DNA of 64,000 nucleotides, taken from NCBI GenBank assembly GCA_017480225.1, contig JAFVBB010000018.1, positions 186,001 through 250,000 of the forward strand, written 5' to 3'. This DNA comes from Bacteroidales bacterium (GTDB lineage: Bacteria > Bacteroidota > Bacteroidia > Bacteroidales > P3). This document shows positions 1-64,000 of the stretch, piece after piece. The position numbers and the translations under genes were made by a program. How positions within the stretch are numbered: the first letter of the stretch is position 1; each line of letters begins with the position of its first letter. The notes under the pieces are model-generated. The model worked only from the letters and a program-made list of their open reading frames with translations, made no database searches and had not been told where the DNA came from.

Positions 1-380
1 GCCTCTTCTCCAACGCCCGGGAGGTGGCCTTGATATTCCAGATGCTGCTCAACGGCGGCGAGCTTGACGGCAGGCGCTACCTCTCGTCGGCCGTGGTCAG
101 CGAGTTCACGTCGCGCCACTTCACCGGCAACCGCCGTGCCCTCGGTTTCGACAAGCCCCTGCTGGGCGGCGGCTCCAACGGCCCCTGCTCCAGCATGGCC
201 TCGCAGGCCAGCTTCGGCCACACAGGCTTCACCGGCACCATGGTCTGGGCCGACCCGCAGACCGACCTCGTCTACGTCTTCCTCTCCAACCGTGTGCACC
301 CCTCGGCCACACCCAACAAACTTGTGCAGATGAACACCCGCACCGACATTCAGTCGGCAATCTACAAACTGATAAAGTAA
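1..380 (+). CDS. Serine beta-lactamase-like hydrolase, C-terminal part (cut by window start)
   Basis: The reading frame is open from the first bases (frame beginning at base 3), so this is the end of a larger gene. The GTG at 24 encodes an internal valine, not a start. The segment LFSNAREVALIFQMLLNGG is the conserved stretch of class C beta-lactamase/penicillin-binding-like esterases, and FGHTGFTGT (about residues 70-80 of the visible part) corresponds to their HTG/KTG box lining the active site. The Ser-x-x-Lys nucleophile lies outside the window. In Bacteroidota such domains often sit at the C-terminus of a large secreted protein, sometimes after a glycosidase domain; whether that holds here cannot be seen. 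Ten bases separate it from the next gene on the same strand. Confidence 0.8.
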   Translation, partial: LFSNAREVALIFQMLLNGGELDGRRYLSSAVVSEFTSRHFTGNRRALGFDKPLLGGGSNGPCSSMASQASFGHTGFTGTMVWADPQTDLVYVFLSNRVHPSATPNKLVQMNTRTDIQSAIYKLIK

Positions 381-389
381 TAACGCAAC

Positions 390-1211
390 ATGGGCACATT
401 CACCAAAATACTTTTCGCCGGGCTGGGCTGGGCTGTGGGAGGCCCCATCGGTGCCCTGCTGGGCTACTGGCTGGGCAAGGCCATATCGTCTGACGACAAA
501 AAGATCGGCGCAGGCAGCTCGTTCACCTCCGGCGGCTCAACCACACATCGCGGCCCCTACCGCAACACAGGCACCCAGCAGGACGTCAACGTGGCGCTCA
601 TGGTGCTCATCGCGGCAGTGATGAAGGTCGACGGCCAGGTGAAGCGCAGCGAGCTCGACTACGTGAAGCGCTTCCTGCTGCAGAACTACGGCGAGGAGCA
701 TGGCAAGGAGATGCTCAAAGTGCTGCAGCACATGGTTGAGCAGGACATACCCATCGACCAGGTGTGCGCCCAGATTAAGGTCAACACCGACTACAGCACG
801 CGCTACCACATGGTCGACTTCCTCTTCGGCATTGGCGGCGCCGACGGCGAGTTCCACCCCAGCGAGATAAACATGCTGCGCCTCATTGCGCAGTACCTCG
901 GCATTTCATCGACCGACTACATGTCGGTCTTCGAGCGCCACGTTGGCCACGGCGACGCGGGCTACAGCGGCGGCAGCCGCCAGGGCTCCTCCTCAGGCAG
1001 TTACAGCAAGGATCCCTACCGCGTGCTTGGCATAGACAGCTCGGCTACCGACGACGAGGTGCGCAAGGCCTATCGCCGCATGGCCATGAAGTACCACCCC
1101 GACAAGGTGGCCGGCATGAGCGAGGAGATACAGCGCAACGCCGCCGAGCAAATGAAGGAGATCAACCAGGCCTACGAGGTCATCAAGCAGCGCCGAGGCA
1201 GCATGAAATAA
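390..1211 (+). CDS. DjlA-like membrane co-chaperone (TerB domain plus J domain)
   Basis: A 273-residue protein with three parts. It begins with a glycine-rich hydrophobic segment (about residues 5-32) that should anchor it in the inner membrane. A TerB/DjlA-type helical domain follows at about 65-175 (alanine-rich helices with KVDGQV and GADGEF acidic motifs). A serine/glycine linker leads to a C-terminal J domain (208-273) with the essential HPD tripeptide at 236-238. J domains stimulate the DnaK ATPase; DjlA-type proteins bring DnaK to the membrane. The order matches DjlA but the glycine-rich anchor is the Bacteroidota form. It follows the truncated hydrolase by 9 bp, so the two may be cotranscribed. 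Confidence 0.88.
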   Translation: MGTFTKILFAGLGWAVGGPIGALLGYWLGKAISSDDKKIGAGSSFTSGGSTTHRGPYRNTGTQQDVNVALMVLIAAVMKVDGQVKRSELDYVKRFLLQNYGEEHGKEMLKVLQHMVEQDIPIDQVCAQIKVNTDYSTRYHMVDFLFGIGGADGEFHPSEINMLRLIAQYLGISSTDYMSVFERHVGHGDAGYSGGSRQGSSSGSYSKDPYRVLGIDSSATDDEVRKAYRRMAMKYHPDKVAGMSEEIQRNAAEQMKEINQAYEVIKQRRGSMK

Positions 1212-1322
1212 CCCCCGGCAACTGCTTTGTTATGGGCTGTGATACAGTTAATTATAAAAATACAATACTGTATCTATCTGAAAATCAACCTGCCGAGGTG
1301 ATGACTCCGTGTCAAGGCCGTC

Positions 1323-1415
1323 TGTTCTTCGATTGTTCTCCGATTGTTCTCCGATTGTTCTTCGATTTAATATCGTAGAACAATCGTAGAACAATCGGAG
1401 AACAATCGTAAAACA
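1323..1415 (-). repeat. Family A palindromic 11-bp-unit element, copy A1
   Basis: Four 11-bp units of the type TGTTCTTCGAT or TGTTCTCCGAT (1323-1366), a 5-nt centre TTAAT (1367-1371), then four complementary units such as ATCGTAGAACA (1372-1415). Its flanks match the other copies only after reverse-complementing, so it is placed on the minus strand. The final unit has drifted to ATCGTAAAACA. It lies between the DjlA-like gene and the TonB receptor promoter at 1474. Confidence 0.9.
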
Positions 1416-1473
1416 AGCGTCTTTGGCTTTGTCGTGGAGTGATGTCGGGCGGCGCGATGTCGTTTTTTTTTCG

Positions 1474-1481
1474 TAACTTTG
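1474..1481 (+). promoter_or_regulatory. Bacteroidota -7 box of the TonB receptor gene
   Basis: TAACTTTG matches the TAnnTTTG consensus. Transcription would start a few bases downstream, so the TonB receptor cannot begin at the TTG lying inside this box (1479); the start must be further on. No clear -33 TTTG is visible at the right distance. Confidence 0.7.
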
Positions 1482-1556
1482 CGCAGGCTTCGCGGCCTGT
1501 GGCTGTGCTGTGTAATGACTGGCAATCAGCCGTGCAGGCGTGTGGCTGTTGTGATT

Positions 1557-3572
1557 ATGACTGGCAAACGGTGCAATATGCGGCTTGCGTCTGCCCGTGC
1601 GGGCGCGTCCGGAGTGGCCCTGTGGGTCGCGCTGGCGCTGTTTTTGTACGCGGCTTTTCCGGCCTCCGCGCAGGACACCGTGCGTGTGCTCGACGAGGTG
1701 GAGGTGAGCGGCCAGCCCGCGCCACCCACGCTGCGCACGGCCGCTCCCACGCAGGTGGTCGACGCCGCACGTCTGCGCGAGCAGGGTGCCGTGCAGCTGA
1801 GCGACGCCGTGCAGCGCATGGCAGGGGTGACGCTGAAAGACTATGGCGGGGTGGGCGGCATGAAGACTGTCTCGGCTCGCGGGCTGGGCAGCCAGTTCAG
1901 CACAATCACCATCGACGGCGTGGCGGTGAACGACGCGCAGAACGGGCAGGTCGACCTGGGCCGCTACATGCTGGGCAACGCGGCCTACGTCAGCCTCAGC
2001 CAGGGGCAGGAGCAGTCGGCACTGCTCTCGGCACGCGCCTACGCCGCGGGCAATGTGGTCAACCTTGAGACCGCCGAGCCGCAGTTTTTCCTTCTGCAGC
2101 GCAACAACTACAAGGTGAGCATGGAGGCTGGGTCGTTTGGTATGCTCTCGCCCTCCGCCCTGTGGGAGCACAAGTGGAGCCGCAGGCTGCGCTCGAGCCT
2201 TTGGGCCGGATGGCTGAAGAGCGACGGCGACTACCCATTCACGCTCTACTACACCTCGTCGCGTGGCGACAGCAGCAGCCGCGAGCGCAGGCAGCACTCG
2301 GCCATGGGCATGTTCACCGCCGACGCCAACCTCTTCTACAACGCCGCCGACGGCAGCTCGCTCACTGTGAAGCTGCACCACATGAACGGAATGCACGAGC
2401 TGCCGGGCCATGTGCGCCTCTACCGGCAGGAACCCTCGGGGCAGAGCACGCGCGAGAGCCAGTCGTTCGCGCAGGCACGTTGGCGCAAGGAACGCTCGCG
2501 GTGGGGGGGGCAACTGCTGGGCAAGCTGGAGCGTGGCAACGACACCTACGAGGACTCGAACTACCTGCACAGCGCCAGCCACTACCTCATGAACACCTAC
2601 CGCCAGGCCGACGGCTACGGCAGCGCAAGCGCGCGCTGGAGCCCGCTGCCCTGGCTCGACCTGGGCGCCGCCGCCGACGCCGACTTCAGCCGCCTGCACT
2701 CCAACCTCGGCCAGCGCAACGATGTGGCGCGGAGGCACGTGATGGGTGTGCTCAACGCAAGGCTCCACACCCCGAGGGTCGAGGCTCGTGCCCACCTGCT
2801 GGCCGTGGCTGTGCGTGACCGCGTGGCCGACCTCGACACTATGCCCTCCTACCGTCGGCTGACGCCCTATGCCTCGCTGATGTACACCCCCGTGATGGGG
2901 CTTACGCTGCGAGCATTCTACAAGCAGACCTACCGTGTGCCCAACTTCAGCGAGCTTTATTTCTTCCAGTCCATGCCACGCAACCTCCGCCCCGAGAGGG
3001 CTCACCAGGCCGGGGTCGGCGTCACGTGTGCGGGCAACACGTTCTCGGCCACGGTCGACGCATACTTCAACCGCGTGGAAGACAAGATAGTGGCCCGCCC
3101 TGGGCAGAACATGTTCTATTGGAGCATGGAGAACTTGGGGCTGGTGCATGTGGCAGGGATTGACGCCACCGCGTCGGCGCGGCTGGGCGACGCAGAATTG
3201 CGGCTCAACTACAGTTTTGCCCACGCCACCGACCGCACCGACCCGACGTCGGACTACTACGGCCACCAGATACGCTACACCCCGCGCCACTCGGGAGGCG
3301 GCGAGGCCAGGTGGAGCACCCGATGGGTGAACATTGGCCTGAGCGCCATGGTGGTGGGTCGGCGCTACACGATGCCACAGAACACCCTGGCCACAAGCCT
3401 GCCTGCCTACTGCGACCTGGGGCTCACGCTCGACCGCAGGTTCGACACAGGCCCCGGCAGCCTGGTGTTGAGGGTGCAGGCTCTGAACCTCCTCGACGTG
3501 CAGTACGAGGTGGTGCAGTACTATCCAATGATGGGTCGCAACTACAGAATAGCAATGATATACGAGTTATGA
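1557..3572 (+). CDS. TonB-dependent outer membrane receptor (BtuB-like)
   Basis: About 671 residues from ATG 1557; ATG 1578 is an alternative start. A signal peptide ends near FPASAQ. There is a plug domain (DEVEVSG onward, with GGVGGMKTVSARGLGSQ and the TIDGV motif) and then a 22-strand-type barrel ending in an aromatic/aliphatic C-terminus (IAMIYEL). At this length and without a carboxypeptidase-like N-terminal extension it resembles vitamin or metal-chelate receptors rather than SusC. It overlaps the next gene by ATGA (3569-3572), so the two are translationally coupled. That partner is a beta-propeller lipoprotein, the arrangement of the Bacteroides cobalamin system BtuB-BtuG. Substrate B12 is therefore an inference from context; no cobalamin riboswitch is visible in its leader. 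Confidence 0.88.
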   Translation: MTGKRCNMRLASARAGASGVALWVALALFLYAAFPASAQDTVRVLDEVEVSGQPAPPTLRTAAPTQVVDAARLREQGAVQLSDAVQRMAGVTLKDYGGVGGMKTVSARGLGSQFSTITIDGVAVNDAQNGQVDLGRYMLGNAAYVSLSQGQEQSALLSARAYAAGNVVNLETAEPQFFLLQRNNYKVSMEAGSFGMLSPSALWEHKWSRRLRSSLWAGWLKSDGDYPFTLYYTSSRGDSSSRERRQHSAMGMFTADANLFYNAADGSSLTVKLHHMNGMHELPGHVRLYRQEPSGQSTRESQSFAQARWRKERSRWGGQLLGKLERGNDTYEDSNYLHSASHYLMNTYRQADGYGSASARWSPLPWLDLGAAADADFSRLHSNLGQRNDVARRHVMGVLNARLHTPRVEARAHLLAVAVRDRVADLDTMPSYRRLTPYASLMYTPVMGLTLRAFYKQTYRVPNFSELYFFQSMPRNLRPERAHQAGVGVTCAGNTFSATVDAYFNRVEDKIVARPGQNMFYWSMENLGLVHVAGIDATASARLGDAELRLNYSFAHATDRTDPTSDYYGHQIRYTPRHSGGGEARWSTRWVNIGLSAMVVGRRYTMPQNTLATSLPAYCDLGLTLDRRFDTGPGSLVLRVQALNLLDVQYEVVQYYPMMGRNYRIAMIYEL

Positions 3573-4660
3573 ACAAACACATTCTTCCGCTGCTGGCCGC
3601 CGCTTTGGTCGTCATCACTGCCTGCCAGCCTGCACCTGCCGGTCCCGACGACACTACGCGTACATCCGCAGACCGGGTTGACCCCGCCGCGAGCCCTCGC
3701 GCCGTGCTGATGGGCGAGGGGGGATGGGGCATGAACAACGCCTCGCTGGCGCTGGTGGACAACCGTCAGGGCACGGTGGTGGCCGACTGGTTCGAGCGTA
3801 TGAACGGACGCGGCCTTGGCGACCTGGCGCAGGACATTATCCTCTATGGCTCGAGCCTTTACGTCACCGTGTCGGAATCGGGCAGCCTCGAGGTGGTTGA
3901 CACGGCCACAGGCCGCTCGCAGAGGGTGGACCTCGGCACAGCCTACCCCAGGTACATTGCTGCGAGTGGCGGCAAACTGTATGTGAGCTGCTACAATCCG
4001 CACTGCGTCATCCGTATCGACACCTCCTCGCTTGCCGTTGAGGCCCGGTGCGAGCTGGGCGACTACAACCCCGAGGGGCTGGCGGTGGCCGCAGGCAGGC
4101 TCTTTGTGGCCAGCTCGAATGTGAGCGACCAGTCGGGCAGCTACTCCTACGATTCAGTACTCTACGTGGTCGACCTCGCCAGTTTCGACATGCCTTCGCG
4201 CCTTGTGGTCGGCAGCAACCCGCAATGCGTCATACCTGTCGACAGCCAGCGCGTGGCCGTCACCTATTGGGGCGACTATGGCCAGCACCCGGCAGGGGCG
4301 GCGGTGGTCGATGCCACGACGCTCGGCGTGCGGCAGCTGCCCGTGGCGTTGAGCGGCCTTACGGTGCATGACGGCGACATCTACGGCTACGCCTCTACCT
4401 ACTCGGCCGATTATTCAACCAAGGTCACTGACTACTACCGCATTGACATACAGACACTCGAGGCCAGCCCTATACTTGCCGGTTGCGGTGTGGACCGACC
4501 CTATGCCATAGGCGTAGACCCTCGTAACGGTGACATACTGCTGGCCACAGACGGCAACTACAGCGCGGCCGGACGCGTGCACTGCTTCTCTGCCGACGGC
4601 AAGCAGCGCTGGCAGGGGCAGGCCGGCTTCTTCCCGTCGAAATTCATATTTCTGCCCTGA
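3569..4660 (+). CDS. Surface lipoprotein, YncE/DUF5074-like beta-propeller (BtuG-like)
   Basis: 363 residues starting at the ATG that overlaps the receptor stop codon. The N-terminus (MNKHILPLLAAALVVITAC) is a lipoprotein signal with the lipid-bearing Cys at 19. The rest shows repeated blade-like segments of YncE-type propellers (LVDNRQGTVVADWFER, SLEVVDTATGRSQ, GKLYVSCYNPHCVIRIDTSS, LYVVDLASF, IGVDPRNGDILLATDG). BtuG of Bacteroides is a propeller lipoprotein that captures B12 at the surface and sits on BtuB. The size, coupling and fold agree with such a role here, but ligand specificity cannot be read from the sequence. It is followed by the crt promoter. Confidence 0.82.
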   Translation: MNKHILPLLAAALVVITACQPAPAGPDDTTRTSADRVDPAASPRAVLMGEGGWGMNNASLALVDNRQGTVVADWFERMNGRGLGDLAQDIILYGSSLYVTVSESGSLEVVDTATGRSQRVDLGTAYPRYIAASGGKLYVSCYNPHCVIRIDTSSLAVEARCELGDYNPEGLAVAAGRLFVASSNVSDQSGSYSYDSVLYVVDLASFDMPSRLVVGSNPQCVIPVDSQRVAVTYWGDYGQHPAGAAVVDATTLGVRQLPVALSGLTVHDGDIYGYASTYSADYSTKVTDYYRIDIQTLEASPILAGCGVDRPYAIGVDPRNGDILLATDGNYSAAGRVHCFSADGKQRWQGQAGFFPSKFIFLP

Positions 4661-4683
4661 CGGCCCCTTGTTTGCAATCATAT

Positions 4684-4714
4684 TTTGCCACGTCAACTTT
4701 TATTAGTACTTTTG
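4684..4714 (+). promoter_or_regulatory. Promoter of the crt-hbd operon
   Basis: TTTG (4684-4687), 19-bp spacer, then TACTTTTG (4707-4714): a full Bacteroidota promoter. It leaves a short leader before the ATG at 4738 and supports that start over any upstream one. Confidence 0.8.
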
Positions 4715-4737
4715 CAATCACAAAAACATACACAGAC

Positions 4738-5514
4738 ATGTACGAACACCTCAAGACCGAACTTCGCGGCGCGGTGGCGGTGATGACCGTCAGCGTCCCC
4801 AAGAGCCTCAACGCATTAAGCGGCGCGGTGCTCCGCGATATGGAGCACTACCTGCAATCGCTCGACTGCCACAGCGTGCGCTGCCTCGTCATCACCGGCG
4901 ACGGCGACAAGAGCTTTGTGGCCGGGGCCGACATCGGCGAGATGGCCCCGCTCGATGCCGCGGGCGGCACTGCCTGGGGAGCTGGCGGAGCAAGGGTGTT
5001 CAGGATGATAGAGACCCTGCCCATACCGGTCATTGCCGCCGTCAACGGCTATGCGCTCGGTGGCGGTTGCGAGCTGGCCATGGCGTGCGACATACGCATC
5101 TGCTCCGACAACGCCCGCTTCGGCCAACCCGAGGTGGGGCTGGGCATCATTCCGGGCTTCAGCGGCACTGTGAGGCTGAGCCGCCTGGTGGGCATGGGTA
5201 TGGCCAAGCAGCTGATTTACACTGGAAGCCACATCAAGGCCGACGAGGCGCTGCGCATAGGGCTGGTCAACGCCGTGGTGCCGCAGGCGGAGCTTATGGA
5301 CAAGGCCATGGAGCTTGCCGCGCGCATCGCCGCCAACGCGCCGCTGGCTGTGCAGGCGGCAAAGCGCTGCATCAATGCCGAGTACGACATGCCTGCCGAC
5401 GAGGCAATAGCCTTCGAGGCAGAGGCTTTCGGACAGTGCTTCGCCACCCAGGACCAAAAGGAGGGCATGAAGGCCTTCCTCACAAAGGGCAAATACGAGT
5501 TTCAAGGAAAATAA
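4738..5514 (+). CDS. crt: Enoyl-CoA hydratase / 3-hydroxybutyryl-CoA dehydratase (crotonase family)
   Basis: 258 residues, the normal length for a single-domain crotonase. The oxyanion-hole segments [10 protein letters not shown] (60-69) and [13 protein letters not shown] (106-118) are intact. Both catalytic glutamates expected of a hydratase are present, E112 in CELAMACD and E132 in [15 protein letters not shown]. It would interconvert 3-hydroxyacyl-CoA and enoyl-CoA in the cytoplasm. The next gene, 19 bp downstream, encodes the 3-hydroxyacyl-CoA dehydrogenase, so the pair supplies two consecutive steps between acetoacetyl-CoA and crotonyl-CoA. Thiolase, acyl-CoA dehydrogenase and Etf genes are not in this window. 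The start was chosen by the promoter at 4684-4714. Confidence 0.9.
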
Positions 5515-5533
5515 CCAATCAACACATCACACA

Positions 5534-6370
5534 ATGAAAATCTGCATTATAGGTACCGGCACCATGGCCAAGGGCATTGTCAAGGCCTTTGCAGCCAAGA
5601 TGCCAGTCGTCATGAAAAGCCGCACGCAGGCCAGCCTCGACAAGGCCATGGCCACCATCGCCAAGGGCTACGGCAAACTGGTCGAAAAAGGCAAGATGAC
5701 CCAGGAGGCTGTGGACGCCCTGCTGGCCAACATCAGCACCACCACCGACTACGCCACCTTCGCCGACGCCGACCTCGTCATTGAGGCCGCCGTCGAGGAG
5801 ATGCAGCTCAAAAAGGACGTCTTCGCCGAACTTGACACCATCTGCAAGCCCGAGACCATCTTCGCCACCAACAGCAGCTCGCTCTCCATCACCGAGATCG
5901 CCGCCAGCACCAAGCGTCCGGCGCAGTTCATCGGGATGCACTTCTTCAACCCTGCCGACCGCATGGAGCTGGTGGAGGTCATCCGCGGACAGCTCACCAG
6001 CGACGAGGTGGTGAAGTGCGTGGTCGACCTCTCGGCCGAGATTGGCAAGCAGCCCGTCGAGGTGAAGGAAGCCCCGGGCTTTGTGGTGAACCGCATCCTC
6101 ATACCGATGATCAACGAGGCCGTGGGCATCCTGGCCGATGGCATTGCCTCGGCAGAGGACATAGACAAGTGCATGAAGCTTGGCGCCAACCACCCCATGG
6201 GGCCGCTCGCATTGGCCGACCTGATTGGTAACGACGTGAACCTGGCCATCATGGAGGTGCTCTACAAGGAGTTCGGCGACCCGAAGTACCGTCCGCACCC
6301 CCTGCTCCGCAAGATGGTGCGCGCAGGCCTGCTCGGCCGCAAGACCGGCGAGGGCTTCTACAAGTACTAA
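5534..6370 (+). CDS. hbd: 3-hydroxybutyryl-CoA dehydrogenase
   Basis: 278 residues, typical of the short (monofunctional) family. The N-terminal NAD(P)-binding Rossmann motif is GTGTMAKG (7-14). The substrate/catalytic region has NSSSLSIT and the catalytic His at 136 in [17 protein letters not shown], and the C-terminal dimer domain contains [11 protein letters not shown] and [14 protein letters not shown]. It reduces acetoacetyl-CoA to 3-hydroxybutyryl-CoA (or the reverse) and pairs with the crotonase encoded just upstream. A strong hairpin terminator follows at 6397-6448, ending this two-gene operon. Confidence 0.93.
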
Positions 6371-6396
6371 TCACCGCCTGCCCGGTGGTTCATTAG

Positions 6397-6448
6397 GCGG
6401 GAGGGCTGCCGCTGGAGCGGCTCCCTCCCGCTTCTTTTCTTCTTTTTG
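6397..6448 (+). terminator. Rho-independent terminator of crt-hbd
   Basis: Nine-base perfect stem GCGGGAGGG (6397-6405) with CCCTCCCGC (6423-6431), followed by a pyrimidine-rich, T-rich tract to about 6448. Confidence 0.88.
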
Positions 6449-6498
6449 CAAGGGGAAACGCACCGTCAGCCCTCTGCCTGGCCGCTCTTGACAACGCC

Positions 6499-6580
6499 TG
6501 TTCTTCGATTGATGTACGATTGTTCTTCGACTGTTCTCCGATTATAAATCGAAGAACAATCGGAGAACAATCGAAGAACA
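6499..6580 (+). repeat. Family A palindromic 11-bp-unit element, copy A2
   Basis: Four 11-bp units (TGTTCTTCGAT, TGATGTACGAT, TGTTCTTCGAC, TGTTCTCCGAT) at 6499-6542, centre TATAA, then only three complementary units (6548-6580), one fewer than the other copies. The right flank GACGGTGTTGA and the following 11-mer ending in TTGA, then TGC, match copy A3. The rest of the 6371-6805 gap holds the terminator above and a probable promoter. Confidence 0.9.
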
Positions 6581-6712
6581 GACGGTGTTGACATTGACTT
6601 GATGCCTTGTCTGTCTGGTTTTCAGGTGTTTGCAAAGATGATGTTATGTAACTGACTGTTACTCAGTCGGTGGGATTGGTGTTGTCGCAGCGTTTTTCGG
6701 CCTCTGACAATA

Positions 6713-6744
6713 TTGGAGAATATTTTTGCGGACGCATACCTTTG
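6713..6744 (+). promoter_or_regulatory. Probable promoter of the DUF1232 gene
   Basis: TTGG (6713-6716), 20-bp spacer, TACCTTTG (6737-6744). The -7 box matches TAnnTTTG; the -33 box is imperfect. Confidence 0.55.
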
Positions 6745-6805
6745 GCGCATTTTTCCGCGTTACACGTTCACGATATACAATAACAGACACTAACACCTAC
6801 GCAAA

Positions 6806-7147
6806 ATGAATCGTATTCTGCCCTTGGAGAAAGTATGGACTTATTGCCGCAAGGCCGGCCGTGCAGCCTCGCGGCCTGTTGTGTTGCTCTACCTTGTGCT
6901 GCGCGACCCTGCCACGCCGAGGAAGGACAAATACATTGTCTATTCGGCGCTGGCCTACCTGGTTCTGCCAATCGACATCATCTCGGCAAAGAAGATTCCG
7001 GTGCTTGGCTGGGCCGACGAGGCAGGGGCGGTGGCGCTTGCCTACAAGAGCGTGAAGGGCAACATCACGCCCGCCATGGAGATGCAGGCCGACGAGTTGC
7101 TGAACAGCTGGTTCGGCCTCGACGACGAGTCGACGGTGGTGGAGTGA
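6806..7147 (+). CDS. YkvA-type membrane protein (DUF1232)
   Basis: 113 residues. The central segment LYLVLRDPATPRKDKY followed by YSALAYLVLPIDIIS is the DUF1232 signature (a short amphipathic helix and a hydrophobic stretch ending in PxD). These are small predicted membrane-associated proteins whose biochemical role is unknown. The gene has its own promoter and is followed by a bidirectional terminator shared with the convergent gcvH. Confidence 0.85.
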   Translation: MNRILPLEKVWTYCRKAGRAASRPVVLLYLVLRDPATPRKDKYIVYSALAYLVLPIDIISAKKIPVLGWADEAGAVALAYKSVKGNITPAMEMQADELLNSWFGLDDESTVVE

Positions 7148-7164
7148 GCGACGGCTGTAAAAAA

Positions 7165-7205
7165 ACAGGGTCGCGGCCATCGAGGCAGCGACCCTGTTCT
7201 TTTTG
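7165..7205. terminator. Bidirectional terminator between DUF1232 and gcvH
   Basis: Ten-base perfect stem ACAGGGTCGC (7165-7174) with GCGACCCTGT (7188-7197), preceded by an A-tract and followed by TCTTTTT. It can end transcription from both converging genes. Confidence 0.9.
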
Positions 7206-7224
7206 CCGACAAGAAAGGCAGCCG

Positions 7225-7602
7225 TCAGGCACCAATCTTTGCCTTGTAGGCCTCCGCGTCGAGCAGGCCGTTGATGTCGTCCATGTTGGCGGGCTTCACC
7301 TTGATGATCCAGCCTGCGCCGTAGGGGTCGTTGTTGATGGCGCTGGCGTCCTCGAGCTCGGAGTTGAACTCCACCACCTCGCCGGTGACAGGCATGAGCA
7401 GGTCGGCCACAGTCTTCACAGCCTCGACGCTGCCGAAAGCCTCGCCGGCCTGGATGGTCTCGCCCTCGCAGGTGACGTCGACAAAGACGATGTCGCCAAG
7501 CTCGTGCTGGGCATAGTCAGTGATGCCGACAAAGGCGAATTCGCCCTCGATGCGCACCCATTCGTCGTCCTGGGTGTACTTCAGATTTTCAGGAATGTTC
7601 AT
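7225..7602 (-). CDS. gcvH: Glycine cleavage system H protein
   Basis: 125 residues, the standard length. It carries lipoate on Lys63 within the [12 protein letters not shown] motif and shuttles the aminomethyl group between the P, T and L proteins. The N-terminal [12 protein letters not shown] and C-terminal [10 protein letters not shown] segments are typical. The gene stands alone; gcvP and gcvT are not in the window. It is the only obvious lipoylated protein here and so the natural local client of the LplA-LipA fusion at 30046. Its promoter box lies at 7648-7655. Confidence 0.95.
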
Positions 7603-7647
7603 ATTGTTACGTTGTTATGTGATTTGTTTGTTCGTCTGTATGTGCGG

Positions 7648-7655
7648 CAAAATTA
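7648..7655 (-). promoter_or_regulatory. -7 box of gcvH
   Basis: On the minus strand this reads TAATTTTG, matching TAnnTTTG, about 46 bp before the gcvH ATG. Confidence 0.6.
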
Positions 7656-7684
7656 CGAAAAAAAGGGCAACCGCAATCTTTTTT

Positions 7685-7715
7685 TTTGTGATTTTGATTA
7701 ATTTGTGTAATTTTG
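7685..7715 (+). promoter_or_regulatory. Promoter of rho
   Basis: TTTG (7685-7688), 19-bp spacer, TAATTTTG (7708-7715). It leaves a leader of about 110 nt before rho, consistent with the autoregulated leaders of rho genes, though no specific structure was identified. Confidence 0.75.
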
Positions 7716-7832
7716 CAGCCGAAAAAGCAAGATGGCAGAGATGGCGCAGGCCGCGCCGACGGCTCTGAAATCCAAAGTTATACACGTGAGGCGCAAGCCT
7801 CGCCAACAATGAGTGACAACAAATAAATTGCC

Positions 7833-9608
7833 ATGTTCAGCAAGTCAGAACTTGAGGCCAAAGCACACATAGAGCTTATTGATATTGCAAAACAGATGGG
7901 AATAAGCCGCGCGGCACACTACGACGCGTCGGAACTGATTTACCGCATACTGGATCACCAGGCGCTCGTGCCCCAGCAGGAGGGCGAGGCTCCTGCCGAG
8001 GAGGCCGCTCCCCGCAAGCGCCGACACATGAAGCCGCAGCTGCTGGCCGAGTCGTCGGTGAACAACCCGGAGGTGCATCGCCATTCAGCCCGCAAGGAGG
8101 CTGCGCCTGTGGCTAAAGAGGCCGCGCCTGTGGAGCAGGCTCACGATGAGTTGGGGCTGAACAAGATAGAGATGCCCACTGTGCCCACTGTGCCCGACAT
8201 TCTGTCGCCGAGTGGCCGCTTCATTGTGAGGAACACGCAGCCAGTTGCCGAGAGCGTGGCACAGCCTGCACCAGCCGCCACGGCGGCCGAGACCCCGGCC
8301 GACCCGCCAAAGCGCAAGCGCGGACGTCCGCGCAAAAATCCGTTGCCTGAACCGGCCGCCACCGCTCCCGCGCCGCAGCCGGAGGCAGTACCTCCCGTGC
8401 AGCCAGCCCCTGCACCGGCTGCCGAGCGCAAGGCCGAGCCCGCCAGCAAGCCGGCCCCGGCACACGCGCAGCGCGAACGCTCACTTGAGCAGGAGGGCAT
8501 TGTGGAAGCCGAGGGTGTGCTGGAGATGGTTCCTGACGGATACGGATTCCTCCGCTCAAGCGACTACAACTACCTGTCAAGCCCCGACGACATTTATATT
8601 GCCCCGCAGCAGATCCGCAACTATGGCCTGAAGACTGGCGACACGATTCGCGGCACGGTACGCCCTCCGCGCGAAGGCGACAAGTTCTTCCCGATGGTGA
8701 AAATACTCGAGATCAACGGTCTCAGCCCCGAGCGTGTGCGCGACCGCATTCCCTTCGAGAGCCTCACACCGTTGTTCCCAAGCGAGAAACTCAATCTGAC
8801 GGGTCATCCGCAGGAGACCTTCTCGACCCGTGTAATCGACCTCTTCACCCCGATTGGAAAGGGGCAGCGCGGCTTGATTGTGGCGCAGCCCAAGACCGGT
8901 AAGACCACCCTGCTCAAGGAGGTCGCCAACGCTGTGGCATTCAACCATCCGGAAGTGTACCTCATGGTGCTTCTCATTGACGAGCGCCCGGAAGAGGTGA
9001 CCGACATGCAGCGTTCTGTAAAGGCCGAGGTGATTGCCTCCACCTTCGACGAGCCCGCCGAGCGCCACGTGCGCATTGCCAACATTGTGCTTGAAAAGGC
9101 CAAGCGGCTCACAGAGTGCGGCCACGACGTGATGATTGTGCTTGACAGCATCACACGCCTGGCGCGTGCCTACAACACCGTGCAGCCTGCCAGTGGCAAG
9201 GTGCTCAGTGGCGGCGTCGAGGCCAACGCCCTTCAGAAACCCAAGCGATTTTTCGGCGCGGCACGCAAGATAGAGGGCGGTGGGTCGCTCACCATCATCG
9301 CCACTGCACTCACCGACACTGGTTCGAAGATGGACGATGTGATATTCGAGGAGTTCAAGGGCACTGGCAACATGGAGCTGCAGCTCGACCGCAAGCTGTC
9401 GAACAAGCGCATCTATCCTGCCATTGACCTCCTGTCGAGCAGCACGCGTCGCGACGACCTGCTCGTCAAGCCTGACATCCTGTCGCGCAGCGTGGTGCTA
9501 CGCAACCATCTGACCGACCTCACGCCCATTGAGGCCATGGAGTTCCTCCAAAAAGCCATGCGTAACACCCGCACCAACGAAGAGTTCCTCTACACGATGG
9601 ACAAGTAG
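7833..9608 (+). CDS. rho: Transcription termination factor Rho with long disordered insert
   Basis: 591 residues, against about 420 in Escherichia coli. An N-terminal Rho_N helical domain (about 1-45) is followed by a low-complexity region of about 175 residues rich in Pro, Ala, Glu and Lys (about 46-220). Then come the cold-shock-like RNA-binding domain (DGYGFLR at 235-241) and the hexameric ATPase with Walker [11 protein letters not shown] (351-360) and Walker [14 protein letters not shown]. The extra length is all in the insert. Such inserts are known in Bacteroides Rho, where they drive condensate formation. Here the insert contains [11 protein letters not shown] (160-170), an AT-hook-like core, suggesting nucleic-acid contact. 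A strong terminator follows. Confidence 0.96.
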
Positions 9609-9633
9609 ATTGCCGCCACATTCAGCAAAGCAA

Positions 9634-9672
9634 AACGGCAGGCACCATTGAGTGGTGCCTGCCGTTTTTTTT
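9634..9672 (+). terminator. Terminator of rho
   Basis: Perfect 14-bp stem (9634-9647 with 9653-9666), 5-nt loop TTGAG, then eight T (9665-9672). It also lies just beyond the convergent gene ending at 9677. Confidence 0.95.
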
Positions 9673-9676
9673 CGTG

Positions 9677-10168
9677 CTACAGGTCGAAACCGCACTCGCC
9701 GTAGACCCGTTGAATGTACAGGTAGTCGCTCCATGCTGCGCTTCTTTCCATCAATGGAGTGTATTCCGGATGCAGGCGGCACATTTGCTTACAGCGCTGT
9801 ACAAGATGCAGGAACAGTGCCACGTTGGGCTGCGTAGGAGGGTTGAGGAGAGGATCCAGGCACTCGTGGTAGTCGTCGTCGACCTCAAGCACACTGCCAG
9901 CGGCCAAGAGCAGCAGGTTGAGGCACGACAGGTGGTTGCCCCGTTCCCATTCGAGGTCGGCATCCTCCTCGTAGTTGAGCGCCATGGCAAGTTCCTTCGA
10001 CCCTTGATATTCGGCCTCGTAGCCATCCTCTATACTCCTGTAGTACCTGGACAGTCGGTGGCTGTGCACATCCACCTCGCGCCTCACCGATGGCGGCAGG
10101 TGTATTTCGCGCCCGTCGCTCCATGCCACCATGCGTTTGTTGATTCTCACACGTTTGTCGTTGCTCAT
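9677..10168 (-). CDS. Hypothetical protein
   Basis: 163 residues; I do not recognise the family. The N-terminus is basic (MSNDKRVRINKRMVAWSDGREIHLP). The middle is acidic and helical (EEDADLEWERGNHLSCLNLLLLAAGSVLEVDDDYHECLDPLL) and the C-terminus contains several Cys and aromatic residues. There is no signal peptide or membrane segment, so it should be cytoplasmic. The acidic helical middle and the composition suggest an all-alpha protein, perhaps of TPR-like helical type, but this is a guess. It has an unusually long leader if the promoter box at 10469-10476 is its own. Confidence 0.7.
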   Translation of the reverse strand: MSNDKRVRINKRMVAWSDGREIHLPPSVRREVDVHSHRLSRYYRSIEDGYEAEYQGSKELAMALNYEEDADLEWERGNHLSCLNLLLLAAGSVLEVDDDYHECLDPLLNPPTQPNVALFLHLVQRCKQMCRLHPEYTPLMERSAAWSDYLYIQRVYGECGFDL

Positions 10169-10468
10169 CTTTTTAGTGTTTTAATGTTTGACAAAAGAGT
10201 GTCAGCGTGGCACTTTGCTGTGCCAGCCAACATTGCTGTGCGCCGCCGTATGGCTTAAAAGGGTAGTTAAGAGGATGTGTGTGTGCATTTCCGGGCTGTC
10301 GAAAAAATATGTCAAAGAACACACGTATCAGCACAAAAAAACCACACACAAATGCATACTATCCACCTCTTTTCGCGCTATTCTATAAGCGGCGAACTGC
10401 ATCTGTGTGTGGTCAAAAGGCTGGTTATGAGCTTGTCAACGCATATTCCAGATCAATGTTTCTCAGTG
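10169..10468 (-). other. Long AT-rich leader upstream of the 9677-10168 gene
   Basis: No gene is supported in this stretch. It is markedly lower in GC than its neighbours and would be the roughly 290-nt 5' untranslated region of the gene to its left if transcription starts at the box at 10469-10476. Near the gene it contains a perfect 6-bp hairpin TGGCAC-N6-GTGCCA (10208-10225). I recognise no known riboswitch motif. Confidence 0.45.
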
Positions 10469-10476
10469 CAAATATA
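10469..10476 (-). promoter_or_regulatory. -7 box on the minus strand
   Basis: Reads TATATTTG on the minus strand, directly downstream of the pepD terminator hairpin, so it should start a new transcript toward the 9677-10168 gene. The -33 element is weak. Confidence 0.5.
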
Positions 10477-10500
10477 CACAAATTGTTTTATTTGCAAGAA

Positions 10501-10536
10501 AAAAAGATGCCCCGCACTGGGCGAAGGCATCTTTTT
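10501..10536 (-). terminator. Terminator of pepD
   Basis: Perfect stem AAAAAGATGCC (10501-10511) with GGCATCTTTTT (10526-10536), giving a T-run on either strand; it lies 32 bp beyond the pepD stop codon. Confidence 0.88.
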
Positions 10537-10567
10537 GGATGGCTGCTGCCTGTCGGCAGCGGCAGGG

Positions 10568-12025
10568 TTACTTCTTCACGGGAATTGCTTCGAGCGTGGC
10601 CAGAAGATACTCGTAGAATTTCTTTACACTGGGGATGTAGCAGCGCTCGTCGGGGCTGTGGGGGCTTTGCAGCGTGGGGCCGAAGCTGATCATCTCCATC
10701 TCCGGATATTTGCCACCGAGCAGACCGCACTCCAGACCTGCATGGATGGCCATGACGGCAGGCTCTTTTTTGTAGAGTTTCTTGTAGGTGGACTTCATGG
10801 TCTTCAGCAGCTCGCTCTGCATGTTAGGTTTCCAGCCTGGATAGGCACCTGTGAGCTGGCATTTGCCGCCACAGAGCTCGGCAAGGCACACCAGACGCTC
10901 GGCCAGCGCCTCTTTGGCGGTGTCAACGCTTGAGCGCAGCAGTGCCTTAACGGTAAAGGTCTTGCTTGCGGTGGTCTTCACAATGGCAAGGTTGAGCGAG
11001 GTTTCAACGAGACCCTCCATATCGTTGCTCATACGCACCACACCATTGGGGGCAACCATCATGAGGTTGATGATTTTCTGAGTGTCAGCGTCGGTCATGA
11101 CGGTCGGCGTCATGCGGGTCTTCTCGTAGGTCATGAAGAAGTCAGGCTCCACGGTGGTAAGCTCTTTCTTCACCCAGCCGCACACTTTGTCGAACTCGTT
11201 GAGGATGCACTCCTCGTGCTCTTTCGGGAAGGCCACCACCGCCACTGCGTCACGAGGGATGGCGTTGCGCATGTTGCCGCCTTCTATGCTGATGAGGCGC
11301 AGGCCGCACTCTGCCACCCAGCGCAGGTGACGGAACAGGAGTTTGTTGACGTTGGCGCGGCCGCTGTTGATTTCCATGCCGCTGTGGCCGCCCTTGAGGC
11401 CGCCCAGCACAAGGCGGTAGGCCACCATGCCCTTGGGCGCTTTCTCGGTCTGGTAGGGGATGGTCAGAGTGGCGTCGACACCGCCTGCGCAGCCCACGTA
11501 TAGCTCGCCCTCGGTCTCTGAGTCGAGGTTGAGCAGGTAATCGCCGTGCAGAACGCCTTTCTTCAGGCCGAAGGCACCGGTCATGCCGGTCTCTTCGTCG
11601 GTGGTGATGAGGGCTTCCAGCGGACCGTGTTTTGCTGTCTTCGACTCGAGCACTGCCATGATTGCCGCCACGCCCATGCCGTCGTCGGCGCCGAGGGTGG
11701 TGTCGCACGCATAAACCCAGTCGTCAACTATCTTTGTCTCGATGGGGTCGGTGAGGAAGTTGTGCTCCTTGCCGGCGCGGGCCTGGGGCACCATGTCCAT
11801 GTGGGCTTGCAGAACCACCGGGTGGCGATCCTCCATGCCCTTGGTGGCAGGCTTGCGCATGATGACGTTGCCAACCGAGTCAACCTGGCATTCTATGTTG
11901 TTCTTCTTTGCCCAGTCCACAAGGAAAGCGCGCACTTTCTCCTCGTGCTTTGAGGGGCGGGGCTGACGGGTCAGAGCGTGGAAGTTATTCCACAATTCTT
12001 TGGGTTCGAGGTCTTTGATTGTCAT
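10568..12025 (-). CDS. pepD: Aminoacyl-histidine dipeptidase / beta-Ala-His dipeptidase (M20 family)
   Basis: 485 residues, the usual PepD length. It is a di-zinc aminopeptidase that hydrolyses Xaa-His and other dipeptides. Metal ligands are visible in QAHMDMVPQ (His75, Asp77) and GADDGMGVAA, and the general base is in TTDEETGMTGAFGL. The lid/dimer domain (GGLKGGHSGMEINSGRANVNKLL) and the C-terminal HAGLECGLL ligand segment are present. It has its own promoter (12059-12089) and terminator, so it is probably monocistronic. No signal peptide is seen, so it is cytoplasmic. Confidence 0.95.
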   Translation of the reverse strand: MTIKDLEPKELWNNFHALTRQPRPSKHEEKVRAFLVDWAKKNNIECQVDSVGNVIMRKPATKGMEDRHPVVLQAHMDMVPQARAGKEHNFLTDPIETKIVDDWVYACDTTLGADDGMGVAAIMAVLESKTAKHGPLEALITTDEETGMTGAFGLKKGVLHGDYLLNLDSETEGELYVGCAGGVDATLTIPYQTEKAPKGMVAYRLVLGGLKGGHSGMEINSGRANVNKLLFRHLRWVAECGLRLISIEGGNMRNAIPRDAVAVVAFPKEHEECILNEFDKVCGWVKKELTTVEPDFFMTYEKTRMTPTVMTDADTQKIINLMMVAPNGVVRMSNDMEGLVETSLNLAIVKTTASKTFTVKALLRSSVDTAKEALAERLVCLAELCGGKCQLTGAYPGWKPNMQSELLKTMKSTYKKLYKKEPAVMAIHAGLECGLLGGKYPEMEMISFGPTLQSPHSPDERCYIPSVKKFYEYLLATLEAIPVKK

Positions 12026-12058
12026 TTCTATGTATTGTTAGTTTATTTTCAATGAGTG

Positions 12059-12089
12059 CAAATATACGCAAAAATCATTTTTCCGCAAA
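12059..12089 (-). promoter_or_regulatory. Promoter of pepD
   Basis: On the minus strand: TTTG (12086-12089), 19-bp spacer, TATATTTG (12059-12066). The -33 box lies inside the 3' end of the preceding gene (12075-12701). Confidence 0.75.
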
Positions 12090-12701
12090 ATTATTCTTGC
12101 CGTTTTTCATTTCTTGTATCACTCGGCGGCGGGTTTCGTCGAAGCGGCGACGCAGCAGTTCCTCAGTGGTGAGATCGAGGTTGCGTCTTTCTATCTCGCT
12201 CAGGATGATGTTGCATAGTTGCTGCTGGTTGTTAAGCTCTTTCTGCGCGCGGTGCGACGAGGCGGTGGCGGCCAGGTTGAGCACTGTCGGCAGGGTGAAG
12301 TCGCTCATCATGCTCTCCACCAGCCTGTAGTGTTCTTGCGCCAGCAGGTCGCCAGGCGGAGGAATCAGAGGGTCGCTGATGTCGGAGCAGATGTAATCGG
12401 CCTCAACCTCTGCCTGCTGCCCATGCACAATCAACAGTTTGTCGCCGTTTTCCCATGGTGTTTTCTTGTCGCTGCTGTTCTTTTCCAGCAGGCAGTACAT
12501 CAGCTCGTGCCTGCTGTCTGTGCTGTGGAACAGCGGCCAGTAATCGGTGCCCATCTGCAGGTCGTCGATTCGGCGCAGGTTGATGTTGTACAGTTTGTTG
12601 AGCGTGTGAACAAACACATGCAGTGGTTTGTAGGTGCGGAAGTGGACGAATGCCCACCCCTCCAGCGCTTGCAGCGTGTCTATCTCCAGCAGGTGCTTCA
12701 T
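12075..12701 (-). CDS. Hypothetical protein, possibly IPExxxVDY-like
   Basis: 208 residues, cytoplasmic. The N-terminal half (FRTYKPLHVFVHTLNKLYNINLRRIDDLQM, then YWPLFHSTDSRHELMYCLLEKN and KLLIVHG) faintly resembles the IPExxxVDY family of Bacteroidota, whose function is unknown; I could not confirm this. The C-terminal 60 residues are charged and helical, a likely coiled coil (HRAQKELNNQQQ through RRRVIQEMKNGK). It overlaps the radical SAM gene by 4 bp (ATGA, 12698-12701), so it belongs to the flippase-lipoprotein-radical SAM operon. Confidence 0.65.
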   Translation of the reverse strand: MKHLLEIDTLQALEGWAFVHFRTYKPLHVFVHTLNKLYNINLRRIDDLQMGTDYWPLFHSTDSRHELMYCLLEKNSSDKKTPWENGDKLLIVHGQQAEVEADYICSDISDPLIPPPGDLLAQEHYRLVESMMSDFTLPTVLNLAATASSHRAQKELNNQQQLCNIILSEIERRNLDLTTEELLRRRFDETRRRVIQEMKNGKNNFAEK

Positions 12702-13618
12702 TGCTCAAAGGGGTTTTCTTCGCGGGCAAAGTCGGGGCGGTAGTTCTGCCCGGCTTCAAGCGACTGCTGCCATCCTTCGTCAAGCCCGAGGCTTGCGGCG
12801 TGGGCAAGCACGGCGGCATATTCCTGCGGCTCCACACAACGGTCGAGCGGCGCGGGCAATCCCTGGCGGGGTGGGAAATACTGTGCCATGAGCGAAAGTC
12901 GGAGCCCGACCGGGAACTGGTCGGCCAGCCAGTCGAGGCAGCCAACCGAGTTGCTGACGGCGCCGGGCAGCACCAGGTGGCGCACTATCAAGCCCCTGTA
13001 GGCCACGCCGTCGTGCACCTTGAGTCCCGACCCCACCTGCCTGCGCATCTCCAATATTGCGGCGCGGGCTGTGTCGGGGTAGTCGGCGGCATTGCTGTAG
13101 GCCTTGGCCAGGTCGGGCGACGAGTACTTGAAGTCGGGCAGGTAGATGTCAATCAGGCCCTCCAGCGAGCGCAGCGTGCGTGTGTCCTCGTAGCCGCTGC
13201 TGTTGTAGACCACAGTGGGGTGCAGGCCTCGTTGCCACAGCATGTCGAGCAGGGGCTCCACCAAGTGGGCATAGTGCGAGGCGGTGACCAGGCCGAGCAG
13301 GCCGGAGCTGCGGGGCAGAAGCGCGGCCACGCGGTCGGCGATGGCCTCGAGCGTGTCAAAATGCAGCAGCCCCGCGTCGACGTGGCGGCCGCTGATGGCA
13401 TGATTCTGGCAATAGACGCATTGCAGCGGGCAGTGGGCGAAGAAAACGTTCACTATGCCGTGGCTGCCGCTGATGGGCGGCTCCTCACCCCGGTGCAGGC
13501 ACACGGCGGCGGCCAGCGGACCGGCAGGTGCGCCGCAGTAGCCGTGGCGGCCTGACTCGCGGTCGGCGTGGCAGCGGCGCGGGCAGAGGGTGCAGCTATG
13601 GCCTATTCCCAGTCGCAT
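12698..13618 (-). CDS. Radical SAM protein of the PflX / putative glycyl-radical-activase type
   Basis: 306 residues from ATG 13618. The N-terminus has an extra cysteine cluster (C9, C12, C16, C28 in CTLCPRRC and GYCG). The radical SAM motif CPLQCVYC (C63, C67, C70) follows, with the NHAIS continuation typical of COG1313 PflX proteins. These resemble pyruvate formate-lyase activases but have no established target. The start lies 16 bp inside the 3' end of the small lipoprotein gene, and the stop overlaps the next gene by 4 bp. Upstream in-frame codons were rejected because they fall deep within the lipoprotein gene and lack conserved sequence. Confidence 0.82.
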   Translation of the reverse strand: MRLGIGHSCTLCPRRCHADRESGRHGYCGAPAGPLAAAVCLHRGEEPPISGSHGIVNVFFAHCPLQCVYCQNHAISGRHVDAGLLHFDTLEAIADRVAALLPRSSGLLGLVTASHYAHLVEPLLDMLWQRGLHPTVVYNSSGYEDTRTLRSLEGLIDIYLPDFKYSSPDLAKAYSNAADYPDTARAAILEMRRQVGSGLKVHDGVAYRGLIVRHLVLPGAVSNSVGCLDWLADQFPVGLRLSLMAQYFPPRQGLPAPLDRCVEPQEYAAVLAHAASLGLDEGWQQSLEAGQNYRPDFAREENPFEQ

Positions 13619-13824
13619 ATCGAGTGAATGCGCATCCCTGCCTGGTACACCATGTCCTGGCAGCTGCCCCCATGGTTGTCGACCTGCTCGGGCGTGTACG
13701 TGTATACCTGCCCATTGTAACTTTTGCACACGCAGGCCTTGTGGCAGCCGGTGAGGGTGGTGGCGGCAAGTGCCAGCAGCAGAACGGCGCATGTGCGCCT
13801 GGCGTGGAGGTGTCTCTTCTTCAT
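13603..13824 (-). CDS. Small lipoprotein
   Basis: 73 residues. A basic N-terminus (MKKRHLHARRTC) and hydrophobic stretch end in the lipobox LTGC. The mature part is only about 45 residues (HKACVCKSYNGQ through HSICDWE) and has several cysteines that could form disulphides. The start codon overlaps the flippase stop (ATGA) and its end overlaps the radical SAM start, so the frame is held on both sides by operon packing. I recognise no family. Short length and position suggest an envelope role, but the function is unknown. Confidence 0.7.
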   Translation of the reverse strand: MKKRHLHARRTCAVLLLALAATTLTGCHKACVCKSYNGQVYTYTPEQVDNHGGSCQDMVYQAGMRIHSICDWE

Positions 13825-15308
13825 GACTTGTGTTTCTTCAAACGGTTTACAGCCCCGGCCAGCGCGGAGCGCTCCATGAAGGCCATGGTGGCGACGTAGG
13901 CCAGCAGCAGCACTGTGTTCAGCGCCAGCCGTCCGACAAGGCTGCCGGGACGGAGCCACTGCATGAGGCCGAAGAGCAGCAGCGCCAGGGCGAAGCAGAG
14001 GATGATGGCGCCTGTCTGGTAGGGCACGGGGTTCTTGCGTTGCCCAATGGTGTAGCTCAAGAGCACGCACACGCCGTAGCCAGCCAGCCCGCCCCATGCG
14101 CAGGCCATGTAGCCAACCCTCGGCACAAACACCACGTTCACCGCCACAAGCACCGCGCAGCCCGCGGCGCTCATAACCGCGCCCCACCAGGTCTGCCCGA
14201 TGAGCTTGTACCAGAACGACAGGTTGAAGTACACGCCCATCAATATCTCTGCCATCATCACCACCGGCACCGCCGGGAGAGCTCCCCAGTAGTCGGGGCT
14301 CACCAGGTGGCGGAAGAGGTCCATGTAGGCACTCACCGCCAGGAAGGCCAGCAGCGTGAACATGACAAAATACTTGGTGGCGCGGGCCTGCATGGGCTTG
14401 CTGTCCTTGTCGCGCTGGCCGCCGAAAACAAACGGCTCGTAGGCATAGCGGAAGGCTTGCGTGATGATGGCCATTAGCATGGCAATCTTCACGCAGGCTC
14501 CATACATGCCCAACTGCACGCGGCCCTCGTCGCCGGGCAGCAGGAAAGGCATCAATATCTTGTCGGCCACCTGGTTCAGTATGCCTGCCAGCCCCAGCAG
14601 CAGCAGCGGCCACGCGTAGCGCAGCATCTGCGGCAGCAGGCCGCGGTCGAAGGCCGAAGGGCGGCAGTCCCTCAGCTCAGGCAGAAAGCCCAGCGTCACC
14701 AGCGACGTGCACAGCAGGTTGATGTAGAAGATGTAGCCCACGTTTGAGCCTTCGTCATACCAGCCCAGCCTGCCATCGGCGGCAAGCCCCGGAGCCACGA
14801 GGAAGACAAAAAGGTTCAGCGCAATGTTTACCACGATAAAGCCCAGCTTAAGCCCTGCAAACTTCCACGCGCGCCCCTCGAGCCGCAGGCGGGCGAAGAA
14901 GATGGACTGGAACGCGTCGAGTGCCACCACCACGCCCATGGCCAGCAGGTAGGAGGGATGGTCGGCGTAGCCCATGGCCGAGGCCACCGGCCTGATGAAG
15001 ACGAACAGCAGCGCCACAAACAACGCCGCCACCGTGCCCACTGCCCCGGCTGCCGTGGCGAACACCCTGCGGCGGTCGGCACCGTCGCGGCTGGCGAAGT
15101 AGAAGAAGGTGGTCTCCATGCCGAATGTCAGCAACACCAGCAGCAGCGCGGTGTAGGCATAAATATTGGTCACCACACCGTAGTCGCCCGACGCGGCCGA
15201 GATGTGGTAGGTGTAGACCGGCACGAGCAGGTAGTTCAGGAAGCGCCCCACAATGCTGCTCAAGCCGTAGACTACCGAGTCTGACAACAGTTTCTTCAGC
15301 GAAGCCAT
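13821..15308 (-). CDS. Polysaccharide flippase (Wzx/MATE-like, MOP superfamily)
   Basis: 495 residues from ATG 15308 (MASLKKLLSDSVVYGLSSIVG). It has about 14 hydrophobic segments. The N-terminal region (VVYGLSSIVGRFLNYLLVPVYTYHIS) is characteristic of polysaccharide biosynthesis flippases, which move lipid-linked oligosaccharide units across the inner membrane. No glycosyltransferases are nearby, so its substrate is unknown and it is not part of a visible capsule locus. It leads an operon with the small lipoprotein, the radical SAM protein and the 12075-12701 gene. A codon further upstream (15398) is possible, but that extension looks non-conserved and basic. Confidence 0.88.
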   Translation of the reverse strand: MASLKKLLSDSVVYGLSSIVGRFLNYLLVPVYTYHISAASGDYGVVTNIYAYTALLLVLLTFGMETTFFYFASRDGADRRRVFATAAGAVGTVAALFVALLFVFIRPVASAMGYADHPSYLLAMGVVVALDAFQSIFFARLRLEGRAWKFAGLKLGFIVVNIALNLFVFLVAPGLAADGRLGWYDEGSNVGYIFYINLLCTSLVTLGFLPELRDCRPSAFDRGLLPQMLRYAWPLLLLGLAGILNQVADKILMPFLLPGDEGRVQLGMYGACVKIAMLMAIITQAFRYAYEPFVFGGQRDKDSKPMQARATKYFVMFTLLAFLAVSAYMDLFRHLVSPDYWGALPAVPVVMMAEILMGVYFNLSFWYKLIGQTWWGAVMSAAGCAVLVAVNVVFVPRVGYMACAWGGLAGYGVCVLLSYTIGQRKNPVPYQTGAIILCFALALLLFGLMQWLRPGSLVGRLALNTVLLLAYVATMAFMERSALAGAVNRLKKHKS

Positions 15309-15410
15309 ATTCCCACAACGACGGCCGCACGCAATTATTGCGCGCCGACGACAAAATGTCTTCCCGCCAAAGCGCTGCGGGCAGCGCCCCTGCCGCATGG
15401 CAAGGCCGCC

Positions 15411-15503
15411 TGTTCTTCGATTGATGTCCGATTGTTCTTCGATTGTTCTCCGATACTAAATCGAAGAACAATCGAAGAACAATCGGAGAACAATCGAAGA
15501 ACA
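15411..15503 (+). repeat. Family A palindromic 11-bp-unit element, copy A3
   Basis: Four units (TGTTCTTCGAT, TGATGTCCGAT, TGTTCTTCGAT, TGTTCTCCGAT), centre ACTAA, four units (ATCGAAGAACA twice, ATCGGAGAACA, ATCGAAGAACA); 93 bp in all. Beyond it two more 11-mers (GACGGTGTTGA, TACGGACTTGA) keep the phase, and then TGCTTCTTTG follows. That end, TTGATGCTTCTTTG at 15522-15535, is repeated exactly beside family B copy B1. The element fills most of the gap upstream of the flippase gene. Confidence 0.93.
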
Positions 15504-15606
15504 GACGGTGTTGATACGGACTTGATGCTTCTTTGTGCTGATTTACAGGGTAATAAGACAATAGGCAGGCTGTAACTGCCTGTCTGTCAGCCATGCACAG
15601 GGCGGG

Positions 15607-16923
15607 TTAGCGGGCTGTGTGGTCGAGCGGAACTACGTTTGATGGGTCGATGCCGAAGGGGTCGGGCTCTTCTTTTTCCTGGAAGGGCAGGGCAGGGGAC
15701 AGAGGGAGGCTGTCGCGGCGGTATTCCGAGCCTCGCTCTGGACGGCGGCAGTCGGTCATGCTGCCTTGCACGAGTTCTATCTCGTCGGCCGTCAAGGTTT
15801 TGCCATTGTCGTCGAAATGGTTTGCACGGATTGGGAACACCCTGGCCAGCTCGCCGCTGTAGTAGAAGTCGAAGCCTATGGCACCGAAGGTGTACTCACG
15901 GTCGCCGACGGTGATATGGCTGCCGCCGGGCATGGGGTCGGGCTTGGGGTGCGACTGCGAGAAGCCGATGTTGAAGAGCGTGAAGAGCAGGTCGGGGCGG
16001 TCGCTTATGTCGTAGCCCGCGCGGCGCCACTGCAGCATGGTCTGGTGCAGTATGCAGCCGGTGTAGATGTAGCTGTAGAGGTGGTTGCCGTAGTCCACCA
16101 GGCGGCGGTAGCGCTCTTCGGCATGGTTGTCGGTGGCGAAGTCGAGCAGGTGCTCGTAGGCTGGCCCCATGTAGTACTCGCTCTGTGGGTCGCGAAGGTG
16201 CTCCTCGACGGCCTCGGCGGTGAAGTCTTTTATGCCGTTCACGCCGTGGCTGAACTGGCTCTGCACAATCATCTTGACCGGGCCGAGGTAGCGCTTGTAG
16301 ACCTCGCGCTTGGAGCTGAAGAGGCGTATCTGCTCGCCGATGAGGCATCCGGCGATGAGGCGTGGCTCGACGCCGGTGAGTCGGCCTGCCTGGTTGATGA
16401 GCGCGCTGTCGTAGAGTATGGCCTGCTTGAGAGCCTCCCATTCGGGCGTGGCCATCCATGGCACGACGTTGGGATTGCTGCGTTGCGGCACAGAGCGGAG
16501 CAGTGCCGTCACTTCGTCGGACAAACGGCTTATGGTGTCGTTCCCGGTGGCGTAGATGGATGCCGCCGACACCATGCGGTCCACCAGCGTGGGGTCGCCG
16601 CATTCGGCGGCAGTCTGCATGATGAGGCGCGCGTTGCCGGGATAGAGGCGCGCCAGGGCGGCCAGCTGTCCCATGCGCTCGGCCCAGAGGCCGTCTTCCT
16701 CGGTGGTGTCAAGCTTGGCGCCGCGAAGCTGCTGCATCTCGCCCACCGACATGAGGTAGCGGTAGTTTTTGTCTACCGCGCCCCGGTTTTTTGTCACTCC
16801 AAGCTGGTAGAGCGCCCAAGCGCCCAAAATAGCAGCACCCGCCGTGGCAAAAAGCACCAGAGCCATGTCCAGTGCTTTTCGCCACAGCGGGCGCTGTTTG
16901 AAATCAAGCCACAATCGCTTCAT
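15607..16923 (-). CDS. Membrane-anchored protein with possible lytic-transglycosylase-like fold
   Basis: 438 residues; no family recognised with certainty. An N-terminal membrane anchor (about 17-42) is followed by a helical region and then ALINQAGRLTGVEPRLIAGCLIGEQIRLF (about 170-200). This last segment recalls the start of lysozyme-like domains, where the catalytic Glu follows an 'xxPxLIAA' helix. Later parts (QFSHGVNGIKDFTAEAVEEHL, LLFTLFNIGFSQSH) would match the QI/NxG segments of such domains. The C-terminus is acidic and proline-rich. It lies 24 bp after nhaD in the yidC-nhaD cluster. A role in cell-wall turnover is only a possibility. Confidence 0.55.
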   Translation of the reverse strand: MKRLWLDFKQRPLWRKALDMALVLFATAGAAILGAWALYQLGVTKNRGAVDKNYRYLMSVGEMQQLRGAKLDTTEEDGLWAERMGQLAALARLYPGNARLIMQTAAECGDPTLVDRMVSAASIYATGNDTISRLSDEVTALLRSVPQRSNPNVVPWMATPEWEALKQAILYDSALINQAGRLTGVEPRLIAGCLIGEQIRLFSSKREVYKRYLGPVKMIVQSQFSHGVNGIKDFTAEAVEEHLRDPQSEYYMGPAYEHLLDFATDNHAEERYRRLVDYGNHLYSYIYTGCILHQTMLQWRRAGYDISDRPDLLFTLFNIGFSQSHPKPDPMPGGSHITVGDREYTFGAIGFDFYYSGELARVFPIRANHFDDNGKTLTADEIELVQGSMTDCRRPERGSEYRRDSLPLSPALPFQEKEEPDPFGIDPSNVVPLDHTAR

Positions 16924-16947
16924 GGCCGAGTTGGCCGAAGGGGTTGG

Positions 16948-18312
16948 TTATGCCAGGTCGCGCAGCCAGGCCACATTCTCGAAGAGCGTGACGTCCATGG
17001 CGATGAACACCAGCGCGCCGACGATGTAGCCAGCCAGGGCGAGCAGCGATATCTTTTTGAGGTACCAGATGAAGTCTATCTTCTCCATGCCCATGACGGC
17101 CACGCCTGCGGCGGAGCCGATGATGAGCAGCGAGCCGCCGGTGCCTGCGCAGTAGGCCAGGAACTCCCAGAAGGGGTGGTTCACGGTGAACACACCGCCG
17201 TCGAGCGGGAACATACCCATGGCGGCTGCCACGAGAGGCACATTGTCGACCACCGACGAGAGCACGCCGATGATGAGGTCGATGAAGAAGAAGCCCGGGG
17301 CCTCGGTGCCGAAGGCGGAGCTCAAGCCGTTGGCCAGACTGCCGAGAATACCGGCCACCTTGAGGCAGCTCACGGCCATGAGTATGCCGAGGAAGAAGAG
17401 GATGGTGGGGGTGTCGATGTGCTCAAGCGTGCTAACGGCGGTGGGCAGCTGGTGTCCATCCTTGGAGTACTTGCGGCTGACAATCTCGGTGGTCACCCAC
17501 AGTATTGCCAGGCCTGCAAGCATGAAGAGGTAGGGAGGCAGGTGGGTGATGCTCTTCATGATGGGCACCATGACCAGGGCTGCCACACCCATGAAGAGCA
17601 CCAGGCGGCGGAACTTCATGGGCACCTCGACGCCGGTGTGGCTCTCCTCCGGGCGCACTATGTCGCCCTTGAGCGACACGCTGAGTATAAGCACCGGCAC
17701 AACCATGCACACGAGCGAGGCAATGATGGTCTTCACCATGATGTTCACAGTGGTCACCTGGCCGCCAATCCAAAGCATGATGGTGGTGACGTCGCCAATG
17801 GGGCTCCATGCGCCGCCTGCGTTGGCCGCGAGAATCACCATGCCCGCGTAGAGCCAGCGCTCGCGCTTGTCTGCGATGAGCTTGCGCAGCAGGGCAACCA
17901 TAACAATGGCTGTGGTCATGTTGTCGAGCAGGGCCGACAGGAAGAAAGTCAGGATGCTGACCACCCACAGCAGCTTGCGCTTGTCGGTGGTGGTAATCTT
18001 GTCGGTGACAATGGAGAAGCCTTGGTAGTCCTCAATCAGGGTCACAATGGTCATTGCGCCCAGCAGGAAGAAGACAATCTCAGCCGTGTCGCCAAGGTTC
18101 TCAATGAGGCTCTCACTGATGAAGTGGCGATAGTTTTCCAGTCCCCCGAACTCCGAGATGACGGCCGGGTTGTTCATGTTGAACATGTTGTAGAGTGCCC
18201 AAACCAGCACTCCCAACAGCAGCGCGGAGGCTGTCTTGTTGATTTTCAGCGGGTGCTCCAGCGCAATGCAGGCATACCCGATGATGAAAATGGTTACTAA
18301 TGTTACTACCAT
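16948..18312 (-). CDS. nhaD: NhaD-type Na+/H+ antiporter
   Basis: 454 residues with about 11-12 hydrophobic segments. The opening MVVTLVTIFIIGYACIALEHPLKINKTASALL is highly characteristic of the NhaD branch of the ion-transporter superfamily. Internal signatures include SALLDNMTTAIVMVALLRKL and AANAGGAWSPIGDVTTIMLW, the latter the ion-coordination region, and a second inverted half with GVLSSVVDNVPLVAAAMGMF. It exports Na+ (or Li+) in exchange for protons across the inner membrane. It lies 19 bp after yidC and is probably cotranscribed with it. Confidence 0.93.
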   Translation of the reverse strand: MVVTLVTIFIIGYACIALEHPLKINKTASALLLGVLVWALYNMFNMNNPAVISEFGGLENYRHFISESLIENLGDTAEIVFFLLGAMTIVTLIEDYQGFSIVTDKITTTDKRKLLWVVSILTFFLSALLDNMTTAIVMVALLRKLIADKRERWLYAGMVILAANAGGAWSPIGDVTTIMLWIGGQVTTVNIMVKTIIASLVCMVVPVLILSVSLKGDIVRPEESHTGVEVPMKFRRLVLFMGVAALVMVPIMKSITHLPPYLFMLAGLAILWVTTEIVSRKYSKDGHQLPTAVSTLEHIDTPTILFFLGILMAVSCLKVAGILGSLANGLSSAFGTEAPGFFFIDLIIGVLSSVVDNVPLVAAAMGMFPLDGGVFTVNHPFWEFLAYCAGTGGSLLIIGSAAGVAVMGMEKIDFIWYLKKISLLALAGYIVGALVFIAMDVTLFENVAWLRDLA

Positions 18313-18331
18313 GAGTTATTAATTTGGTTGG

Positions 18332-20263
18332 TTATTTCCTCTTGGCTTGCTCTTTCTGCATCTGCTCGGCCATCTTCTGCATTTCCTCCAGCCTTTGCTG
18401 GAACTTGCTCTTTTTCGCCTTGCCAGTGTTGCCACTGTGCTTTGCGTCGTAGGCAGCCATGCGGGCGCGCACCCTCTTCTCGCTGGTGAAGCGGCGGATG
18501 CTTATCATCACCACCATGGTGAACGATATGGAAATCAGCTGGTAGAGGCAAAGTGCAGCACTTTGGTTGTTGAAGATGAAGAGCATCATGAACGGCATGA
18601 AATACATCATGAACTTCATGCCCGGCACTTGCTGCGTGCCTGCCTGCTGCTTCATGGTGTACCACGTGTAGAAGAACTGTACGCCGAACATAAGCAGGCA
18701 GAACAGGGAGACGTGGTCGCCGTAGAGCGGAATATTGAAGCCGAAGTCCAGTATCGAGTCGTAGTTTGAAAGGTCGTTGCACCAGAGGAAGCCTTTTTGC
18801 CTCAACTCGATGGCAATGGGGTAGAACCAGAACATGGCGGTCCACACTGGCATTTGCAGTAGCACCGGAAGGCAGCCTGCCATTGGGTTGTAGCCTGCCT
18901 TGCGCTGCAGTGCAAGCATGGCCTGCTGCTTCTGCATGGCCTGCTCGGGCTGCGGGTACTTCTTGTTGAGGGCATCCATCTCGGGTTTGAGGATGCGCAT
19001 TATTGCGCCGCCTTCATAACTCTTGTACATCAGTGGCATAAGTGCCAGGCGCAGCAGAAGCGTGAAGATGATGACTATTAGGCCGTAGTTGCTTATGAAG
19101 CGTTCCAGAAGGTTGAAGACAGGAATGATGAGCCAGCGGCTCACGCTCTTGGATATGACCGTCCATCCGAGGGGGAGCATACGGTCGTAGCCGCGGTGGA
19201 AGCGGCGCAGGTCGCGGTATTTGGTCGGGCCGTAGTAGAAACCAAGGTGAGTCACCGGGCTTGCCGCGTCGTAGGGCAGACCGATGAGGGCCTGCATGTC
19301 GGTGAGGTAGCTGGAGGCGGTGTCACGGTGGTTGGTGCTCACGCGCAGGTCGGCATTCTCAAAGGGCACGCCACCCTCGGCGTTGACGATTGCTGCAAAG
19401 TACTGGTCTTTGAACGCCACCCAGTCGAGCTGGGTCTTCACCTGCTTGGCAGCATCCTGGCCCATGCGCAGATTGTCGGGGTTCTTGTCCTTGGGTGTCT
19501 TGTAGTAGATGCTGCTGTAGTAGCGCTCGCGGTCGCTGTTGCGATTGCTTTTGCCACGGCTGCCGCTGTTGACTTTTTCCTGACGCAGCATACGGTTCTG
19601 CCACTGGAAGTCGATGTAGCCTGTCTGGCGCACCAGCCCGCCGGTGTGCGAAAGGTCGATGTCAAAGCCCACCTCGTTGCTTGTGCCGCGCACGGTGTAG
19701 CGCAACTCGACGTAGGCGGAGGAGTCGGCGTTGCTGAACGGGGCGCGGAAAGCCACAGTCACCGAGTCGTCGCCGCTCACTGTGATGTCGCTACGCTCGG
19801 CGGGGCTGCCGTTGATGTAGGGGGTGAAGAGCAGGCTGCCGGTCGACACGGTGCGGTTGTCCTCGGTGTAGAAGACAAGGTTCATGTTGTCCTCGCCCGG
19901 AGTGATGAGCCGCAGGGGGAGGCTGTCGTAGGTCATGAAGCCGTCGAGCACCACGCTCTGCACCTGCGCACCCATGGTGTTGACGTCAACCAGCATACGG
20001 TCGTTGACGATGCGCACCGTGCGCGCCAGCGAGCGCAGCGAGTCGGCCGTGGTGGCAAACACCGTGCTGTCGCCCTCGGCGCGAGCCTTCTCCACGGCGG
20101 CCAGGCTGTCGGCAATCCGCTGCTCTTCCAGTTGCGCCTGCATGGTGCTGTCGTAAACGCGCTGCCGCTCGGCCATCTCCTCCTTCGACGGCGACACCCA
20201 AAACATGTAGCCGACAAATATTGCGAATATCAGTACGAGTCCGATTATCGATTTCTTTTCCAT
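18332..20263 (-). CDS. yidC: Membrane protein insertase YidC
   Basis: 643 residues, the large Gram-negative form. An N-terminal anchor (IIGLVLIFAIFVGYMFWVSPS) precedes a big periplasmic beta-rich domain (about 30-370). The conserved five-helix core follows (YGLIVIIFTLLLRLALMPLMYKSYEGGAIMR, then NPMAGCLPVLLQMPVWTAMFWF), and a lysine-rich tail (KKSKFQQRLEEMQK) could contact ribosomes. It inserts and folds inner-membrane proteins, alone or with SecYEG. In many Bacteroidales yidC follows pyrG; here a glycosidase gene is upstream instead. A -7 box lies at 20346-20353. Confidence 0.97.
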   Translation of the reverse strand: MEKKSIIGLVLIFAIFVGYMFWVSPSKEEMAERQRVYDSTMQAQLEEQRIADSLAAVEKARAEGDSTVFATTADSLRSLARTVRIVNDRMLVDVNTMGAQVQSVVLDGFMTYDSLPLRLITPGEDNMNLVFYTEDNRTVSTGSLLFTPYINGSPAERSDITVSGDDSVTVAFRAPFSNADSSAYVELRYTVRGTSNEVGFDIDLSHTGGLVRQTGYIDFQWQNRMLRQEKVNSGSRGKSNRNSDRERYYSSIYYKTPKDKNPDNLRMGQDAAKQVKTQLDWVAFKDQYFAAIVNAEGGVPFENADLRVSTNHRDTASSYLTDMQALIGLPYDAASPVTHLGFYYGPTKYRDLRRFHRGYDRMLPLGWTVISKSVSRWLIIPVFNLLERFISNYGLIVIIFTLLLRLALMPLMYKSYEGGAIMRILKPEMDALNKKYPQPEQAMQKQQAMLALQRKAGYNPMAGCLPVLLQMPVWTAMFWFYPIAIELRQKGFLWCNDLSNYDSILDFGFNIPLYGDHVSLFCLLMFGVQFFYTWYTMKQQAGTQQVPGMKFMMYFMPFMMLFIFNNQSAALCLYQLISISFTMVVMISIRRFTSEKRVRARMAAYDAKHSGNTGKAKKSKFQQRLEEMQKMAEQMQKEQAKRK

Positions 20264-20345
20264 AAACCAGTCAGTGTCGTATTGTCTGTGTTGTAGTCTA
20301 ATTCACAATGCAATGCACCCCATGCCACCTTCGGCTGGGAAAGTG

Positions 20346-20353
20346 CAAAGATA
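20346..20353 (-). promoter_or_regulatory. -7 box of the yidC operon
   Basis: Reads TATCTTTG on the minus strand, about 83 bp before the yidC ATG. The -33 region is not a clear TTTG. Confidence 0.6.
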
Positions 20354-20395
20354 CAAACTTTTCGCAATACGCGAAAAAAGATTTTCTCACCGGTG

Positions 20396-22510
20396 TCAGC
20401 GGCGGCTTGTGTAGATGTCGTTCAGCGTGCGCACCTTCACCCGCAGGCCGCTGACATCCGCCTTCGGGTCGGCAGGCCTGAAAGTGGCTGTCAGCCTCTG
20501 TCCTGCGGCGAGGTCGGTGAAGTTGCGCGTGAAGTGGCCGTCTACATGGGGCTCGGTTTCGAGGCAGACGTCATACAGGTCGCTTTCTGCCTGCAGGCTG
20601 ACCACTACCGAGCCGTCGCTGTCCTTGCTCTGCTCGATGGTGTAGGCTGCACGGTCGTAGTGGCGGTCTTTGGGATAGACGGAGTAATAGCGCTGCCAAC
20701 GTCCGAGGTCCACACTGTCGCTGAAGAGCTCGGCGGCGCGGTGGTGAAGCGCCTTCCAGTTGCCGTAGTAGTCGATCGAGCTCCACGAGGCCACCGGCCA
20801 GCAGTCGTTGAGCTGCCAGTAGAGCGTGCCTGCGCAGCGTGGGACGGCCAGGTGGCACACTATGCCGTAGCCCGCCCCCCAAGCCTGCAGCAACTGGCTG
20901 ACATAAGCATAGTCGTCGAGTGCGAGGCTCTTGCTGTCGAAGCCATAGTAGCGCATCATGGCATTGTCGATGATTTGCAGTCCGCGCGGGTGCTTCTGGT
21001 GGACACGCAGGGTGGGGGAGTCGACCCTCAGCTCATCCTCGGCGCAGAACTGTCGCAGGCTGCCAATCATGGGGTAGCTCTGGAAACCGTACTCGCTCAT
21101 GAAGCGGCCTGTCTTTTCCTTGTAGACCTCGAATGGCAGCTCGCCCCACCACACGCCCCAGTAGTGCGAGTCGCCGTGGGTGGTGCATTCGGGGTGGCCC
21201 CAGCCGTAGAGCGGCGAAGTGGTGATGTAGGGCCTCCGCAGGGGGTCGCAGTCGCGCACGGCGCGCGCCAGTATGCTGTTGTCGCTGTGGTTGCCGGTCG
21301 TGCCGGTGTAGCCGAAGATGGTGTCCATGGCTTTCTCCAGGCGACGGCGCTCCTCGGGCGTCCAGCTATATACACCCTGCCAGCCCCAGTCTTCCCAGCC
21401 GTTCTTCACCTCGTTGTTGCCGCACCACAGCACCACGCAGCTGTGCCGCGCTATGCGTGCCACGTTCTGCCGCGCCTCTTTCTCTATCGAGGCCAGCATC
21501 TCCGGGTTGTCGGGGTAGAGCATGGTGCTGAAGTTGAAGTCCTGCCACACCATCAGCCCCAGCGAGTCGCAGAGGTCGTAGAAGTAGTCGTGCTCGTAGA
21601 TGCCTCCGCCCCACACACGCAGCATGTTGAACCCGGCCTCCTTGGCCGAGGTGAGCAGCAGGCGGTAGCGTGCCTTCTGAACATCGTCCATCACCGGGAA
21701 GCTGTGTGCGGGTATCCAGTTGGCGCCCTTGGCGAAGAAGGGCTCGCCGTCTTTGCAGAAGGTGAAGCTGCGGCCAATGCTGTCGTCCTCCTGCACCAGG
21801 GTGACACGCGCGGCGTCTTCCTGACCCTTGCTCCGCCGGCCTCCGCACCATTCCTCGCGGCTGTTGGTGGCAAACACCCTCTTCCATATCCCGCATGTGG
21901 GCAGCGTCGGCCCCCAGTCCCAGCCCTGCTGGTAGGGCGCCACGCGGGTGAACGCGCGTCGGTCGGGGAGGGCGATGCCGTAGTCGGCCTCGCGGCGCTG
22001 GTCGTTGGCGAAGTGGAGGGTGTCGTTGAGCGTGATGTCGATGCGCAGGCTGTCGGCCTTGGCAACACGGCCGCCATCTATCGGGCAGCAGCTCTGCACG
22101 AACATGTTGTCGCAGAGAAGTTGCCGTCCGGCGCTGCTCCAGGTGCCGCTTTGCTTGCCATGCAGGTTGAACTCGACCACAGTGTTGCCCGCCAGCCCGT
22201 CGAACACCACCCACAGCGTGTCGCCCTTCGGCAGGGTGCTTGTGGCCACGGTGGCGGTATAGTGCCACACGCTGTCGCCCACCCAGCGCACGCTGTCCTC
22301 GTTGGTGCCCAGGTAGGGGTCGGCCAGCAGGCCGTTGGCCATGAGGTCGGTGTGCACAAATCCGGGCACGGTCGCCTTGTACCATTTGCCGCCATACTTG
22401 AACTGCCAGTTGTCAAGCTCCACACACTGAGGTCTGTGCCCGCACGAGGCCATTGTCGCCGCCAGCGCGGCCACGAGGATGAGAAGTGGTTTGTTCATTC
22501 GTTTTGCCAT
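20396..22510 (-). CDS. GH2 beta-mannosidase-like lipoprotein lacking the middle domain
   Basis: 704 residues; family beta-mannosidases are usually near 850. A lipoprotein signal has Cys23 (TMASC). The sugar-binding domain (about 28-211) ends in the expected YQQGWDWGPTLPTCGIW segment. The TIM barrel starts near 249 (FTFCKDGEPFFAKGANWIP) and contains the acid/base Glu367 in CGNNEVKNGW and the nucleophile Glu473 in FMSEYGFQSYP. Between residue 211 and 249 only some 37 residues replace the usual Ig-like second domain of over 100. Both catalytic residues are intact, so activity is plausible but unproven. ATG 22498 is an alternative start. It would cleave terminal beta-mannose from glycans in the periplasm or at the cell surface. 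Confidence 0.88.
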   Translation of the reverse strand: MAKRMNKPLLILVAALAATMASCGHRPQCVELDNWQFKYGGKWYKATVPGFVHTDLMANGLLADPYLGTNEDSVRWVGDSVWHYTATVATSTLPKGDTLWVVFDGLAGNTVVEFNLHGKQSGTWSSAGRQLLCDNMFVQSCCPIDGGRVAKADSLRIDITLNDTLHFANDQRREADYGIALPDRRAFTRVAPYQQGWDWGPTLPTCGIWKRVFATNSREEWCGGRRSKGQEDAARVTLVQEDDSIGRSFTFCKDGEPFFAKGANWIPAHSFPVMDDVQKARYRLLLTSAKEAGFNMLRVWGGGIYEHDYFYDLCDSLGLMVWQDFNFSTMLYPDNPEMLASIEKEARQNVARIARHSCVVLWCGNNEVKNGWEDWGWQGVYSWTPEERRRLEKAMDTIFGYTGTTGNHSDNSILARAVRDCDPLRRPYITTSPLYGWGHPECTTHGDSHYWGVWWGELPFEVYKEKTGRFMSEYGFQSYPMIGSLRQFCAEDELRVDSPTLRVHQKHPRGLQIIDNAMMRYYGFDSKSLALDDYAYVSQLLQAWGAGYGIVCHLAVPRCAGTLYWQLNDCWPVASWSSIDYYGNWKALHHRAAELFSDSVDLGRWQRYYSVYPKDRHYDRAAYTIEQSKDSDGSVVVSLQAESDLYDVCLETEPHVDGHFTRNFTDLAAGQRLTATFRPADPKADVSGLRVKVRTLNDIYTSRR

Positions 22511-22662
22511 GTTTGCAATTAATCAACAGTCAACGTATCCGCGCGGCCTTTATTGTGCCTCGCTGCGAAGAAAGTCGCCCGCAGGGAGGCTCCGGGCCTT
22601 GCCATCATGTATCTCCTTTGAAATACGGCATGGCGCGCCAATGCCGGTGTGCAAAGACTGGT

Positions 22663-22755
22663 TGTTCTTCGATTGATGTACGATTGTTCTTCGATTGTTC
22701 TCCGATGCTAAATCGAAGAACAATCGAAGAACAATCGGAGAACAATCGAAGAACA
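22663..22755 (+). repeat. Family A palindromic 11-bp-unit element, copy A4
   Basis: Units TGTTCTTCGAT, TGATGTACGAT, TGTTCTTCGAT, TGTTCTCCGAT, centre GCTAA, then ATCGAAGAACA twice, ATCGGAGAACA and ATCGAAGAACA; 93 bp, nearly identical to A3. The right flank GACGGCCTTTA resembles the flank of A1. It lies in the 613-bp divergent gap between the glycosidase and the 23124 gene; apart from this element and the promoter at 22981 I see nothing else there. Confidence 0.93.
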
Positions 22756-22980
22756 GACGGCCTTTACATTGCCCCAGTGCCGCTTTTCGCTGGCTGTTGG
22801 CTGGCTGCGATGGAGGCCGCCGCGGGGGTCTTTCTTGGCGTGCCGCTGCTTGCGTTTTTATGCGGCAGAGCAGGCGCGCCGAAAGAAAATGCCGGGTGCA
22901 TATGACTGGATGTGTGACGGTTCGGGGGATTTGAAATGTTAAATTATAGGAAAACCCTGTGCGGTGAGAGAAAAAAAACG

Positions 22981-22988
22981 TATCTTTG
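22981..22988 (+). promoter_or_regulatory. -7 box of the 23124-25204 operon
   Basis: TATCTTTG matches the consensus. It rules out a coding start upstream of about 22995 and leaves a leader of about 130 nt before ATG 23124. Confidence 0.65.
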
Positions 22989-23123
22989 CAGCCGATTGTG
23001 CAGCGCGAAGTGCAGCCGTTGGCCTGCAGTTTGTGCTTGTCCGACAGCAAGATGCGACAACGCACCGGCTGCTGGACAGAAGTGGTTGAAAGAAAAAAAA
23101 CAGAAAATACAACACCAACAGCA

Positions 23124-23822
23124 ATGAAAGGCAGAACAATCATCCAAATCGTGCTGGGCATAGTGATCGTTGCCCTCGGCATTGTTCTCTACAACAGCAT
23201 CAAGACCCCGATGCGTTTCGACAACGAGTACACCAAGAGACGCGACGCCTGCGCCGAGAAACTGAAGGCGATACGCACTCTCGAGGAGTCGTACAAGCTG
23301 ACTTACGGCACCTACTGCGGCAGCTTTGACACCCTCTTTGGACGCCTGATGAGCGAGGACAGCCTGCGTGTGGTCAGCAAAGAGATCAACTACGAGAGCA
23401 TTCCCGAAGGCATCGACATCAACGAGGTGCCCGAGCTTGAGGCTGTAAAGAAGGGCTATGTGTCGCGCGTTGAGGTGTTTGTCAACCCCATTGCGAAGCT
23501 TCGCGAGGACGGCAAGCTGACTGTGACCGACGCTTCCGGCTACACCCGCCAGATGACCGACGAGGAGATCCTCAACCTGCGCTATGTGCCCTATCCCAGG
23601 GATCAGCGCAACGAGTTCGAGCTCAAGGCCGGCCTGCTCGACAAGAGCGGCCTCACGGTGCCCGTGTTCGAGTGCAAGGTGCCCCTTGAGGTGCTTTTGA
23701 GCGACATGGACCACCAGCTTGTGGTCAACAAGATTGCCGAGGTGCATGAGGTCAAGGACCGCTACGCAGGCTGGAAGGTCGGCGACATGAACCAGGCTGT
23801 TGTCGACGGCAACTTCGAGTAG
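23124..23822 (+). CDS. Single-pass membrane protein of unknown function
   Basis: 232 residues. A clear N-terminal transmembrane helix (TIIQIVLGIVIVALGIVLY, about 5-23) is followed by a soluble, charged domain. The stretch KRRDACAEKLKAIRTLEESYKLTYGTYCGSFDTL resembles the start of pseudopilin-like proteins, where a helix runs out of the membrane segment, but no prepilin cleavage site is seen. It heads a run with DUF3822 and rsmD, 14 bp apart. I chose the ATG that starts the membrane segment; upstream in-frame sequence overlaps the promoter leader. Confidence 0.72.
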   Translation: MKGRTIIQIVLGIVIVALGIVLYNSIKTPMRFDNEYTKRRDACAEKLKAIRTLEESYKLTYGTYCGSFDTLFGRLMSEDSLRVVSKEINYESIPEGIDINEVPELEAVKKGYVSRVEVFVNPIAKLREDGKLTVTDASGYTRQMTDEEILNLRYVPYPRDQRNEFELKAGLLDKSGLTVPVFECKVPLEVLLSDMDHQLVVNKIAEVHEVKDRYAGWKVGDMNQAVVDGNFE

Positions 23823-23836
23823 GAGCGCAGATTCCC

Positions 23837-24652
23837 ATGCCTTACCTCTGCAAGAGCCACATCGCCGCTTCCGGCGGCACATCCTCGCGCGACAAGCGGC
23901 TCACCGTGTGCCTGCGCGAGGATGGTTTCTCCTTTGCCGAGACCACGCCCGACGGGCGTCTGCAAAGTTTCGGCGAGGCCGAAGGCCGCCACGCCTCCAC
24001 GATGACCGGCACGCTGGCCGACGTCAAACAGTTCCTCGGTGGCGTGGGCATCAAGCCCCTGGGCTACGCCCGAATGCAGTTGGTGGTGATGAGCCGCCAC
24101 AGCACGTGGGTGCCCGACGAGCTCTACAGCAGCGCCTCGAACAGGAGTTACCTGCGGCTTGCCGGGGTGCAGCCCGACGGCGTGGCCGTGTGCCACAGCG
24201 AGCGGCTGGCCTCGACGGCGGTTTTCTCGGCCAACGAACAGACGGTCACCGCTTTCAAGGTGGCCATGCCGGGTGTGTCGGTGATGAACCAGCACGCGCT
24301 GTTGGCCGGGCTGGCACCGCTTTTTGCCGGTTGTGCAGCCATCGTGTCGCACTGGCGCGACGGCCTTGTCGACGTGGCGGCATTCCACGACGGGCGCTAC
24401 CTTGTGGGCAACACTTTCGCCTGCGGCACAGCCGAAGAGGCGGTGTACAGGCTGGTCGACGTCATGAAAAGCTATTCATTGGAGCAGGCAGGAGCCAGGC
24501 TGCTGCTGTGCGGCAAGGTTGACCAGCAGGTGTACGAGGCCTGCTGCCCTTACTTCCCGGAGGTTGACCTCTTCGCCGGCACAGGCACTCCGGAGCAGGA
24601 CGCGGCTTTCGACGGCTTCCCATTCTACGAACACGCCTTGCTGCTGATCTGA
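23837..24652 (+). CDS. DUF3822 family protein (PilM-like fold)
   Basis: 271 residues. The pattern of RLTVCLREDGFSFAETTPDGRLQSF, then VVMSRHSTWVPDELYS, VSVMNQHALLAGL and FEHALLLI-type endings fits the DUF3822 family of Bacteroidota, predicted to have an actin-like/PilM-related fold. Its function is unknown. The gene is nearly always beside rsmD in this phylum, and here it precedes rsmD by 3 bp, which supports the assignment. Confidence 0.82.
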   Translation: MPYLCKSHIAASGGTSSRDKRLTVCLREDGFSFAETTPDGRLQSFGEAEGRHASTMTGTLADVKQFLGGVGIKPLGYARMQLVVMSRHSTWVPDELYSSASNRSYLRLAGVQPDGVAVCHSERLASTAVFSANEQTVTAFKVAMPGVSVMNQHALLAGLAPLFAGCAAIVSHWRDGLVDVAAFHDGRYLVGNTFACGTAEEAVYRLVDVMKSYSLEQAGARLLLCGKVDQQVYEACCPYFPEVDLFAGTGTPEQDAAFDGFPFYEHALLLI

Positions 24653-24655
24653 CCT

Positions 24656-25204
24656 ATGCGGATAATTGCCGGAACATTGCGTGGCCGCAAGCTCAACCCG
24701 CCCGAGAACCTGCCCGTGCGCCCCACCACCGACATGGCTCGCGAGAGCCTGTTCAACATTCTGAACAACTACGTCGACTACGAGGAGTGCACAGCCCTCG
24801 ACCTTTTTGCAGGCACAGGTGCCGTGGCCTTTGAATTCGTGTCGCGCGGCGTGCGCGAGGTCACCGCTATCGACATCAACGCGCAGTGCACCGACTTCAT
24901 CAAGCAGTCGGCACAGAAGATGGGTGTTGGCAACATGCGTGTGGTCCGCGCCGACGTCTTCGACCTGCTCAAGCGCGTCAACCGCAAGTTCGACATTGTG
25001 TTCGCCGACCCGCCATATTCCCACGAGGGTCTTGCCCTGCTGCCCGACATGGTGTTCCAAAGCGGTGCGCTTACCGACGACGGCATCTTTGTGCTGGAGC
25101 ATCCGCGTGAACACTCATTTGAGGAGCACGCCCACTTTTGGCAGCACAGGGCCTACGGCAAGGTGAACTTCACATTCTTCGCCAACCAATTAGATGAACA
25201 ATAG
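24656..25204 (+). CDS. rsmD: 16S rRNA (guanine(966)-N2)-methyltransferase
   Basis: 182 residues, the normal RsmD length. It opens with [16 protein letters not shown] and the [15 protein letters not shown] segment diagnostic of the family. The SAM-binding motif [13 protein letters not shown] and the catalytic DPPY (in [12 protein letters not shown]) are present. It methylates G966 in the 30S subunit. Its stop codon lies 7 bp before the preferred purC start. Confidence 0.95.
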
Positions 25205-25211
25205 AAGAGAT

Positions 25212-26159
25212 ATGAAAGCTGTAGTCAAGACAAACTTTGATTTCCCCGGGCAGAAGAGCCTGTATGTGGGCAAGGTGCGCGATGTTTACAACATTGACGA
25301 CAAGTACATGGCCATGGTGGTCACCGACCGCATATCGGCCTTCGACGTGGTGCTGCCGAAGGGCATTCCCTACAAAGGGCAGGTGCTCAACCAGATTGCG
25401 TCGAAGTTCCTCGATGCCACAGCCGACATTGTGCCCAACTGGAAACTTGCCTCGCCCGACCCGATGGTGACCGTAGGCCTGAAGTGCGAGGGCTTCCGTG
25501 TGGAAATGATTGTGCGCGGCTACCTGGCCGGCAGTGCATGGCGCGAGTACAAGGCAGGCGCGCGCACCCTCTGCGGCGTGGCTCTTCCTGAGGGCATGGT
25601 GGAAAACCAAAAGTTCCCCTCGCCGATAGTCACACCGACCACGAAGGCCGACGAGGGGCACGACGAGAACATCAGCCGCGAGGAGATTATCGCCACCGGG
25701 CTGGTGAGCCGCGAGGACTATGACCAGCTGGAGCGCTATGCCCTGCAGCTTTTCGAGCGTGGCACCAAGATGGCCGCCGAGAAGGGGCTGATACTTGTCG
25801 ACACCAAGTACGAGTTCGGCAAGCGCGACGGCAAAATATACCTCATTGACGAGATCCACACCCCCGACAGCAGCCGCTACTTCTACGCCGAAGGCTACGA
25901 GGAGCGACTGGCACGAGGCGAGCACCAGCGCCAGCTGAGCAAGGAGTTCGTCAGGGAATGGCTCATGGAGAATGGCTTCCAGGGCAAGGAGGGGCAGCAG
26001 GTGCCCGAAATGACCGACGCTATTGTGGCCTCGATCAGTGAGCGCTACATCGAGCTGTATGAGCATATCACCGGCGAGCGGTTCGAGAAGGCCGACGACT
26101 GCGCCGACCTCGAGGGCCGTATAGAAGAGAATGTCAAGGCCTGCCTTGCGCGGCTCTGA
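25212..26159 (+). CDS. purC: Phosphoribosylaminoimidazole-succinocarboxamide synthase
   Basis: 315 residues from ATG 25212, preceded by purine-rich AGAAGAG; ATG 25194 would overlap rsmD. It catalyses the ATP-dependent joining of CAIR and aspartate in purine synthesis. Family segments include [41 protein letters not shown] and [14 protein letters not shown] (metal/substrate binding). The length, with a C-terminal extension beyond the ~240-residue bacterial form, fits the longer eukaryote-like type common in Bacteroidota. Confidence 0.95.
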
Positions 26160-26639
26160 ATGGAGATAGAACGCAAATACCTGCCACAGGGCCTGCCGGA
26201 TTGGCTTGAGCTGACCGGCGGAGTCGAGATAGAGCAGGCATACTTGTGCACGTCGCCCACCTTGCGTATTCGCAGGATGGGCGACGACTATATTCTCACC
26301 GTGAAGCAGCGGGTTGTGGCGCCGTCGTCGGCCATACACAACCGCGAGGAAGAGTTCATGCTCGACAACGGCAGCTACAGCCGCCTGCTTGCGAAAAGGG
26401 AGGGGAATGTGGTGAGCAAGACGCGCTACAAGGTTCCCATCGGCGGACTTGTGGCCGAGATTGATGTCTTCCACGGCGTGCACGACGGTCTGGTGCTTGT
26501 CGAGGTGGAGTTTCCCGACACTGAGGCCGCCGACGCATTCACACCCCCGGCCTGGTTCGGGCGTGAAGTGTCGGGCGACAGGCGTTTCACCAACGCCTTC
26601 CTTGCCATGAATGGCGCAACCATTGCTGTCACAGAATAA
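26160..26639 (+). CDS. CYTH domain triphosphate tunnel protein
   Basis: 159 residues. It begins with MEIERKYL, the ExExK signature of CYTH proteins, and continues with the expected tunnel-strand motifs (IEQAYLCTSPTLRIRRMG, YILTVKQRV, SKTRYKVPIGG, AEIDVFHGVHDGLVLVEVEFPD). Such proteins bind triphosphate groups; bacterial members include tripolyphosphatases and class IV adenylate cyclases, and the substrate cannot be decided here. The ATG follows the purC stop with no gap, indicating coupling. Confidence 0.9.
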   Translation: MEIERKYLPQGLPDWLELTGGVEIEQAYLCTSPTLRIRRMGDDYILTVKQRVVAPSSAIHNREEEFMLDNGSYSRLLAKREGNVVSKTRYKVPIGGLVAEIDVFHGVHDGLVLVEVEFPDTEAADAFTPPAWFGREVSGDRRFTNAFLAMNGATIAVTE

Positions 26640-26674
26640 AAGCGGTTTTCAACACTTTGTTGTTTGTAACATTA

Positions 26675-26706
26675 TTTGTGCGATTGAGCCAAAGGTGGTA
26701 ACTTTG
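26675..26706 (+). promoter_or_regulatory. Promoter of the riboswitch-nrdDG transcript
   Basis: TTTG (26675-26678), 20-bp spacer, TAACTTTG (26699-26706), so the transcript begins just before the cobalamin aptamer. Confidence 0.85.
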
Positions 26707-26717
26707 CAACCCGAAAA

Positions 26718-26912
26718 CGGTAGCGGTCTACGTGTGCAGACAATAGGGAATTGTGTGTAAATCACAAGCTGACGCGCAACTGTAAGTCCTGCCGTCCGCA
26801 GACTAAAAAAGCAGTCCACGGACGACTGCCGCCAGCGCAACAAGCCATTGGCCTCCATGAGGCCGAGAAGGCGCGCCGGCGCGGGACAAGCCAGGAGACC
26901 TGCCGCCACCGG
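26718..26912 (+). promoter_or_regulatory. Cobalamin (B12) riboswitch
   Basis: The leader of nrdD carries the conserved features of the cobalamin aptamer in order: AATAGGGAA (26743-26751), TGTGTAAATCACAAGCTGA, GCGCAACTGTA (26774-26784), a variable arm, then GAAGGCG and CGCGGGACAAG, and the B12 box AGCCAGGAGACCTGCC (26889-26904). In known systems bound cobalamin lowers expression of the gene downstream. Here it would turn down the B12-independent anaerobic reductase when cobalamin is available, implying a B12-dependent alternative (NrdJ) elsewhere. The exact ends and the expression platform (to 26958) are approximate. Confidence 0.93.
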
Positions 26913-26958
26913 GAGTGGTAAAGCTTACGCGACAAAAAGCAAAACAACACAAAACACA

Positions 26959-29055
26959 ATGGATACAAACACATTCACAATCACAAAACGCGACGGCCGC
27001 GCAGTGCCGTTCTCACTTGACAAGATAATGAACGCCATCATCAAGGCGTTCAACTCACTGGGCGAACCCATAGACCTGGGGCGCCTGTCGAAGATACTCT
27101 CGCGCCTCGACATCCACAACGGCATCACCGTCGAGGAAATACAGAACCAGGTCGAGGTGGCGCTGATGCAGGAGGGCTACTATTCCGTAGCGAAGAACTT
27201 CATCCTCTACCGCCAGCAGCACACGGAAGACCGCGAGACCATGGACAAGATGAAGTTCCTGGCCGACTATGTCGATGCGGCCAACGCGGCGACGGGCAGC
27301 AAGTACGACGCCAACGCCAACGTGGAGCACAAGAACATAGCCACCCTCATTGGAGAACTGCCCAAGAGTAGCTTCATCCGCCTCAACCGCCGCCTGCTCA
27401 CCGACCGCATCAAGAAGATGTACGGCAAGGAGATGGCTGACCGTTACATTGACCTCCTCACACACCATTTCATCTACAAGAACGACGAGACTTCGCTGGC
27501 CAACTACTGCGCCAGCATTACAATGTACCCCTGGTTGCTGGGCGGCACCACCTCCATTGGAGGCAACAGCACCGCCCCGACCAACCTCAAGTCATTCTGC
27601 GGTGGCTTCATCAACATGGTGTTCATGGTGAGCTCCATGCTCAGCGGCGCCTGTGCCACGCCCGAATTCCTGATGTACCTCAACTACTTCATTGGGCTCG
27701 ACTATGGGAAAGACTACTGGAGAGAGCCCGACCGTGTGGTTGACCTCAGCCTTAAGAAGCGCACCGTCGACAAGGTGATTACCGACTGTTTCGAGCAGAT
27801 AGTCTATTCACTCAACCAGCCTACTGGCGCACGCAACTACCAAGCCGTGTTCTGGAACATTGCATATTACGACCAGCCCTATTTTGAGAGCCTCTTCGGC
27901 GAGTTCCGCTTCCCCGACGGCAGCGAGCCCGATTGGAACGGTCTGTGCTGGCTGCAGAAACGATTCATGCGTTGGTTCAACCAGGAGCGCACCAAGGCTG
28001 TGCTCACCTTCCCGGTTGAGACCATGGCCCTGCTCTACGACAAGGACGGACATTTTGTCGACGAGGATATGGCAAACTTCACTGCTGAGATGTATGCCGA
28101 GGGACACTCTTTCTTCACCTACATCAGTGACAACGCCGACTCGCTGAGCTCGTGCTGCCGTCTGCGCAACGAGATCACCGACAATGGTTTCAGCTACACG
28201 CTTGGCGCTGGCGGCGTCAGCACCGGCTCCAAAAGCGTGCTCACCGTCAACCTCAACCGCTGCGTCCAGTACGCGGTCAACCATGGGCTTGATTACCGCG
28301 ACTTCCTCACCGACATCATCGACCTCTGTCACAAGGTGCAGCTGGCCTACAACGAGAACCTCAAGGACTTGCAGGACCATGGTATGCTGCCTCTCTTCGA
28401 CGCGGGCTACATCAACATGAGCCGCCAGTATCTGACCATAGGCGTGAACGGCCTGGTCGAGGCTGCCGAATTCATGGGCATCCCCATAACCGACAACCCC
28501 AAGTACCGCGAGTTTGTGCAGACCGTGCTCGGTTTGGTGGAGAAAAAAAACAAGGAATACCGCACCAAGGAGGTGATGTTCAACTGCGAGATGATACCTG
28601 CCGAGAATGTGGGTGTGAAACACGCCAAGTGGGATCGCGAGGACGGATATTATGTGCCGCGCGACTGCTACAACTCCTACTTCTACATTGTCGAGGACAC
28701 CTCGCTCACCGTGCTCGACAAGTTCCGTATGCACGGCGCACCGTACATCGAGCACCTCACCGGCGGCTCAGCCCTGCACATGAACCTTGAAGAGCACCTC
28801 TCGCAGCAGCAGTACATGTCGCTGCTTGAAGTGGCTGCCAAGGAGGGTTGCAATTACTTTACATTCAACATCCCCAACACTATCTGCAACGACTGCGGCC
28901 ACATTGACAAGCGCTACCTCAAGGAGTGCCCTCACTGCCATTCAAAGAATGTGGACTACATGACGCGCATCATAGGCTACCTCAAGCGGGTGAGCAATTT
29001 CAGCCAGCCCCGCCAGGAAGAGGCAGCGCGTCGCTTCTATGCCACCATGGAGTGA
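26959..29055 (+). CDS. nrdD: Anaerobic ribonucleoside-triphosphate reductase (class III)
   Basis: 698 residues from ATG 26959. An N-terminal ATP-cone (FTITKRDGRAVPFSLDKIMNAIIKAF) is followed by the glycyl-radical barrel. At the C-terminus lie the zinc ribbon NTICNDCGHIDKRYLKECPHCH (two CxxC pairs) and the radical site RIIGYLKRV with Gly673. It makes dNTPs without oxygen. Active-site cysteines are in GGFINMVFMVSSMLSGACATPEF-type and SLSSCCRLRN segments. It is preceded by a cobalamin riboswitch and followed 3 bp later by its activase. A reading frame open further upstream overlaps the riboswitch and was rejected. Confidence 0.97.
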   Translation: MDTNTFTITKRDGRAVPFSLDKIMNAIIKAFNSLGEPIDLGRLSKILSRLDIHNGITVEEIQNQVEVALMQEGYYSVAKNFILYRQQHTEDRETMDKMKFLADYVDAANAATGSKYDANANVEHKNIATLIGELPKSSFIRLNRRLLTDRIKKMYGKEMADRYIDLLTHHFIYKNDETSLANYCASITMYPWLLGGTTSIGGNSTAPTNLKSFCGGFINMVFMVSSMLSGACATPEFLMYLNYFIGLDYGKDYWREPDRVVDLSLKKRTVDKVITDCFEQIVYSLNQPTGARNYQAVFWNIAYYDQPYFESLFGEFRFPDGSEPDWNGLCWLQKRFMRWFNQERTKAVLTFPVETMALLYDKDGHFVDEDMANFTAEMYAEGHSFFTYISDNADSLSSCCRLRNEITDNGFSYTLGAGGVSTGSKSVLTVNLNRCVQYAVNHGLDYRDFLTDIIDLCHKVQLAYNENLKDLQDHGMLPLFDAGYINMSRQYLTIGVNGLVEAAEFMGIPITDNPKYREFVQTVLGLVEKKNKEYRTKEVMFNCEMIPAENVGVKHAKWDREDGYYVPRDCYNSYFYIVEDTSLTVLDKFRMHGAPYIEHLTGGSALHMNLEEHLSQQQYMSLLEVAAKEGCNYFTFNIPNTICNDCGHIDKRYLKECPHCHSKNVDYMTRIIGYLKRVSNFSQPRQEEAARRFYATME

Positions 29056-29058
29056 TTT

Positions 29059-29544
29059 ATGCTCAAGTACGTCAACACCGACATTGTCTTCCAGGAGATA
29101 CCCGATGAGGTGACGCTTGCCGTCAACCTCAGCGGGTGTCCCTGCAAGTGTCCGGGCTGCCATTCGAAATATCTTTGGGCAGACTCGGGCAGTGTGCTTG
29201 ACGAGGCCACCGTCGAGCGGCTCATCGACAGCCAAAAGGGCGAGGTCACCTGCCTCAGCCTCATGGGCGGCGACGCGCAGCCCCAGGAGGTTGACCGCAT
29301 GGCGGCATGGCTGCGCAAGCACAGGCCGCACCTGCGCATTGCGTGGTGGAGCGGGCGGTCGTTCCTGTCGCCGCTGGTGAACACCGCAAACTTCGACTAC
29401 ATTAAGCTTGGCCCATACCTGCCCCATCTCGGCCCCCTGAAGAGTGAGCGCACCAACCAAAGGCTCTACAAAGTAGTGGGCGGCAGGTTGAGCGACATCA
29501 CCTCCGTCTTCTGGCGCAAGCAAGCCGCAACGGTTTCCAAATGA
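29059..29544 (+). CDS. nrdG: Anaerobic ribonucleotide reductase activating protein
   Basis: 161 residues. The radical SAM motif is CxxxCxxC at C27, C31 and C34 (SGCPCKCPGCHSKYLW), with the SAM-binding LSLMGGDAQP segment following. It installs the glycyl radical on NrdD. It lies 3 bp after nrdD. The motif has an additional Cys (C29) between the first two ligands. A short C-terminus (FWRKQAATVSK) is normal for the Bacteroidota form. Confidence 0.95.
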   Translation: MLKYVNTDIVFQEIPDEVTLAVNLSGCPCKCPGCHSKYLWADSGSVLDEATVERLIDSQKGEVTCLSLMGGDAQPQEVDRMAAWLRKHRPHLRIAWWSGRSFLSPLVNTANFDYIKLGPYLPHLGPLKSERTNQRLYKVVGGRLSDITSVFWRKQAATVSK

Positions 29545-29566
29545 CAACGTTCAACACATCCCCAAT

Positions 29567-29974
29567 ATGAAAAAACTATTGTTCCTTGTGTTTGCCACGC
29601 TTTTGGCAGCACCGCTTCTTGCGCAGTCGACGCAGGATGACGACCATGACGCCTACATCTTCTCGACGGTCGAGCAGCAGCCGCAGTTCCCCGGAGGCGA
29701 GGAGGCCATGTATCGCTTCATTGCCTCCAACGCCCACTACCCGAAAGAGGCCAGGGAAAACGGCATACAAGGAACTGTCTACCTCACATTTATTGTTGAG
29801 CGCGACGGCTCAATAAGCAACGTGCGCATATTGAGGTCGCCGTCCGACTTGTTGAGCGAGGAGGCCAGCCGCGTCGTCAAGTCGATGCCACGCTGGAAAC
29901 CCGGCAAGGCCGCCGGCAAGAACGTCAGGGTGCAGTACACGCTGCCCCTGCATTTCCAACTCCAACTTGAATAG
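29567..29974 (+). CDS. Secreted TonB C-terminal domain protein
   Basis: 135 residues. An N-terminal signal peptide (MKKLLFLVFATLLAAPLLAQ) is followed by a TonB-C domain: PQFPGGEEAMYRFIASNAHYPKEARENGIQGTVYLTFIVERDGSISNVRI and the closing MPRWKPGKAAGKNVRVQYTLPLHF. It lacks the membrane anchor and proline-rich spacer of a true TonB, so it cannot by itself transmit energy from ExbB/D. Stand-alone forms like this are common in Bacteroidota and their role is unknown. It is terminated by a hairpin at 29981. Confidence 0.88.
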   Translation: MKKLLFLVFATLLAAPLLAQSTQDDDHDAYIFSTVEQQPQFPGGEEAMYRFIASNAHYPKEARENGIQGTVYLTFIVERDGSISNVRILRSPSDLLSEEASRVVKSMPRWKPGKAAGKNVRVQYTLPLHFQLQLE

Positions 29975-29980
29975 TTGTTG

Positions 29981-30009
29981 ACACCCCGCCGCAAACGGGG
30001 TGTTTTTTT
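29981..30009 (+). terminator. Terminator after the TonB-C gene
   Basis: Stem ACACCCCG (29981-29988) with CGGGGTGT (29996-30003), 7-nt loop, followed by a run of T to 30009. Confidence 0.92.
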
Positions 30010-30045
30010 ATTCACACTATCCTGTTTCAACAGTTCAATAGAGCA

Positions 30046-31869
30046 ATGCAATACATTGAGGTAGAGAATGCCGCAAGCCACAGGAATACCTCTTTTTGGT
30101 TTGCTGTCGAGGAATATGCCGCCAGGCACTGGCAGGGCGAGTACTTCGTGGTGTGGCAGGTTGACCCCTGCGTCATGGTTGGGCGCAACCAGCTGATTGA
30201 CAATGAGGTCAATGTTGACTGGTGCCGCGACAACGGAGTGGCGGTGTGGCGGCGCAAGAGCGGCGGTGGCTGCATATACAGCGACGAGGGCTGCCTGCTT
30301 ATGAGCTACATAAACAACGGCGGCGACGCTGCCGACATCTTCCGCAGGCGCATGGAGGACACCGTGCGCACACTGGAGGCGGCTGGTGTCGGGGCAACTC
30401 TCTCCGGCCGCAACGACATCATGGTGCAGGGACGCAAGGTGGCCGGGGCGGCAATCTACCGCTGCGGCGAGCGCGTTATAATGCACAACTCGTTGTTGTT
30501 CAACACCGACTTCGACCGCATGGAACGCGCCATCACGCCCTCGAGGGCAAAGCTGCACAGCAAAGGGGTGCAGTCGGTCAGCCAGCGAGTGGGCAACGTG
30601 GGCGACTTCACCTCGCTTTCACTCGCCGACTACGCGGCCCTGTCGCGCAGGGTGATATGCGGCGACGCGGTGCGCAGGCTCACTCCGGAAGAGATGGCTG
30701 AGGTAGAAAAGCTTGAGCAGCAGATTGGCAGCGAGCGTTTTATATATGGATGCAACCCGCGCCACAGCATTGTGAGACGCGCCAGGCTCGACGGCGTGGG
30801 CACGATAGAGGCCAGCGTCGAGTTGCGCAACAACACCGTGCAGGCAATCGACTTCACTGGCGACTTCTTCGTGCTGGGCGACATCGACACCGAGATTTGC
30901 GCACGCCTGAAAGGCGTTGATTTCGGGCGCGAGGCCGTACACGAGGCGCTGGCCAGCGTGAGGTTGTCCGAGGTCATCCGTGGCCTTGATGCCGAGGGTC
31001 TGTTGAGCCTGCTTTTCGGCGACAGCGAACTGCCGCAGCGCAAACCATTGTGGCTCAAATCGCAACCGCCGTCGGGCGAGGACTATCTGCGCACCGAGGG
31101 AATAATACGCCGCCACAACCTTAACACCATCTGCCGCAGCGGACGCTGCCCCAACCGTGCCGAGTGCTGGAAACTGGGCACTGCCACATTCATGATTGGC
31201 GGTGACGTGTGCACACGCAAGTGCCGTTTCTGCAACACCAAGACCGGCCGCCCCGCTCCGCTCGACGATGGCGAGCCTATGCGCGTTGCTGAAAGCATCA
31301 GGTTAATGAACCTTCGCTATGCGGTGATAACCAGCGTTGACCGCGACGACGTAGAAGACCTTGGGGCAAGCCATTGGGCGGAGACAATCAGGCGCGTCAA
31401 AGAGTTGTGCCCAGCAACGAAGGTCGAGGCTCTGATACCCGACTTCCAAGGCCGCACGCAGCTGATTGACGCAGTGCTTGAGGCAGAGCCCGACGTGGTT
31501 GGACACAACATGGAAACTGTCCGCAAGCTCACGCCGACGGTGAGGAGCGTGGCGCGCTACGAGCAAAGCCTCGACGTGCTGCGCCACATCGAGAGCCGGG
31601 GCTTCGAGAGCAAGACCGGCTTCATGCTGGGCCTGGGCGAGAGTGACGAGGAGGTGGAGCAACTGCTGCGCGACATCAGGGACACTGGCTGCCGACGGCT
31701 GACCATAGGGCAGTACCTTCGTCCCACCACTGCCCACCTGCCCGTGGTGCGCTACTACACACCCGAGGAGTTTGCCGACTGGCGCGACCGCGCGCTGCGG
31801 CTGGGCTTCACCCATGCTGTGAGCGGGCCGCTGGTGCGCTCGTCCTACCATGCCGACGCGGCCAGGTAG
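30046..31869 (+). CDS. Fused lipoate-protein ligase (LplA) - lipoyl synthase (LipA)
   Basis: 607 residues in one frame. Residues 1-325 are an LplA domain: WQVDPCVMVGRNQ, RRKSGGGCIYSD (69-80) and the lipoyl-AMP-binding GRKVAGAAIY with Lys131, plus the accessory C-terminal subdomain. Residues about 335-607 are a complete LipA. It has the auxiliary cluster C363-x4-C368-x5-C374, the radical SAM cluster C389-x3-C393-x2-C396, and the C-terminal RSSYHAD motif that supplies the serine ligand. The protein could therefore attach octanoate or lipoate to carrier domains and insert the two sulphurs. LplA and LipA are normally separate proteins. GcvH in this window is a likely client. A terminator follows. 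Confidence 0.95.
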   Translation: MQYIEVENAASHRNTSFWFAVEEYAARHWQGEYFVVWQVDPCVMVGRNQLIDNEVNVDWCRDNGVAVWRRKSGGGCIYSDEGCLLMSYINNGGDAADIFRRRMEDTVRTLEAAGVGATLSGRNDIMVQGRKVAGAAIYRCGERVIMHNSLLFNTDFDRMERAITPSRAKLHSKGVQSVSQRVGNVGDFTSLSLADYAALSRRVICGDAVRRLTPEEMAEVEKLEQQIGSERFIYGCNPRHSIVRRARLDGVGTIEASVELRNNTVQAIDFTGDFFVLGDIDTEICARLKGVDFGREAVHEALASVRLSEVIRGLDAEGLLSLLFGDSELPQRKPLWLKSQPPSGEDYLRTEGIIRRHNLNTICRSGRCPNRAECWKLGTATFMIGGDVCTRKCRFCNTKTGRPAPLDDGEPMRVAESIRLMNLRYAVITSVDRDDVEDLGASHWAETIRRVKELCPATKVEALIPDFQGRTQLIDAVLEAEPDVVGHNMETVRKLTPTVRSVARYEQSLDVLRHIESRGFESKTGFMLGLGESDEEVEQLLRDIRDTGCRRLTIGQYLRPTTAHLPVVRYYTPEEFADWRDRALRLGFTHAVSGPLVRSSYHADAAR

Positions 31870-31894
31870 GGAACAGATTGCAGCAACGATAGCG

Positions 31895-31923
31895 AGGGTC
31901 GCCGTCATGGCGGCCCTTTTTTT
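31895..31923 (+). terminator. Terminator of the LplA-LipA gene
   Basis: Stem AGGGTCGCC (31895-31903) with GGCGGCCCT (31909-31917), one G-T wobble, 5-nt loop, then seven T. Confidence 0.85.
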
Positions 31924-32082
31924 GTTGCCGCCCACGCTTCGCGAGATTATTGCCTCACCGACTGTTTCGCGTACGGCATTTGTCTGTATATTAACAAATT
32001 ATATATTTTGCGACACAAGCTTCATTGCAGGGGGGTATAAAATAAATGTTGAAACTGCTGTAAATCAGTAAGAAGTCTATAC

Positions 32083-32183
32083 CAACTCCTACTCAACTCC
32101 TACTCAACAACTACTCATCGTCTTGTCAACCTCTACATTTGTAGGCGATGATTAGTTGTTGACAAGTTGATGACAATATGTTG
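32083..32183 (-). repeat. Family B 11-bp-unit element, copy B1
   Basis: 101 bp. Read on the minus strand: four units ending in T or A (for example CATCAACTTGT, CAACAACTAAT, CATCGCCTACA), a 2-nt centre AA, then five units ending in TG (TGTAGAGGTTG, ACAAGACGATG, AGTAGTTGTTG and AGTAGGAGTTG twice). Adjacent sequence TTGATGCTTCTTTG (32181-32194) is identical to the end of family A copy A3. It occupies the middle of the 484-bp gap between the LplA-LipA terminator and the next promoter. Confidence 0.88.
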
Positions 32184-32251
32184 ATGCTTCTTTGCCGCCG
32201 CCACATCATTGGCCAGCTGCTGGCGGGATAGGGGAGGGGTACAAAAATAAT

Positions 32252-32283
32252 TTTGTGTGTTTCATTGATTGTTCGTAACTTTG
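32252..32283 (+). promoter_or_regulatory. Promoter of the 32354-36619 operon
   Basis: TTTG (32252-32255), 20-bp spacer, TAACTTTG (32276-32283), about 70 bp before the ATG at 32354. Confidence 0.85.
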
Positions 32284-32353
32284 CAAAGTTGCAAAATGTG
32301 CATATTGCGCACTATAGTGCAGAAAATCAACAGAGAACAAAAATAACACTGCA

Positions 32354-33742
32354 ATGAAGAAGGGACTACTTTTTGCGGCGCTGGCCGCCGCGGCACTGCT
32401 TTGGAGCTCGTGCAGGGACGAGGACAAGGCTTTGCTCAACCACGGCTACAGAATTCAGGGCGAGGTGTCGCCCACATTCGAACTGCCGTTGTCCAGCGGC
32501 GAGATGAACCTCAACGACCTGCTGACCAAGTTCGGCGGCGCGCTCGACGGCTACATCACCAACGACTCGGTGATAACGTTCAAGTACTCAATGTCGGTGA
32601 AGGACACCGTCGACGTGGGCGGCATGATTGCCTCGCCGCGTCCGCGCCACGGCGCGAAGAAGCCCATCGCCACCAAAGACGGCGACGCGCTGGTTTCGAA
32701 AGACACTGTGATTGAGTACACTATACCGATTGACATATTCAACCAGGTGGACCTTCTGCAGGACAACGACATCAGCATCGGCCACCTGTGGTTGAGTCTC
32801 CACGCGCTGGTGCAGGGCTTCTGCCCCGACAACGTGCGCGATGACCTGCGCGAGTTTGTGTGGGCTTCCATCGACAGCCTCGCCATACAGTACGACGGCA
32901 AGGACGGCCACAAGGATTTTGGCGTGATTGAGCAGGCCTCGCTGCGCGTCAACGACCTCACGGCCGACAACCGCATGGAGTTCGACAGCGTGAACCTGGC
33001 CGAGATCGTCAACGCGCTGCCCACAAGCATCACCGCCAAGTTCCGCCTGCATGTCAATGTGGACGAGGGGCTTTCACAGAAATACATGGTCGATTTCTCG
33101 CACATCGAATACTTCCAGGAGCTGCTCGACAGCCTGCGCATGACCAGCCTCGTCTACGGTGCCGATGTCAACGTCGACCTGCCATTCGAGGTGAGCGTGG
33201 GTATGCTGGCCTACAGCTACGACATGTCGCTTGGCTCGGGCTCGTCGGCAGGCGGCAACAGCTCGGTTCTCGACGAGTTGAACGATGTTCTCAACCGCAT
33301 AGTGGGCGAGGGCATGAGCCTCGACTCGTCGGCCCTGACCGTGGTGTTGCGTGTGGACAACGGCATTCCGCTCAACATCAACCTCAACGGCACGGTGTGC
33401 GACGACAATGGCCTGCCGCTGTTTGTGCTGCTTGCCAACGACAACATTGCCTCGGCGCAAACGGCGCCGGTGGCGGGCACTACGGGAGTGAGCGAGGCTG
33501 TGGCTCCGACAAAGAGTGTCATCGAGGTTGAGCTCAGCCTGGAGCGCGCGCGGCAGTTCGTCAACGCATCCAGCCTGCGCCTCGACATGCTGATGACCAC
33601 CGACGGCACCGACAGCAAGCGCATCCGCCGCTCGGACAACCTCAAGCTGCAGATGCTTGTCAAGGTGAACCCGAACATAAAGATAGACATGGGCGTGCCC
33701 GGGCTAAGCGAGGGCATACCTGTAATTGGCAACATGTTTTAA
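32354..33742 (+). CDS. Envelope lipoprotein of unknown function
   Basis: 462 residues. The signal MKKGLLFAALAAAALLWSSC carries the lipobox Cys at 20. The mature protein is predicted to be beta-rich, with alternating segments such as EVSPTFELPLSSGEMNLNDLL, FKYSMSVKDTVDVGG, LRLHVNVDEG-like strands and a C-terminus ending in VKVNPNIKIDMGVPG. I know no functional family. It is followed 24 bp later by a DUF5723 outer membrane barrel; the constant pairing suggests that the two act together at the outer membrane. Confidence 0.75.
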   Translation: MKKGLLFAALAAAALLWSSCRDEDKALLNHGYRIQGEVSPTFELPLSSGEMNLNDLLTKFGGALDGYITNDSVITFKYSMSVKDTVDVGGMIASPRPRHGAKKPIATKDGDALVSKDTVIEYTIPIDIFNQVDLLQDNDISIGHLWLSLHALVQGFCPDNVRDDLREFVWASIDSLAIQYDGKDGHKDFGVIEQASLRVNDLTADNRMEFDSVNLAEIVNALPTSITAKFRLHVNVDEGLSQKYMVDFSHIEYFQELLDSLRMTSLVYGADVNVDLPFEVSVGMLAYSYDMSLGSGSSAGGNSSVLDELNDVLNRIVGEGMSLDSSALTVVLRVDNGIPLNINLNGTVCDDNGLPLFVLLANDNIASAQTAPVAGTTGVSEAVAPTKSVIEVELSLERARQFVNASSLRLDMLMTTDGTDSKRIRRSDNLKLQMLVKVNPNIKIDMGVPGLSEGIPVIGNMF

Positions 33743-33766
33743 CCGGCAGCAAGGAGGAATTACACT

Positions 33767-35314
33767 ATGAAGAAGACATTATTGGCTTTAACAGCGCTGA
33801 TCACCCTCGCCGCCAGCGGCGCGAAGGCGCAGTCGTTCAGCTACAACGAGACGAACAACCTGCTCTACTTTGCCAACCGCGTGCCGCAGGTGAACCAGCT
33901 CAACCCGGCTCTGTTCCCCGCAAACAACACGTTCTACCTGCAACTGCCCGGCATGAACGGACTGCAGTTCGGCTTCCCGCTGTCGATTGGCGATATAGCG
34001 AAGTACGACGCCGCCCAAAACATGAACATCATCGACCTCAACAGCATACTCAACACGCTGAACAACAGCAGCCAGTTCCGCGTGGGGCTCGACGTGAACC
34101 TGCTGGGCTTCGGTTTCAAGGTGCACAACCTGTTTTTCGATTTCAACACGCAGCTGCGCGGCAACGTCAACTTCGGACTGCCTGTGAGCGTGGTAAACAC
34201 GCTGCTGCAGGGCAATGTTGACGGCGACCAGCCCATACCCTCGGCCACGCTGCTTGACGGTTCGCTCTTCAACTCGCAGTTCTACCTGGAGACAAGCTTG
34301 GGCGCGGGCTTCCGCCTGCCCGTCATTCCGTTGACCATCGGTGTGCACGCCAAGCTGCTCTCTGGCCTCTTCAACGTGCAGATGGACAACACCAATATCA
34401 CCTTCGAGACCGACGAGGACTTCAACACCGTCCGCGCGAAAGTGTACTACGAGCTGGTGGCGGCGTCGGCACTCAACATCGACACCACGGGTGGCTTCGG
34501 CAACATTCCGCAGAATCTTGTAAGTTCGTTGAAGGATAACCCAATGGATGCCGTGCGCAACCTGTTCGACCTCGCTGGCGGCAACACTGGCGTGGCCTTC
34601 GACATCGGAGCGCGCTACGACATGGGGCCGCTCACGGTGTCGGCCTCCATCAACGACCTCTCGGCCGGTATTCACTGGCAGAAGAACCTGGTGGCCGTGG
34701 TGCCCAACGGTGGCGAGGCGGCACTCGAATTCAGCGGCATCGACCTGGGCAACCTACTCGACAACGGCAACTTCGACGTCGACACCCTCAGCACCTACCT
34801 TAACAGCCAGGTGAGCAAACTGGAGCCTTCCCTCAAGGTTGACGAGGGCGAGTACTGGTACAACATACCCACCAAGATCAACCTTGCCGCCACCGTCAAC
34901 CTCGGCCTTGTCAAGGCCGGTCTGCTCTTCCACGGCCAGTTTGACCGCGGCCTGCTCAGCAAGAACACCTACAGCACCGTGGCCGACGCCGCCGGCGACC
35001 TGAGCCACAACTACGGCGAACTGAAGAATACATTCCGTTTCAACACCACCCTCTCGGCCGGGATAAACCTTTTCAACTGGTTTGAGCTCATCGTGGGCTC
35101 GTCGATGGTGTTCGACGGCAACCCCATATCGCTGAGCAACTTCCTCAACCCCGGTGTGGGCTTTGTGTTCACTCCCGCCACCTTGCTGCAGGCCTACGTG
35201 ATGATGGACTACGTCAGCAGCATCTATCTGGCCGACATGAAGGCGTTCAACGTCAAGGTCGGGTTCAACATGCTCATCGGCAACGGTGGCAAACGAAAAG
35301 TACTGGGCTTCTAA
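33767..35314 (+). CDS. DUF5723 family outer membrane beta-barrel protein
   Basis: 515 residues. A signal peptide ends at GAKAQ. Then QVNQLNPALFPANNTFYLQLPGMNGLQFGF is the start typical of DUF5723 proteins, which look like PorV/FadL-type barrels: amphipathic strands spaced through the sequence and a C-terminus rich in alternating aromatic and hydrophobic residues (FNVKVGFNMLIG). No substrate is known. It follows the lipoprotein gene and abuts der with no intergenic base, so the three are probably one transcript. Confidence 0.82.
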   Translation: MKKTLLALTALITLAASGAKAQSFSYNETNNLLYFANRVPQVNQLNPALFPANNTFYLQLPGMNGLQFGFPLSIGDIAKYDAAQNMNIIDLNSILNTLNNSSQFRVGLDVNLLGFGFKVHNLFFDFNTQLRGNVNFGLPVSVVNTLLQGNVDGDQPIPSATLLDGSLFNSQFYLETSLGAGFRLPVIPLTIGVHAKLLSGLFNVQMDNTNITFETDEDFNTVRAKVYYELVAASALNIDTTGGFGNIPQNLVSSLKDNPMDAVRNLFDLAGGNTGVAFDIGARYDMGPLTVSASINDLSAGIHWQKNLVAVVPNGGEAALEFSGIDLGNLLDNGNFDVDTLSTYLNSQVSKLEPSLKVDEGEYWYNIPTKINLAATVNLGLVKAGLLFHGQFDRGLLSKNTYSTVADAAGDLSHNYGELKNTFRFNTTLSAGINLFNWFELIVGSSMVFDGNPISLSNFLNPGVGFVFTPATLLQAYVMMDYVSSIYLADMKAFNVKVGFNMLIGNGGKRKVLGF

Positions 35315-36619
35315 ATGAACATTGTTGCAATAGTCGGCAGGCCCAATGTGGGCAAAAGCACGCTCTTCAACCGCTTGACCGAATCGCGCCAGGCGATTGT
35401 GGACGAGACCAGCGGCGTGACGCGCGACCGACAGTATGGCCATTCCGACTGGAACGGCAAGCATTTCTCAATCATCGACACTGGCGGCTACGTGATGGGC
35501 GGCGACGACGAGTTTGAGGAAGAGATACGCAAGCAGGTGGGGCTGGCCATTGACGAGGCTGACGCCATCCTGTTTGTGGTCGACGCCCGCGAAGGGCTGA
35601 CCGCAATGGACGAGGATGTGGCCGACATGCTGCGACGCCAGCCAAAACCTGTGTTCCTGGCAGCCAACAAAGTCGACAACTCCGCGCAGATGAGCAACCT
35701 GGCCGAGTTCTACTCGCTTGGGCTTGGCGACCCTTTCCCCATAGCCGGCATCACTGGCAGCGGCACGGGCGACCTGCTCGACGCGCTGGTGAGCGACTTT
35801 GACGAGGGTGAGGAAGACCAGCATGGCGATCTGCCGCGCATTGCCGTGGTGGGGCGTCCCAACGTCGGCAAAAGCTCGTTCATCAACATGATAACCGGCG
35901 AGCACAGGTCGGTGGTGACGCCGATAGCCGGCACCACACGCGACTCTGTCTACACGCATTACAACCTCTTTGGTTTCGACTTCAATTTTGTCGACACCGC
36001 TGGATTGCGCCGCAAGAACAAAGTGAACGAGGACCTGGAGTTCTACTCTGTGATGCGCTCGGTGCGAGCCATCGAATCGAGCGACATGTGCATATTGATG
36101 CTTGATGCCAGCCAAGGCATAGAGCAGCAGGATCTCAACATCTTCTCCCTGATAGTGCGCAACCACAAGGGGGTGGTGATTGTTGTAAACAAGTGGGATT
36201 TGGTGCAGAAAGAGACCAATACACACCGCGACTTCGAGCGCACTATCCGTGAGCGCATAGCACCCTTCGACGATGTGCCGATAGTGTTCACGTCGGTAGT
36301 CAACAAGCAGCGCATCTACAAGGTGCTTGAAGTTGCCAGGCAGGTGTGCGAGGCTCGCAGCCGCCGCATCTCAACCGCCGAGTTGAACGAGCGCCTGCTG
36401 CCGATAGTGAAGGAGCAGAACCCGCCGCCTTCGGTAAAAGGTAAATGGGTAAAGATAAAATACATAACCCAACTGCCCACCCACTATCCGCAATTTGTTT
36501 TCTTCTGCAACCTGCCGCAATATGTGCGCGACCCATACAGAAGGTTTGTGGAGAACAGGATACGCGAGATGTGGGACTTCCACGGTGTGCCAATGACCAT
36601 CTTCTTCCGTGCGAAATAG
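35315..36619 (+). CDS. der: Ribosome-assembly GTPase Der (EngA)
   Basis: 434 residues with two tandem GTPase domains and a C-terminal KH-like domain, the defining arrangement. First P-loop GRPNVGKST (8-16) with DTGG and NKVD; second P-loop GRPNVGKSS with DTAGLRRK and NKWD. It acts in late 50S subunit maturation. The ATG directly follows the stop of the barrel gene. Confidence 0.97.
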
Positions 36620-36674
36620 ACGTTTGGCACGCTTTTTGATAAATGGTAGGAAGAAACAAAACAACAACAGAGAT

Positions 36675-36983
36675 ATGAAAGTTACAGAACAGAATTTTGA
36701 CGAGCTGCTGGCCAGCGGCAAACCTGTCATGATCGATTTTGGCGCCACGTGGTGCGGTCCCTGCAAAGCTTTGGCTCCAAGAGTCGAGGAGGTGGAGGGA
36801 GAATATGCCGACCGCGCTGTGGTAGGCACGGCCGATGTGGATGAGTGCGCTGGCCTTGCCGCGCGTTTCCGCATCCGCAATGTCCCCACTGTGCTTTTCT
36901 TCAAAGGCGGAGAACAGAAGGATAAATGCGTTGGCATGGTGTCAAAGGAGACACTCACCGAAAAGCTTAACGCCCTGCTCTGA
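36675..36983 (+). CDS. trxA: Thioredoxin
   Basis: 102 residues from ATG 36675, which gives the standard thioredoxin length; a longer frame upstream was rejected. The active site is WCGPC (26-30), and the cis-proline is in IRNVPTVLFF. It is a cytoplasmic dithiol reductant. It lies 55 bp after der and 2 bp before the DUF58 gene. Confidence 0.95.
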   Translation: MKVTEQNFDELLASGKPVMIDFGATWCGPCKALAPRVEEVEGEYADRAVVGTADVDECAGLAARFRIRNVPTVLFFKGGEQKDKCVGMVSKETLTEKLNALL

Positions 36984-36985
36984 AG

Positions 36986-37912
36986 ATGCTTCGCGAGCAA
37001 GCATCGCGCTACAGTACCCTCGACTTCCTGGCTCGTCAGGTGGTCGAGGGTTTTATCGTTGGTAGACACCGCAGTCCGTTTCACGGCTATTCGGCAGAAT
37101 TCTCTGACTATCGCCAATATAACGACGGCGAAAGCACACGCAACATAGACTGGCATCTCTACGCGCGCACCGACAGGCTTTATGTCAAACAGTTTGAGGA
37201 AGAGACCAATCTCCGCTGCCGCATTGTGGTTGACAACAGCGGTTCCATGCTTTTCCCAACTGACGGACATGCCGACTTTGTGTCACCCAACAAGCTGACC
37301 TTTGCCGCACTGGCCGCAACGGTGCTCGTTGAAGTGCTCTATCGCCAGCGCGATGCATTCGGACTCACGCTTGTTGCCGACGGCATAGGGTTGAGCACTC
37401 CATGCCGATCCAGTGCAGCACACAGACGGCACATTGTCGGTGAACTTGAAAAACTGGTGCAACCACTGTCTCTACCTGCCTCTGAACCTCACTCTACGGG
37501 CATTGCGCAGTCGCTGCATATCATGGCCGAGGCCATGCACAGGCGTTCGCTGGTTGTCATCTTCACCGATGCTTTCGTTGGTGATGGCGAGCAGGAGCTC
37601 CTCTTCGACGCCTTGCGCCACCTGCGCCACAACAAGCATGAGGTAATTCTATTCCACACATACCACCGCCGACATGAGATGAACCTTGACTATGGCACAG
37701 CACCTGTGAGGTTTATCGACCTGGAAAATGGGCGTGTGCTGAAACTGCAGCCACAGGATGTTGCGGAGAAATACAGCCTGGAGATGAACAAGCAGCGCAA
37801 CCTTCTTCAACAACGCGCCATGCAGTACAACATAGACTACGTGGCGGTCGACGTTGAGCAAGGCTGTGAACAGGTGCTAACACCATTCCTTCTGCGTCGA
37901 AGCAAGATGTAA
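36986..37912 (+). CDS. DUF58 domain protein
   Basis: 308 residues. The DUF58 core is GYSAEFSDYRQYNDGESTRNIDWHLYARTDRLYVKQFEEE (34-73), followed by a von Willebrand-like fold whose metal site shows DNSGS at 83-87 (D83, S85, S87). Such proteins usually work with a MoxR AAA+ ATPase and Bat proteins, often linked to envelope stress. Here neither is adjacent; the neighbours are trxA and an esterase. No signal peptide or membrane segment is seen. Confidence 0.88.
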   Translation: MLREQASRYSTLDFLARQVVEGFIVGRHRSPFHGYSAEFSDYRQYNDGESTRNIDWHLYARTDRLYVKQFEEETNLRCRIVVDNSGSMLFPTDGHADFVSPNKLTFAALAATVLVEVLYRQRDAFGLTLVADGIGLSTPCRSSAAHRRHIVGELEKLVQPLSLPASEPHSTGIAQSLHIMAEAMHRRSLVVIFTDAFVGDGEQELLFDALRHLRHNKHEVILFHTYHRRHEMNLDYGTAPVRFIDLENGRVLKLQPQDVAEKYSLEMNKQRNLLQQRAMQYNIDYVAVDVEQGCEQVLTPFLLRRSKM

Positions 37913-37915
37913 TCC

Positions 37916-38503
37916 ATGTCTTACGCGCTTTATATACACGGCATGGGCAGTGGTGCAAAGAGCGGCACACGCTCGTCTCTTGGCCACTATCTGCAGGGCT
38001 ACGAGTGGCTCTGCCCGGAGCTGCCTACCGACCCCCAGCAGGCACTTCTGATACTGCGCGACTACGTTTCTGTTTTCCAACCCGACCTGGTGGTTGGCAC
38101 ATCGCTCGGTGGACTGTATACTGTCTATCTTGAAGCGCCCACAAAGGTTGCGGTTAATCCCACTTGGAACATCGACACCACGTTGCGCCGTATGGGATAT
38201 GGCAAGCATGTGTACCATTGTGAGCGAGAAGACGGAGCAACACATTTCACGGTTGACGAACCATTGGTGCAGGCCTACCGTGCGTTCCGCGACGGTACCG
38301 CCCCGGTGCCCAGCGGCAACCAGCTGGCTCTTTTCTCTACCGACGACGAGATTGTGGGCCGCCTGGCATCGAAGCAGAATGCAGCACAGATGCAAGCGCT
38401 GGGCTACAGAGTGGAGTGGAGCTCGCGTTTCGGCCACCGACTGAACCAAGCCGCTGCCAAACAGCTTGCATCCATGCTGCTCTCCATGCAGACGCACTAT
38501 TGA
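37916..38503 (+). CDS. YqiA/UPF0227-type esterase (alpha/beta hydrolase)
   Basis: 195 residues. The oxyanion-hole segment IHGMGSG (7-13) and nucleophile elbow GTSLGG with Ser63 are clear. A late His in RFGHRLNQ is the probable catalytic base, and Asp in FSTDDEIV the acid. YqiA-like proteins hydrolyse short esters; the physiological substrate is unknown. The 3' end overlaps the convergent 38497-38952 gene by 7 bp. Confidence 0.82.
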   Translation: MSYALYIHGMGSGAKSGTRSSLGHYLQGYEWLCPELPTDPQQALLILRDYVSVFQPDLVVGTSLGGLYTVYLEAPTKVAVNPTWNIDTTLRRMGYGKHVYHCEREDGATHFTVDEPLVQAYRAFRDGTAPVPSGNQLALFSTDDEIVGRLASKQNAAQMQALGYRVEWSSRFGHRLNQAAAKQLASMLLSMQTHY

Positions 38504-38952
38504 CCTTCCTGCCAGGTTGTGTCTATTCTGCCGTTGCTTTGTATTGCGTTGGAGCGTATCATGCGCTCTATCTCTTCCGGGTCGAAGTATAGTTTGCGGC
38601 CAACCTTCATGGGGCGCAACAGTCCCTTCTTTACCCAACGGCCAAGCGATTGGCGCGATGTGTGCAGCTGCTCGCACACGTCAAACGTGTCCATCCACTT
38701 TGTCAGACCGCGCTTGGGATGCTCTATCGCCATCAGCGAGCCCTCGCGTGCTGCCGGGTACTCCCTCATCAATGCAGCAAACTGCTCGTCGGTCATTGGC
38801 CTGCGGTTCTTCTGTTTGGCACTGTGGATACTGATTGACAGCTGGTTCACAAGGCCGTCGTCCGAGCGATAGAACAGGTAAATAAGGTTTGGCTTACCAT
38901 CCCAATCCAAGTGCAGTTTCTGCACGATTGCTTTGATTTCTTCGATTGTCAT
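38497..38952 (-). CDS. MerR-like helix-turn-helix protein
   Basis: 151 residues. The C-terminal half contains a short winged-helix of the MerR/excisionase (HTH_17) type: DTFDVCEQLHTSRQSLGRWVKKGLLRPMKVGRKLYFDPEEIERMI. The N-terminal part (EEIKAIVQKLHLDWDGKPNLIYLFYRSDDGL) is not recognised. This DNA-binding module occurs in transcription regulators and in excisionases of mobile elements; no integrase is present here. The convergent overlap with the esterase gene and the lack of a strong promoter are notable. Confidence 0.75.
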   Translation of the reverse strand: MTIEEIKAIVQKLHLDWDGKPNLIYLFYRSDDGLVNQLSISIHSAKQKNRRPMTDEQFAALMREYPAAREGSLMAIEHPKRGLTKWMDTFDVCEQLHTSRQSLGRWVKKGLLRPMKVGRKLYFDPEEIERMIRSNAIQSNGRIDTTWQEGQ

Positions 38953-39148
38953 GTTCGCTGTTTTATTGTTATTACGGCTGCAAAGGTGCGAAAAAACAGA
39001 CGCATGGCAATCACATCAGCAGTGCGGCAAACTGAAGGTGAGGAGTTCGCATGGCAACTGCGAACTTGCCGCAAACCAGCGTGAACAGACAGTTAACCAA
39101 TCGTAAAGAAAATGCAAAAAAGTTGTGAATGAATGGATTATTTTTCCT

Positions 39149-39156
39149 AACTTTGC
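39149..39156 (+). promoter_or_regulatory. -7 box of the 39223 gene
   Basis: TAACTTTG, about 67 bp before the GTG start. The -33 region is TTGT-like. It lies in a low-GC stretch between two divergent unknown genes. Confidence 0.65.
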
Positions 39157-39222
39157 AAAGTCGACACATTCGTACATAATACAACAGACCCAGCAGTAAC
39201 CACCTCAATTTCAATTGGCAAG

Positions 39223-39933
39223 GTGGCTGCAGTACAGTGCTGTGGCCGTAAAGTAGCCGCGTCGGTCGACGATGTGCAACGAATAATGACCGAACTTGGC
39301 CTGCCACCAGACGAGCAGGCGAGGGAATGGATCAGGGCAGGGCGCTCATTTCCAGAGCCGCAATGGATGATGCAATGTGTGGAGAGGGCCGAACTGATGG
39401 TTAGGCTGAAGCAACGTGAGGACGCCGTGATGCAGGCTCTTGACAGTCGCGCACAGACACCGACAAGCATAAAAGAAGACGAGGTGCTGGCCGGCGAACT
39501 GGCGGAGCGGCAGTTTTCATGGCGCGGAGCCGAGCGTGGAGTGCACATCGACGTATTGCGCGACGGCATACGCGACCTTGCTAACCACGGTTTCATCAGC
39601 CGCGACATCGAGCAGCAGGTCGCCCTTCGGCGGGCGCTGGGGGTGGCTGTGAACGAGACCGAACGCAACTCGCGCGGACAGTGGGTTGTGTGGCAGGCCG
39701 AGCAGGATTCGCTCAACTACTTCATCGACAGTCTGTGGCAGATGCAACTCATTGGATGTCCGGGCGACCGGCGCTACCGGTGGCACACACTCTGCGGAGC
39801 CTTCCTCCGCGCCGACGGAAGAAGGATTGACCGTTCAATCAAAAACAACATTTGCCGCAATCCATCAAAACGAGAGGCCATTGACAAGGCCATTCTGGCC
39901 GGGCTGGCATTTGTCACTGGTCACCGGCATTAG
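39223..39933 (+). CDS. Hypothetical protein
   Basis: 236 residues from a GTG start, the first usable start in frame after the promoter. I do not recognise it. Two parts can be seen: an N-terminal helical segment (VDDVQRIMTELGLPPDEQAREWIRAGRSF) and a basic C-terminal region (RADGRRIDRSIKNNICRNPSKREAIDKAILAGL) that could bind nucleic acid. Sequence between them is charged and helical. There is no signal peptide. It is divergent from the HTH gene at 38497, and its last four bases overlap mntP in the convergent direction. Confidence 0.65.
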   Translation: MAAVQCCGRKVAASVDDVQRIMTELGLPPDEQAREWIRAGRSFPEPQWMMQCVERAELMVRLKQREDAVMQALDSRAQTPTSIKEDEVLAGELAERQFSWRGAERGVHIDVLRDGIRDLANHGFISRDIEQQVALRRALGVAVNETERNSRGQWVVWQAEQDSLNYFIDSLWQMQLIGCPGDRRYRWHTLCGAFLRADGRRIDRSIKNNICRNPSKREAIDKAILAGLAFVTGHRH

Positions 39934-40496
39934 TGCAGCAGGTGTTCAAGCAGTATTTTTGTGCCAAGCACTATCAAGACCCCGCCTGCCACTATCGTTG
40001 CTGTGCGTTCTGGCACAGGCATCCGCCGGCGGCCTATGGCGACGCCAATCACCGAGACAAGGAATGTGGTGACGCCTATTGTGGCCACAACCCACACCAC
40101 CGTTGACAACGGTTGGTCAAGCCCAAGGCCGACACCCACAGCCAGCGCATCGATGCTGGTGGCCATGCCAAGAGAGAGAAATGTTGCCAGGCTGGAGTCT
40201 CGATGCTTTGTGGCAGTCTCATTCTTGTTCCCCACAGCGTCGAGAATCATCTTGCCACCCACAAAACAAAGCATGGCAAAGGCGACCCAGTGATCCACCG
40301 ACTCTACAAACGAGCTTGCCGCATCGCCCGCCAAGGCTCCTGCCATCGGGAAAGCGGCCTGGCACAAGCCGAAAACCACAGCCATAAGCAAGCCCCGGCG
40401 CCAGCTCATGCGGTTGGAAAGCGACATGGTGGCACTCACCACAAACGAATCAACACAAAGCGCCAACGCCAGCAGCAGGGCATCGATGAAGTTCAT
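39930..40496 (-). CDS. mntP: Manganese efflux pump MntP
   Basis: 188 residues from ATG 40496, the standard MntP length with six hydrophobic segments arranged as two repeats. The first repeat has ALALCVDSFVVSATMS and the second SLGMATSIDALAVGVGLG; both acidic residues of the metal path are present (D in VDSF and SIDA). It exports Mn2+ from the cytoplasm. Its start overlaps the upstream gene's stop (40493-40496), so it is coupled to the ATP-grasp-like gene. Confidence 0.92.
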   Translation of the reverse strand: MNFIDALLLALALCVDSFVVSATMSLSNRMSWRRGLLMAVVFGLCQAAFPMAGALAGDAASSFVESVDHWVAFAMLCFVGGKMILDAVGNKNETATKHRDSSLATFLSLGMATSIDALAVGVGLGLDQPLSTVVWVVATIGVTTFLVSVIGVAIGRRRMPVPERTATIVAGGVLIVLGTKILLEHLLH

Positions 40497-41368
40497 TGTT
40501 TGTTGATTTGCGCGTGTGCCACCATACCCATTGTGTGACGGAGGTTCATCTCGGCCACCCTGACGCGGCCGTCGCGGCACACCATAAGGTCAACTCCCAA
40601 CGGCCCGTTGTAGCATGGAGCCACAACCTCGCCGAGCCATTCCTCCACCTCCATCCGCTTTGCCTCGAGTCTTGAGGAATATGGCCACAGGCGGCGATGC
40701 ACCTTGCGCACTATCGACCTGTCGTCCAGCCGATAGTTGCTTCTGTACACACCGCTGCCGGTGCGGAAGAGCGAATAGCCCGCAAAACACACATGGCCAC
40801 GATTGACCGTGTACTCTATTGCCAAATCCAAAGCCACATCCTGCCTCACCTCGGCAATGGCCATGCCCTGCTCGCGCACTGTCTTTGTCAGCCAGTCGCG
40901 GTCGATGGCCGAGAGCGCGCCGTGCACCCACCGCAATCCACGTCCGGCACCGCTCCACGGTGCCTTGAGTACAATGTGTTCTTCGCTGTGCAGCAGCGTG
41001 TCCACATCGCCCTCGCCAGTCACTGGGCGGGCGTGGCTCTGCAAGGGCAGGATGGTGCCGCGGTGCTGAAGGCGGCGGACAACGGCCAGCTCGCCGTCGG
41101 TGGGCAGCAACCCTTGCGGGGCTCCGCGTTTTAGCAATTCGTGTTTCACAACGGCATTCCAGCCCCAGGCCGTGATGCGCGTGGCCGTGGGCAGCAGGTC
41201 ACGCAGGCTGTCGTCGTAGACAGCGCGGCATTCCGCGTCGGGGTAGAGCGCGAGCATCAGGCCGGCGTCGCGCATGGCGAACTCCACAGCCGACCTCGGC
41301 GGCACATAATGAGCACGACCTTTGGCAAGGCAAAGGTCGTGCTCGGGGTTGAATATGCAGATGTGCAT
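40493..41368 (-). CDS. ATP-grasp-like protein of unknown function
   Basis: 291 residues from ATG 41368. The middle has VLKAPWSGAGRGLRWV, resembling the nucleotide-binding loop of ATP-grasp enzymes. The end VRVAEMNLRHTMGMVAHA resembles their metal-binding E-x-N-x-R motif. The N-terminus (MHICIFNPEHDLCLAKG) is shared by a set of uncharacterised Bacteroidota proteins. ATP-grasp enzymes ligate carboxylates to amines; no substrate can be named. It follows serA by 25 bp and overlaps mntP. Confidence 0.72.
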   Translation of the reverse strand: MHICIFNPEHDLCLAKGRAHYVPPRSAVEFAMRDAGLMLALYPDAECRAVYDDSLRDLLPTATRITAWGWNAVVKHELLKRGAPQGLLPTDGELAVVRRLQHRGTILPLQSHARPVTGEGDVDTLLHSEEHIVLKAPWSGAGRGLRWVHGALSAIDRDWLTKTVREQGMAIAEVRQDVALDLAIEYTVNRGHVCFAGYSLFRTGSGVYRSNYRLDDRSIVRKVHRRLWPYSSRLEAKRMEVEEWLGEVVAPCYNGPLGVDLMVCRDGRVRVAEMNLRHTMGMVAHAQINKQ

Positions 41369-41393
41369 AGCTTGTCTTACTGACAACGCCGGA

Positions 41394-42314
41394 TTATTTG
41401 TTCACCTGGAAACGCTTGTTGCCGGTCTTGAAGAAATCGGCAATCTGGTTGGCGGCGGCTATGCCTGCATTGATGTTGGCCTCTTCGGTCTGGGCACCCA
41501 TCTTCTTGGGGGTGGCGAAGTAGCGGCCCTCGAAGGCGCGGAACTCGGCGTCGGCATCGGGCATGATGTCGGTGATGTACCTCAGGTCGGTGCGCTCTGC
41601 CATGAGTTTGCACAGGCCTTCCTCGTCGATGACTTCCTTGCGGGCGCTGTTCACCAGGATGCCGCCCTTGTGCATCTTGCCCACGAGCTCGTAGCCGATG
41701 CTCTTCTTGGTCTCGGCGGTTGCGGGGATGTGGAGGGAGACGATGTCGCAGGTCTCGAAGAGGGCCTGCTGGTTGGCGACGGCCTTGGCCATGCCGGTGG
41801 CCTCGATTTGCTCGGCGGTCATGAAGGCGTCGAATGCGTAGACCTCCATGCCGAAGCCCTTGGCTATGCGGGCCACGTTGCGACCCACGTTGCCGAAGGC
41901 AAGGATGCCGAGTTTCTTGCCCATCAGCTCGCTGCCGCTCTTGCCGTTGTAGAAGTTGCGGACGGCGTAGACAAGCATACCCATGACCAGCTCGGCCACG
42001 GCATTGCTGTTCTGGCCGGGGGTGTTCATGGCCACTATGCCGCGGGCTGTGCAGGCCTCAAGGTCGAGGTTGTCGAAACCGGCACCTGCACGGACAACAA
42101 TTTTCAGCTGCTTGGCGTGGTCAATCACCTCTTTGGTGACCTTGTCGCTGCGCACGATGAGGGCGTCTGCGTCCTCGACGGCCTTGTAGAGGTCGTTAAC
42201 ATCGGTATATTTCTCAAGGAGAGCCAGCTCGTAGCCGTTCTTCTCCACCACTTCGCGGATGCCGTCGACGGCCACTTTGGCGAAGGGTTTCTCGGTTGCA
42301 ACGAGTACTTTCAT
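41394..42314 (-). CDS. serA: D-3-phosphoglycerate dehydrogenase, short lysine-type
   Basis: 306 residues from ATG 42314; no ACT or regulatory domain, so not feedback-regulated in the usual way. NAD-binding GNVGRNVARIAKGFG (141-155) and the catalytic Arg in NSARKEVIDEEG are present. Where most family members have His (TPHIG), this one has TPKKMGAQT (268-276), placing Lys270/271 at the active site. That is the type III lysine form described for Entamoeba and some bacteria. It oxidises 3-phosphoglycerate in the first step of serine synthesis. It sits downstream of serC with a 330-bp gap. Confidence 0.93.
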   Translation of the reverse strand: MKVLVATEKPFAKVAVDGIREVVEKNGYELALLEKYTDVNDLYKAVEDADALIVRSDKVTKEVIDHAKQLKIVVRAGAGFDNLDLEACTARGIVAMNTPGQNSNAVAELVMGMLVYAVRNFYNGKSGSELMGKKLGILAFGNVGRNVARIAKGFGMEVYAFDAFMTAEQIEATGMAKAVANQQALFETCDIVSLHIPATAETKKSIGYELVGKMHKGGILVNSARKEVIDEEGLCKLMAERTDLRYITDIMPDADAEFRAFEGRYFATPKKMGAQTEEANINAGIAAANQIADFFKTGNKRFQVNK

Positions 42315-42644
42315 TGTGTATTGTTTTTTGATTTTCTGATATGTGGGTGAGGATGTTAGGACTATTGAGTCATTGAGCATTTAGGACACATAGACACTAC
42401 AAAAGTTTTAAGACATTCACTACATCAAGATGTTTAGGGTATTCCCCTGACCTTTTGTCATTATGTATCTAAAACCTGCCTGTGTCCGGGTACCGCAAAG
42501 CTCCTTACTCAAGTGGAAAATGGATGTTGAGAAGTTAATAGATAAAGGAATTAAGACTTACAGATGAACACAAAAAGTTATATCTTGCTATCTGAAAATC
42601 CCGCAATCTTAAACCCTTAACATCTCAACATCCTGCCACTGGCC
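42315..42644 (-). other. AT-rich gap between serC and serA with a long inverted repeat
   Basis: No gene is supported here. The stretch is much lower in GC than the flanking genes. An inverted repeat pairs 42522-42538 (GGATGTTGAGAAGTTAA) with 42617-42633 (16 of 17 positions). On the transcript this would make a hairpin with a loop of about 78 nt. Known riboswitch motifs are not seen. Confidence 0.5.
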
Positions 42645-43757
42645 TTACTTGTTAGCCTTCTCGAAGTCCTGCATGCACTGCACCAAAGCCTCGACTGCCT
42701 CGATGGGGCAGGCGTTGTAGAGGCTGGCGCGGAAGCCGCCGACCGAGCGGTGACCCTTGATGCCGACCATGCCGCGCTCCTTGGCGAAGGCCATGAAGGC
42801 GTCCTGCAGGTTCTCGCGGCCGGGAGCCATCACAAAGCAGTGGTTCATGATGGAGCGGCTGTCCTTCTCGGCGGTGCCGATGAACATGCTGTTGCGGTCG
42901 ATCTCGTCGTAGAGCAGCTGGCTCTTCTTGACGTTGATGGCGTTCATCGCCTCGACGCCGCCAAGCTCCTTGACCCACTTCAGGGTTTCGTACATCATGA
43001 AGATGTTGATCACCGGCGGGGTGTTGAACATGCTGATGTTCTTGGCCTCCTCGGCGGCATGGGTGCGGTAGTCGACCATGGTGGGCAGCGGGTTCATGTA
43101 CTGGCGGTCGGCAATCTTGCCGAGGATGTCCTTGCGCACGATGACGAAGGTGACGCCGGCGGGGCCGACGTTCTTCTGAGCGCCACCGTAGATGAGGCCG
43201 TACTTCTTCACGTCGACCGGGCGGCTCATGATGTCGGAGCTCATGTCGGCCACGAGCATCACGTTGTTGATCTCGCTGGCGTCCATGTCGCGGCGGATCT
43301 CGGTGCCGTAGATGGTGTTGTTGGTGGTGATGTGGAAGTAGTCGGCGTCGGCGGGCACGCTCCATCCCTTGGGAATGTAGCTGTAGGTCTTGTCCTCGCT
43401 GCTGGCCACGATGACGGTCTCGCCGAAGAGCTTGGCCTCCTTGGCGGCCTTCTTGGCCCACACACCGGTCTGCAGGTAGGCAGCCTTCTTGTTGAGCAGG
43501 TTGGCGGGCACCATCATGAACTGGGTGCTTGCGCCGCCGCCGAGGAAGAGCACCTCGTACTCCTCGGGTATGCCCAGCAGGTCGCGCCACAGCTGGCGCG
43601 TGTCGGCCATGAGCTTCTCCCAGCCGGGAGTGCGGTGGCTGATCTCGGCGATGCCGATGCCGGTGTTGTCGAAGTCATAGAGAGCCTTCACGGTGTTCTC
43701 AATGGCCTGCTTGGGCAGGACGCAGGGGCCTGCGTTGAAGTTATAAGCGGTTTTCAT
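42645..43757 (-). CDS. serC: Phosphoserine aminotransferase
   Basis: 370 residues, class V aminotransferase. N-terminal YNFNAGPCVLPKQAIENT and GIGIAEISHRTPGW are diagnostic, LGGGASTQFMMVPANLL binds phosphate, and the PLP lysine lies in YGLIYGGAQKNVGPAGVT. C-terminal GIKGHRSVGGFRASLYNACPIEAVEALVQ completes the active site. It converts 3-phosphohydroxypyruvate to phosphoserine and works directly after SerA. The promoter is at 43827-43859. Confidence 0.96.
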   Translation of the reverse strand: MKTAYNFNAGPCVLPKQAIENTVKALYDFDNTGIGIAEISHRTPGWEKLMADTRQLWRDLLGIPEEYEVLFLGGGASTQFMMVPANLLNKKAAYLQTGVWAKKAAKEAKLFGETVIVASSEDKTYSYIPKGWSVPADADYFHITTNNTIYGTEIRRDMDASEINNVMLVADMSSDIMSRPVDVKKYGLIYGGAQKNVGPAGVTFVIVRKDILGKIADRQYMNPLPTMVDYRTHAAEEAKNISMFNTPPVINIFMMYETLKWVKELGGVEAMNAINVKKSQLLYDEIDRNSMFIGTAEKDSRSIMNHCFVMAPGRENLQDAFMAFAKERGMVGIKGHRSVGGFRASLYNACPIEAVEALVQCMQDFEKANK

Positions 43758-43826
43758 TACTATTTGTTGTTTTAGTATGTTGTTTCTAAATTATTTAACG
43801 ATACTTCTCGCCGTTTTTCGACAGGG

Positions 43827-43859
43827 CAAATTTAGGAAAAAAAAACAACATGGAGCAAA
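43827..43859 (-). promoter_or_regulatory. Promoter of the serC operon
   Basis: On the minus strand: TTTG (43856-43859), 21-bp spacer, TAAATTTG (43827-43834). Confidence 0.65.
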
Positions 43860-43937
43860 AAATGTTGCCCTTCGAGGCAAATTGTCGGCGCCCCGGCGGA
43901 GGGTGTCGCAGATGGCAGGCCAAGGTTATGCCAGCTC

Positions 43938-44049
43938 CAACGACTGCTCATCACAATATCAACAACCAATCATCGCCTTGTCATCGCCTACTTGACTGGT
44001 TGTTGACAAGGCGAAGAGTAGTCGTAGAGTAGGCGATGAGTAGGAGTTG
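43938..44049 (+). repeat. Family B 11-bp-unit element, copy B2
   Basis: Units CAACAACCAAT, CATCGCCTTGT, CATCGCCTACT (with two weaker ones before), 2-nt centre TG (43993-43994), then ACTGGTTGTTG, ACAAGGCGAAG, AGTAGTCGTAG, AGTAGGCGATG, AGTAGGAGTTG. The core from 43949 is 101 bp, with one further possible unit at 43938. The complements of the three inner left units appear on the right in the same order, not mirrored. It lies in the 433-bp divergent gap between serC and tpiA, where I see no other gene. Confidence 0.88.
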
Positions 44050-44190
44050 GTCTTGTCTTGTGGCTGGCAATGTGGCAGTTGGCGAAGGCGTTTTTTCACC
44101 AATTTGGCATGGGTTGATTTTTCGGCGCGCGGCGCAATAAAAAAGGAGACCCAGCGTTATCGGCTAAAGTAAACGCAAACACATCTATCT

Positions 44191-44952
44191 ATGAGAAAAC
44201 GCATTGTGGCCGGCAACTGGAAGATGAACCTCACCTTCGAGGAGGCCGACGAACTGCTCGACGAGCTGATGACCGAACTGGAGCAGGCCAGCCTGCCGCG
44301 CGACGCGCAGGTGGTGGTGTGCCCGCCCTTCCCGTTTCTGGAGATGACCACCGACTACGCCAACGACAGCTACTTCATGGTGGGCGCGCAGAATGTGAGC
44401 GAGCGCGAGCCGGGCGCCTACACGGGCGAGGTGAGCGCGGAGATGCTCAAAAGCTGCGACGTGCAGTTCTGCATCGTGGGCCATTCGGAGCGCCGTGCCT
44501 ACCACGGCGAGACCGACGCCCTGGTTGCCGCCAAGGTCAACCGCCTGCTGCAGAATGGCTTGCGCCCCATAGTGTGCGTGGGCGAGGTGCTGGCCGAGCG
44601 CGAGGAAGGCCGCCAGCTCGAGGTGGTGGGGCGCCAGCTTTCGGAAGGCCTCTTCCACCTCGACGCCAGCCAGATGGCAGGCGTGGTGGTGGCCTACGAG
44701 CCTGTGTGGGCCATAGGCACCGGCAAGACGGCCACCCCGGCGCAGGCGCAGGAGATACACGCCCACATCCGCTCGCTGCTGGCCTCGCGCTACGGCGACG
44801 CCACGGCGCAGGAGGTCAGCATACTCTACGGTGGCAGCTGCAAGCCCTCGAATGCCGCCGAGCTCTTCGGCTGCGCCGACATCGACGGCGGGCTCATAGG
44901 CGGCGCGTCGCTCAAGGCGGCCGACTTCATGGCCATAGTGAAGGCTCTGTAA
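44191..44952 (+). CDS. tpiA: Triosephosphate isomerase
   Basis: 253 residues, one TIM barrel. Substrate loop and catalysts are intact: GNWKMN (Lys), VGHSERR (His) and YEPVWAIGTGKTATP (Glu and flexible loop), with the phosphate-binding YGGSCKPSN and GGLIGGASL at the end. It interconverts dihydroxyacetone phosphate and glyceraldehyde 3-phosphate. Four bases separate it from the permease gene. Confidence 0.97.
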   Translation: MRKRIVAGNWKMNLTFEEADELLDELMTELEQASLPRDAQVVVCPPFPFLEMTTDYANDSYFMVGAQNVSEREPGAYTGEVSAEMLKSCDVQFCIVGHSERRAYHGETDALVAAKVNRLLQNGLRPIVCVGEVLAEREEGRQLEVVGRQLSEGLFHLDASQMAGVVVAYEPVWAIGTGKTATPAQAQEIHAHIRSLLASRYGDATAQEVSILYGGSCKPSNAAELFGCADIDGGLIGGASLKAADFMAIVKAL

Positions 44953-44956
44953 CGGC

Positions 44957-46171
44957 GTGTCATTCGAGCGGTTCATAGCACGCCGCTTCATGCCGTGGCG
45001 GGGATCGGGCAGCGGTTTCAGCGGCCCGCTGTCGGTCATCGCCGTCAGCGGCATAGCCTTGGGCGTGGTGGTCATGGTGATGGCCGTGAGCGTGCTCGAC
45101 GGCTTCCGCCGCGACATAGCGGGCAAGGTGGTGGGCTTCGGCAGCCACCTTGCCGTCACAGCCTACGAGCCCTCGCCCGCCGACACCGAGAACCCCCTCG
45201 CCGCCGACGAGGCCACGCTGGCGGCCATACGCGCCACTGAGGGCGTGACCCACGTGCAGGCTTTCGCCACCAAGGGGGGCATGGTGAAGACACCCGACCA
45301 GATCTACGGCATCATGCTGCGCGGCTACGGGAGCGACTGGGACAGCTCGTTCTTCGCCGCGTCGCTCGTGGAGGGCACCTTGCCCAGGGGTGGCAACGAC
45401 GTGCTCGTGTCAACCACAGTGGCGCGCAAGCTCGGCCTCGAGGTGGGCGGCAAGATGCGCACCTACTTTTGGCAGGGCAACACCTACAGGGCGCGCGCCT
45501 TCAATGTCTCCGGACTCTACAACACCGACCTCAGCGACATGGACGGGCTCTACGCGGTGGGGGCGCTCTCCACGGTGCGCCGCCTCAACGACTGGGACAG
45601 CCTGCAGGCGGGCGGCTACGAGGTGGCTGTGCGGTCGCTGCGCGACATCGACGCGGTGCAGTCGCGCCTCCAGTCGGTGCTGCCCTACGACATGATGCTC
45701 ACCAGCGTGGTGCAGGCCAACCCGGCGCTCTTCTCGTGGCTCGACCTGCTCGGCGCCAACATCACCCTGCTGCTTGTCATAATGGCGCTGGTTAGCTCGG
45801 TGTGCATTGTGAGCGCGCTGCTGATAATGATATTCGAGAAAAGTTCCACCATAGGCCTGCTCAAGGCGCTCGGCGCAACCAACGGCTCGGTGCGCCGTGT
45901 GTTCCTCATCAAGGCGTGCCGCCTGGTGGCGCTGGGCGTGGTGGCCGGCGATGCGGTGAGCCTTGCCTTGAGCCTGGTGCAGAACAGGTTCCATCTGCTC
46001 CGCCTCGACCCCGAGAGCTACTCGATGAGTGTAGTGCCGGTGAGCATAGAGCCGCTGACCTACCTGCTTGTGAGCCTCGGCACGGTGGCGGTGTGCCTTG
46101 CGGCGCTGCTGCTGCCCACGGCAGGCATAAGCCGCATCAGTCCGTCGCAGACAATGAGGGTTGAGAAATGA
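44957..46171 (+). CDS. LolC/LolE-like ABC transporter permease (FtsX family)
   Basis: 404 residues from a GTG start 4 bp after tpiA. An N-terminal membrane segment (LSVIAVSGIALGVVVMVMAVSVLDGF) precedes a large periplasmic domain, then three C-terminal helices (NITLLLVIMALVSSVCIVSALLIMIFEKSSTIGLLKALGATNGSVRRVFL, and so on). The EKSSTIGLLKALG motif is typical of LolC/E and other FtsX permeases that extract lipoproteins or drive periplasmic mechanics. No ATPase gene is beside it, so its partner is encoded elsewhere. The end overlaps the kinase gene by ATGA. Confidence 0.88.
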   Translation: MSFERFIARRFMPWRGSGSGFSGPLSVIAVSGIALGVVVMVMAVSVLDGFRRDIAGKVVGFGSHLAVTAYEPSPADTENPLAADEATLAAIRATEGVTHVQAFATKGGMVKTPDQIYGIMLRGYGSDWDSSFFAASLVEGTLPRGGNDVLVSTTVARKLGLEVGGKMRTYFWQGNTYRARAFNVSGLYNTDLSDMDGLYAVGALSTVRRLNDWDSLQAGGYEVAVRSLRDIDAVQSRLQSVLPYDMMLTSVVQANPALFSWLDLLGANITLLLVIMALVSSVCIVSALLIMIFEKSSTIGLLKALGATNGSVRRVFLIKACRLVALGVVAGDAVSLALSLVQNRFHLLRLDPESYSMSVVPVSIEPLTYLLVSLGTVAVCLAALLLPTAGISRISPSQTMRVEK

Positions 46172-47622
46172 AGTCGCGCGTGAAATACATCCTGGCCGGG
46201 CTCTTGCTGGCGCTGGCGTTGGTGGCGCTGTGGCAGGTGCAGAGCGTGGCCGACAGGCTGCGTCAGAACGAGGAGCAGAAGGTGCGCCTGTGGGCGTCGG
46301 CCATAGGGCAGCGCAACCAGCTGGCCACGGCCACGCAGCAGTTCTTCCAGGCCGCCACCCTCGACGAGCAGCGCAAGATGCGCCTCTACACCGACATACT
46401 GCAGGCCATGGGCGACCCTGGTCAGGACGCCGACCTCAGCTTCAGCCTGCGCTATGTGAACTACATAGTCGACTCCGCTCGCACGCCGATAATCATCACC
46501 ACCTCGCGCGACAGCATAATCAGCGTGCCCCGCGAGCTGGCCGGGCGCAAGCTGGAGGGCGCTCTTCTGCGCGAGTTCAGCGCCAACCCGCCGTTCACAT
46601 ACAACGTCTACGGTATGCAGATGACGCTCTACTACCGCGAGTCGGAGTACTACACACACCTGCGCCAGGTGCTCGAGGGCATCACGCAGTCGTTCCTTGC
46701 CGACATCGTGCAGAACTCGCTGCTGGTGCCTGCCGTCATCCTTGACAGCAGCCGCACCAGCGTGCTGGCCTACGGTAATATTGAGCCATCGCAGATAGAG
46801 CGCTTCGACTTCGGCAACGACCCGGTCGAGGTGCTCCTGCCGTCGGGCGTGCCGTGCTACGTCTACTACTCCTCCACACCGCTGCTGCGCTCGCTGCGAT
46901 GGGTGCCTGTTCTCTACGTGTTCATTGCGCTGGCCATAGTGGCTGTGGCCTACCTTCTGCTTCAGACCGCCCGCAAAGCCGAGCAGAACAGCATCTGGGT
47001 GGGCCTTGCCAAGGAGACAGCCCACCAGCTGGGCACACCTCTGTCGTCGCTGAGCGGCTGGGTGGAGTACCTGCGGGGCAAGGAATTCACGCCGGAATAT
47101 GCCTCTGAGGTGGGCAAGGACGTGGACAGGCTTGCCACCATCGCGCAGCGCTTCTCGAAGATAGGCGCCGTGCCTGAGTTGAGGGAAGCCGACGTGAGGC
47201 AGGCCACCATCGACGCGGTAGGCTACCTGCGCAGCCGCTCTCCAAGGAGGATAGAGTTCAATGTTGCCTTTCCCGAGGGCGAGACTTTTGTGGCCCCGCT
47301 CAACAGCCACCTGTTCCAGTGGGTGATAGAGAACCTGTGCAAGAACGCCATCGACGCCATGGAGGGCAGCGGCACGGTGAGCATAGTGGCCTCGCAGGAC
47401 GCCCGCAAGATTTACATCGACGTGAGCGACACCGGGCGAGGCATGTCGCCCTCGGTGCAACGCAAGGTGTTTGAGAGCGGGTTCACCACCAAGACTCGCG
47501 GCTGGGGGCTGGGGCTTCCGCTGGCCAGGCGCATTGTGAACCAGTACCACCGCGGGCGCCTGTTCCTGAAATATTCTGTGCCCGGCCAGGGCAGCTGCTT
47601 CCGTATAGTGCTCAAAAAGTAG
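46168..47622 (+). CDS. Sensor histidine kinase, orphan
   Basis: 484 residues. One membrane helix near the N-terminus (YILAGLLLALALVALW) and another at about 245-265 (YVFIALAIVAVAYLLL) bracket a periplasmic sensing domain. The H-box is AKETAHQLGTPLSSLSGWVEYL; N, G1 and G2 boxes are NLCKNAIDAM, DTGRGM and TTKTRGWGLGLPLARRIV. All ATP-binding elements are intact, so it should be active. No response regulator is encoded in the window. Overlap with the permease gene suggests that they act together, perhaps sensing envelope lipoprotein state, but that is inference. The last bases overlap the convergent HD gene. Confidence 0.9.
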   Translation: MKSRVKYILAGLLLALALVALWQVQSVADRLRQNEEQKVRLWASAIGQRNQLATATQQFFQAATLDEQRKMRLYTDILQAMGDPGQDADLSFSLRYVNYIVDSARTPIIITTSRDSIISVPRELAGRKLEGALLREFSANPPFTYNVYGMQMTLYYRESEYYTHLRQVLEGITQSFLADIVQNSLLVPAVILDSSRTSVLAYGNIEPSQIERFDFGNDPVEVLLPSGVPCYVYYSSTPLLRSLRWVPVLYVFIALAIVAVAYLLLQTARKAEQNSIWVGLAKETAHQLGTPLSSLSGWVEYLRGKEFTPEYASEVGKDVDRLATIAQRFSKIGAVPELREADVRQATIDAVGYLRSRSPRRIEFNVAFPEGETFVAPLNSHLFQWVIENLCKNAIDAMEGSGTVSIVASQDARKIYIDVSDTGRGMSPSVQRKVFESGFTTKTRGWGLGLPLARRIVNQYHRGRLFLKYSVPGQGSCFRIVLKK

Positions 47623-48772
47623 CTCCTGGCTTGGGGAAGTAGTGGTAATACTTCGTCACCTGCTTCTCCAGGAAGTGGCGGTCAAGCTGGTCGCTGGCCT
47701 CGCTGATGCCGATGCAGCGCCCGTCTTTGTAGAGCACTTTTATCTCGTGGTCGTTGAAGTCGTAGGAGCGGTTGCGCAGCTGGCCGGTGCCATTGAAGTA
47801 GTCGGTCTCCACCCCCTCGAAGGGCGTGTTGCTGAACCTGATGGCCGGCAGCCTGCGCTCCACCAGGTTGCGGCACAGCGTGGCCAGCGTCGGGTCCTGG
47901 CTGCGGCTCCACTGCTTCACGGCCACCATGACATCGTCGTCGTCGACCTCGGCAAAACGGTCGAGCAGTGTGGGGTCGTTGCGGAAGTCGTCCTCTGTGT
48001 AGAGGCGGCTCAGGAAGAGCCCCAGTGCCGGCACTGGGCAGGGCTCGCCGGTGTCGCGCGCGCGCCGCAGTATGGACAGCAGCAGCTGGTCGGCGGCGAT
48101 GACGGTCTTGTGCATGTACACCTGCCAGTACATCAGCCTGCGGCTGACGATGAATTTCTCAACGCTGTATATCCCTTTCTCGTCGACCACCAGCTCGTCG
48201 CCATGCACATTCAGCATGGAGATGATACGGTCGGTGCCCACTATGCCCTCGCTGACGCCGGTGAAGAAGCTGTCGCGCCCCAGGTAGTCGAGGCGGTCCA
48301 TGTCGAGCTGGCTGCTAACCAGCTGGTGCAGGAACCCCTTGGGGTAGGTGTTGTTGAAGATGGCCATGGCGGTGTCGAGGCTGTGGCCGGTGTTCATGCG
48401 CTGCATGAAGAGCGAGGTGAGGGTCTCGTGGTGCACGTCGGCCAGCGCGCGCTCCGAGGTGTGCGAGAAGGGGCCGTGGCCAATGTCGTGCAGCAGTATG
48501 GCCAGCTTCGCGCCAAGGCACTCGTCGTCGCTCACCTGCACCCCTTTGAGGCGCAGCGTGTCGAGGGCGCGGCCCATAAGGTTGAGCGCGCCCAGCATAT
48601 GGCTGAAGCGCGTGTGCATGGCGCCGGGATAGACCAGATGGGTGAGCCCCAGCTGCTTGATGCGGCGCTGTCGCTGGAAGTAGGGGTGCTCTATCACCGC
48701 GAGCAGGGCGGGGTGGTCTACGGAGAGGAAGCCGTCGTAGACCGGATCGTTGATTATCTTGCGTTTAGTCAT
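47612..48772 (-). CDS. HD-superfamily phosphohydrolase (COG1078 type)
   Basis: 386 residues. The metal-binding HD motifs are RFSHMLGALNLM and LLHDIGHGPFSHTSERAL (with the His-Asp pair), followed by the DRLDYLGRDS segment. Related proteins hydrolyse (d)NTPs, but the substrate is not predictable. The start overlaps the preceding SpoU methyltransferase gene by 8 bp. The Bacteroidota family members have the long C-terminal helical domain seen here. Confidence 0.88.
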   Translation of the reverse strand: MTKRKIINDPVYDGFLSVDHPALLAVIEHPYFQRQRRIKQLGLTHLVYPGAMHTRFSHMLGALNLMGRALDTLRLKGVQVSDDECLGAKLAILLHDIGHGPFSHTSERALADVHHETLTSLFMQRMNTGHSLDTAMAIFNNTYPKGFLHQLVSSQLDMDRLDYLGRDSFFTGVSEGIVGTDRIISMLNVHGDELVVDEKGIYSVEKFIVSRRLMYWQVYMHKTVIAADQLLLSILRRARDTGEPCPVPALGLFLSRLYTEDDFRNDPTLLDRFAEVDDDDVMVAVKQWSRSQDPTLATLCRNLVERRLPAIRFSNTPFEGVETDYFNGTGQLRNRSYDFNDHEIKVLYKDGRCIGISEASDQLDRHFLEKQVTKYYHYFPKPGATF

Positions 48773-49373
48773 TGCAGGGCATTGTCATGGCTTTGTACAT
48801 TTCCCACATCACGATGGCGGCCGCGCAGCTCACGTTGAGCGAGTGCTTGGTGCCGCTCTGCGGTATCTCTATCGAGCCGTCGCACAGGGCCAGCGCCTCG
48901 TCGGAGACGCCCTCTATCTCGTTGCCCAGCACTATTGCCACCGGCCTGCCCGCCGCCACCGACGGGGCAGGGCAGGGCTCTGCCCACGCCGCCCTTGCCC
49001 ACCGGGCCCGCTCGGCCTGCCACAGGCTGCCGCCGGGCTTGATGCTGTCGCTCACCTGCTCCACGGCATAGACCAGCACACCCCGTTCCTTGAGCCCGAG
49101 CAGGCACTGCGCCGTCGAGCCATGGTGCGACCACTCCACCGAGTCCTCGGCGCCGAGGGCCGTCTTGTGTATCTCGCGGTGGGGCGGGGTGGAGCAGATG
49201 CCGCACAGGGCGATGTGCCCCACACGGAAGGCGTCGGCTGTGCGGAACACGGAGCCGATGTTGTTCTGCGAGCGAATGTTGTCGAGCACCACCGTGAGCG
49301 GCAGTTTGTTGCTGCGGCGATACTCCTCCACCGAGAGGCGGTGCATCTCGGCGGTGGAAAGCTTGTGTGTCAT
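48765..49373 (-). CDS. SpoU-family RNA 2'-O-methyltransferase
   Basis: 202 residues. The three SPOUT motifs are clear: NNIGSVFRTADAF (motif 1), VLGNEIEGVSDEAL (motif 2) and IPQSGTKHSLNVSCAAAIVMWEM (motif 3). It uses SAM to methylate a ribose in tRNA or rRNA; the position cannot be told. It belongs with the HD gene downstream (8-bp overlap). A second, different SpoU enzyme (trmH-like) lies at 59248. Confidence 0.9.
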   Translation of the reverse strand: MTHKLSTAEMHRLSVEEYRRSNKLPLTVVLDNIRSQNNIGSVFRTADAFRVGHIALCGICSTPPHREIHKTALGAEDSVEWSHHGSTAQCLLGLKERGVLVYAVEQVSDSIKPGGSLWQAERARWARAAWAEPCPAPSVAAGRPVAIVLGNEIEGVSDEALALCDGSIEIPQSGTKHSLNVSCAAAIVMWEMYKAMTMPCND

Positions 49374-49394
49374 CGTGCGGTCGTCAGGGTTGGA

Positions 49395-50210
49395 CTAAAA
49401 GAGCGACAACTGCGCCGGGTCGGGCGCCTTGGCGCGCCCCGGCAGCGGCTTGGCGGGGGTGTCGGGGGTGTAGTTGTCGGTCGGGGCAGGGGAGGCAGCG
49501 GCGCTTTGCGGCACCGCCTGTGGCGCGGGCTGCATTGGTTCCGGGGCGGCTTTCTCCTCGCCCTTCGGCCGGCCTCCGGCGGGCAGCATACCGCAGTAGG
49601 CTGTGGCGCTCCATCGGCCTTGGGCATCCTGGGCCATGAGGTAGACGTGCAGGTCGGTGGCCGCCAGCTCGTCGGGCAGCAACACCTTGACGCTCTCGGC
49701 CTTGCGATAGACCGGCGCGGCCAGGTAGCCCTCCTCGAGCTCGGGCGAGAAAGCGTAGAGGCACACGCTGTCGAAGCGCGCCGCCTTCGGGGTGCCCTTG
49801 GGGGTGGTGAAGCCAACCTCGAGCACACCGCCCTGGCAGCCCATGTCGGTGGCCACCACGCCGCCCACCATGCCCTGGCTCAGCTGCAGGCGCTCGTAGT
49901 CGACCTTGAGGCCGCCGTTGCCGTCACTGCTGAAGCAGTGCTGGTTGCTCTTCACGAAGAGGTTGTATGCCGTCATGCCCTGCGAGCGAGCCTGCTCGGT
50001 CATGGTGACGCCCAGCACCCAGCGCATCCGTGAGGCCAGCTGCACCTCGCGGGCGAAGAGAGCGCGCTGCGTCTGCTGCCGCTCGGTGCGCGGGTTCGAC
50101 ACCTTCGCCGGACGGCTGCGCACACACCAGCGTCCGTTCCACATGTAGCCTATCGCCGTGCCCAGCCTTCCGCTGAAGCCGCCGATGTAACCGTCGTTTT
50201 GTTTTGCCAT
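49395..50210 (-). CDS. DUF6266 family protein
   Basis: 271 residues from ATG 50210. The N-terminus MAKQNDGYIGGFSGRLGTAIGYMWNGRWCVRSRP is the hallmark of DUF6266 (glycine-rich, then a conserved W-x-G and R-x-R-P), and the next 150 residues are consistent. The C-terminal tail (about 215-265) is a proline/alanine/glutamate-rich low-complexity segment. The function is unknown. ATG 50276 would extend into poorly conserved sequence. Confidence 0.82.
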   Translation of the reverse strand: MAKQNDGYIGGFSGRLGTAIGYMWNGRWCVRSRPAKVSNPRTERQQTQRALFAREVQLASRMRWVLGVTMTEQARSQGMTAYNLFVKSNQHCFSSDGNGGLKVDYERLQLSQGMVGGVVATDMGCQGGVLEVGFTTPKGTPKAARFDSVCLYAFSPELEEGYLAAPVYRKAESVKVLLPDELAATDLHVYLMAQDAQGRWSATAYCGMLPAGGRPKGEEKAAPEPMQPAPQAVPQSAAASPAPTDNYTPDTPAKPLPGRAKAPDPAQLSLF

Positions 50211-50287
50211 CTCTTTATCGTGTTTGTGTTGTTTTTCAATCAAATGCGCCGCAGCCCGGCCGCCCGTGGCCGCCACCTGCGCCGTGC

Positions 50288-50388
50288 CAAAGCCTTGTCA
50301 TAACGTTGCCATAGGCTTATTATTGCCTACTTTTGAAAATTTTTATAAGCCGTTGACAAGTCTATGTGTAGGCGATGAGTAGGAGTTG
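50288..50388 (+). repeat. Family B 11-bp-unit element, copy B3
   Basis: 101 bp, the most diverged copy. Left: CAAAGCCTTGT, CATAACGTTGC, CATAGGCTTAT, TATTGCCTACT; centre TT (50332-50333); right: TGAAAATTTTT, ATAAGCCGTTG, ACAAGTCTATG, TGTAGGCGATG, AGTAGGAGTTG. The 4-2-5 unit count and the phase are the same as in the other copies. Its last two units match theirs exactly. It lies in the divergent gap between DUF6266 and argS. Confidence 0.8.
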
Positions 50389-50501
50389 GTACAGGCTAAA
50401 TCCGCTTCATGCAGCCGTTTGCGGCCATGAATGAGAGGCGCACTCCGGGTGGATGGAGTGGGTTGAGGCTCGTTTTTTACCTTTGTTTCAGAATTTTTGC
50501 G

Positions 50502-50509
50502 TATATTTG
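50502..50509 (+). promoter_or_regulatory. -7 box of argS
   Basis: TATATTTG, 20 bp before the ATG at 50530. A TTTG exists at 50482-50485 but the spacer (16 bp) is short. Confidence 0.6.
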
Positions 50510-50529
50510 CAGTTTCAAACATTGCATTG

Positions 50530-52314
50530 ATGAATATTTTAGACACACTTTCACAGGCCGTTAGCGACGCATTGCAGTCGCTCTACGGCATAGAGCAGCC
50601 CGCCGGCGGCATCGTGCTGCAGGAGACGCGCCGCGAGTTTGCCGGCGACTTCACACTTGTGGTTTTCCCCTACGTCAAGGCGGCGCGGCGCGCGCCCGAG
50701 GCCGTGGCGACTGAGATTGGCGAGTTTGTGAGGCAGCGGGTGGCCGACGTGAAGGGCTTCAACGTTGTGAAGGGTTTCCTCAACTTCGAGGTGGCCGACA
50801 GCTACTGGGCATCGTTTGTGGCCGCCCATTGCGCCGACAGCCGCTTCGGCCTGCGCAGCGCCCCCGAGGGGGCCGCCCCGGTGGTGGTGGAATACAGCAG
50901 CCCCAACACCAACAAGCCCCTGCACCTGGGCCACATACGCAACAACCTGCTGGGCTGGTCGGTGAGCCGACTGCTCGAGGCGGCGGGCGCCAGCGTGAAG
51001 ATGGTGAACCTCGTCAACGACCGCGGCATACACATCTGCAAGAGTATGCTTGCCTGGCAGCGCTTCGGCGGCGGCGAGACGCCCGAAAGCAGCGGCATGA
51101 AGGGCGACCACCTGGTGGGCAAGTACTACGTGGAGTTCGACAAGCACTACAAGGCCGAGGTGCGCGCCCTGGTGGAGGGCGGCATGGACGATGAGCAGGC
51201 CAAGAGGGAGGCGCCGCTGATGAAGGAGGCACAGCAGATGCTGCGCCGCTGGGAAGAGGGCGACGCCGAGGTGCGCGCCCTGTGGGAGACGATGAACGGA
51301 TGGGTATACCGCGGCTTCGACGAGACCTACGCACGCCTGGGCGTGGGCTTCGACAAGGTGTACTACGAGAGCCAGACCTACCTGCTGGGCAAGGAGCTGG
51401 TGCAGAGGGGACTTGACATGGGGGTCTTCTTCCGCCGCGACGACGGCGCCGTGGTGTGCGACCTCACCGCCGACGGCCTCGACCAGAAGGTGCTGCTGCG
51501 CAGCGACGGCACCAGCGTCTACATGACACAGGACCTCGGCACGGCGCAGCTGCGCGTGGCCGACTTCGGTGCCGAGAGGCTCATCTATGTGGTCGGCAAC
51601 GAGCAGGACTACCACTTCAAGGTGCTCAAACTGATACTGGGCAAGCTGGGCTTCGGCTGGGCCGACAAGGTGTACCACCTGAGCTACGGCATGGTGGAAC
51701 TGCCCAACGGCAAGATGAAGAGCCGCGAGGGCACGGTGGTCGACGCCGACGACCTCATGGACGAGATGGAGCGCACGGCGGCCGAGGTGAGCCGCGAGCG
51801 CGGCAAGGCCGACGGCCTCGACGACGAGGAGCGCGCCCGCCTGCACCGTATGCTGGCACTGGGTGCGCTGAAATACTTCATCCTCAAGGTCGACCCCACC
51901 AAGACCATGCTCTTCAACCCGGCAGAGAGCATCGACTTCAACGGCAACACAGGCCCCTTCATACAGTACACCCACGCCCGCATACGCAGCATCGTGCGCC
52001 GCGCAGCCGAGGAGGGAGTGGGGCCGTGCACCGCCCCGGCCGCGCTCGGCGACAAGGAGCGCGCCGTGGCCAAGGCGCTGCACTCGCTGCCGCAGACCGT
52101 GGCGCAGGCCGCCGCGGCCTACAGCCCCGCGCAGGTGGCCAACTATGCCTTCGAGCTGGCCAAGGCCTTCAACAGCTTCTACCAAGACACCCCCATACTG
52201 CGCGAGGCCGACCCGCAGGCGCGCTCGTTCCGCGTGGCGCTGTGCTCGTTTGTGGCCACAGCGTTGAAAAACACAATGATGATACTCGGCATCGAGGTGC
52301 CTGAAAGGATGTAG
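50530..52314 (+). CDS. argS: Arginyl-tRNA synthetase
   Basis: 594 residues from ATG 50530 (the earlier ATG at 50497 lies upstream of the -7 box). An N-terminal additional domain is followed by the class I catalytic core with NKPLHLGHIRNN (HIGH equivalent HLGH). The KMSKS-like loop reads GKMKSREGTVVDADDLMDEM and the C-terminal anticodon-binding helices complete it. It charges tRNA-Arg. The thioesterase gene begins 1 bp after the stop. Confidence 0.97.
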   Translation: MNILDTLSQAVSDALQSLYGIEQPAGGIVLQETRREFAGDFTLVVFPYVKAARRAPEAVATEIGEFVRQRVADVKGFNVVKGFLNFEVADSYWASFVAAHCADSRFGLRSAPEGAAPVVVEYSSPNTNKPLHLGHIRNNLLGWSVSRLLEAAGASVKMVNLVNDRGIHICKSMLAWQRFGGGETPESSGMKGDHLVGKYYVEFDKHYKAEVRALVEGGMDDEQAKREAPLMKEAQQMLRRWEEGDAEVRALWETMNGWVYRGFDETYARLGVGFDKVYYESQTYLLGKELVQRGLDMGVFFRRDDGAVVCDLTADGLDQKVLLRSDGTSVYMTQDLGTAQLRVADFGAERLIYVVGNEQDYHFKVLKLILGKLGFGWADKVYHLSYGMVELPNGKMKSREGTVVDADDLMDEMERTAAEVSRERGKADGLDDEERARLHRMLALGALKYFILKVDPTKTMLFNPAESIDFNGNTGPFIQYTHARIRSIVRRAAEEGVGPCTAPAALGDKERAVAKALHSLPQTVAQAAAAYSPAQVANYAFELAKAFNSFYQDTPILREADPQARSFRVALCSFVATALKNTMMILGIEVPERM

Positions 52315-52315
52315 C

Positions 52316-53044
52316 ATGATTTACACGATGCAACTGGAGACCCCGTCGTACCTCTGCGACCGCGACGACCGCCTGCACCCCTGGGCGGCGGTGCGCCTCT
52401 GCCAGGAGGTGACGGAGTATCACGGCAACGCCACGGGCATAGGCTTCAAGACGCTGGTGGCGCAGAACAGGGCATGGGTGATCACCCGCGCCTACTACGA
52501 GGTGCTGCGCCGCCCGCAGGCCTTCGAGCGCATAGAGCTCTCCACATGGTCGCGCGGGCACAACGGCCTCATAGCATGGCGCGACTACAGCATTACCGGC
52601 AACGGCGGCGAGCAGCTGCTGACGGGCACCTCGTGCTGGCCGATGATTGACATGACGTCGCGCCGTGTGCTCCGCCTCAACGAGGTGATAGAGGGCTACG
52701 AGAGCCACCCCCAGCGCGCCACCGGGCGCGACGACCTGCGCAAGATAAAGATGCCGGCCGCCTTCACCCCGGAAGCCTCGCTGACAAAGCATGTGGACTA
52801 CTCGATGCTCGACCACACGCGCCACGTCAACAACACGGAGTACATTCGCCTCATCTTCGACCTCCTGCACAGCCTGGGCTTCTCATTCGACGCCCCCTTT
52901 GCGCTGGAGATCGACTACCTCGGCGAGACCCGCCTGGGCGACACCCTCACGGCCTCGGCCATGCGCGAGGGCGATGTGTGGACTGCCCACGTGGAAAACC
53001 AGCACGGCCCGAGCGTGAACGCCCTGGTGTCGCCCATTAAGTAA
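52316..53044 (+). CDS. Acyl-ACP thioesterase (FatA-like)
   Basis: 242 residues with two hotdog-fold repeats. The N-terminal repeat holds HPWAAVRLCQEVTEYHGNATGIGF and WVITRAYYEVLRRPQAFERIELSTWSRG. The second repeat contains DYSMLDHTRHVNNTEYIRLIFDLL, where DHxxHVNN is the family's catalytic segment, followed by IDYLGETRLGD. It releases fatty acids from acyl carrier protein in the cytoplasm. Its position between two tRNA synthetases looks incidental. Confidence 0.92.
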   Translation: MIYTMQLETPSYLCDRDDRLHPWAAVRLCQEVTEYHGNATGIGFKTLVAQNRAWVITRAYYEVLRRPQAFERIELSTWSRGHNGLIAWRDYSITGNGGEQLLTGTSCWPMIDMTSRRVLRLNEVIEGYESHPQRATGRDDLRKIKMPAAFTPEASLTKHVDYSMLDHTRHVNNTEYIRLIFDLLHSLGFSFDAPFALEIDYLGETRLGDTLTASAMREGDVWTAHVENQHGPSVNALVSPIK

Positions 53045-53068
53045 GCAACAACAAACACATATACAATC

Positions 53069-54583
53069 ATGGCAAATCAAGACGACTTCTTCAAAAAGGT
53101 GGTGGCACACGCCAAGGAATACGGTTTCATCTTCCCCAGCTCAGAAATATACGACGGACTGGCCGCCGTGTACGACTACGGCCAGCTGGGCGTGGAACTG
53201 AAGAACAACATAAAGCAGTACTGGTGGCGCTCGATGGTGCAGATGCACGAGAACATCGTGGGTCTCGACAGCGCCATCTTCATGCATCCTCGCATATGGA
53301 AAGCGTCGGGCCACGTAGACGCCTTCAACGACCCCCTGATTGACAACAAGGACAGCAAGAAGCGCTATCGCGCCGACGTGCTGATAGATGACCACATAGC
53401 CAAGATAGAGGAGAAGGTTGAGAAGGAGGTGGAGAAAGCGCGCAAACGCTTCGGCGAGGCCTTCGACGAGGCGCAGTTCCGCTCCACCAACCAGCGTGTA
53501 CTCGACCACCAGGCGCAGATTGACTCCATCAGGGAGCGCTACGCCAGCCTGATGAACGACAGCGACCTGGCCGGACTGAAGCAGCTGATACTCGACCTTG
53601 GCATTGTTTGCCCGATAAGCGGCACACGCAACTGGACAGACGTGCGCCAGTTCAACCTCATGTTCGCCACAAAGATGGGGTCGGTCATCGACGACAGCGA
53701 CACGCTCTACCTGCGTCCCGAGACGGCGCAGGGCATATTCGTCAACTTCCTCAATGTGCAGAAGAGCGGACGCATGAAGATACCCTTCGGCATTGCGCAG
53801 ATAGGCAAGGCATTCCGCAACGAGATAGTGGCTCGCCAGTTCATCTTCCGTATGCGCGAGTTCGAGCAGATGGAGATGCAGTTCTTCGTGCGCCCTGGCA
53901 CCGAGCTCGATTGGTTCCGCCACTGGAAAGAGGAGCGCCTGCAGTGGCACCTCGCCCTCGGCATACCCGCCGACTGCTACCGCTACCACGACCATGAGAA
54001 GCTGGCTCACTACGCCAACGCCGCCACCGACATTGAGTTCCGTTTCCCCTTCGGCTTCAAGGAGCTGGAAGGCATACACAGCCGCACCGACTTCGACCTG
54101 TCGCGCCACAGTGAGTTCAGCGGCAAGAAGCTGCAATATTTCGACAGCGAGCTGGGCGAAAGCTACACGCCGTATGTGATTGAGACCTCGATTGGTGTTG
54201 ACCGCACCTTCCTGGCCATCTTCAGCCACTCGCTGCGTGAGGAGACGCTCGAGGACGGCTCTGTGCGCACTGTGCTCGGCCTGCCTGCCATGCTCGCGCC
54301 CTACAAGGCCGCGGTGCTGCCGCTGGTGAAGAAAGACGGCCTGCCCGAGAAGGCGCGTGAGGTGCAGCACATGCTGATGCGCGACATGATGGTGCAGTAC
54401 GACGAGAAGGATGCAATCGGCCGCCGCTACCGCCGTCAGGACGCAATCGGCACACCGTTCTGTGTCACCGTCGACAGCGACACACTGGCCGACGGAGCCG
54501 TGACGGTTCGTCACCGCGACTCGATGCAGCAGGAGCGGGTGGCAGTGGACAGTCTGCGCCAGTACCTGATGGAGCGCCTTTAA
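53069..54583 (+). CDS. glyS: Glycyl-tRNA synthetase (dimeric type)
   Basis: 504 residues, the alpha2 class II form found in Bacteroidota, archaea and eukaryotes. Motifs: YDYGQLGVELKNNIKQYWW near the N-terminus; RPETAQGIFVNF and KIPFGIAQIGKAFRNEI (motif 2); GVDRTFLAIFSH (motif 3). The insertion between motifs 1 and 2 (about 100-200) is helical. It charges tRNA-Gly. The ATG is 24 bp after the thioesterase gene, so the run argS-thioesterase-glyS may be one transcript. Confidence 0.96.
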   Translation: MANQDDFFKKVVAHAKEYGFIFPSSEIYDGLAAVYDYGQLGVELKNNIKQYWWRSMVQMHENIVGLDSAIFMHPRIWKASGHVDAFNDPLIDNKDSKKRYRADVLIDDHIAKIEEKVEKEVEKARKRFGEAFDEAQFRSTNQRVLDHQAQIDSIRERYASLMNDSDLAGLKQLILDLGIVCPISGTRNWTDVRQFNLMFATKMGSVIDDSDTLYLRPETAQGIFVNFLNVQKSGRMKIPFGIAQIGKAFRNEIVARQFIFRMREFEQMEMQFFVRPGTELDWFRHWKEERLQWHLALGIPADCYRYHDHEKLAHYANAATDIEFRFPFGFKELEGIHSRTDFDLSRHSEFSGKKLQYFDSELGESYTPYVIETSIGVDRTFLAIFSHSLREETLEDGSVRTVLGLPAMLAPYKAAVLPLVKKDGLPEKAREVQHMLMRDMMVQYDEKDAIGRRYRRQDAIGTPFCVTVDSDTLADGAVTVRHRDSMQQERVAVDSLRQYLMERL

Positions 54584-54603
54584 CCACAAACGACACACAT
54601 TTT

Positions 54604-57501
54604 ATGAAAAAGACAGTATTCTTCATGGCCGCCATGGCGCTGTGCCTATTCGCCACGGCACAGGTGCGCGCCACGCGCTACGGTGACAGCAAGACAGTGC
54701 GTCCGCAGACCTTCCGCCTGGCCAACGGCCTGAAGGTGATTGTGGCCGAGGATCATTCCGAGCCAAAGGTCTACGGCGCGGTGATTGTGCACGCAGGCTC
54801 GAAGAACGAGGACACCGCCGCAACCGGCGTGGCCCACTACTTTGAGCATATTATGTTCAAAGGCACAGACCGCATAGGCACCGTGGACTGGGAGCGTGAG
54901 CGCCCTTACCTCGACTCCATCAGCCTCTTCTACGACGACCTGCAGACCGCCGACCACGACACCACCCGCGCGAAGATACAGGCCGAGATCAACCGGCTCA
55001 ACATCGAGGCCAGCAAGTTCGCCATCGCCAACGAGACCGACGCCATACTGCAGCAGATGGGATGCACCGGCCTCAACGCTGGCACCACCTACGACTACAC
55101 CGTGTACTACAACACCCTGCCAAGCAACCAGCTGGAGAACTGGATGGAGGTGTATGCCGAGCGCTTCCGCAATCCGGTCTACCGCCTCTTCCAGGGCGAG
55201 CTTGAGGCGGTGTATGAGGAGCGCAACATCTACAACAACGACATGTTCTACTCCTTCAGCCGCAACCTCTTCACCGAGAGTTTCGGCCAGCACCCCTACA
55301 GCCGCGACATCATCGGCCTCGACGAGCACCTGAAAAGACCGCAACCCAGCGCGATGCGCAAGTTCTACGACAAGTACTATGTGGCCTCAAACATGACCCT
55401 GTTGCTGGTGGGCGACCTCAATGTGGCACAGGCTAAGCAGATGGCGGAACGCTACTTCGGCGTGTGGCCGGCAGGCAAGCGCGTCAGCGAGCCGCGCTAC
55501 GAGCTGCCGCGTTTTGAAAGCCGTGTGGTCAAGAATGTGAAGCAGACCCCCATCAAGGTCGGACTCATGGTCTTCCCCGGTGTTAAGGAAGGCAATCGCG
55601 ACCAGATTGCGCTCGAAGCCATGTGCGAGCTGCTCAGCTCGGAGGGCGGAATGCTGAGCCGCATGGTGAGCGAGGGTAAATTAATGGCAGCCACGATGCT
55701 ACCGCTGACCTTGCAGGATGCGGGCTCCAACGTGTTGTTATATGCTCCGAAACTGCTGGGACAGAAGCACGAGCAAGCAGAAGAGCTTGTTTGGGAGTGC
55801 ATAGACAGCATGAAGACCGGTGGCTTTGACGACCGTCAGCTCGAGGCCTTCAAGACACGCCGCATTGTCGAGAACCAGCGCCAGCTGGAGAGCATCGACG
55901 GGCTGGCCAACCTGCTGGAAAAACTGGAATGCACAGGCAGCGGCTACGAACAGTGGCTCGACGACCAGAGCAAACTGGCCGCGCTCACCAAGGCGGACAT
56001 CAGCCGCGTGGCCCGCGAGTATTTCGACCGCGACCACTGCACCATAGTGCGCTCGTCGATGGGCTTGCCCAAAAAGGAGGCTGCCATAAAGCCGGAGTGG
56101 GAGCACCTCGACGCACAGAACCAGGGACGGCAGTCGGACTTCGCCAAGCGCATCGCCTCACACAAGGTGGATCCGGTGACACCGCAGGAGATAGACTTCC
56201 AGCGCGACGTTGCCCAGGTGCAGGTGTCGCCCTTCTGTCGCCTCTACGCCGCCCCCAACCCCCGCAACGGCATCTTCACCCTCACCATTGCTTACCACTA
56301 CGGCACCGTCGACAACCTTGACATAGAGCCTGCCGTCAACTACTTCAACCGCATCGGTGCCGGTGTGCACAACAGCCAGCAGTACGCCACCGAACTCGAC
56401 TGCCTCGGTGCCAGATTCAAGGCGGAGGCAGGCTACGACTACACAACACTCACCATCAGCGGGCCGGAGCAGAACATGGACGACATCATGCGCCTTGTGA
56501 TGCTGAAGATGCACCACCCCATGCACGACCGCCAGCAGCTGAAGAACATGATTGAGGAGGCCGAGCTCGCCAAGAAAGCCGCGGCCGACGACCCCGACAC
56601 CTGGTTCGCCGCCCTGCATGACTATGTGGACTACGGCAAGCAGTCGCCATACATCGACCACACCACGCTGAAACAGCTCAAGAAACTCGACGGCGAGCAG
56701 CTGTTCGGCCTTATGCAGGACATTTTCGGCCGTGACGGCTACGTCACCTTCGTGGGCAACACCCGCCCCGAGGATGTGGCCGCCATGCTGCGCACCGAGA
56801 ACCTCGTGCACGAGACTGTGCACACCGTGCCGCAGCGCATCCGAATACCCGCCAGCCACAGCGAGAACGAGGTGTTCTACGTCAGCAACAGCCAGTTCCT
56901 CAAAAGCGACGTGGCGCTTACGGTGCAGAGCCGCGACTTCGACTACCGGGCCGACCGCGCCGCAGCCGCCCTGTTCAACGAATACATGAGCGGCGGCATG
57001 AACGGCGTGCTCTTCCAGGAGATACGCGAGTTCCGCGCGCTGGGCTACCACACCTTCGGCCTCTTCGTCTACGACCACCGCAACCGCTTTCGCTCCTCAT
57101 TCCTGGGCTATCTCGGCACACAGGCCGACAAGACCAACGACGGCATCGACGCCATGTATGGGCTGATGACGGCATTCCCTGTGCGCAAGGACAAGTTCGT
57201 GCCGAGCCGCGAGCAGCTTGTGGCCTCGCGCAATGCCAACTACATTGGCTTCCGCAACCTGCCCGCCATGGTGAGGCTGTGGCGCGAGGAATACAACCTC
57301 GATGCCGACCCGCGCCAGGCGCTCACTGCCGAGATTGCCAACCTGCGCTTCGACGAGCTTGAGGACTTCCACAGCAAGTACATCAGCGGCCGCCCTGTGG
57401 TGGTGCTGGTGAGCGGCAGCGCAAAGAAGTTCAAGGTCAAGGAACTTTCGGCTTACGGCAAGATGAAAAAGCTCAAATACAAAGACATCATGAAGTTCTG
57501 A
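54604..57501 (+). CDS. Secreted M16 family zinc metalloprotease
   Basis: 965 residues. A signal peptide (MKKTVFFMAAMALCLFATAQVRA) leads two M16 peptidase halves. The first has the inverted zinc motif HYFEH (His78, Glu81, His82) and the later ELEAVYEERNIYNND segment supplies the third ligand. The second half (about 525-965) has no HxxEH and is inactive, as usual. The product is an exported pitrilysin/insulinase-like protease acting in the periplasm or on the outer membrane, cutting peptides up to about 50-70 residues. A terminator follows. Confidence 0.93.
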   Translation: MKKTVFFMAAMALCLFATAQVRATRYGDSKTVRPQTFRLANGLKVIVAEDHSEPKVYGAVIVHAGSKNEDTAATGVAHYFEHIMFKGTDRIGTVDWERERPYLDSISLFYDDLQTADHDTTRAKIQAEINRLNIEASKFAIANETDAILQQMGCTGLNAGTTYDYTVYYNTLPSNQLENWMEVYAERFRNPVYRLFQGELEAVYEERNIYNNDMFYSFSRNLFTESFGQHPYSRDIIGLDEHLKRPQPSAMRKFYDKYYVASNMTLLLVGDLNVAQAKQMAERYFGVWPAGKRVSEPRYELPRFESRVVKNVKQTPIKVGLMVFPGVKEGNRDQIALEAMCELLSSEGGMLSRMVSEGKLMAATMLPLTLQDAGSNVLLYAPKLLGQKHEQAEELVWECIDSMKTGGFDDRQLEAFKTRRIVENQRQLESIDGLANLLEKLECTGSGYEQWLDDQSKLAALTKADISRVAREYFDRDHCTIVRSSMGLPKKEAAIKPEWEHLDAQNQGRQSDFAKRIASHKVDPVTPQEIDFQRDVAQVQVSPFCRLYAAPNPRNGIFTLTIAYHYGTVDNLDIEPAVNYFNRIGAGVHNSQQYATELDCLGARFKAEAGYDYTTLTISGPEQNMDDIMRLVMLKMHHPMHDRQQLKNMIEEAELAKKAAADDPDTWFAALHDYVDYGKQSPYIDHTTLKQLKKLDGEQLFGLMQDIFGRDGYVTFVGNTRPEDVAAMLRTENLVHETVHTVPQRIRIPASHSENEVFYVSNSQFLKSDVALTVQSRDFDYRADRAAAALFNEYMSGGMNGVLFQEIREFRALGYHTFGLFVYDHRNRFRSSFLGYLGTQADKTNDGIDAMYGLMTAFPVRKDKFVPSREQLVASRNANYIGFRNLPAMVRLWREEYNLDADPRQALTAEIANLRFDELEDFHSKYISGRPVVVLVSGSAKKFKVKELSAYGKMKKLKYKDIMKF

Positions 57502-57528
57502 CCGCGCTGCGGCGCGGCCGTCATCCAT

Positions 57529-57562
57529 GCCCGGCAGCAGTGGCTGCCGGGCTTTCTTTTTC
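57529..57562 (+). terminator. Terminator of the M16 protease gene
   Basis: Perfect 10-bp stem GCCCGGCAGC (57529-57538) with GCTGCCGGGC (57543-57552), 4-nt loop, then a T-rich tail. Confidence 0.9.
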
Positions 57563-57590
57563 ACCACCCGCCGCAACCATTCTCCGGCAG

Positions 57591-57635
57591 TAAAAAGAGA
57601 GGGTGCCGCAAAGGCACCCTCGACTGTTTTTAATG
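57591..57635 (-). terminator. Terminator of the 57697 lipoprotein gene
   Basis: Stem GAGGGTGCC (57599-57607) with GGCACCCTC (57613-57621), 5-nt loop. On the minus strand it is followed by TCTTTTT (57591-57598 region); on the plus strand by ACTGTTTTT, so it may act both ways. Confidence 0.75.
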
Positions 57636-57696
57636 TTAGGCTGTAAGCCGACGGCGATGCGCATTTGCCCGCCGCGCTCCCGGCTTTTGTTGACGC

Positions 57697-58209
57697 TTAC
57701 TCCTCGACTACGATGTATTCCTTGTTTCTGTCGCCGATGAGCTTGAGCTGCCTCTCTGTGCGGAAGTTCTCGTAGGTGGCCCCATAGCCGCTCACGCGCA
57801 CAGTGTAGATCTTGTAGATTAGGCCGAGCGGGCTTTTATGTACGGTGATCTCGTATTTGGGGTTAACCAGCACGTCGCACTCGGGGCAGGATTGCAAGGC
57901 ATTGTAGGCGGCGATGGCACGTGCGGTTCTCTTGCCACGCTCAAGGAACCAGGTCTCATCCTGCGAATAGTTCACACCCTCCACCATGTGCAAGTTCTCC
58001 AGGTCAGACACCCTGATGCCGAAAACGTAGGTTGCCGAGCCCTCACCAACCAGTTTTTGGTCCTCATTCACCTTGATGTCGGCCTTGATGGGGTCAAGCT
58101 GCACGTTGCGGGCAATCACCGGCGACGACTGGATGGCCTTTACCTGTGTGGAGCACGACGCAAAGGCCGCGGCAGCGATTGCGACAAAAAGAATTGTCTT
58201 GGTCTTCAT
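57697..58209 (-). CDS. Small envelope lipoprotein
   Basis: 170 residues from ATG 58209. The signal peptide ends in the lipobox FASC (Cys about 18 of the chosen start). The mature domain holds VQLDPIKADIKVNEDQKLVGEGSATYVFGIRVSDLENL and then NALQSCPECDVLVNPKYEITVHKSPLGLIYKIYTVRVSGYGATYENF. This arrangement is common in Bacteroidota lipoproteins of unknown function that may share a fold with small periplasmic sensors. It is followed by a terminator and sits 34 bp after the YD-repeat gene. Confidence 0.78.
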   Translation of the reverse strand: MKTKTILFVAIAAAAFASCSTQVKAIQSSPVIARNVQLDPIKADIKVNEDQKLVGEGSATYVFGIRVSDLENLHMVEGVNYSQDETWFLERGKRTARAIAAYNALQSCPECDVLVNPKYEITVHKSPLGLIYKIYTVRVSGYGATYENFRTERQLKLIGDRNKEYIVVEE

Positions 58210-58243
58210 TGGGATATGGTTATGTGTGTGTGACTTACTGATT

Positions 58244-59071
58244 TCAGTCGGCAGGGAAGGCAATCTCGCGCTCAATCACCTGGTAGGGCACATTGTTGCG
58301 GTAGATGGTCTGGCGCACCCAGTTGTCGTCCTCGTCGTACTCGTACACATAGCTGTGCTTCCAGTTGAGGTGCTCGTCGTAGTTGAACGAGCTGATCTCG
58401 ATGAGGTTGTCGTGGTCGTCGTAGTAGTAGGTGGTGAGAGCCGAGAGGAACTCGTCGGCATCGTAGAAGCGCCACTCGATGCGGTTGCCGCGCTGGTCGT
58501 ACTTGTAGAAGTAGTGCTGCATCAGCTCGCCGTCGCGGTCAAAAAACTCCACCTCGGTGCAGTTGCCGCGTGCGTCGTACTTGTAGGAGCGCCTCTCGGT
58601 CATCTCGCCGTCGGGCGAGAAGCTCTGCTCCTCGGTCTTCATGCCGTTCACAAACTTGCTGGCCTCGCGTTTTGTCATGCTGTTGCCTAGGTACACGGTG
58701 CGCTCAATGCGGTTGCCGTCGCGGTCGTTGAGGTAGGCCGTGCGCCCGGTGAGCATCTTCTCGCGGTTGTACTCGTTCCAGCCCAGCGAGTAGCCGTTGA
58801 CGTCGAAGTAGTAGCTGTACCACGTGTATTCGTTGGCCTTGGTGCGGAACTTGTCCTGCAGGTTGCCGCGCTTGTCGAAGGTGATGCTGTCTATGCAGAT
58901 GAGCTGCCTGCCGCCGTCGCGCCCGCCACGCAGGTTATACGTGTACTCGATGACGTAGATGGCATCGCCGTGGATGCCCATTTCTGTGCGCGAATTCTTG
59001 CGCGGACGCGGCCCGGCAACGGCCATGCCGACCATTAACAGTGCCAGTACCAATAAGATAGACTTCTTCAT
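58244..59071 (-). CDS. Secreted YD-repeat-like (RHS-like) protein
   Basis: 275 residues from ATG 59071, with a signal peptide (MKKSILLVLALLMVGMAVAG). The C-terminal half is a chain of about five degenerate repeats of roughly 24 residues with the pattern Y-x-YD-x-x-GN/D: RRSYKYDARGNCTEV, YFYKYDQRGNRIEW, YYYDDHDNLIEIS, SFNYDEHLNWKHS, YVYEYDEDDNWVRQ. Such repeats build a beta-scroll like that of RHS/teneurin proteins. No toxin tip is attached. A long upstream extension was rejected because it overlaps the divergent trmH promoter. Confidence 0.78.
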   Translation of the reverse strand: MKKSILLVLALLMVGMAVAGPRPRKNSRTEMGIHGDAIYVIEYTYNLRGGRDGGRQLICIDSITFDKRGNLQDKFRTKANEYTWYSYYFDVNGYSLGWNEYNREKMLTGRTAYLNDRDGNRIERTVYLGNSMTKREASKFVNGMKTEEQSFSPDGEMTERRSYKYDARGNCTEVEFFDRDGELMQHYFYKYDQRGNRIEWRFYDADEFLSALTTYYYDDHDNLIEISSFNYDEHLNWKHSYVYEYDEDDNWVRQTIYRNNVPYQVIEREIAFPAD

Positions 59072-59090
59072 ATCCAAATGCTTTATTCTG

Positions 59091-59098
59091 CAAAGATA
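59091..59098 (-). promoter_or_regulatory. -7 box of the YD-repeat/lipoprotein operon
   Basis: Reads TATCTTTG on the minus strand, 20 bp before ATG 59071; this supports that start. Confidence 0.65.
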
Positions 59099-59162
59099 CA
59101 ACATTTTTTCAAACATGCGCCAACTTTTTTTTCGGCCATCGTGCCTCCGCCGGGCGCTGCGT

Positions 59163-59193
59163 TTTGCCAATAGAGGGAAAATGAGTAACTTTG
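59163..59193 (+). promoter_or_regulatory. Promoter of trmH
   Basis: TTTG (59163-59166), 19-bp spacer, TAACTTTG (59186-59193); the ATG at 59248 follows at a normal distance. Confidence 0.8.
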
Positions 59194-59247
59194 CAGCCTC
59201 ACAGTGATGGCCGCCGCTCCAGCCAGCCATCAGTAAAACAACAGTTT

Positions 59248-59958
59248 ATGCCAGAACGCAACCCCAACCGCGCCAGCATTTTCGCCGGCCTCGACCTTCA
59301 GGGCAAGGCCGCCCTCTACGAGCGCGCCTCGCAGTTTTTCAGCCAGGGCAAGCGCGAGCTCTTCGACCGCCTGGCCCCGCTGCGCACCCGCCACATCAGC
59401 GTGGTGCTGGAGGATGTCTACCAGAGCCACAACGCCTCGGCGGTGCTGCGCTCGTGCGACTGCTTCGGCGTGCAGGACGTGCATGTGGTCGAGGCTCGCA
59501 ACCCCTTCAACCCGGCGGGCGACGTGGCCGTGGGCTCGTCGAAGTGGGTCGACTACTACCGCCACGCCTCGATAGGACAGGCCTACGACACCCTGCGCCG
59601 CCGCGGCTACCGCATAGTGGCCACGCTGCCCCACGAGCGCGACTGCATGATCACCGAGCTCGACATCAGCCAGCCCACGGCGCTGGTGTTCGGCACCGAG
59701 CTCACCGGCCTCACCGACGAGGCTGTGGCCGGTGCCGACGCCTACGTGAAGATACCCATGTACGGCTTCACCGAGAGCTTCAACATCTCGGTCTGCGCCG
59801 CCCTCTCGCTCTTCAGCCTCACCGAGCGTATGCGCTCCGACCCATCCATAGGCTGGCGCCTCGACGACGACAGCCTGCTCGACCTCAAACTGCACTGGGC
59901 CATGCAGGCCATCAAGGACGGCGAGCGCGTGATGCAGCGCCTGATTGACGAGGCATAG
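59248..59958 (+). CDS. trmH: tRNA (guanosine(18)-2'-O)-methyltransferase
   Basis: 236 residues from ATG 59248. SPOUT motifs: HNASAVLRSCDCFGVQDVHVVE (motif 1), LVFGTELTGLTDEAV (motif 2) and IPMYGFTESFNISVCAALSLF (motif 3). The long C-terminal helical extension (LTERMRSDPSIGWRLDDD...) is the TrmH-specific part. It methylates G18 in the D-loop of tRNA. It is followed by a strong terminator. Confidence 0.93.
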   Translation: MPERNPNRASIFAGLDLQGKAALYERASQFFSQGKRELFDRLAPLRTRHISVVLEDVYQSHNASAVLRSCDCFGVQDVHVVEARNPFNPAGDVAVGSSKWVDYYRHASIGQAYDTLRRRGYRIVATLPHERDCMITELDISQPTALVFGTELTGLTDEAVAGADAYVKIPMYGFTESFNISVCAALSLFSLTERMRSDPSIGWRLDDDSLLDLKLHWAMQAIKDGERVMQRLIDEA

Positions 59959-59983
59959 CCTGCCGCCCACCGCGGCCGCACCA

Positions 59984-60026
59984 GCCGGGAAAACGGTCAC
60001 CAAGCCGCTTTCCCGGCTTTTTTTTT
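59984..60026 (+). terminator. Terminator of trmH
   Basis: Stem AGCCGGGAAA (59984-59993) with TTTCCCGGCT (60009-60018), followed by T to 60026. Confidence 0.92.
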
Positions 60027-60054
60027 CCATGCTGGCGGCCGCCCAAGGCTGCGT

Positions 60055-60155
60055 CTACTGCATGTTATAAACTTGTCAACAACTTGTCATCGTCTACTCG
60101 AGAAGTAGATGAATAGGCTTTGGGTAGGCTATGAGTAGGAGTTGAGTAGGAGTTG
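60055..60155 (+). repeat. Family B 11-bp-unit element, copy B4
   Basis: 101 bp. Left units CTACTGCATGT, TATAAACTTGT, CAACAACTTGT, CATCGTCTACT; centre CG (60099-60100); right units AGAAGTAGATG, AATAGGCTTTG, GGTAGGCTATG and AGTAGGAGTTG twice; then GGTCTATAC, the reverse of the opening found beside B1. It lies between the trmH terminator and the ilvE promoter. Confidence 0.88.
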
Positions 60156-60327
60156 GTCTATACTTAATGCTGGTTTTCAGTGTTTTATGCACTAACTATC
60201 TACTCCCCGCATTTGCCTCTTGCAACATATTGGCAGTCAGGCTGATATTAATTTCTGCCCACAGGAGCCGGGGCGTTGGCCTGACGAAAGCCTCTGCCGC
60301 GGCATGACGGCGCATGGGCGAGTTTTT

Positions 60328-60358
60328 TTTGCAGTGTAGTTTTTTTTGCTTATCTTTG
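60328..60358 (+). promoter_or_regulatory. Promoter of ilvE
   Basis: TTTG (60328-60331), 19-bp spacer, TATCTTTG (60351-60358), 46 bp before the ATG. Confidence 0.82.
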
Positions 60359-60404
60359 CCCAATACATAAAACAACCGACAAACAACACAAACAACACTC
60401 TATC

Positions 60405-61418
60405 ATGAATATAGATTGGGAAAACCTGCCGTTTGGTTACGTAAAAACGGATTACAATGTGCGTTGCTACTACCGCAACGGCAAGTGGGGCGAGATTGAG
60501 ACCTCGAGCTCGGAGAGCGTGAACATCCACATGGCCGCATCGAGCCTGCACTATGGACAGGAAGCCTTCGAGGGCTTGAAGGCCTACCGCTGCAAGGACG
60601 GCAAGATCCGCATCTTCCGCCCGGAAGCCAACGCCGAGCGCCTGCAGAGCACCTGCCGCGGCATCATGATGCCCGAGCTGCCGACGGAGAAGTTCGTGGA
60701 GATGTGCAAGCTGGTCATCAAGCTCAACGAGAAGTTCATTCCTCCCTACGGCACCGGCGCCAGCCTCTACCTGCGCCCGCTGCTCGTGGGCACCGGCATC
60801 ACCGTGGGTGTGAAGCCCGCCGACGAGTACCTGTTCCTCATCTTCGTCACCCCGGTGGGACCGTACTTCAAGGGCGGCTTCAAGGCCAACCCCTATGTCA
60901 TCACGCGCAAGTACGACCGCTCCGCCCCGCTGGGCACCGGCATCTACAAGGTCGGCGGCAACTACGCGGCCAGCCTCAAGGCCCACGTCGAGGCCTGCCA
61001 CGGCGGCGAATATGCCTGCGAGTTCTACCTTGACGCCAAGGAGAAGAAGTATGTCGACGAGGCCGGCGCAGCCAACTTCTTCGGCATCAAGGACGGCGTG
61101 TACGTCACCCCGAAGAGCACCTCCATCCTGCCCTCCATCACCAACCGCAGCCTCATGCAGCTGGCCGAGGACATGGGCATGAAGGTGGAGCGCCGCCCGA
61201 TTGACGTGGAGGAGCTTGCCTCGTTCCAGGAGGCCGGCGCCTGCGGCACGGCGGCTGTCATCAGCCCCATAGAGCGCCTTGACGACCCCGAGACCGGCAA
61301 GAGCTACGTCTTCGGCAAGGAGCCCGGCCCCGTCAGCACGAAGCTCTACAACGCCCTGCGCGCCATACAGCTCGGCGAGGCCGAGGACGTGCACGGCTGG
61401 AACACCGTGATGGATTAA
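60405..61418 (+). CDS. ilvE: Branched-chain amino acid aminotransferase
   Basis: 337 residues, class IV PLP aminotransferase. Signatures: SLHYGQEAFEGLKAYR near the N-terminus, GGNYAASLKAHVEAC with the PLP-binding lysine, and VDEAGAANFFGIKDG followed by SILPSITNRSLMQLAEDMG. It catalyses the last step of valine, leucine and isoleucine synthesis, with glutamate as donor. It has its own promoter; other ilv genes are not nearby. Confidence 0.96.
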   Translation: MNIDWENLPFGYVKTDYNVRCYYRNGKWGEIETSSSESVNIHMAASSLHYGQEAFEGLKAYRCKDGKIRIFRPEANAERLQSTCRGIMMPELPTEKFVEMCKLVIKLNEKFIPPYGTGASLYLRPLLVGTGITVGVKPADEYLFLIFVTPVGPYFKGGFKANPYVITRKYDRSAPLGTGIYKVGGNYAASLKAHVEACHGGEYACEFYLDAKEKKYVDEAGAANFFGIKDGVYVTPKSTSILPSITNRSLMQLAEDMGMKVERRPIDVEELASFQEAGACGTAAVISPIERLDDPETGKSYVFGKEPGPVSTKLYNALRAIQLGEAEDVHGWNTVMD

Positions 61419-61452
61419 TGACGCTGCCGGCTGGCAGTCGTCATGCGAGAAA

Positions 61453-61505
61453 GCAGCGGGTTGAACGCCGGGCCGCACTGGCAGGTTTCGCCCGCTGCCT
61501 TTTCT
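61453..61505 (+). terminator. Possible terminator/attenuator between ilvE and ygiQ
   Basis: Stem GCAGCGGG (61453-61460) with CCCGCTGC (61491-61498), 30-nt loop, then CTTTTCTG. The weak T-run and its position immediately before the ygiQ ATG leave its role uncertain. Confidence 0.45.
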
Positions 61506-61506
61506 G

Positions 61507-63351
61507 ATGCAAAAAGGCAAGCAGCCGCCGATGCCGCACTTCCTACCGATAACACTCGACGAGGTGAAACGCCTGGGCTGGGACGCGGTCGACGTGGTCC
61601 TGGTGAGTGGCGACGCCTATGTGGACCACCCCTCCTTCGGCACCGCCGTCATTGGGCGCACGCTTGAGGCGGCCGGCTTCCGTGTGGCCATCATTGCGCA
61701 GCCCAACTGGCGCGACGACCTGCGCGACCTGCGCAAGTTCGGCAGGCCGAGGCTTTTCTTCGGCGTCACGGCCGGTGCCATGGACAGCATGGTGAACCAC
61801 TACACCGCCGCCCGTCGCCTGCGCCACGACGACGCCTTCACCCCCGGAGGCCAGGCCGGGTTCCGCCCTGACCGCGCTGCCTACGTATACACCCGCCTGC
61901 TGAAGCAGGTTTTTCCCGACGTGCCGGTGGTGGTGGCGGGCATCGAGGCGTCGATGAGGCGCCTTGCCCACTACGACTACTGGGACGACCGCCTCTTCCC
62001 CAGCATCATGGCCGACACGCCCGCCGACCTGATGATATACGGCATGGGTGAGAAGACAACGGTCAAGCTGGCCCGCCTGCTCGACGCGGGCGAGCCCATC
62101 GAGGCCTGCCGCAGCCTGCCGCAGGTGGCCTACATGGCCGGGGCAGGCGAGGCTCCGCGCGAGGGCTGCATCGAGCTGCACAGCTACGAGGAGTGCCTGC
62201 GCAGCAAGCGCGCCGAGGCAGAGAACTACCACATCATCGAGCGCGAGAGCAACAAGATAGAGTGCGCCACGCTCGTGCAGCGCCACGGAGCGCGCGCGGT
62301 CGTGGTGAACCCGCCCGAGCCGCCCATGACCACCGACGAGGTCGACGCCAGCTTCGACCTGCCGTACATGCGGCTGCCTCACCCCAAGTACAAGAAGCGC
62401 GGCGCGATACCAGCCTTCGAGATGATACGCTGGAGCGTCAACACCCACCGGGGATGCTTCGGTGGGTGCTCGTTCTGCACCATCAGCGCCCACCAGGGCA
62501 AGCAGATAGCCTCGCGCAGCGAGCGGTCGGTGATGGCCGAGGTGAGGCGCATCGCCGCCGACCCCGACTTCCACGGCGTGATCAGCGACCTGGGCGGCCC
62601 CTCGGCAAACATGTACCGCATGGGCGGCCGCGACAAGGAACTCTGCCGCCGGTGCCCGCGCTACAGCTGCTCCATGCCCTCGATGTGTGCCAACCTCGAC
62701 AGCGACCACACCCCCATGATAGAGCTGCTGGGCAGGGTGGGGGAGGTGCCCGGCGTGAAACACATCTACATAGGCAGTGGCATACGCTGCGACCTCTTCA
62801 CCGAAGGCAACCGGGGCTGGGACTACTTCCGCCAGGTGGTGCTGCACCACACGTCGGGCAGGCTCAAGGTGGCGCCGGAGCACACGTCGGACCATGTGCT
62901 TTCACTCATGCGCAAGCCCTCGTTCAGCCTCTTCCGCCAGACCAAGCAGCGCTTCGACGACATCTGCCGTCAGGCGGGCCTGCGCTACCAGCTCATACCT
63001 TACTTCATCAGCTCGCACCCGGGATGCCGCCTGCGCGACATGGCCGACCTCGCCGTGCAGATGCGTGGCCTCGGCTACAGGCTGGAGCAGATACAGGACT
63101 TCACCCCGACCCCGATGACGCTGAGCACAGAGATGTACTACACGGGCATCGACCCTTCCACAATGAAACCGGTGTATGTGGCCACCACGTCTGCCGACAA
63201 GGCCGACCAGCGAAGGCTGTTCTTCTTCTACAAGCCCGAACTTCGGGCCGAGATCATAGGCAGCCTGCGGCGCACCGGCAACGAGGACTACATACAGCGC
63301 ATCTTCCCAGCTGCGCAGAAAACAATGCGCGCACGACCGCGCAAAAAGTAA
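61507..63351 (+). CDS. ygiQ: YgiQ family radical SAM protein
   Basis: 614 residues. The N-terminal part carries FLPITLDEVKRLGWDAVDVVLVSGDAYVDHPSFG, the YgiQ hallmark. The central radical SAM core has CFGGCSFC (CxxxCxxC, in HRGCFGGCSFCTIS) and the C-terminal region contains SGIRCDLF and QDFTPTPMTLSTEMYYTG. The substrate is unknown; the family is widely conserved in bacteria. The start ATG lies 88 bp after the ilvE stop. Confidence 0.95.
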   Translation: MQKGKQPPMPHFLPITLDEVKRLGWDAVDVVLVSGDAYVDHPSFGTAVIGRTLEAAGFRVAIIAQPNWRDDLRDLRKFGRPRLFFGVTAGAMDSMVNHYTAARRLRHDDAFTPGGQAGFRPDRAAYVYTRLLKQVFPDVPVVVAGIEASMRRLAHYDYWDDRLFPSIMADTPADLMIYGMGEKTTVKLARLLDAGEPIEACRSLPQVAYMAGAGEAPREGCIELHSYEECLRSKRAEAENYHIIERESNKIECATLVQRHGARAVVVNPPEPPMTTDEVDASFDLPYMRLPHPKYKKRGAIPAFEMIRWSVNTHRGCFGGCSFCTISAHQGKQIASRSERSVMAEVRRIAADPDFHGVISDLGGPSANMYRMGGRDKELCRRCPRYSCSMPSMCANLDSDHTPMIELLGRVGEVPGVKHIYIGSGIRCDLFTEGNRGWDYFRQVVLHHTSGRLKVAPEHTSDHVLSLMRKPSFSLFRQTKQRFDDICRQAGLRYQLIPYFISSHPGCRLRDMADLAVQMRGLGYRLEQIQDFTPTPMTLSTEMYYTGIDPSTMKPVYVATTSADKADQRRLFFFYKPELRAEIIGSLRRTGNEDYIQRIFPAAQKTMRARPRKK

Positions 63352-63372
63352 CCCAAAAACAGAGGCAGGACT

Positions 63373-64000
63373 ATGGAAATGACTATTTTAGTGTGCTTTG
63401 CCGTCTACACGGCGCTGCTGTTCATAGTGATGTGGCTCACGTCGCGCCGTGGGTCGCACGGCAACGAGGCGTTCTTCCGTGGCGGACGGCGGTCGCCGTG
63501 GCCAGTGGTGGCCTACGGCATGATAGGGGCGTCGCTCAGCGGGGTGACGTTCATGTCGGTGCCTGGCGGCGTCTACACCTCGGGCTGGACATACATGCCA
63601 ATGGTGCTGGGCTATGTGCTTGGCTACGCGGCCATAGCGCTGGTGCTGCTTCCGCTCTACTACAAGCTCAACCTCACCTCGATCTACACCTACCTTGGCC
63701 AGCGCATAGGCAGCCGCAGTGAGAAGACAGGCTCATTGTTCTTCATATTGAGCCGCCTGTTGGGCTCGGCCCTGCGCATGTACCTTGTGGTGTTCGTGCT
63801 ATACGAGTTTGTCTTCCGCGCGTGGGGGGTGCCTTTCTGGGTGCCTGCGGTGGTGTTCATAGCAATAATCCTTCTCTACACGTTCCAGGGCGGCATCAAG
63901 ACAGTGGTGTGGACAGACATGCTGCAGACCACCTTCCTGCTGCTGGCCGCCGGAGCCACGGTGGTGGCTATACTCAGGTCGATGGACATGAGCGCAGCGT
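63373..64000 (+). CDS. Sodium:solute symporter (SSS family), N-terminal part, cut by window end
   Basis: The visible 209 residues start MEMTILVCFAVYTALLFIVMWLTSRRG and contain about five to six membrane segments. The segment FFRGGRRSPWPVVAYGMIGASLSGVTFMSVPGGVYTSGWTYMPMV is the conserved region of SSS transporters, whose early helices bind Na+. The C-terminal half lies outside the window, so the substrate cannot be judged. It is separated from ygiQ by 21 bp and is probably cotranscribed. Confidence 0.9.
   Translation, partial: MEMTILVCFAVYTALLFIVMWLTSRRGSHGNEAFFRGGRRSPWPVVAYGMIGASLSGVTFMSVPGGVYTSGWTYMPMVLGYVLGYAAIALVLLPLYYKLNLTSIYTYLGQRIGSRSEKTGSLFFILSRLLGSALRMYLVVFVLYEFVFRAWGVPFWVPAVVFIAIILLYTFQGGIKTVVWTDMLQTTFLLLAAGATVVAILRSMDMSAA

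Follow-up and report, generated by a model that had tools for sequence, protein, structure and literature searches.

Evenly spaced, helically phased arrays of 11-bp units as putative chromosome-domain sites in gut Bacteroidales

Four intergenic elements built of 11-bp units lie in the 64,000-nucleotide stretch of Bacteroidales DNA analyzed here (the window), and they raise the question of why a repeat period should be held while the bases themselves vary. The preliminary description of these elements, termed family B, assigned all four an identical 101-bp layout of four units, a 2-nt centre and five units (4-2-5), and attributed the period either to a protein binding one face of the helix once per turn or to an RNA duplex. 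A second palindrome of 11-bp units, family A, with a layout of four units, a 5-nt centre and four units, was found in the same genome (G000).

Architecture and census of the arrays

All four B copies were present with an unbroken 11-bp phase, including B3, in which many bases are changed (Table 1). As had been claimed, each of them ends with the unit AGTAGGAGTTG, read on the minus strand for B1. The identical layout held for B1, B3 and B4 but not for B2, and a strict 4-2-5 count had to be abandoned, with B2, family A and the arrays of congeneric species all departing from it.

Table 1. Positions of the family A and family B arrays in the window
Feature	Position	Strand	Description
B1	32083..32183	-	4-2-5 array of 11-bp units, 101 bp; tail end towards lower coordinates
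B1 conserved tail	32052..32082	-	begins GTATAGACTTCTTACTGATTTACAG
B2	43938..44049	+	5-2-5 array, 112 bp; divergent gap, aminotransferase class V / tpiA
B2 tail	44050..44080	+	diverged
B3	50288..50388	+	4-2-5 array, 101 bp; divergent gap, DUF6266 / arginyl-tRNA synthetase
B4	60055..60155	+	4-2-5 array, 101 bp; tandem gap, SpoU methylase / aminotransferase class IV
B4 conserved tail	60156..60186	+	begins GTCTATACTTAATGCTGGTTTTCAG
A1	1313..1425	no strand	family A palindrome, 11-bp units, 5-nt centre
A2	6490..6590	no strand	family A palindrome
A3	15401..15513	no strand	family A palindrome
A4	22651..22766	no strand	family A palindrome

Exact matches to AGTAGGAGTTG numbered 90 in the 2.05-Mb genome, compared with 8 for a reversed control pattern. 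Genome-wide, they formed 57 clusters, of which 55 were family B elements, a lower bound that misses copies lacking an exact AGTAGGAGTTG; the remaining two (at L106 and at window position 28671) were lone units without an array. When the left arm was placed against the right-end anchor at 33 offsets, the best fit was at 0 in 52/55 copies, at -11 in two and at +11 in one, the last three copies being displaced by exactly one 11-bp unit. The phase was thus kept, or moved by whole units, at a mean pairwise identity of 0.68, which bears out the original observation that the period is held under base change. By a loose-consensus count, 48/55 copies had five right units and 47/55 had four or five left units, making 4-2-5 the usual B layout rather than a fixed one. 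Near-invariant columns recurred at the 11-bp period beside free ones, and conservation tapered outward. Three observations go beyond the preliminary description: a conserved tail on one side only of the B copies, GTCTATCCTTTATGCTGATTTACAGTNNTTT; even spacing jointly with family A; and respelled relatives in other species.

A repeat-period scan of 710 kb, requiring at least 25 of 33 matches, returned 68 clusters at lag 11, 57 at lag 22 and 0 to 4 at other lags, so that lags 11 and 22 were the only clearly enriched periods at this threshold. With 22 of 33 matches, the counts were 73 at lag 11, 25 at lag 12 and 12 at lag 9.

Gap types, which carry some error since genes were called by a simple codon-score method, were 33 divergent, 18 tandem, 1 convergent, 1 overlap and 2 edge for the 55 B copies, and 16 divergent, 20 tandem and 8 convergent for 44 A copies. 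Over 84 gene sides, the median distance between a B copy and the start codon was 192.5 bp. This placement, mostly in divergent gaps, would suit operators through which a single transcription factor controls a large regulon from 11-bp direct repeats of the CarH type. Such a regulon is nevertheless very improbable. Extrapolation to the whole genome gave about 211 sites, the eight window neighbours scanned were unrelated and mostly housekeeping genes, and family A also occupies convergent gaps (8/44). The even spacing described below is not expected of a regulon and is hard to reconcile with one. A CarH identity was rejected, as the B12-binding_2 domain (PF02607) had no match in G000 but was detected in 9/14 control genomes. 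The MerR_1 domain gave two matches in G000, of which the window match (38497-38952) belongs to an HTH protein of excisionase-like type. The candidate-binder searches in G000 yielded no binding protein for the arrays.

Arm pairing and folding

The inverted arms could alternatively form hairpins that act as folded RNA or extruded cruciforms, serving as terminators, mRNA ends, or sites of supercoil relief or gyrase action like the BIMEs of Escherichia coli. Family A hairpins were very strong (z -8 to -15 versus shuffles), and B1 and B2 folded at z -3.5 and -6.0, whereas B3 and B4 reached only -1.5 and -1.8. Mirrored positions in G000, however, were no more complementary than after shuffling in either family B (z=1.4) or family A (z=-3.2 to -6.0), which argues that pairing is not what is conserved there and gives no support to an RNA hairpin as what selection maintains in G000. 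Nor does a stem require an 11-bp register, and the B copies strongly favored divergent over convergent gaps. The hairpin reading, although unlikely, is retained as a rival because arms do covary in the congener G009 (0.79 versus 0.68 after shuffling, z 9; based on 15 of 36 candidates, with the axis fitted copy by copy). One family in the congener G012 covaried weakly (z 2.3 and 4.0; 10 of 40 candidates); the pooled value for the other G012 arrays, z 23.6, mixes families and says nothing on covariation. The RNA-duplex option of the preliminary description was thus weakened by the G000 arms and the poor B3 and B4 folds, yet it keeps some ground through G009 and the better-folding B1 and B2.

At the gathering cut-off, the sole Rfam match in the window was a cobalamin riboswitch, and at E<=1 the stretch containing B3 (L001) gave one weak match, located away from B3. 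Plasmid and phage searches produced no match to the arrays, and no description of such arrays was found in the literature searched, in agreement with the earlier statement that no described element of this architecture was known.

Spacing in G000 and its congeners

Taken together over the 710 kb, 73 A and B elements defined 70 intervals with a mean of 9.9 kb, a minimum of 4.55 kb and a coefficient of variation (CV) of 0.36. This set leaves out seven weak period-scan clusters (five marked as doubtful and two single B units) and retains B3 on the strength of its known layout, although it lacks a lag-11 signal; 67 of the elements lie in usable gaps and 3 in no called gap. In a 64-interval subset compared with random placement in like gaps (5000 draws), no interval was shorter than 4.5 kb versus 19.3 +/- 2.9 expected, and the CV was 0.34 versus 0.84 +/- 0.09; the distance thresholds were chosen after the minima were seen, while the CV test is independent of them. 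None of 23 B elements had an A element within 4.5 kb (8.0 +/- 1.8 expected), and the two families therefore steer clear of each other. Usable gaps lying more than 4.5 kb from any other element were filled in 33/38 divergent, 8/12 convergent and 26/44 tandem cases, compared with 0/83 of the gaps near another element.

The group carrying the arrays consists of uncultured gut bacteria, known mostly from ruminants, and congeners were found to carry relatives whose units are spelled differently: from one species to the next the layout is kept and the unit sequence is not. The lists for G009 and G012 comprised 29 and 40 clusters with a lag-11 score of at least 22, a few of them without arms. Measured between gap midpoints, so that arrays sharing a gap count once, no interval fell below 4 kb among 32 in G012 (8.5 +/- 2.2 expected) or among 26 in G009 (6.3 +/- 1.8 expected). 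Avoidance in both species is thus similar to that in G000, at about 4 kb and with exceptions, and overall evenness in G012 was only marginal (CV 0.67 versus 0.86 +/- 0.13). Exclusion in the congeners is not absolute. Between element centres, intervals of 3.93 and 3.98 kb occurred in G012, 3.67 kb in G010 and 3.58 kb in G004; two G012 gaps each contain two different arrays side by side; and G103 has one interval of 1.85 kb, the second member of which resembles a simple repeat. The period test, which misses degenerate copies, found no array in 5/25 congener stretch sets, one of them longer than 48 kb.

Orthologous gaps, where the preliminary description had asked whether copies are conserved or move, were compared for the tpiA region, the one region that allowed it. 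An array was present in the tpiA gap of 5/8 congeners with conserved neighbours, and a neighbouring gap, empty in G000, held no array in any of 3 congeners. Occupancy of the tpiA gap thus differs among congeners, and the cases are too few to call positions conserved. No congener in the sample was close (tpiA DNA identity 81% or less).

Candidate readings and known systems

Judged from sequence, A and B may be helically phased, putative protein-binding arrays that mark chromosome domains of ~10 kb, a reading to which a probability of about 0.4 is given. The two families would then be two sequence versions of one chromosomal site type, composed of 11-bp units, each spanning roughly a helical turn, that form two inverted arms around a dyad. 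A DNA-binding protein would probably sit head to tail on the units along one helix face, with the assembly growing outward from the dyad. One site is found per ~10 kb, in gaps where transcription units meet, a second within ~4.5 kb being avoided; such sites would serve to anchor or insulate domains, of supercoils or loops, ~10 kb in size. This looks like an undescribed mode of splitting a bacterial chromosome into domains. Extended to the genus, the proposal is more tentative: the boundary sites, inverted pairs of 11-bp-phased arrays, would be read by a putative fast-evolving binder co-evolving with the unit sequence, such that each species would have respelled its sites throughout the genome, with helical phase, dyad and the ~4-kb exclusion kept.

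Minimum distances and nearly saturated free gaps would also be produced by a target-immune mobile element, the chief rival, and this counts against the domain reading. The copies would then be non-autonomous repeats of several families sharing a recombinase or transposase unable to act close to a copy already in place, with intergenic gaps filled close to saturation. Consistent with this are the dispersal of the copies, the ~4-kb exclusion acting across families, the similarity among A copies (mean identity 0.82, maximum 0.95), and the occurrence upstream of tpiA of different families, and of B-like arrays in opposite orientation, according to species. Mobility is nonetheless doubtful. No target-site duplication of 3 to 9 nt was common to many copies of A or B: by counts without a formal test over 1600 and 3600 offset pairs, the best pair gave 5/47 A and 8/55 B copies at 3 nt, 3/47 and 4/55 at 4 nt, 2/47 and 2/55 at 5 nt, and at most one copy at 6 to 9 nt. 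Element ends were not sharp, and the maximum identity of 0.81 among B copies indicates that none is recent. Dead, drifting copies would not keep phase under divergence as these do. The transposase search in G000, a 97.6% complete draft, covered the Y1 (RAYT) family (PF01797) and gave no match, with 5/14 control genomes positive; a REP/RAYT identity was rejected on this basis.

If the domain reading is true, borders of ~10-kb domains could be read directly from DNA sequence, the species would form a natural series in which the recognition sequence but not the architecture changed, and domain size, insulation and binder-site co-evolution would become testable. If the mobile reading is true, the arrays represent a class of repeats in which families unrelated in sequence exclude one another. 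Under either, they constitute a strong quantitative regularity in gut bacteria.

Among known systems, REP/BIME elements are dispersed palindromes, often >100 per genome (PMC2817692), that measure 20 to 40 bp and lie predominantly downstream of genes; roles in supercoiling have been put forward, as have RAYT transposases for the GTAG type (PMC3733652). The arrays resemble GTAG- or CGTC-tagged REPs in being dispersed palindromes, and some REP families are likewise species-specific. Unlike REPs, they are ~100 bp long, consist of 11-bp units, avoid each other over ~4.5 kb and lie mostly in divergent gaps (B) or in mixed gaps (A). The BrickBuilt MITE of Porphyromonas gingivalis is intergenic, with 19 copies of very variable numbers of tandem 23-nt units, a leader and tail, and IS5-like terminal repeats (PMC4596501). 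It is likewise a Bacteroidales intergenic element of tandem units, but the G000 arrays differ in their 11-bp units, inverted arms around a centre, even spacing and lack of detected target duplications, and the period scan gave no cluster at lag 23.

Operators of CarH, a MerR-type B12 photoreceptor, comprise three or four tandem 11-bp repeats with a TnnACA motif, bound on one helix face at carotenoid-gene promoters (PMC9304148). The G000 arrays share the 11-bp direct repeats and differ in their ~200 sites and inverted arms. The parC site of plasmid R1 contains two sets of five repeats. It is a plasmid centromere upstream of parM, whereas the arrays form 73 chromosomal sites dispersed over 710 kb of contigs, each with two inverted arms. 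A minimum of two 11-bp repeats is needed by its ParR protein, which on direct repeats nucleates an assembly of protein and DNA (PMC9426499). CarH and R1 ParR together provide a precedent for proteins that act on 11-bp direct repeats.

Layout and phase of the arrays

Among named relatives, those closest to the genome containing the window (G000, a 2.05-Mb draft) are uncultured Bacteroidales, mostly ruminant MAGs. All four family B arrays of the window (B1 to B4) were found again, with their 11-bp phase. The preliminary description had also assigned all four a layout of four left units, a 2-nt centre and five right units (4-2-5); this held for B1, B3, and B4, but B2 has five units in each arm (5-2-5). 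Exact copies of the unit AGTAGGAGTTG numbered 90 in the genome, versus 8 for a reversed control. In the window and the stretches around the other loci they formed 57 clusters, and after exclusion of two array-less single units (locus L106 and window position 28671), 55 were true elements. Left units approximate CA[AT]CNNCT..T, and beyond the 2-nt centre the right units end in GNNG[AT]TG, the final two or three being near AGTAGGAGTTG. A tail of GTCTATCCTTTATGCTGATTTACAGTNNTTT plus a weaker TTTTACCCCC follows the right units on one side. At the far left, ahead of the left arm, lies a unit near CAAGGCCGTGT, which the outer unit of family A (TCAAGGCCGTC or TCAACACCGTC) resembles.

The earlier proposal that the 11-bp period is held despite base changes was borne out, with the left arm exactly in phase with the right end in 52/55 copies and one whole unit off in 3/55 (33 offsets tried). 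Pairwise identity averaged 0.68, with a maximum of 0.81 (flanks, 0.28); judged from their sequences, the B copies are old. By a hand count with contigs grouped post hoc, 31/55 copies were on C1, C11, and C17 (677 kb) and 10 on C7, C14, C15, and C16 (742 kb), an uneven distribution that could mark chromosome arms.

Family A, the second palindrome of 11-bp units, numbered 48 copies in 710 kb of contiguous stretches, 47 of them with a 5-nt centre. The usual layout was four inner units per side, with conservation fading in the outer units. At least two subfamilies were distinguished by eye (copies on C14, C1, and C11), one with a TGATGTCC unit that disrupts the arm symmetry and apparently occurs in both orientations. 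No third family was detected across the 710 kb by a lag scan (lags 5 to 30): at 25/33 matches there were 68 clusters at lag 11, 57 at lag 22, and 0 to 4 at other lags, and at 22/33 matches there were 73 at lag 11, 25 at lag 12, and 12 at lag 9. The eight genes adjoining B1 to B4 were unrelated and mostly housekeeping; other features of the window are tabulated.

Other features of the window
Feature	Position in window	Strand	Remark
Cobalamin riboswitch	26707-26921		Upstream of long + strand gene
Small excisionase-like HTH protein	38497-38952	minus	Weak, below-cut-off similarity to MADS defence HTH protein

Spacing in the genome and its relatives

The 73 elements (48 A and 25 B) in 710 kb were separated by 9.9 kb on average (minimum, 4.55 kb; maximum, 20.3 kb). 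As a null, equal numbers of gaps matched for orientation type, each offering 100 bp or more of non-element DNA, were drawn randomly 5,000 times; the CV was 0.84 ± 0.09, and 19.3 ± 2.9 intervals fell short of 4.5 kb, with 10 or more in every draw. The comparable observed subset (64 intervals) had a CV of 0.34 and no interval below 4.5 kb, a threshold picked post hoc from the observed minimum; the CV comparison is free of that choice. Of 23 B copies, none was observed within 4.5 kb of an A and 2 within 6 kb, versus 8.0 ± 1.8 and 9.6 ± 1.8 expected with A fixed and B randomised. No family A copy was present in the stretches around the 51 B loci lying beyond the window, the sole A among locus stretches being at the chance locus L106. 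Across all gap types, elements occupied 67/94 usable gaps lacking another element inside 4.5 kb and none of the 83 with such a neighbour; at a 6-kb radius the rule was looser, 18/67 occupied gaps having another element inside it. A mobile class with target immunity would account for the minimum distance and the near-saturation just as well as domain-marking sites would, but no duplications shared by many copies, sharp ends, or recent B copies were found, and a search of the genome for a Y1 enzyme was negative.

A close B pattern (at most 3 mismatches in 24 bases) was found in 8/61 genomes, all of the same genus and one with a single weak match; a control pattern matched in 2/61. At tpiA, the gene that B2 adjoins, lag-11 arrays were present at 21/41 loci of nearer relatives (L132 to L172), many with different unit sequences, and at 0/39 of more distant relatives (∼250 kb per set). 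The array lay ≤450 bp upstream of tpiA, as B2 does, at 17/40 judgeable loci; some were B-like in reverse orientation and some, by eye, A-like.

Two congeners were compared with expectation. G012 (400 kb; several families by eye) had none of 32 intervals between occupied gaps below 4 kb (8.5 ± 2.2 expected) and marginal overall evenness (CV, 0.67 versus 0.86 ± 0.13), and G009 (358 kb) had none of 26 (6.3 ± 1.8 expected) and clear evenness (CV, 0.47 versus 0.90 ± 0.16). Measured by element centres, two G012 intervals were slightly below 4 kb (3.93 and 3.98 kb), and G010 and G004 had one short interval each (3.67 and 3.58 kb). The single 1.85-kb interval in G103 has a second member resembling a simple repeat, and twice in G012, at about 80.1 kb on C1 and about 46.1 kb on C4, two different arrays adjoined within one gap. 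The lag test found no arrays in 5/25 congener sets (G035, G015, G084, and G119 over 18 to 20 kb; G014 over 48 kb); therefore, either the system is non-uniform within the genus or the units of these sets have degenerated beyond what the test can pick up.

Period-7 repeats (also 14, 21, and 28) were seen in G012 (C1, C4) and G009 (C1, C2). In the 400 kb of G012 they were as frequent as the 11-bp class (36 lag-7 versus 31 lag-11 clusters), and the 710 kb of G000 held no lag-7 cluster. A 450-bp array in genome G093 (C7, joined stretch 45257-45709) has longer tandem units around AGTGTCGCACCATCAATCCCAA, unlike the 11-bp elements.

Arm pairing and folding

Counting G-U as a pair, 63.2% of the mirrored-position cells in B were complementary, versus 62.5% when shuffled among copies (z 1.4, 55 copies). 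In A, complementarity was below the shuffled level (z −3.2 to −6.0, 47 copies) because variant units occupy unmirrored places. Thus, the inverted arms in G000 are explained by the unit consensus rather than by maintained pairing. In G009, the arms covaried in 15/36 candidate copies with a 2-nt axis (z 9, axis fitted copy by copy), and one G012 family (10/40 candidates) gave z values of 2.3 and 4.0. As single strands, the four window A copies folded strongly (z −8 to −15), and B1 to B4 gave mixed values (z −3.5, −6.0, −1.5, and −1.8). Given these covariation and folding results, a hairpin function, as RNA or cruciform, may remain a candidate for the group as a whole.

Candidate function and comparison with known systems

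Phase that is held where pairing is not suggests a protein on double-stranded DNA, and a distance kept between sites of differing sequence suggests a function for the chromosome rather than for neighbouring genes. On these two grounds, the favoured reading of the A and B arrays, drawn from sequence comparison, is that they would be domain-marking chromosome sites for a putative binding protein. If they were instead mobile repeats with target immunity, they would be a so far undescribed form of an already known kind. Compared feature by feature, REP/BIME, BrickBuilt, MITEs, CarH operators, and parC each miss at least one tested defining feature, and it is by their combination of a one-turn unit period, inverted arms, cross-family avoidance, and sequence rewritten between species that the elements would be categorically new.
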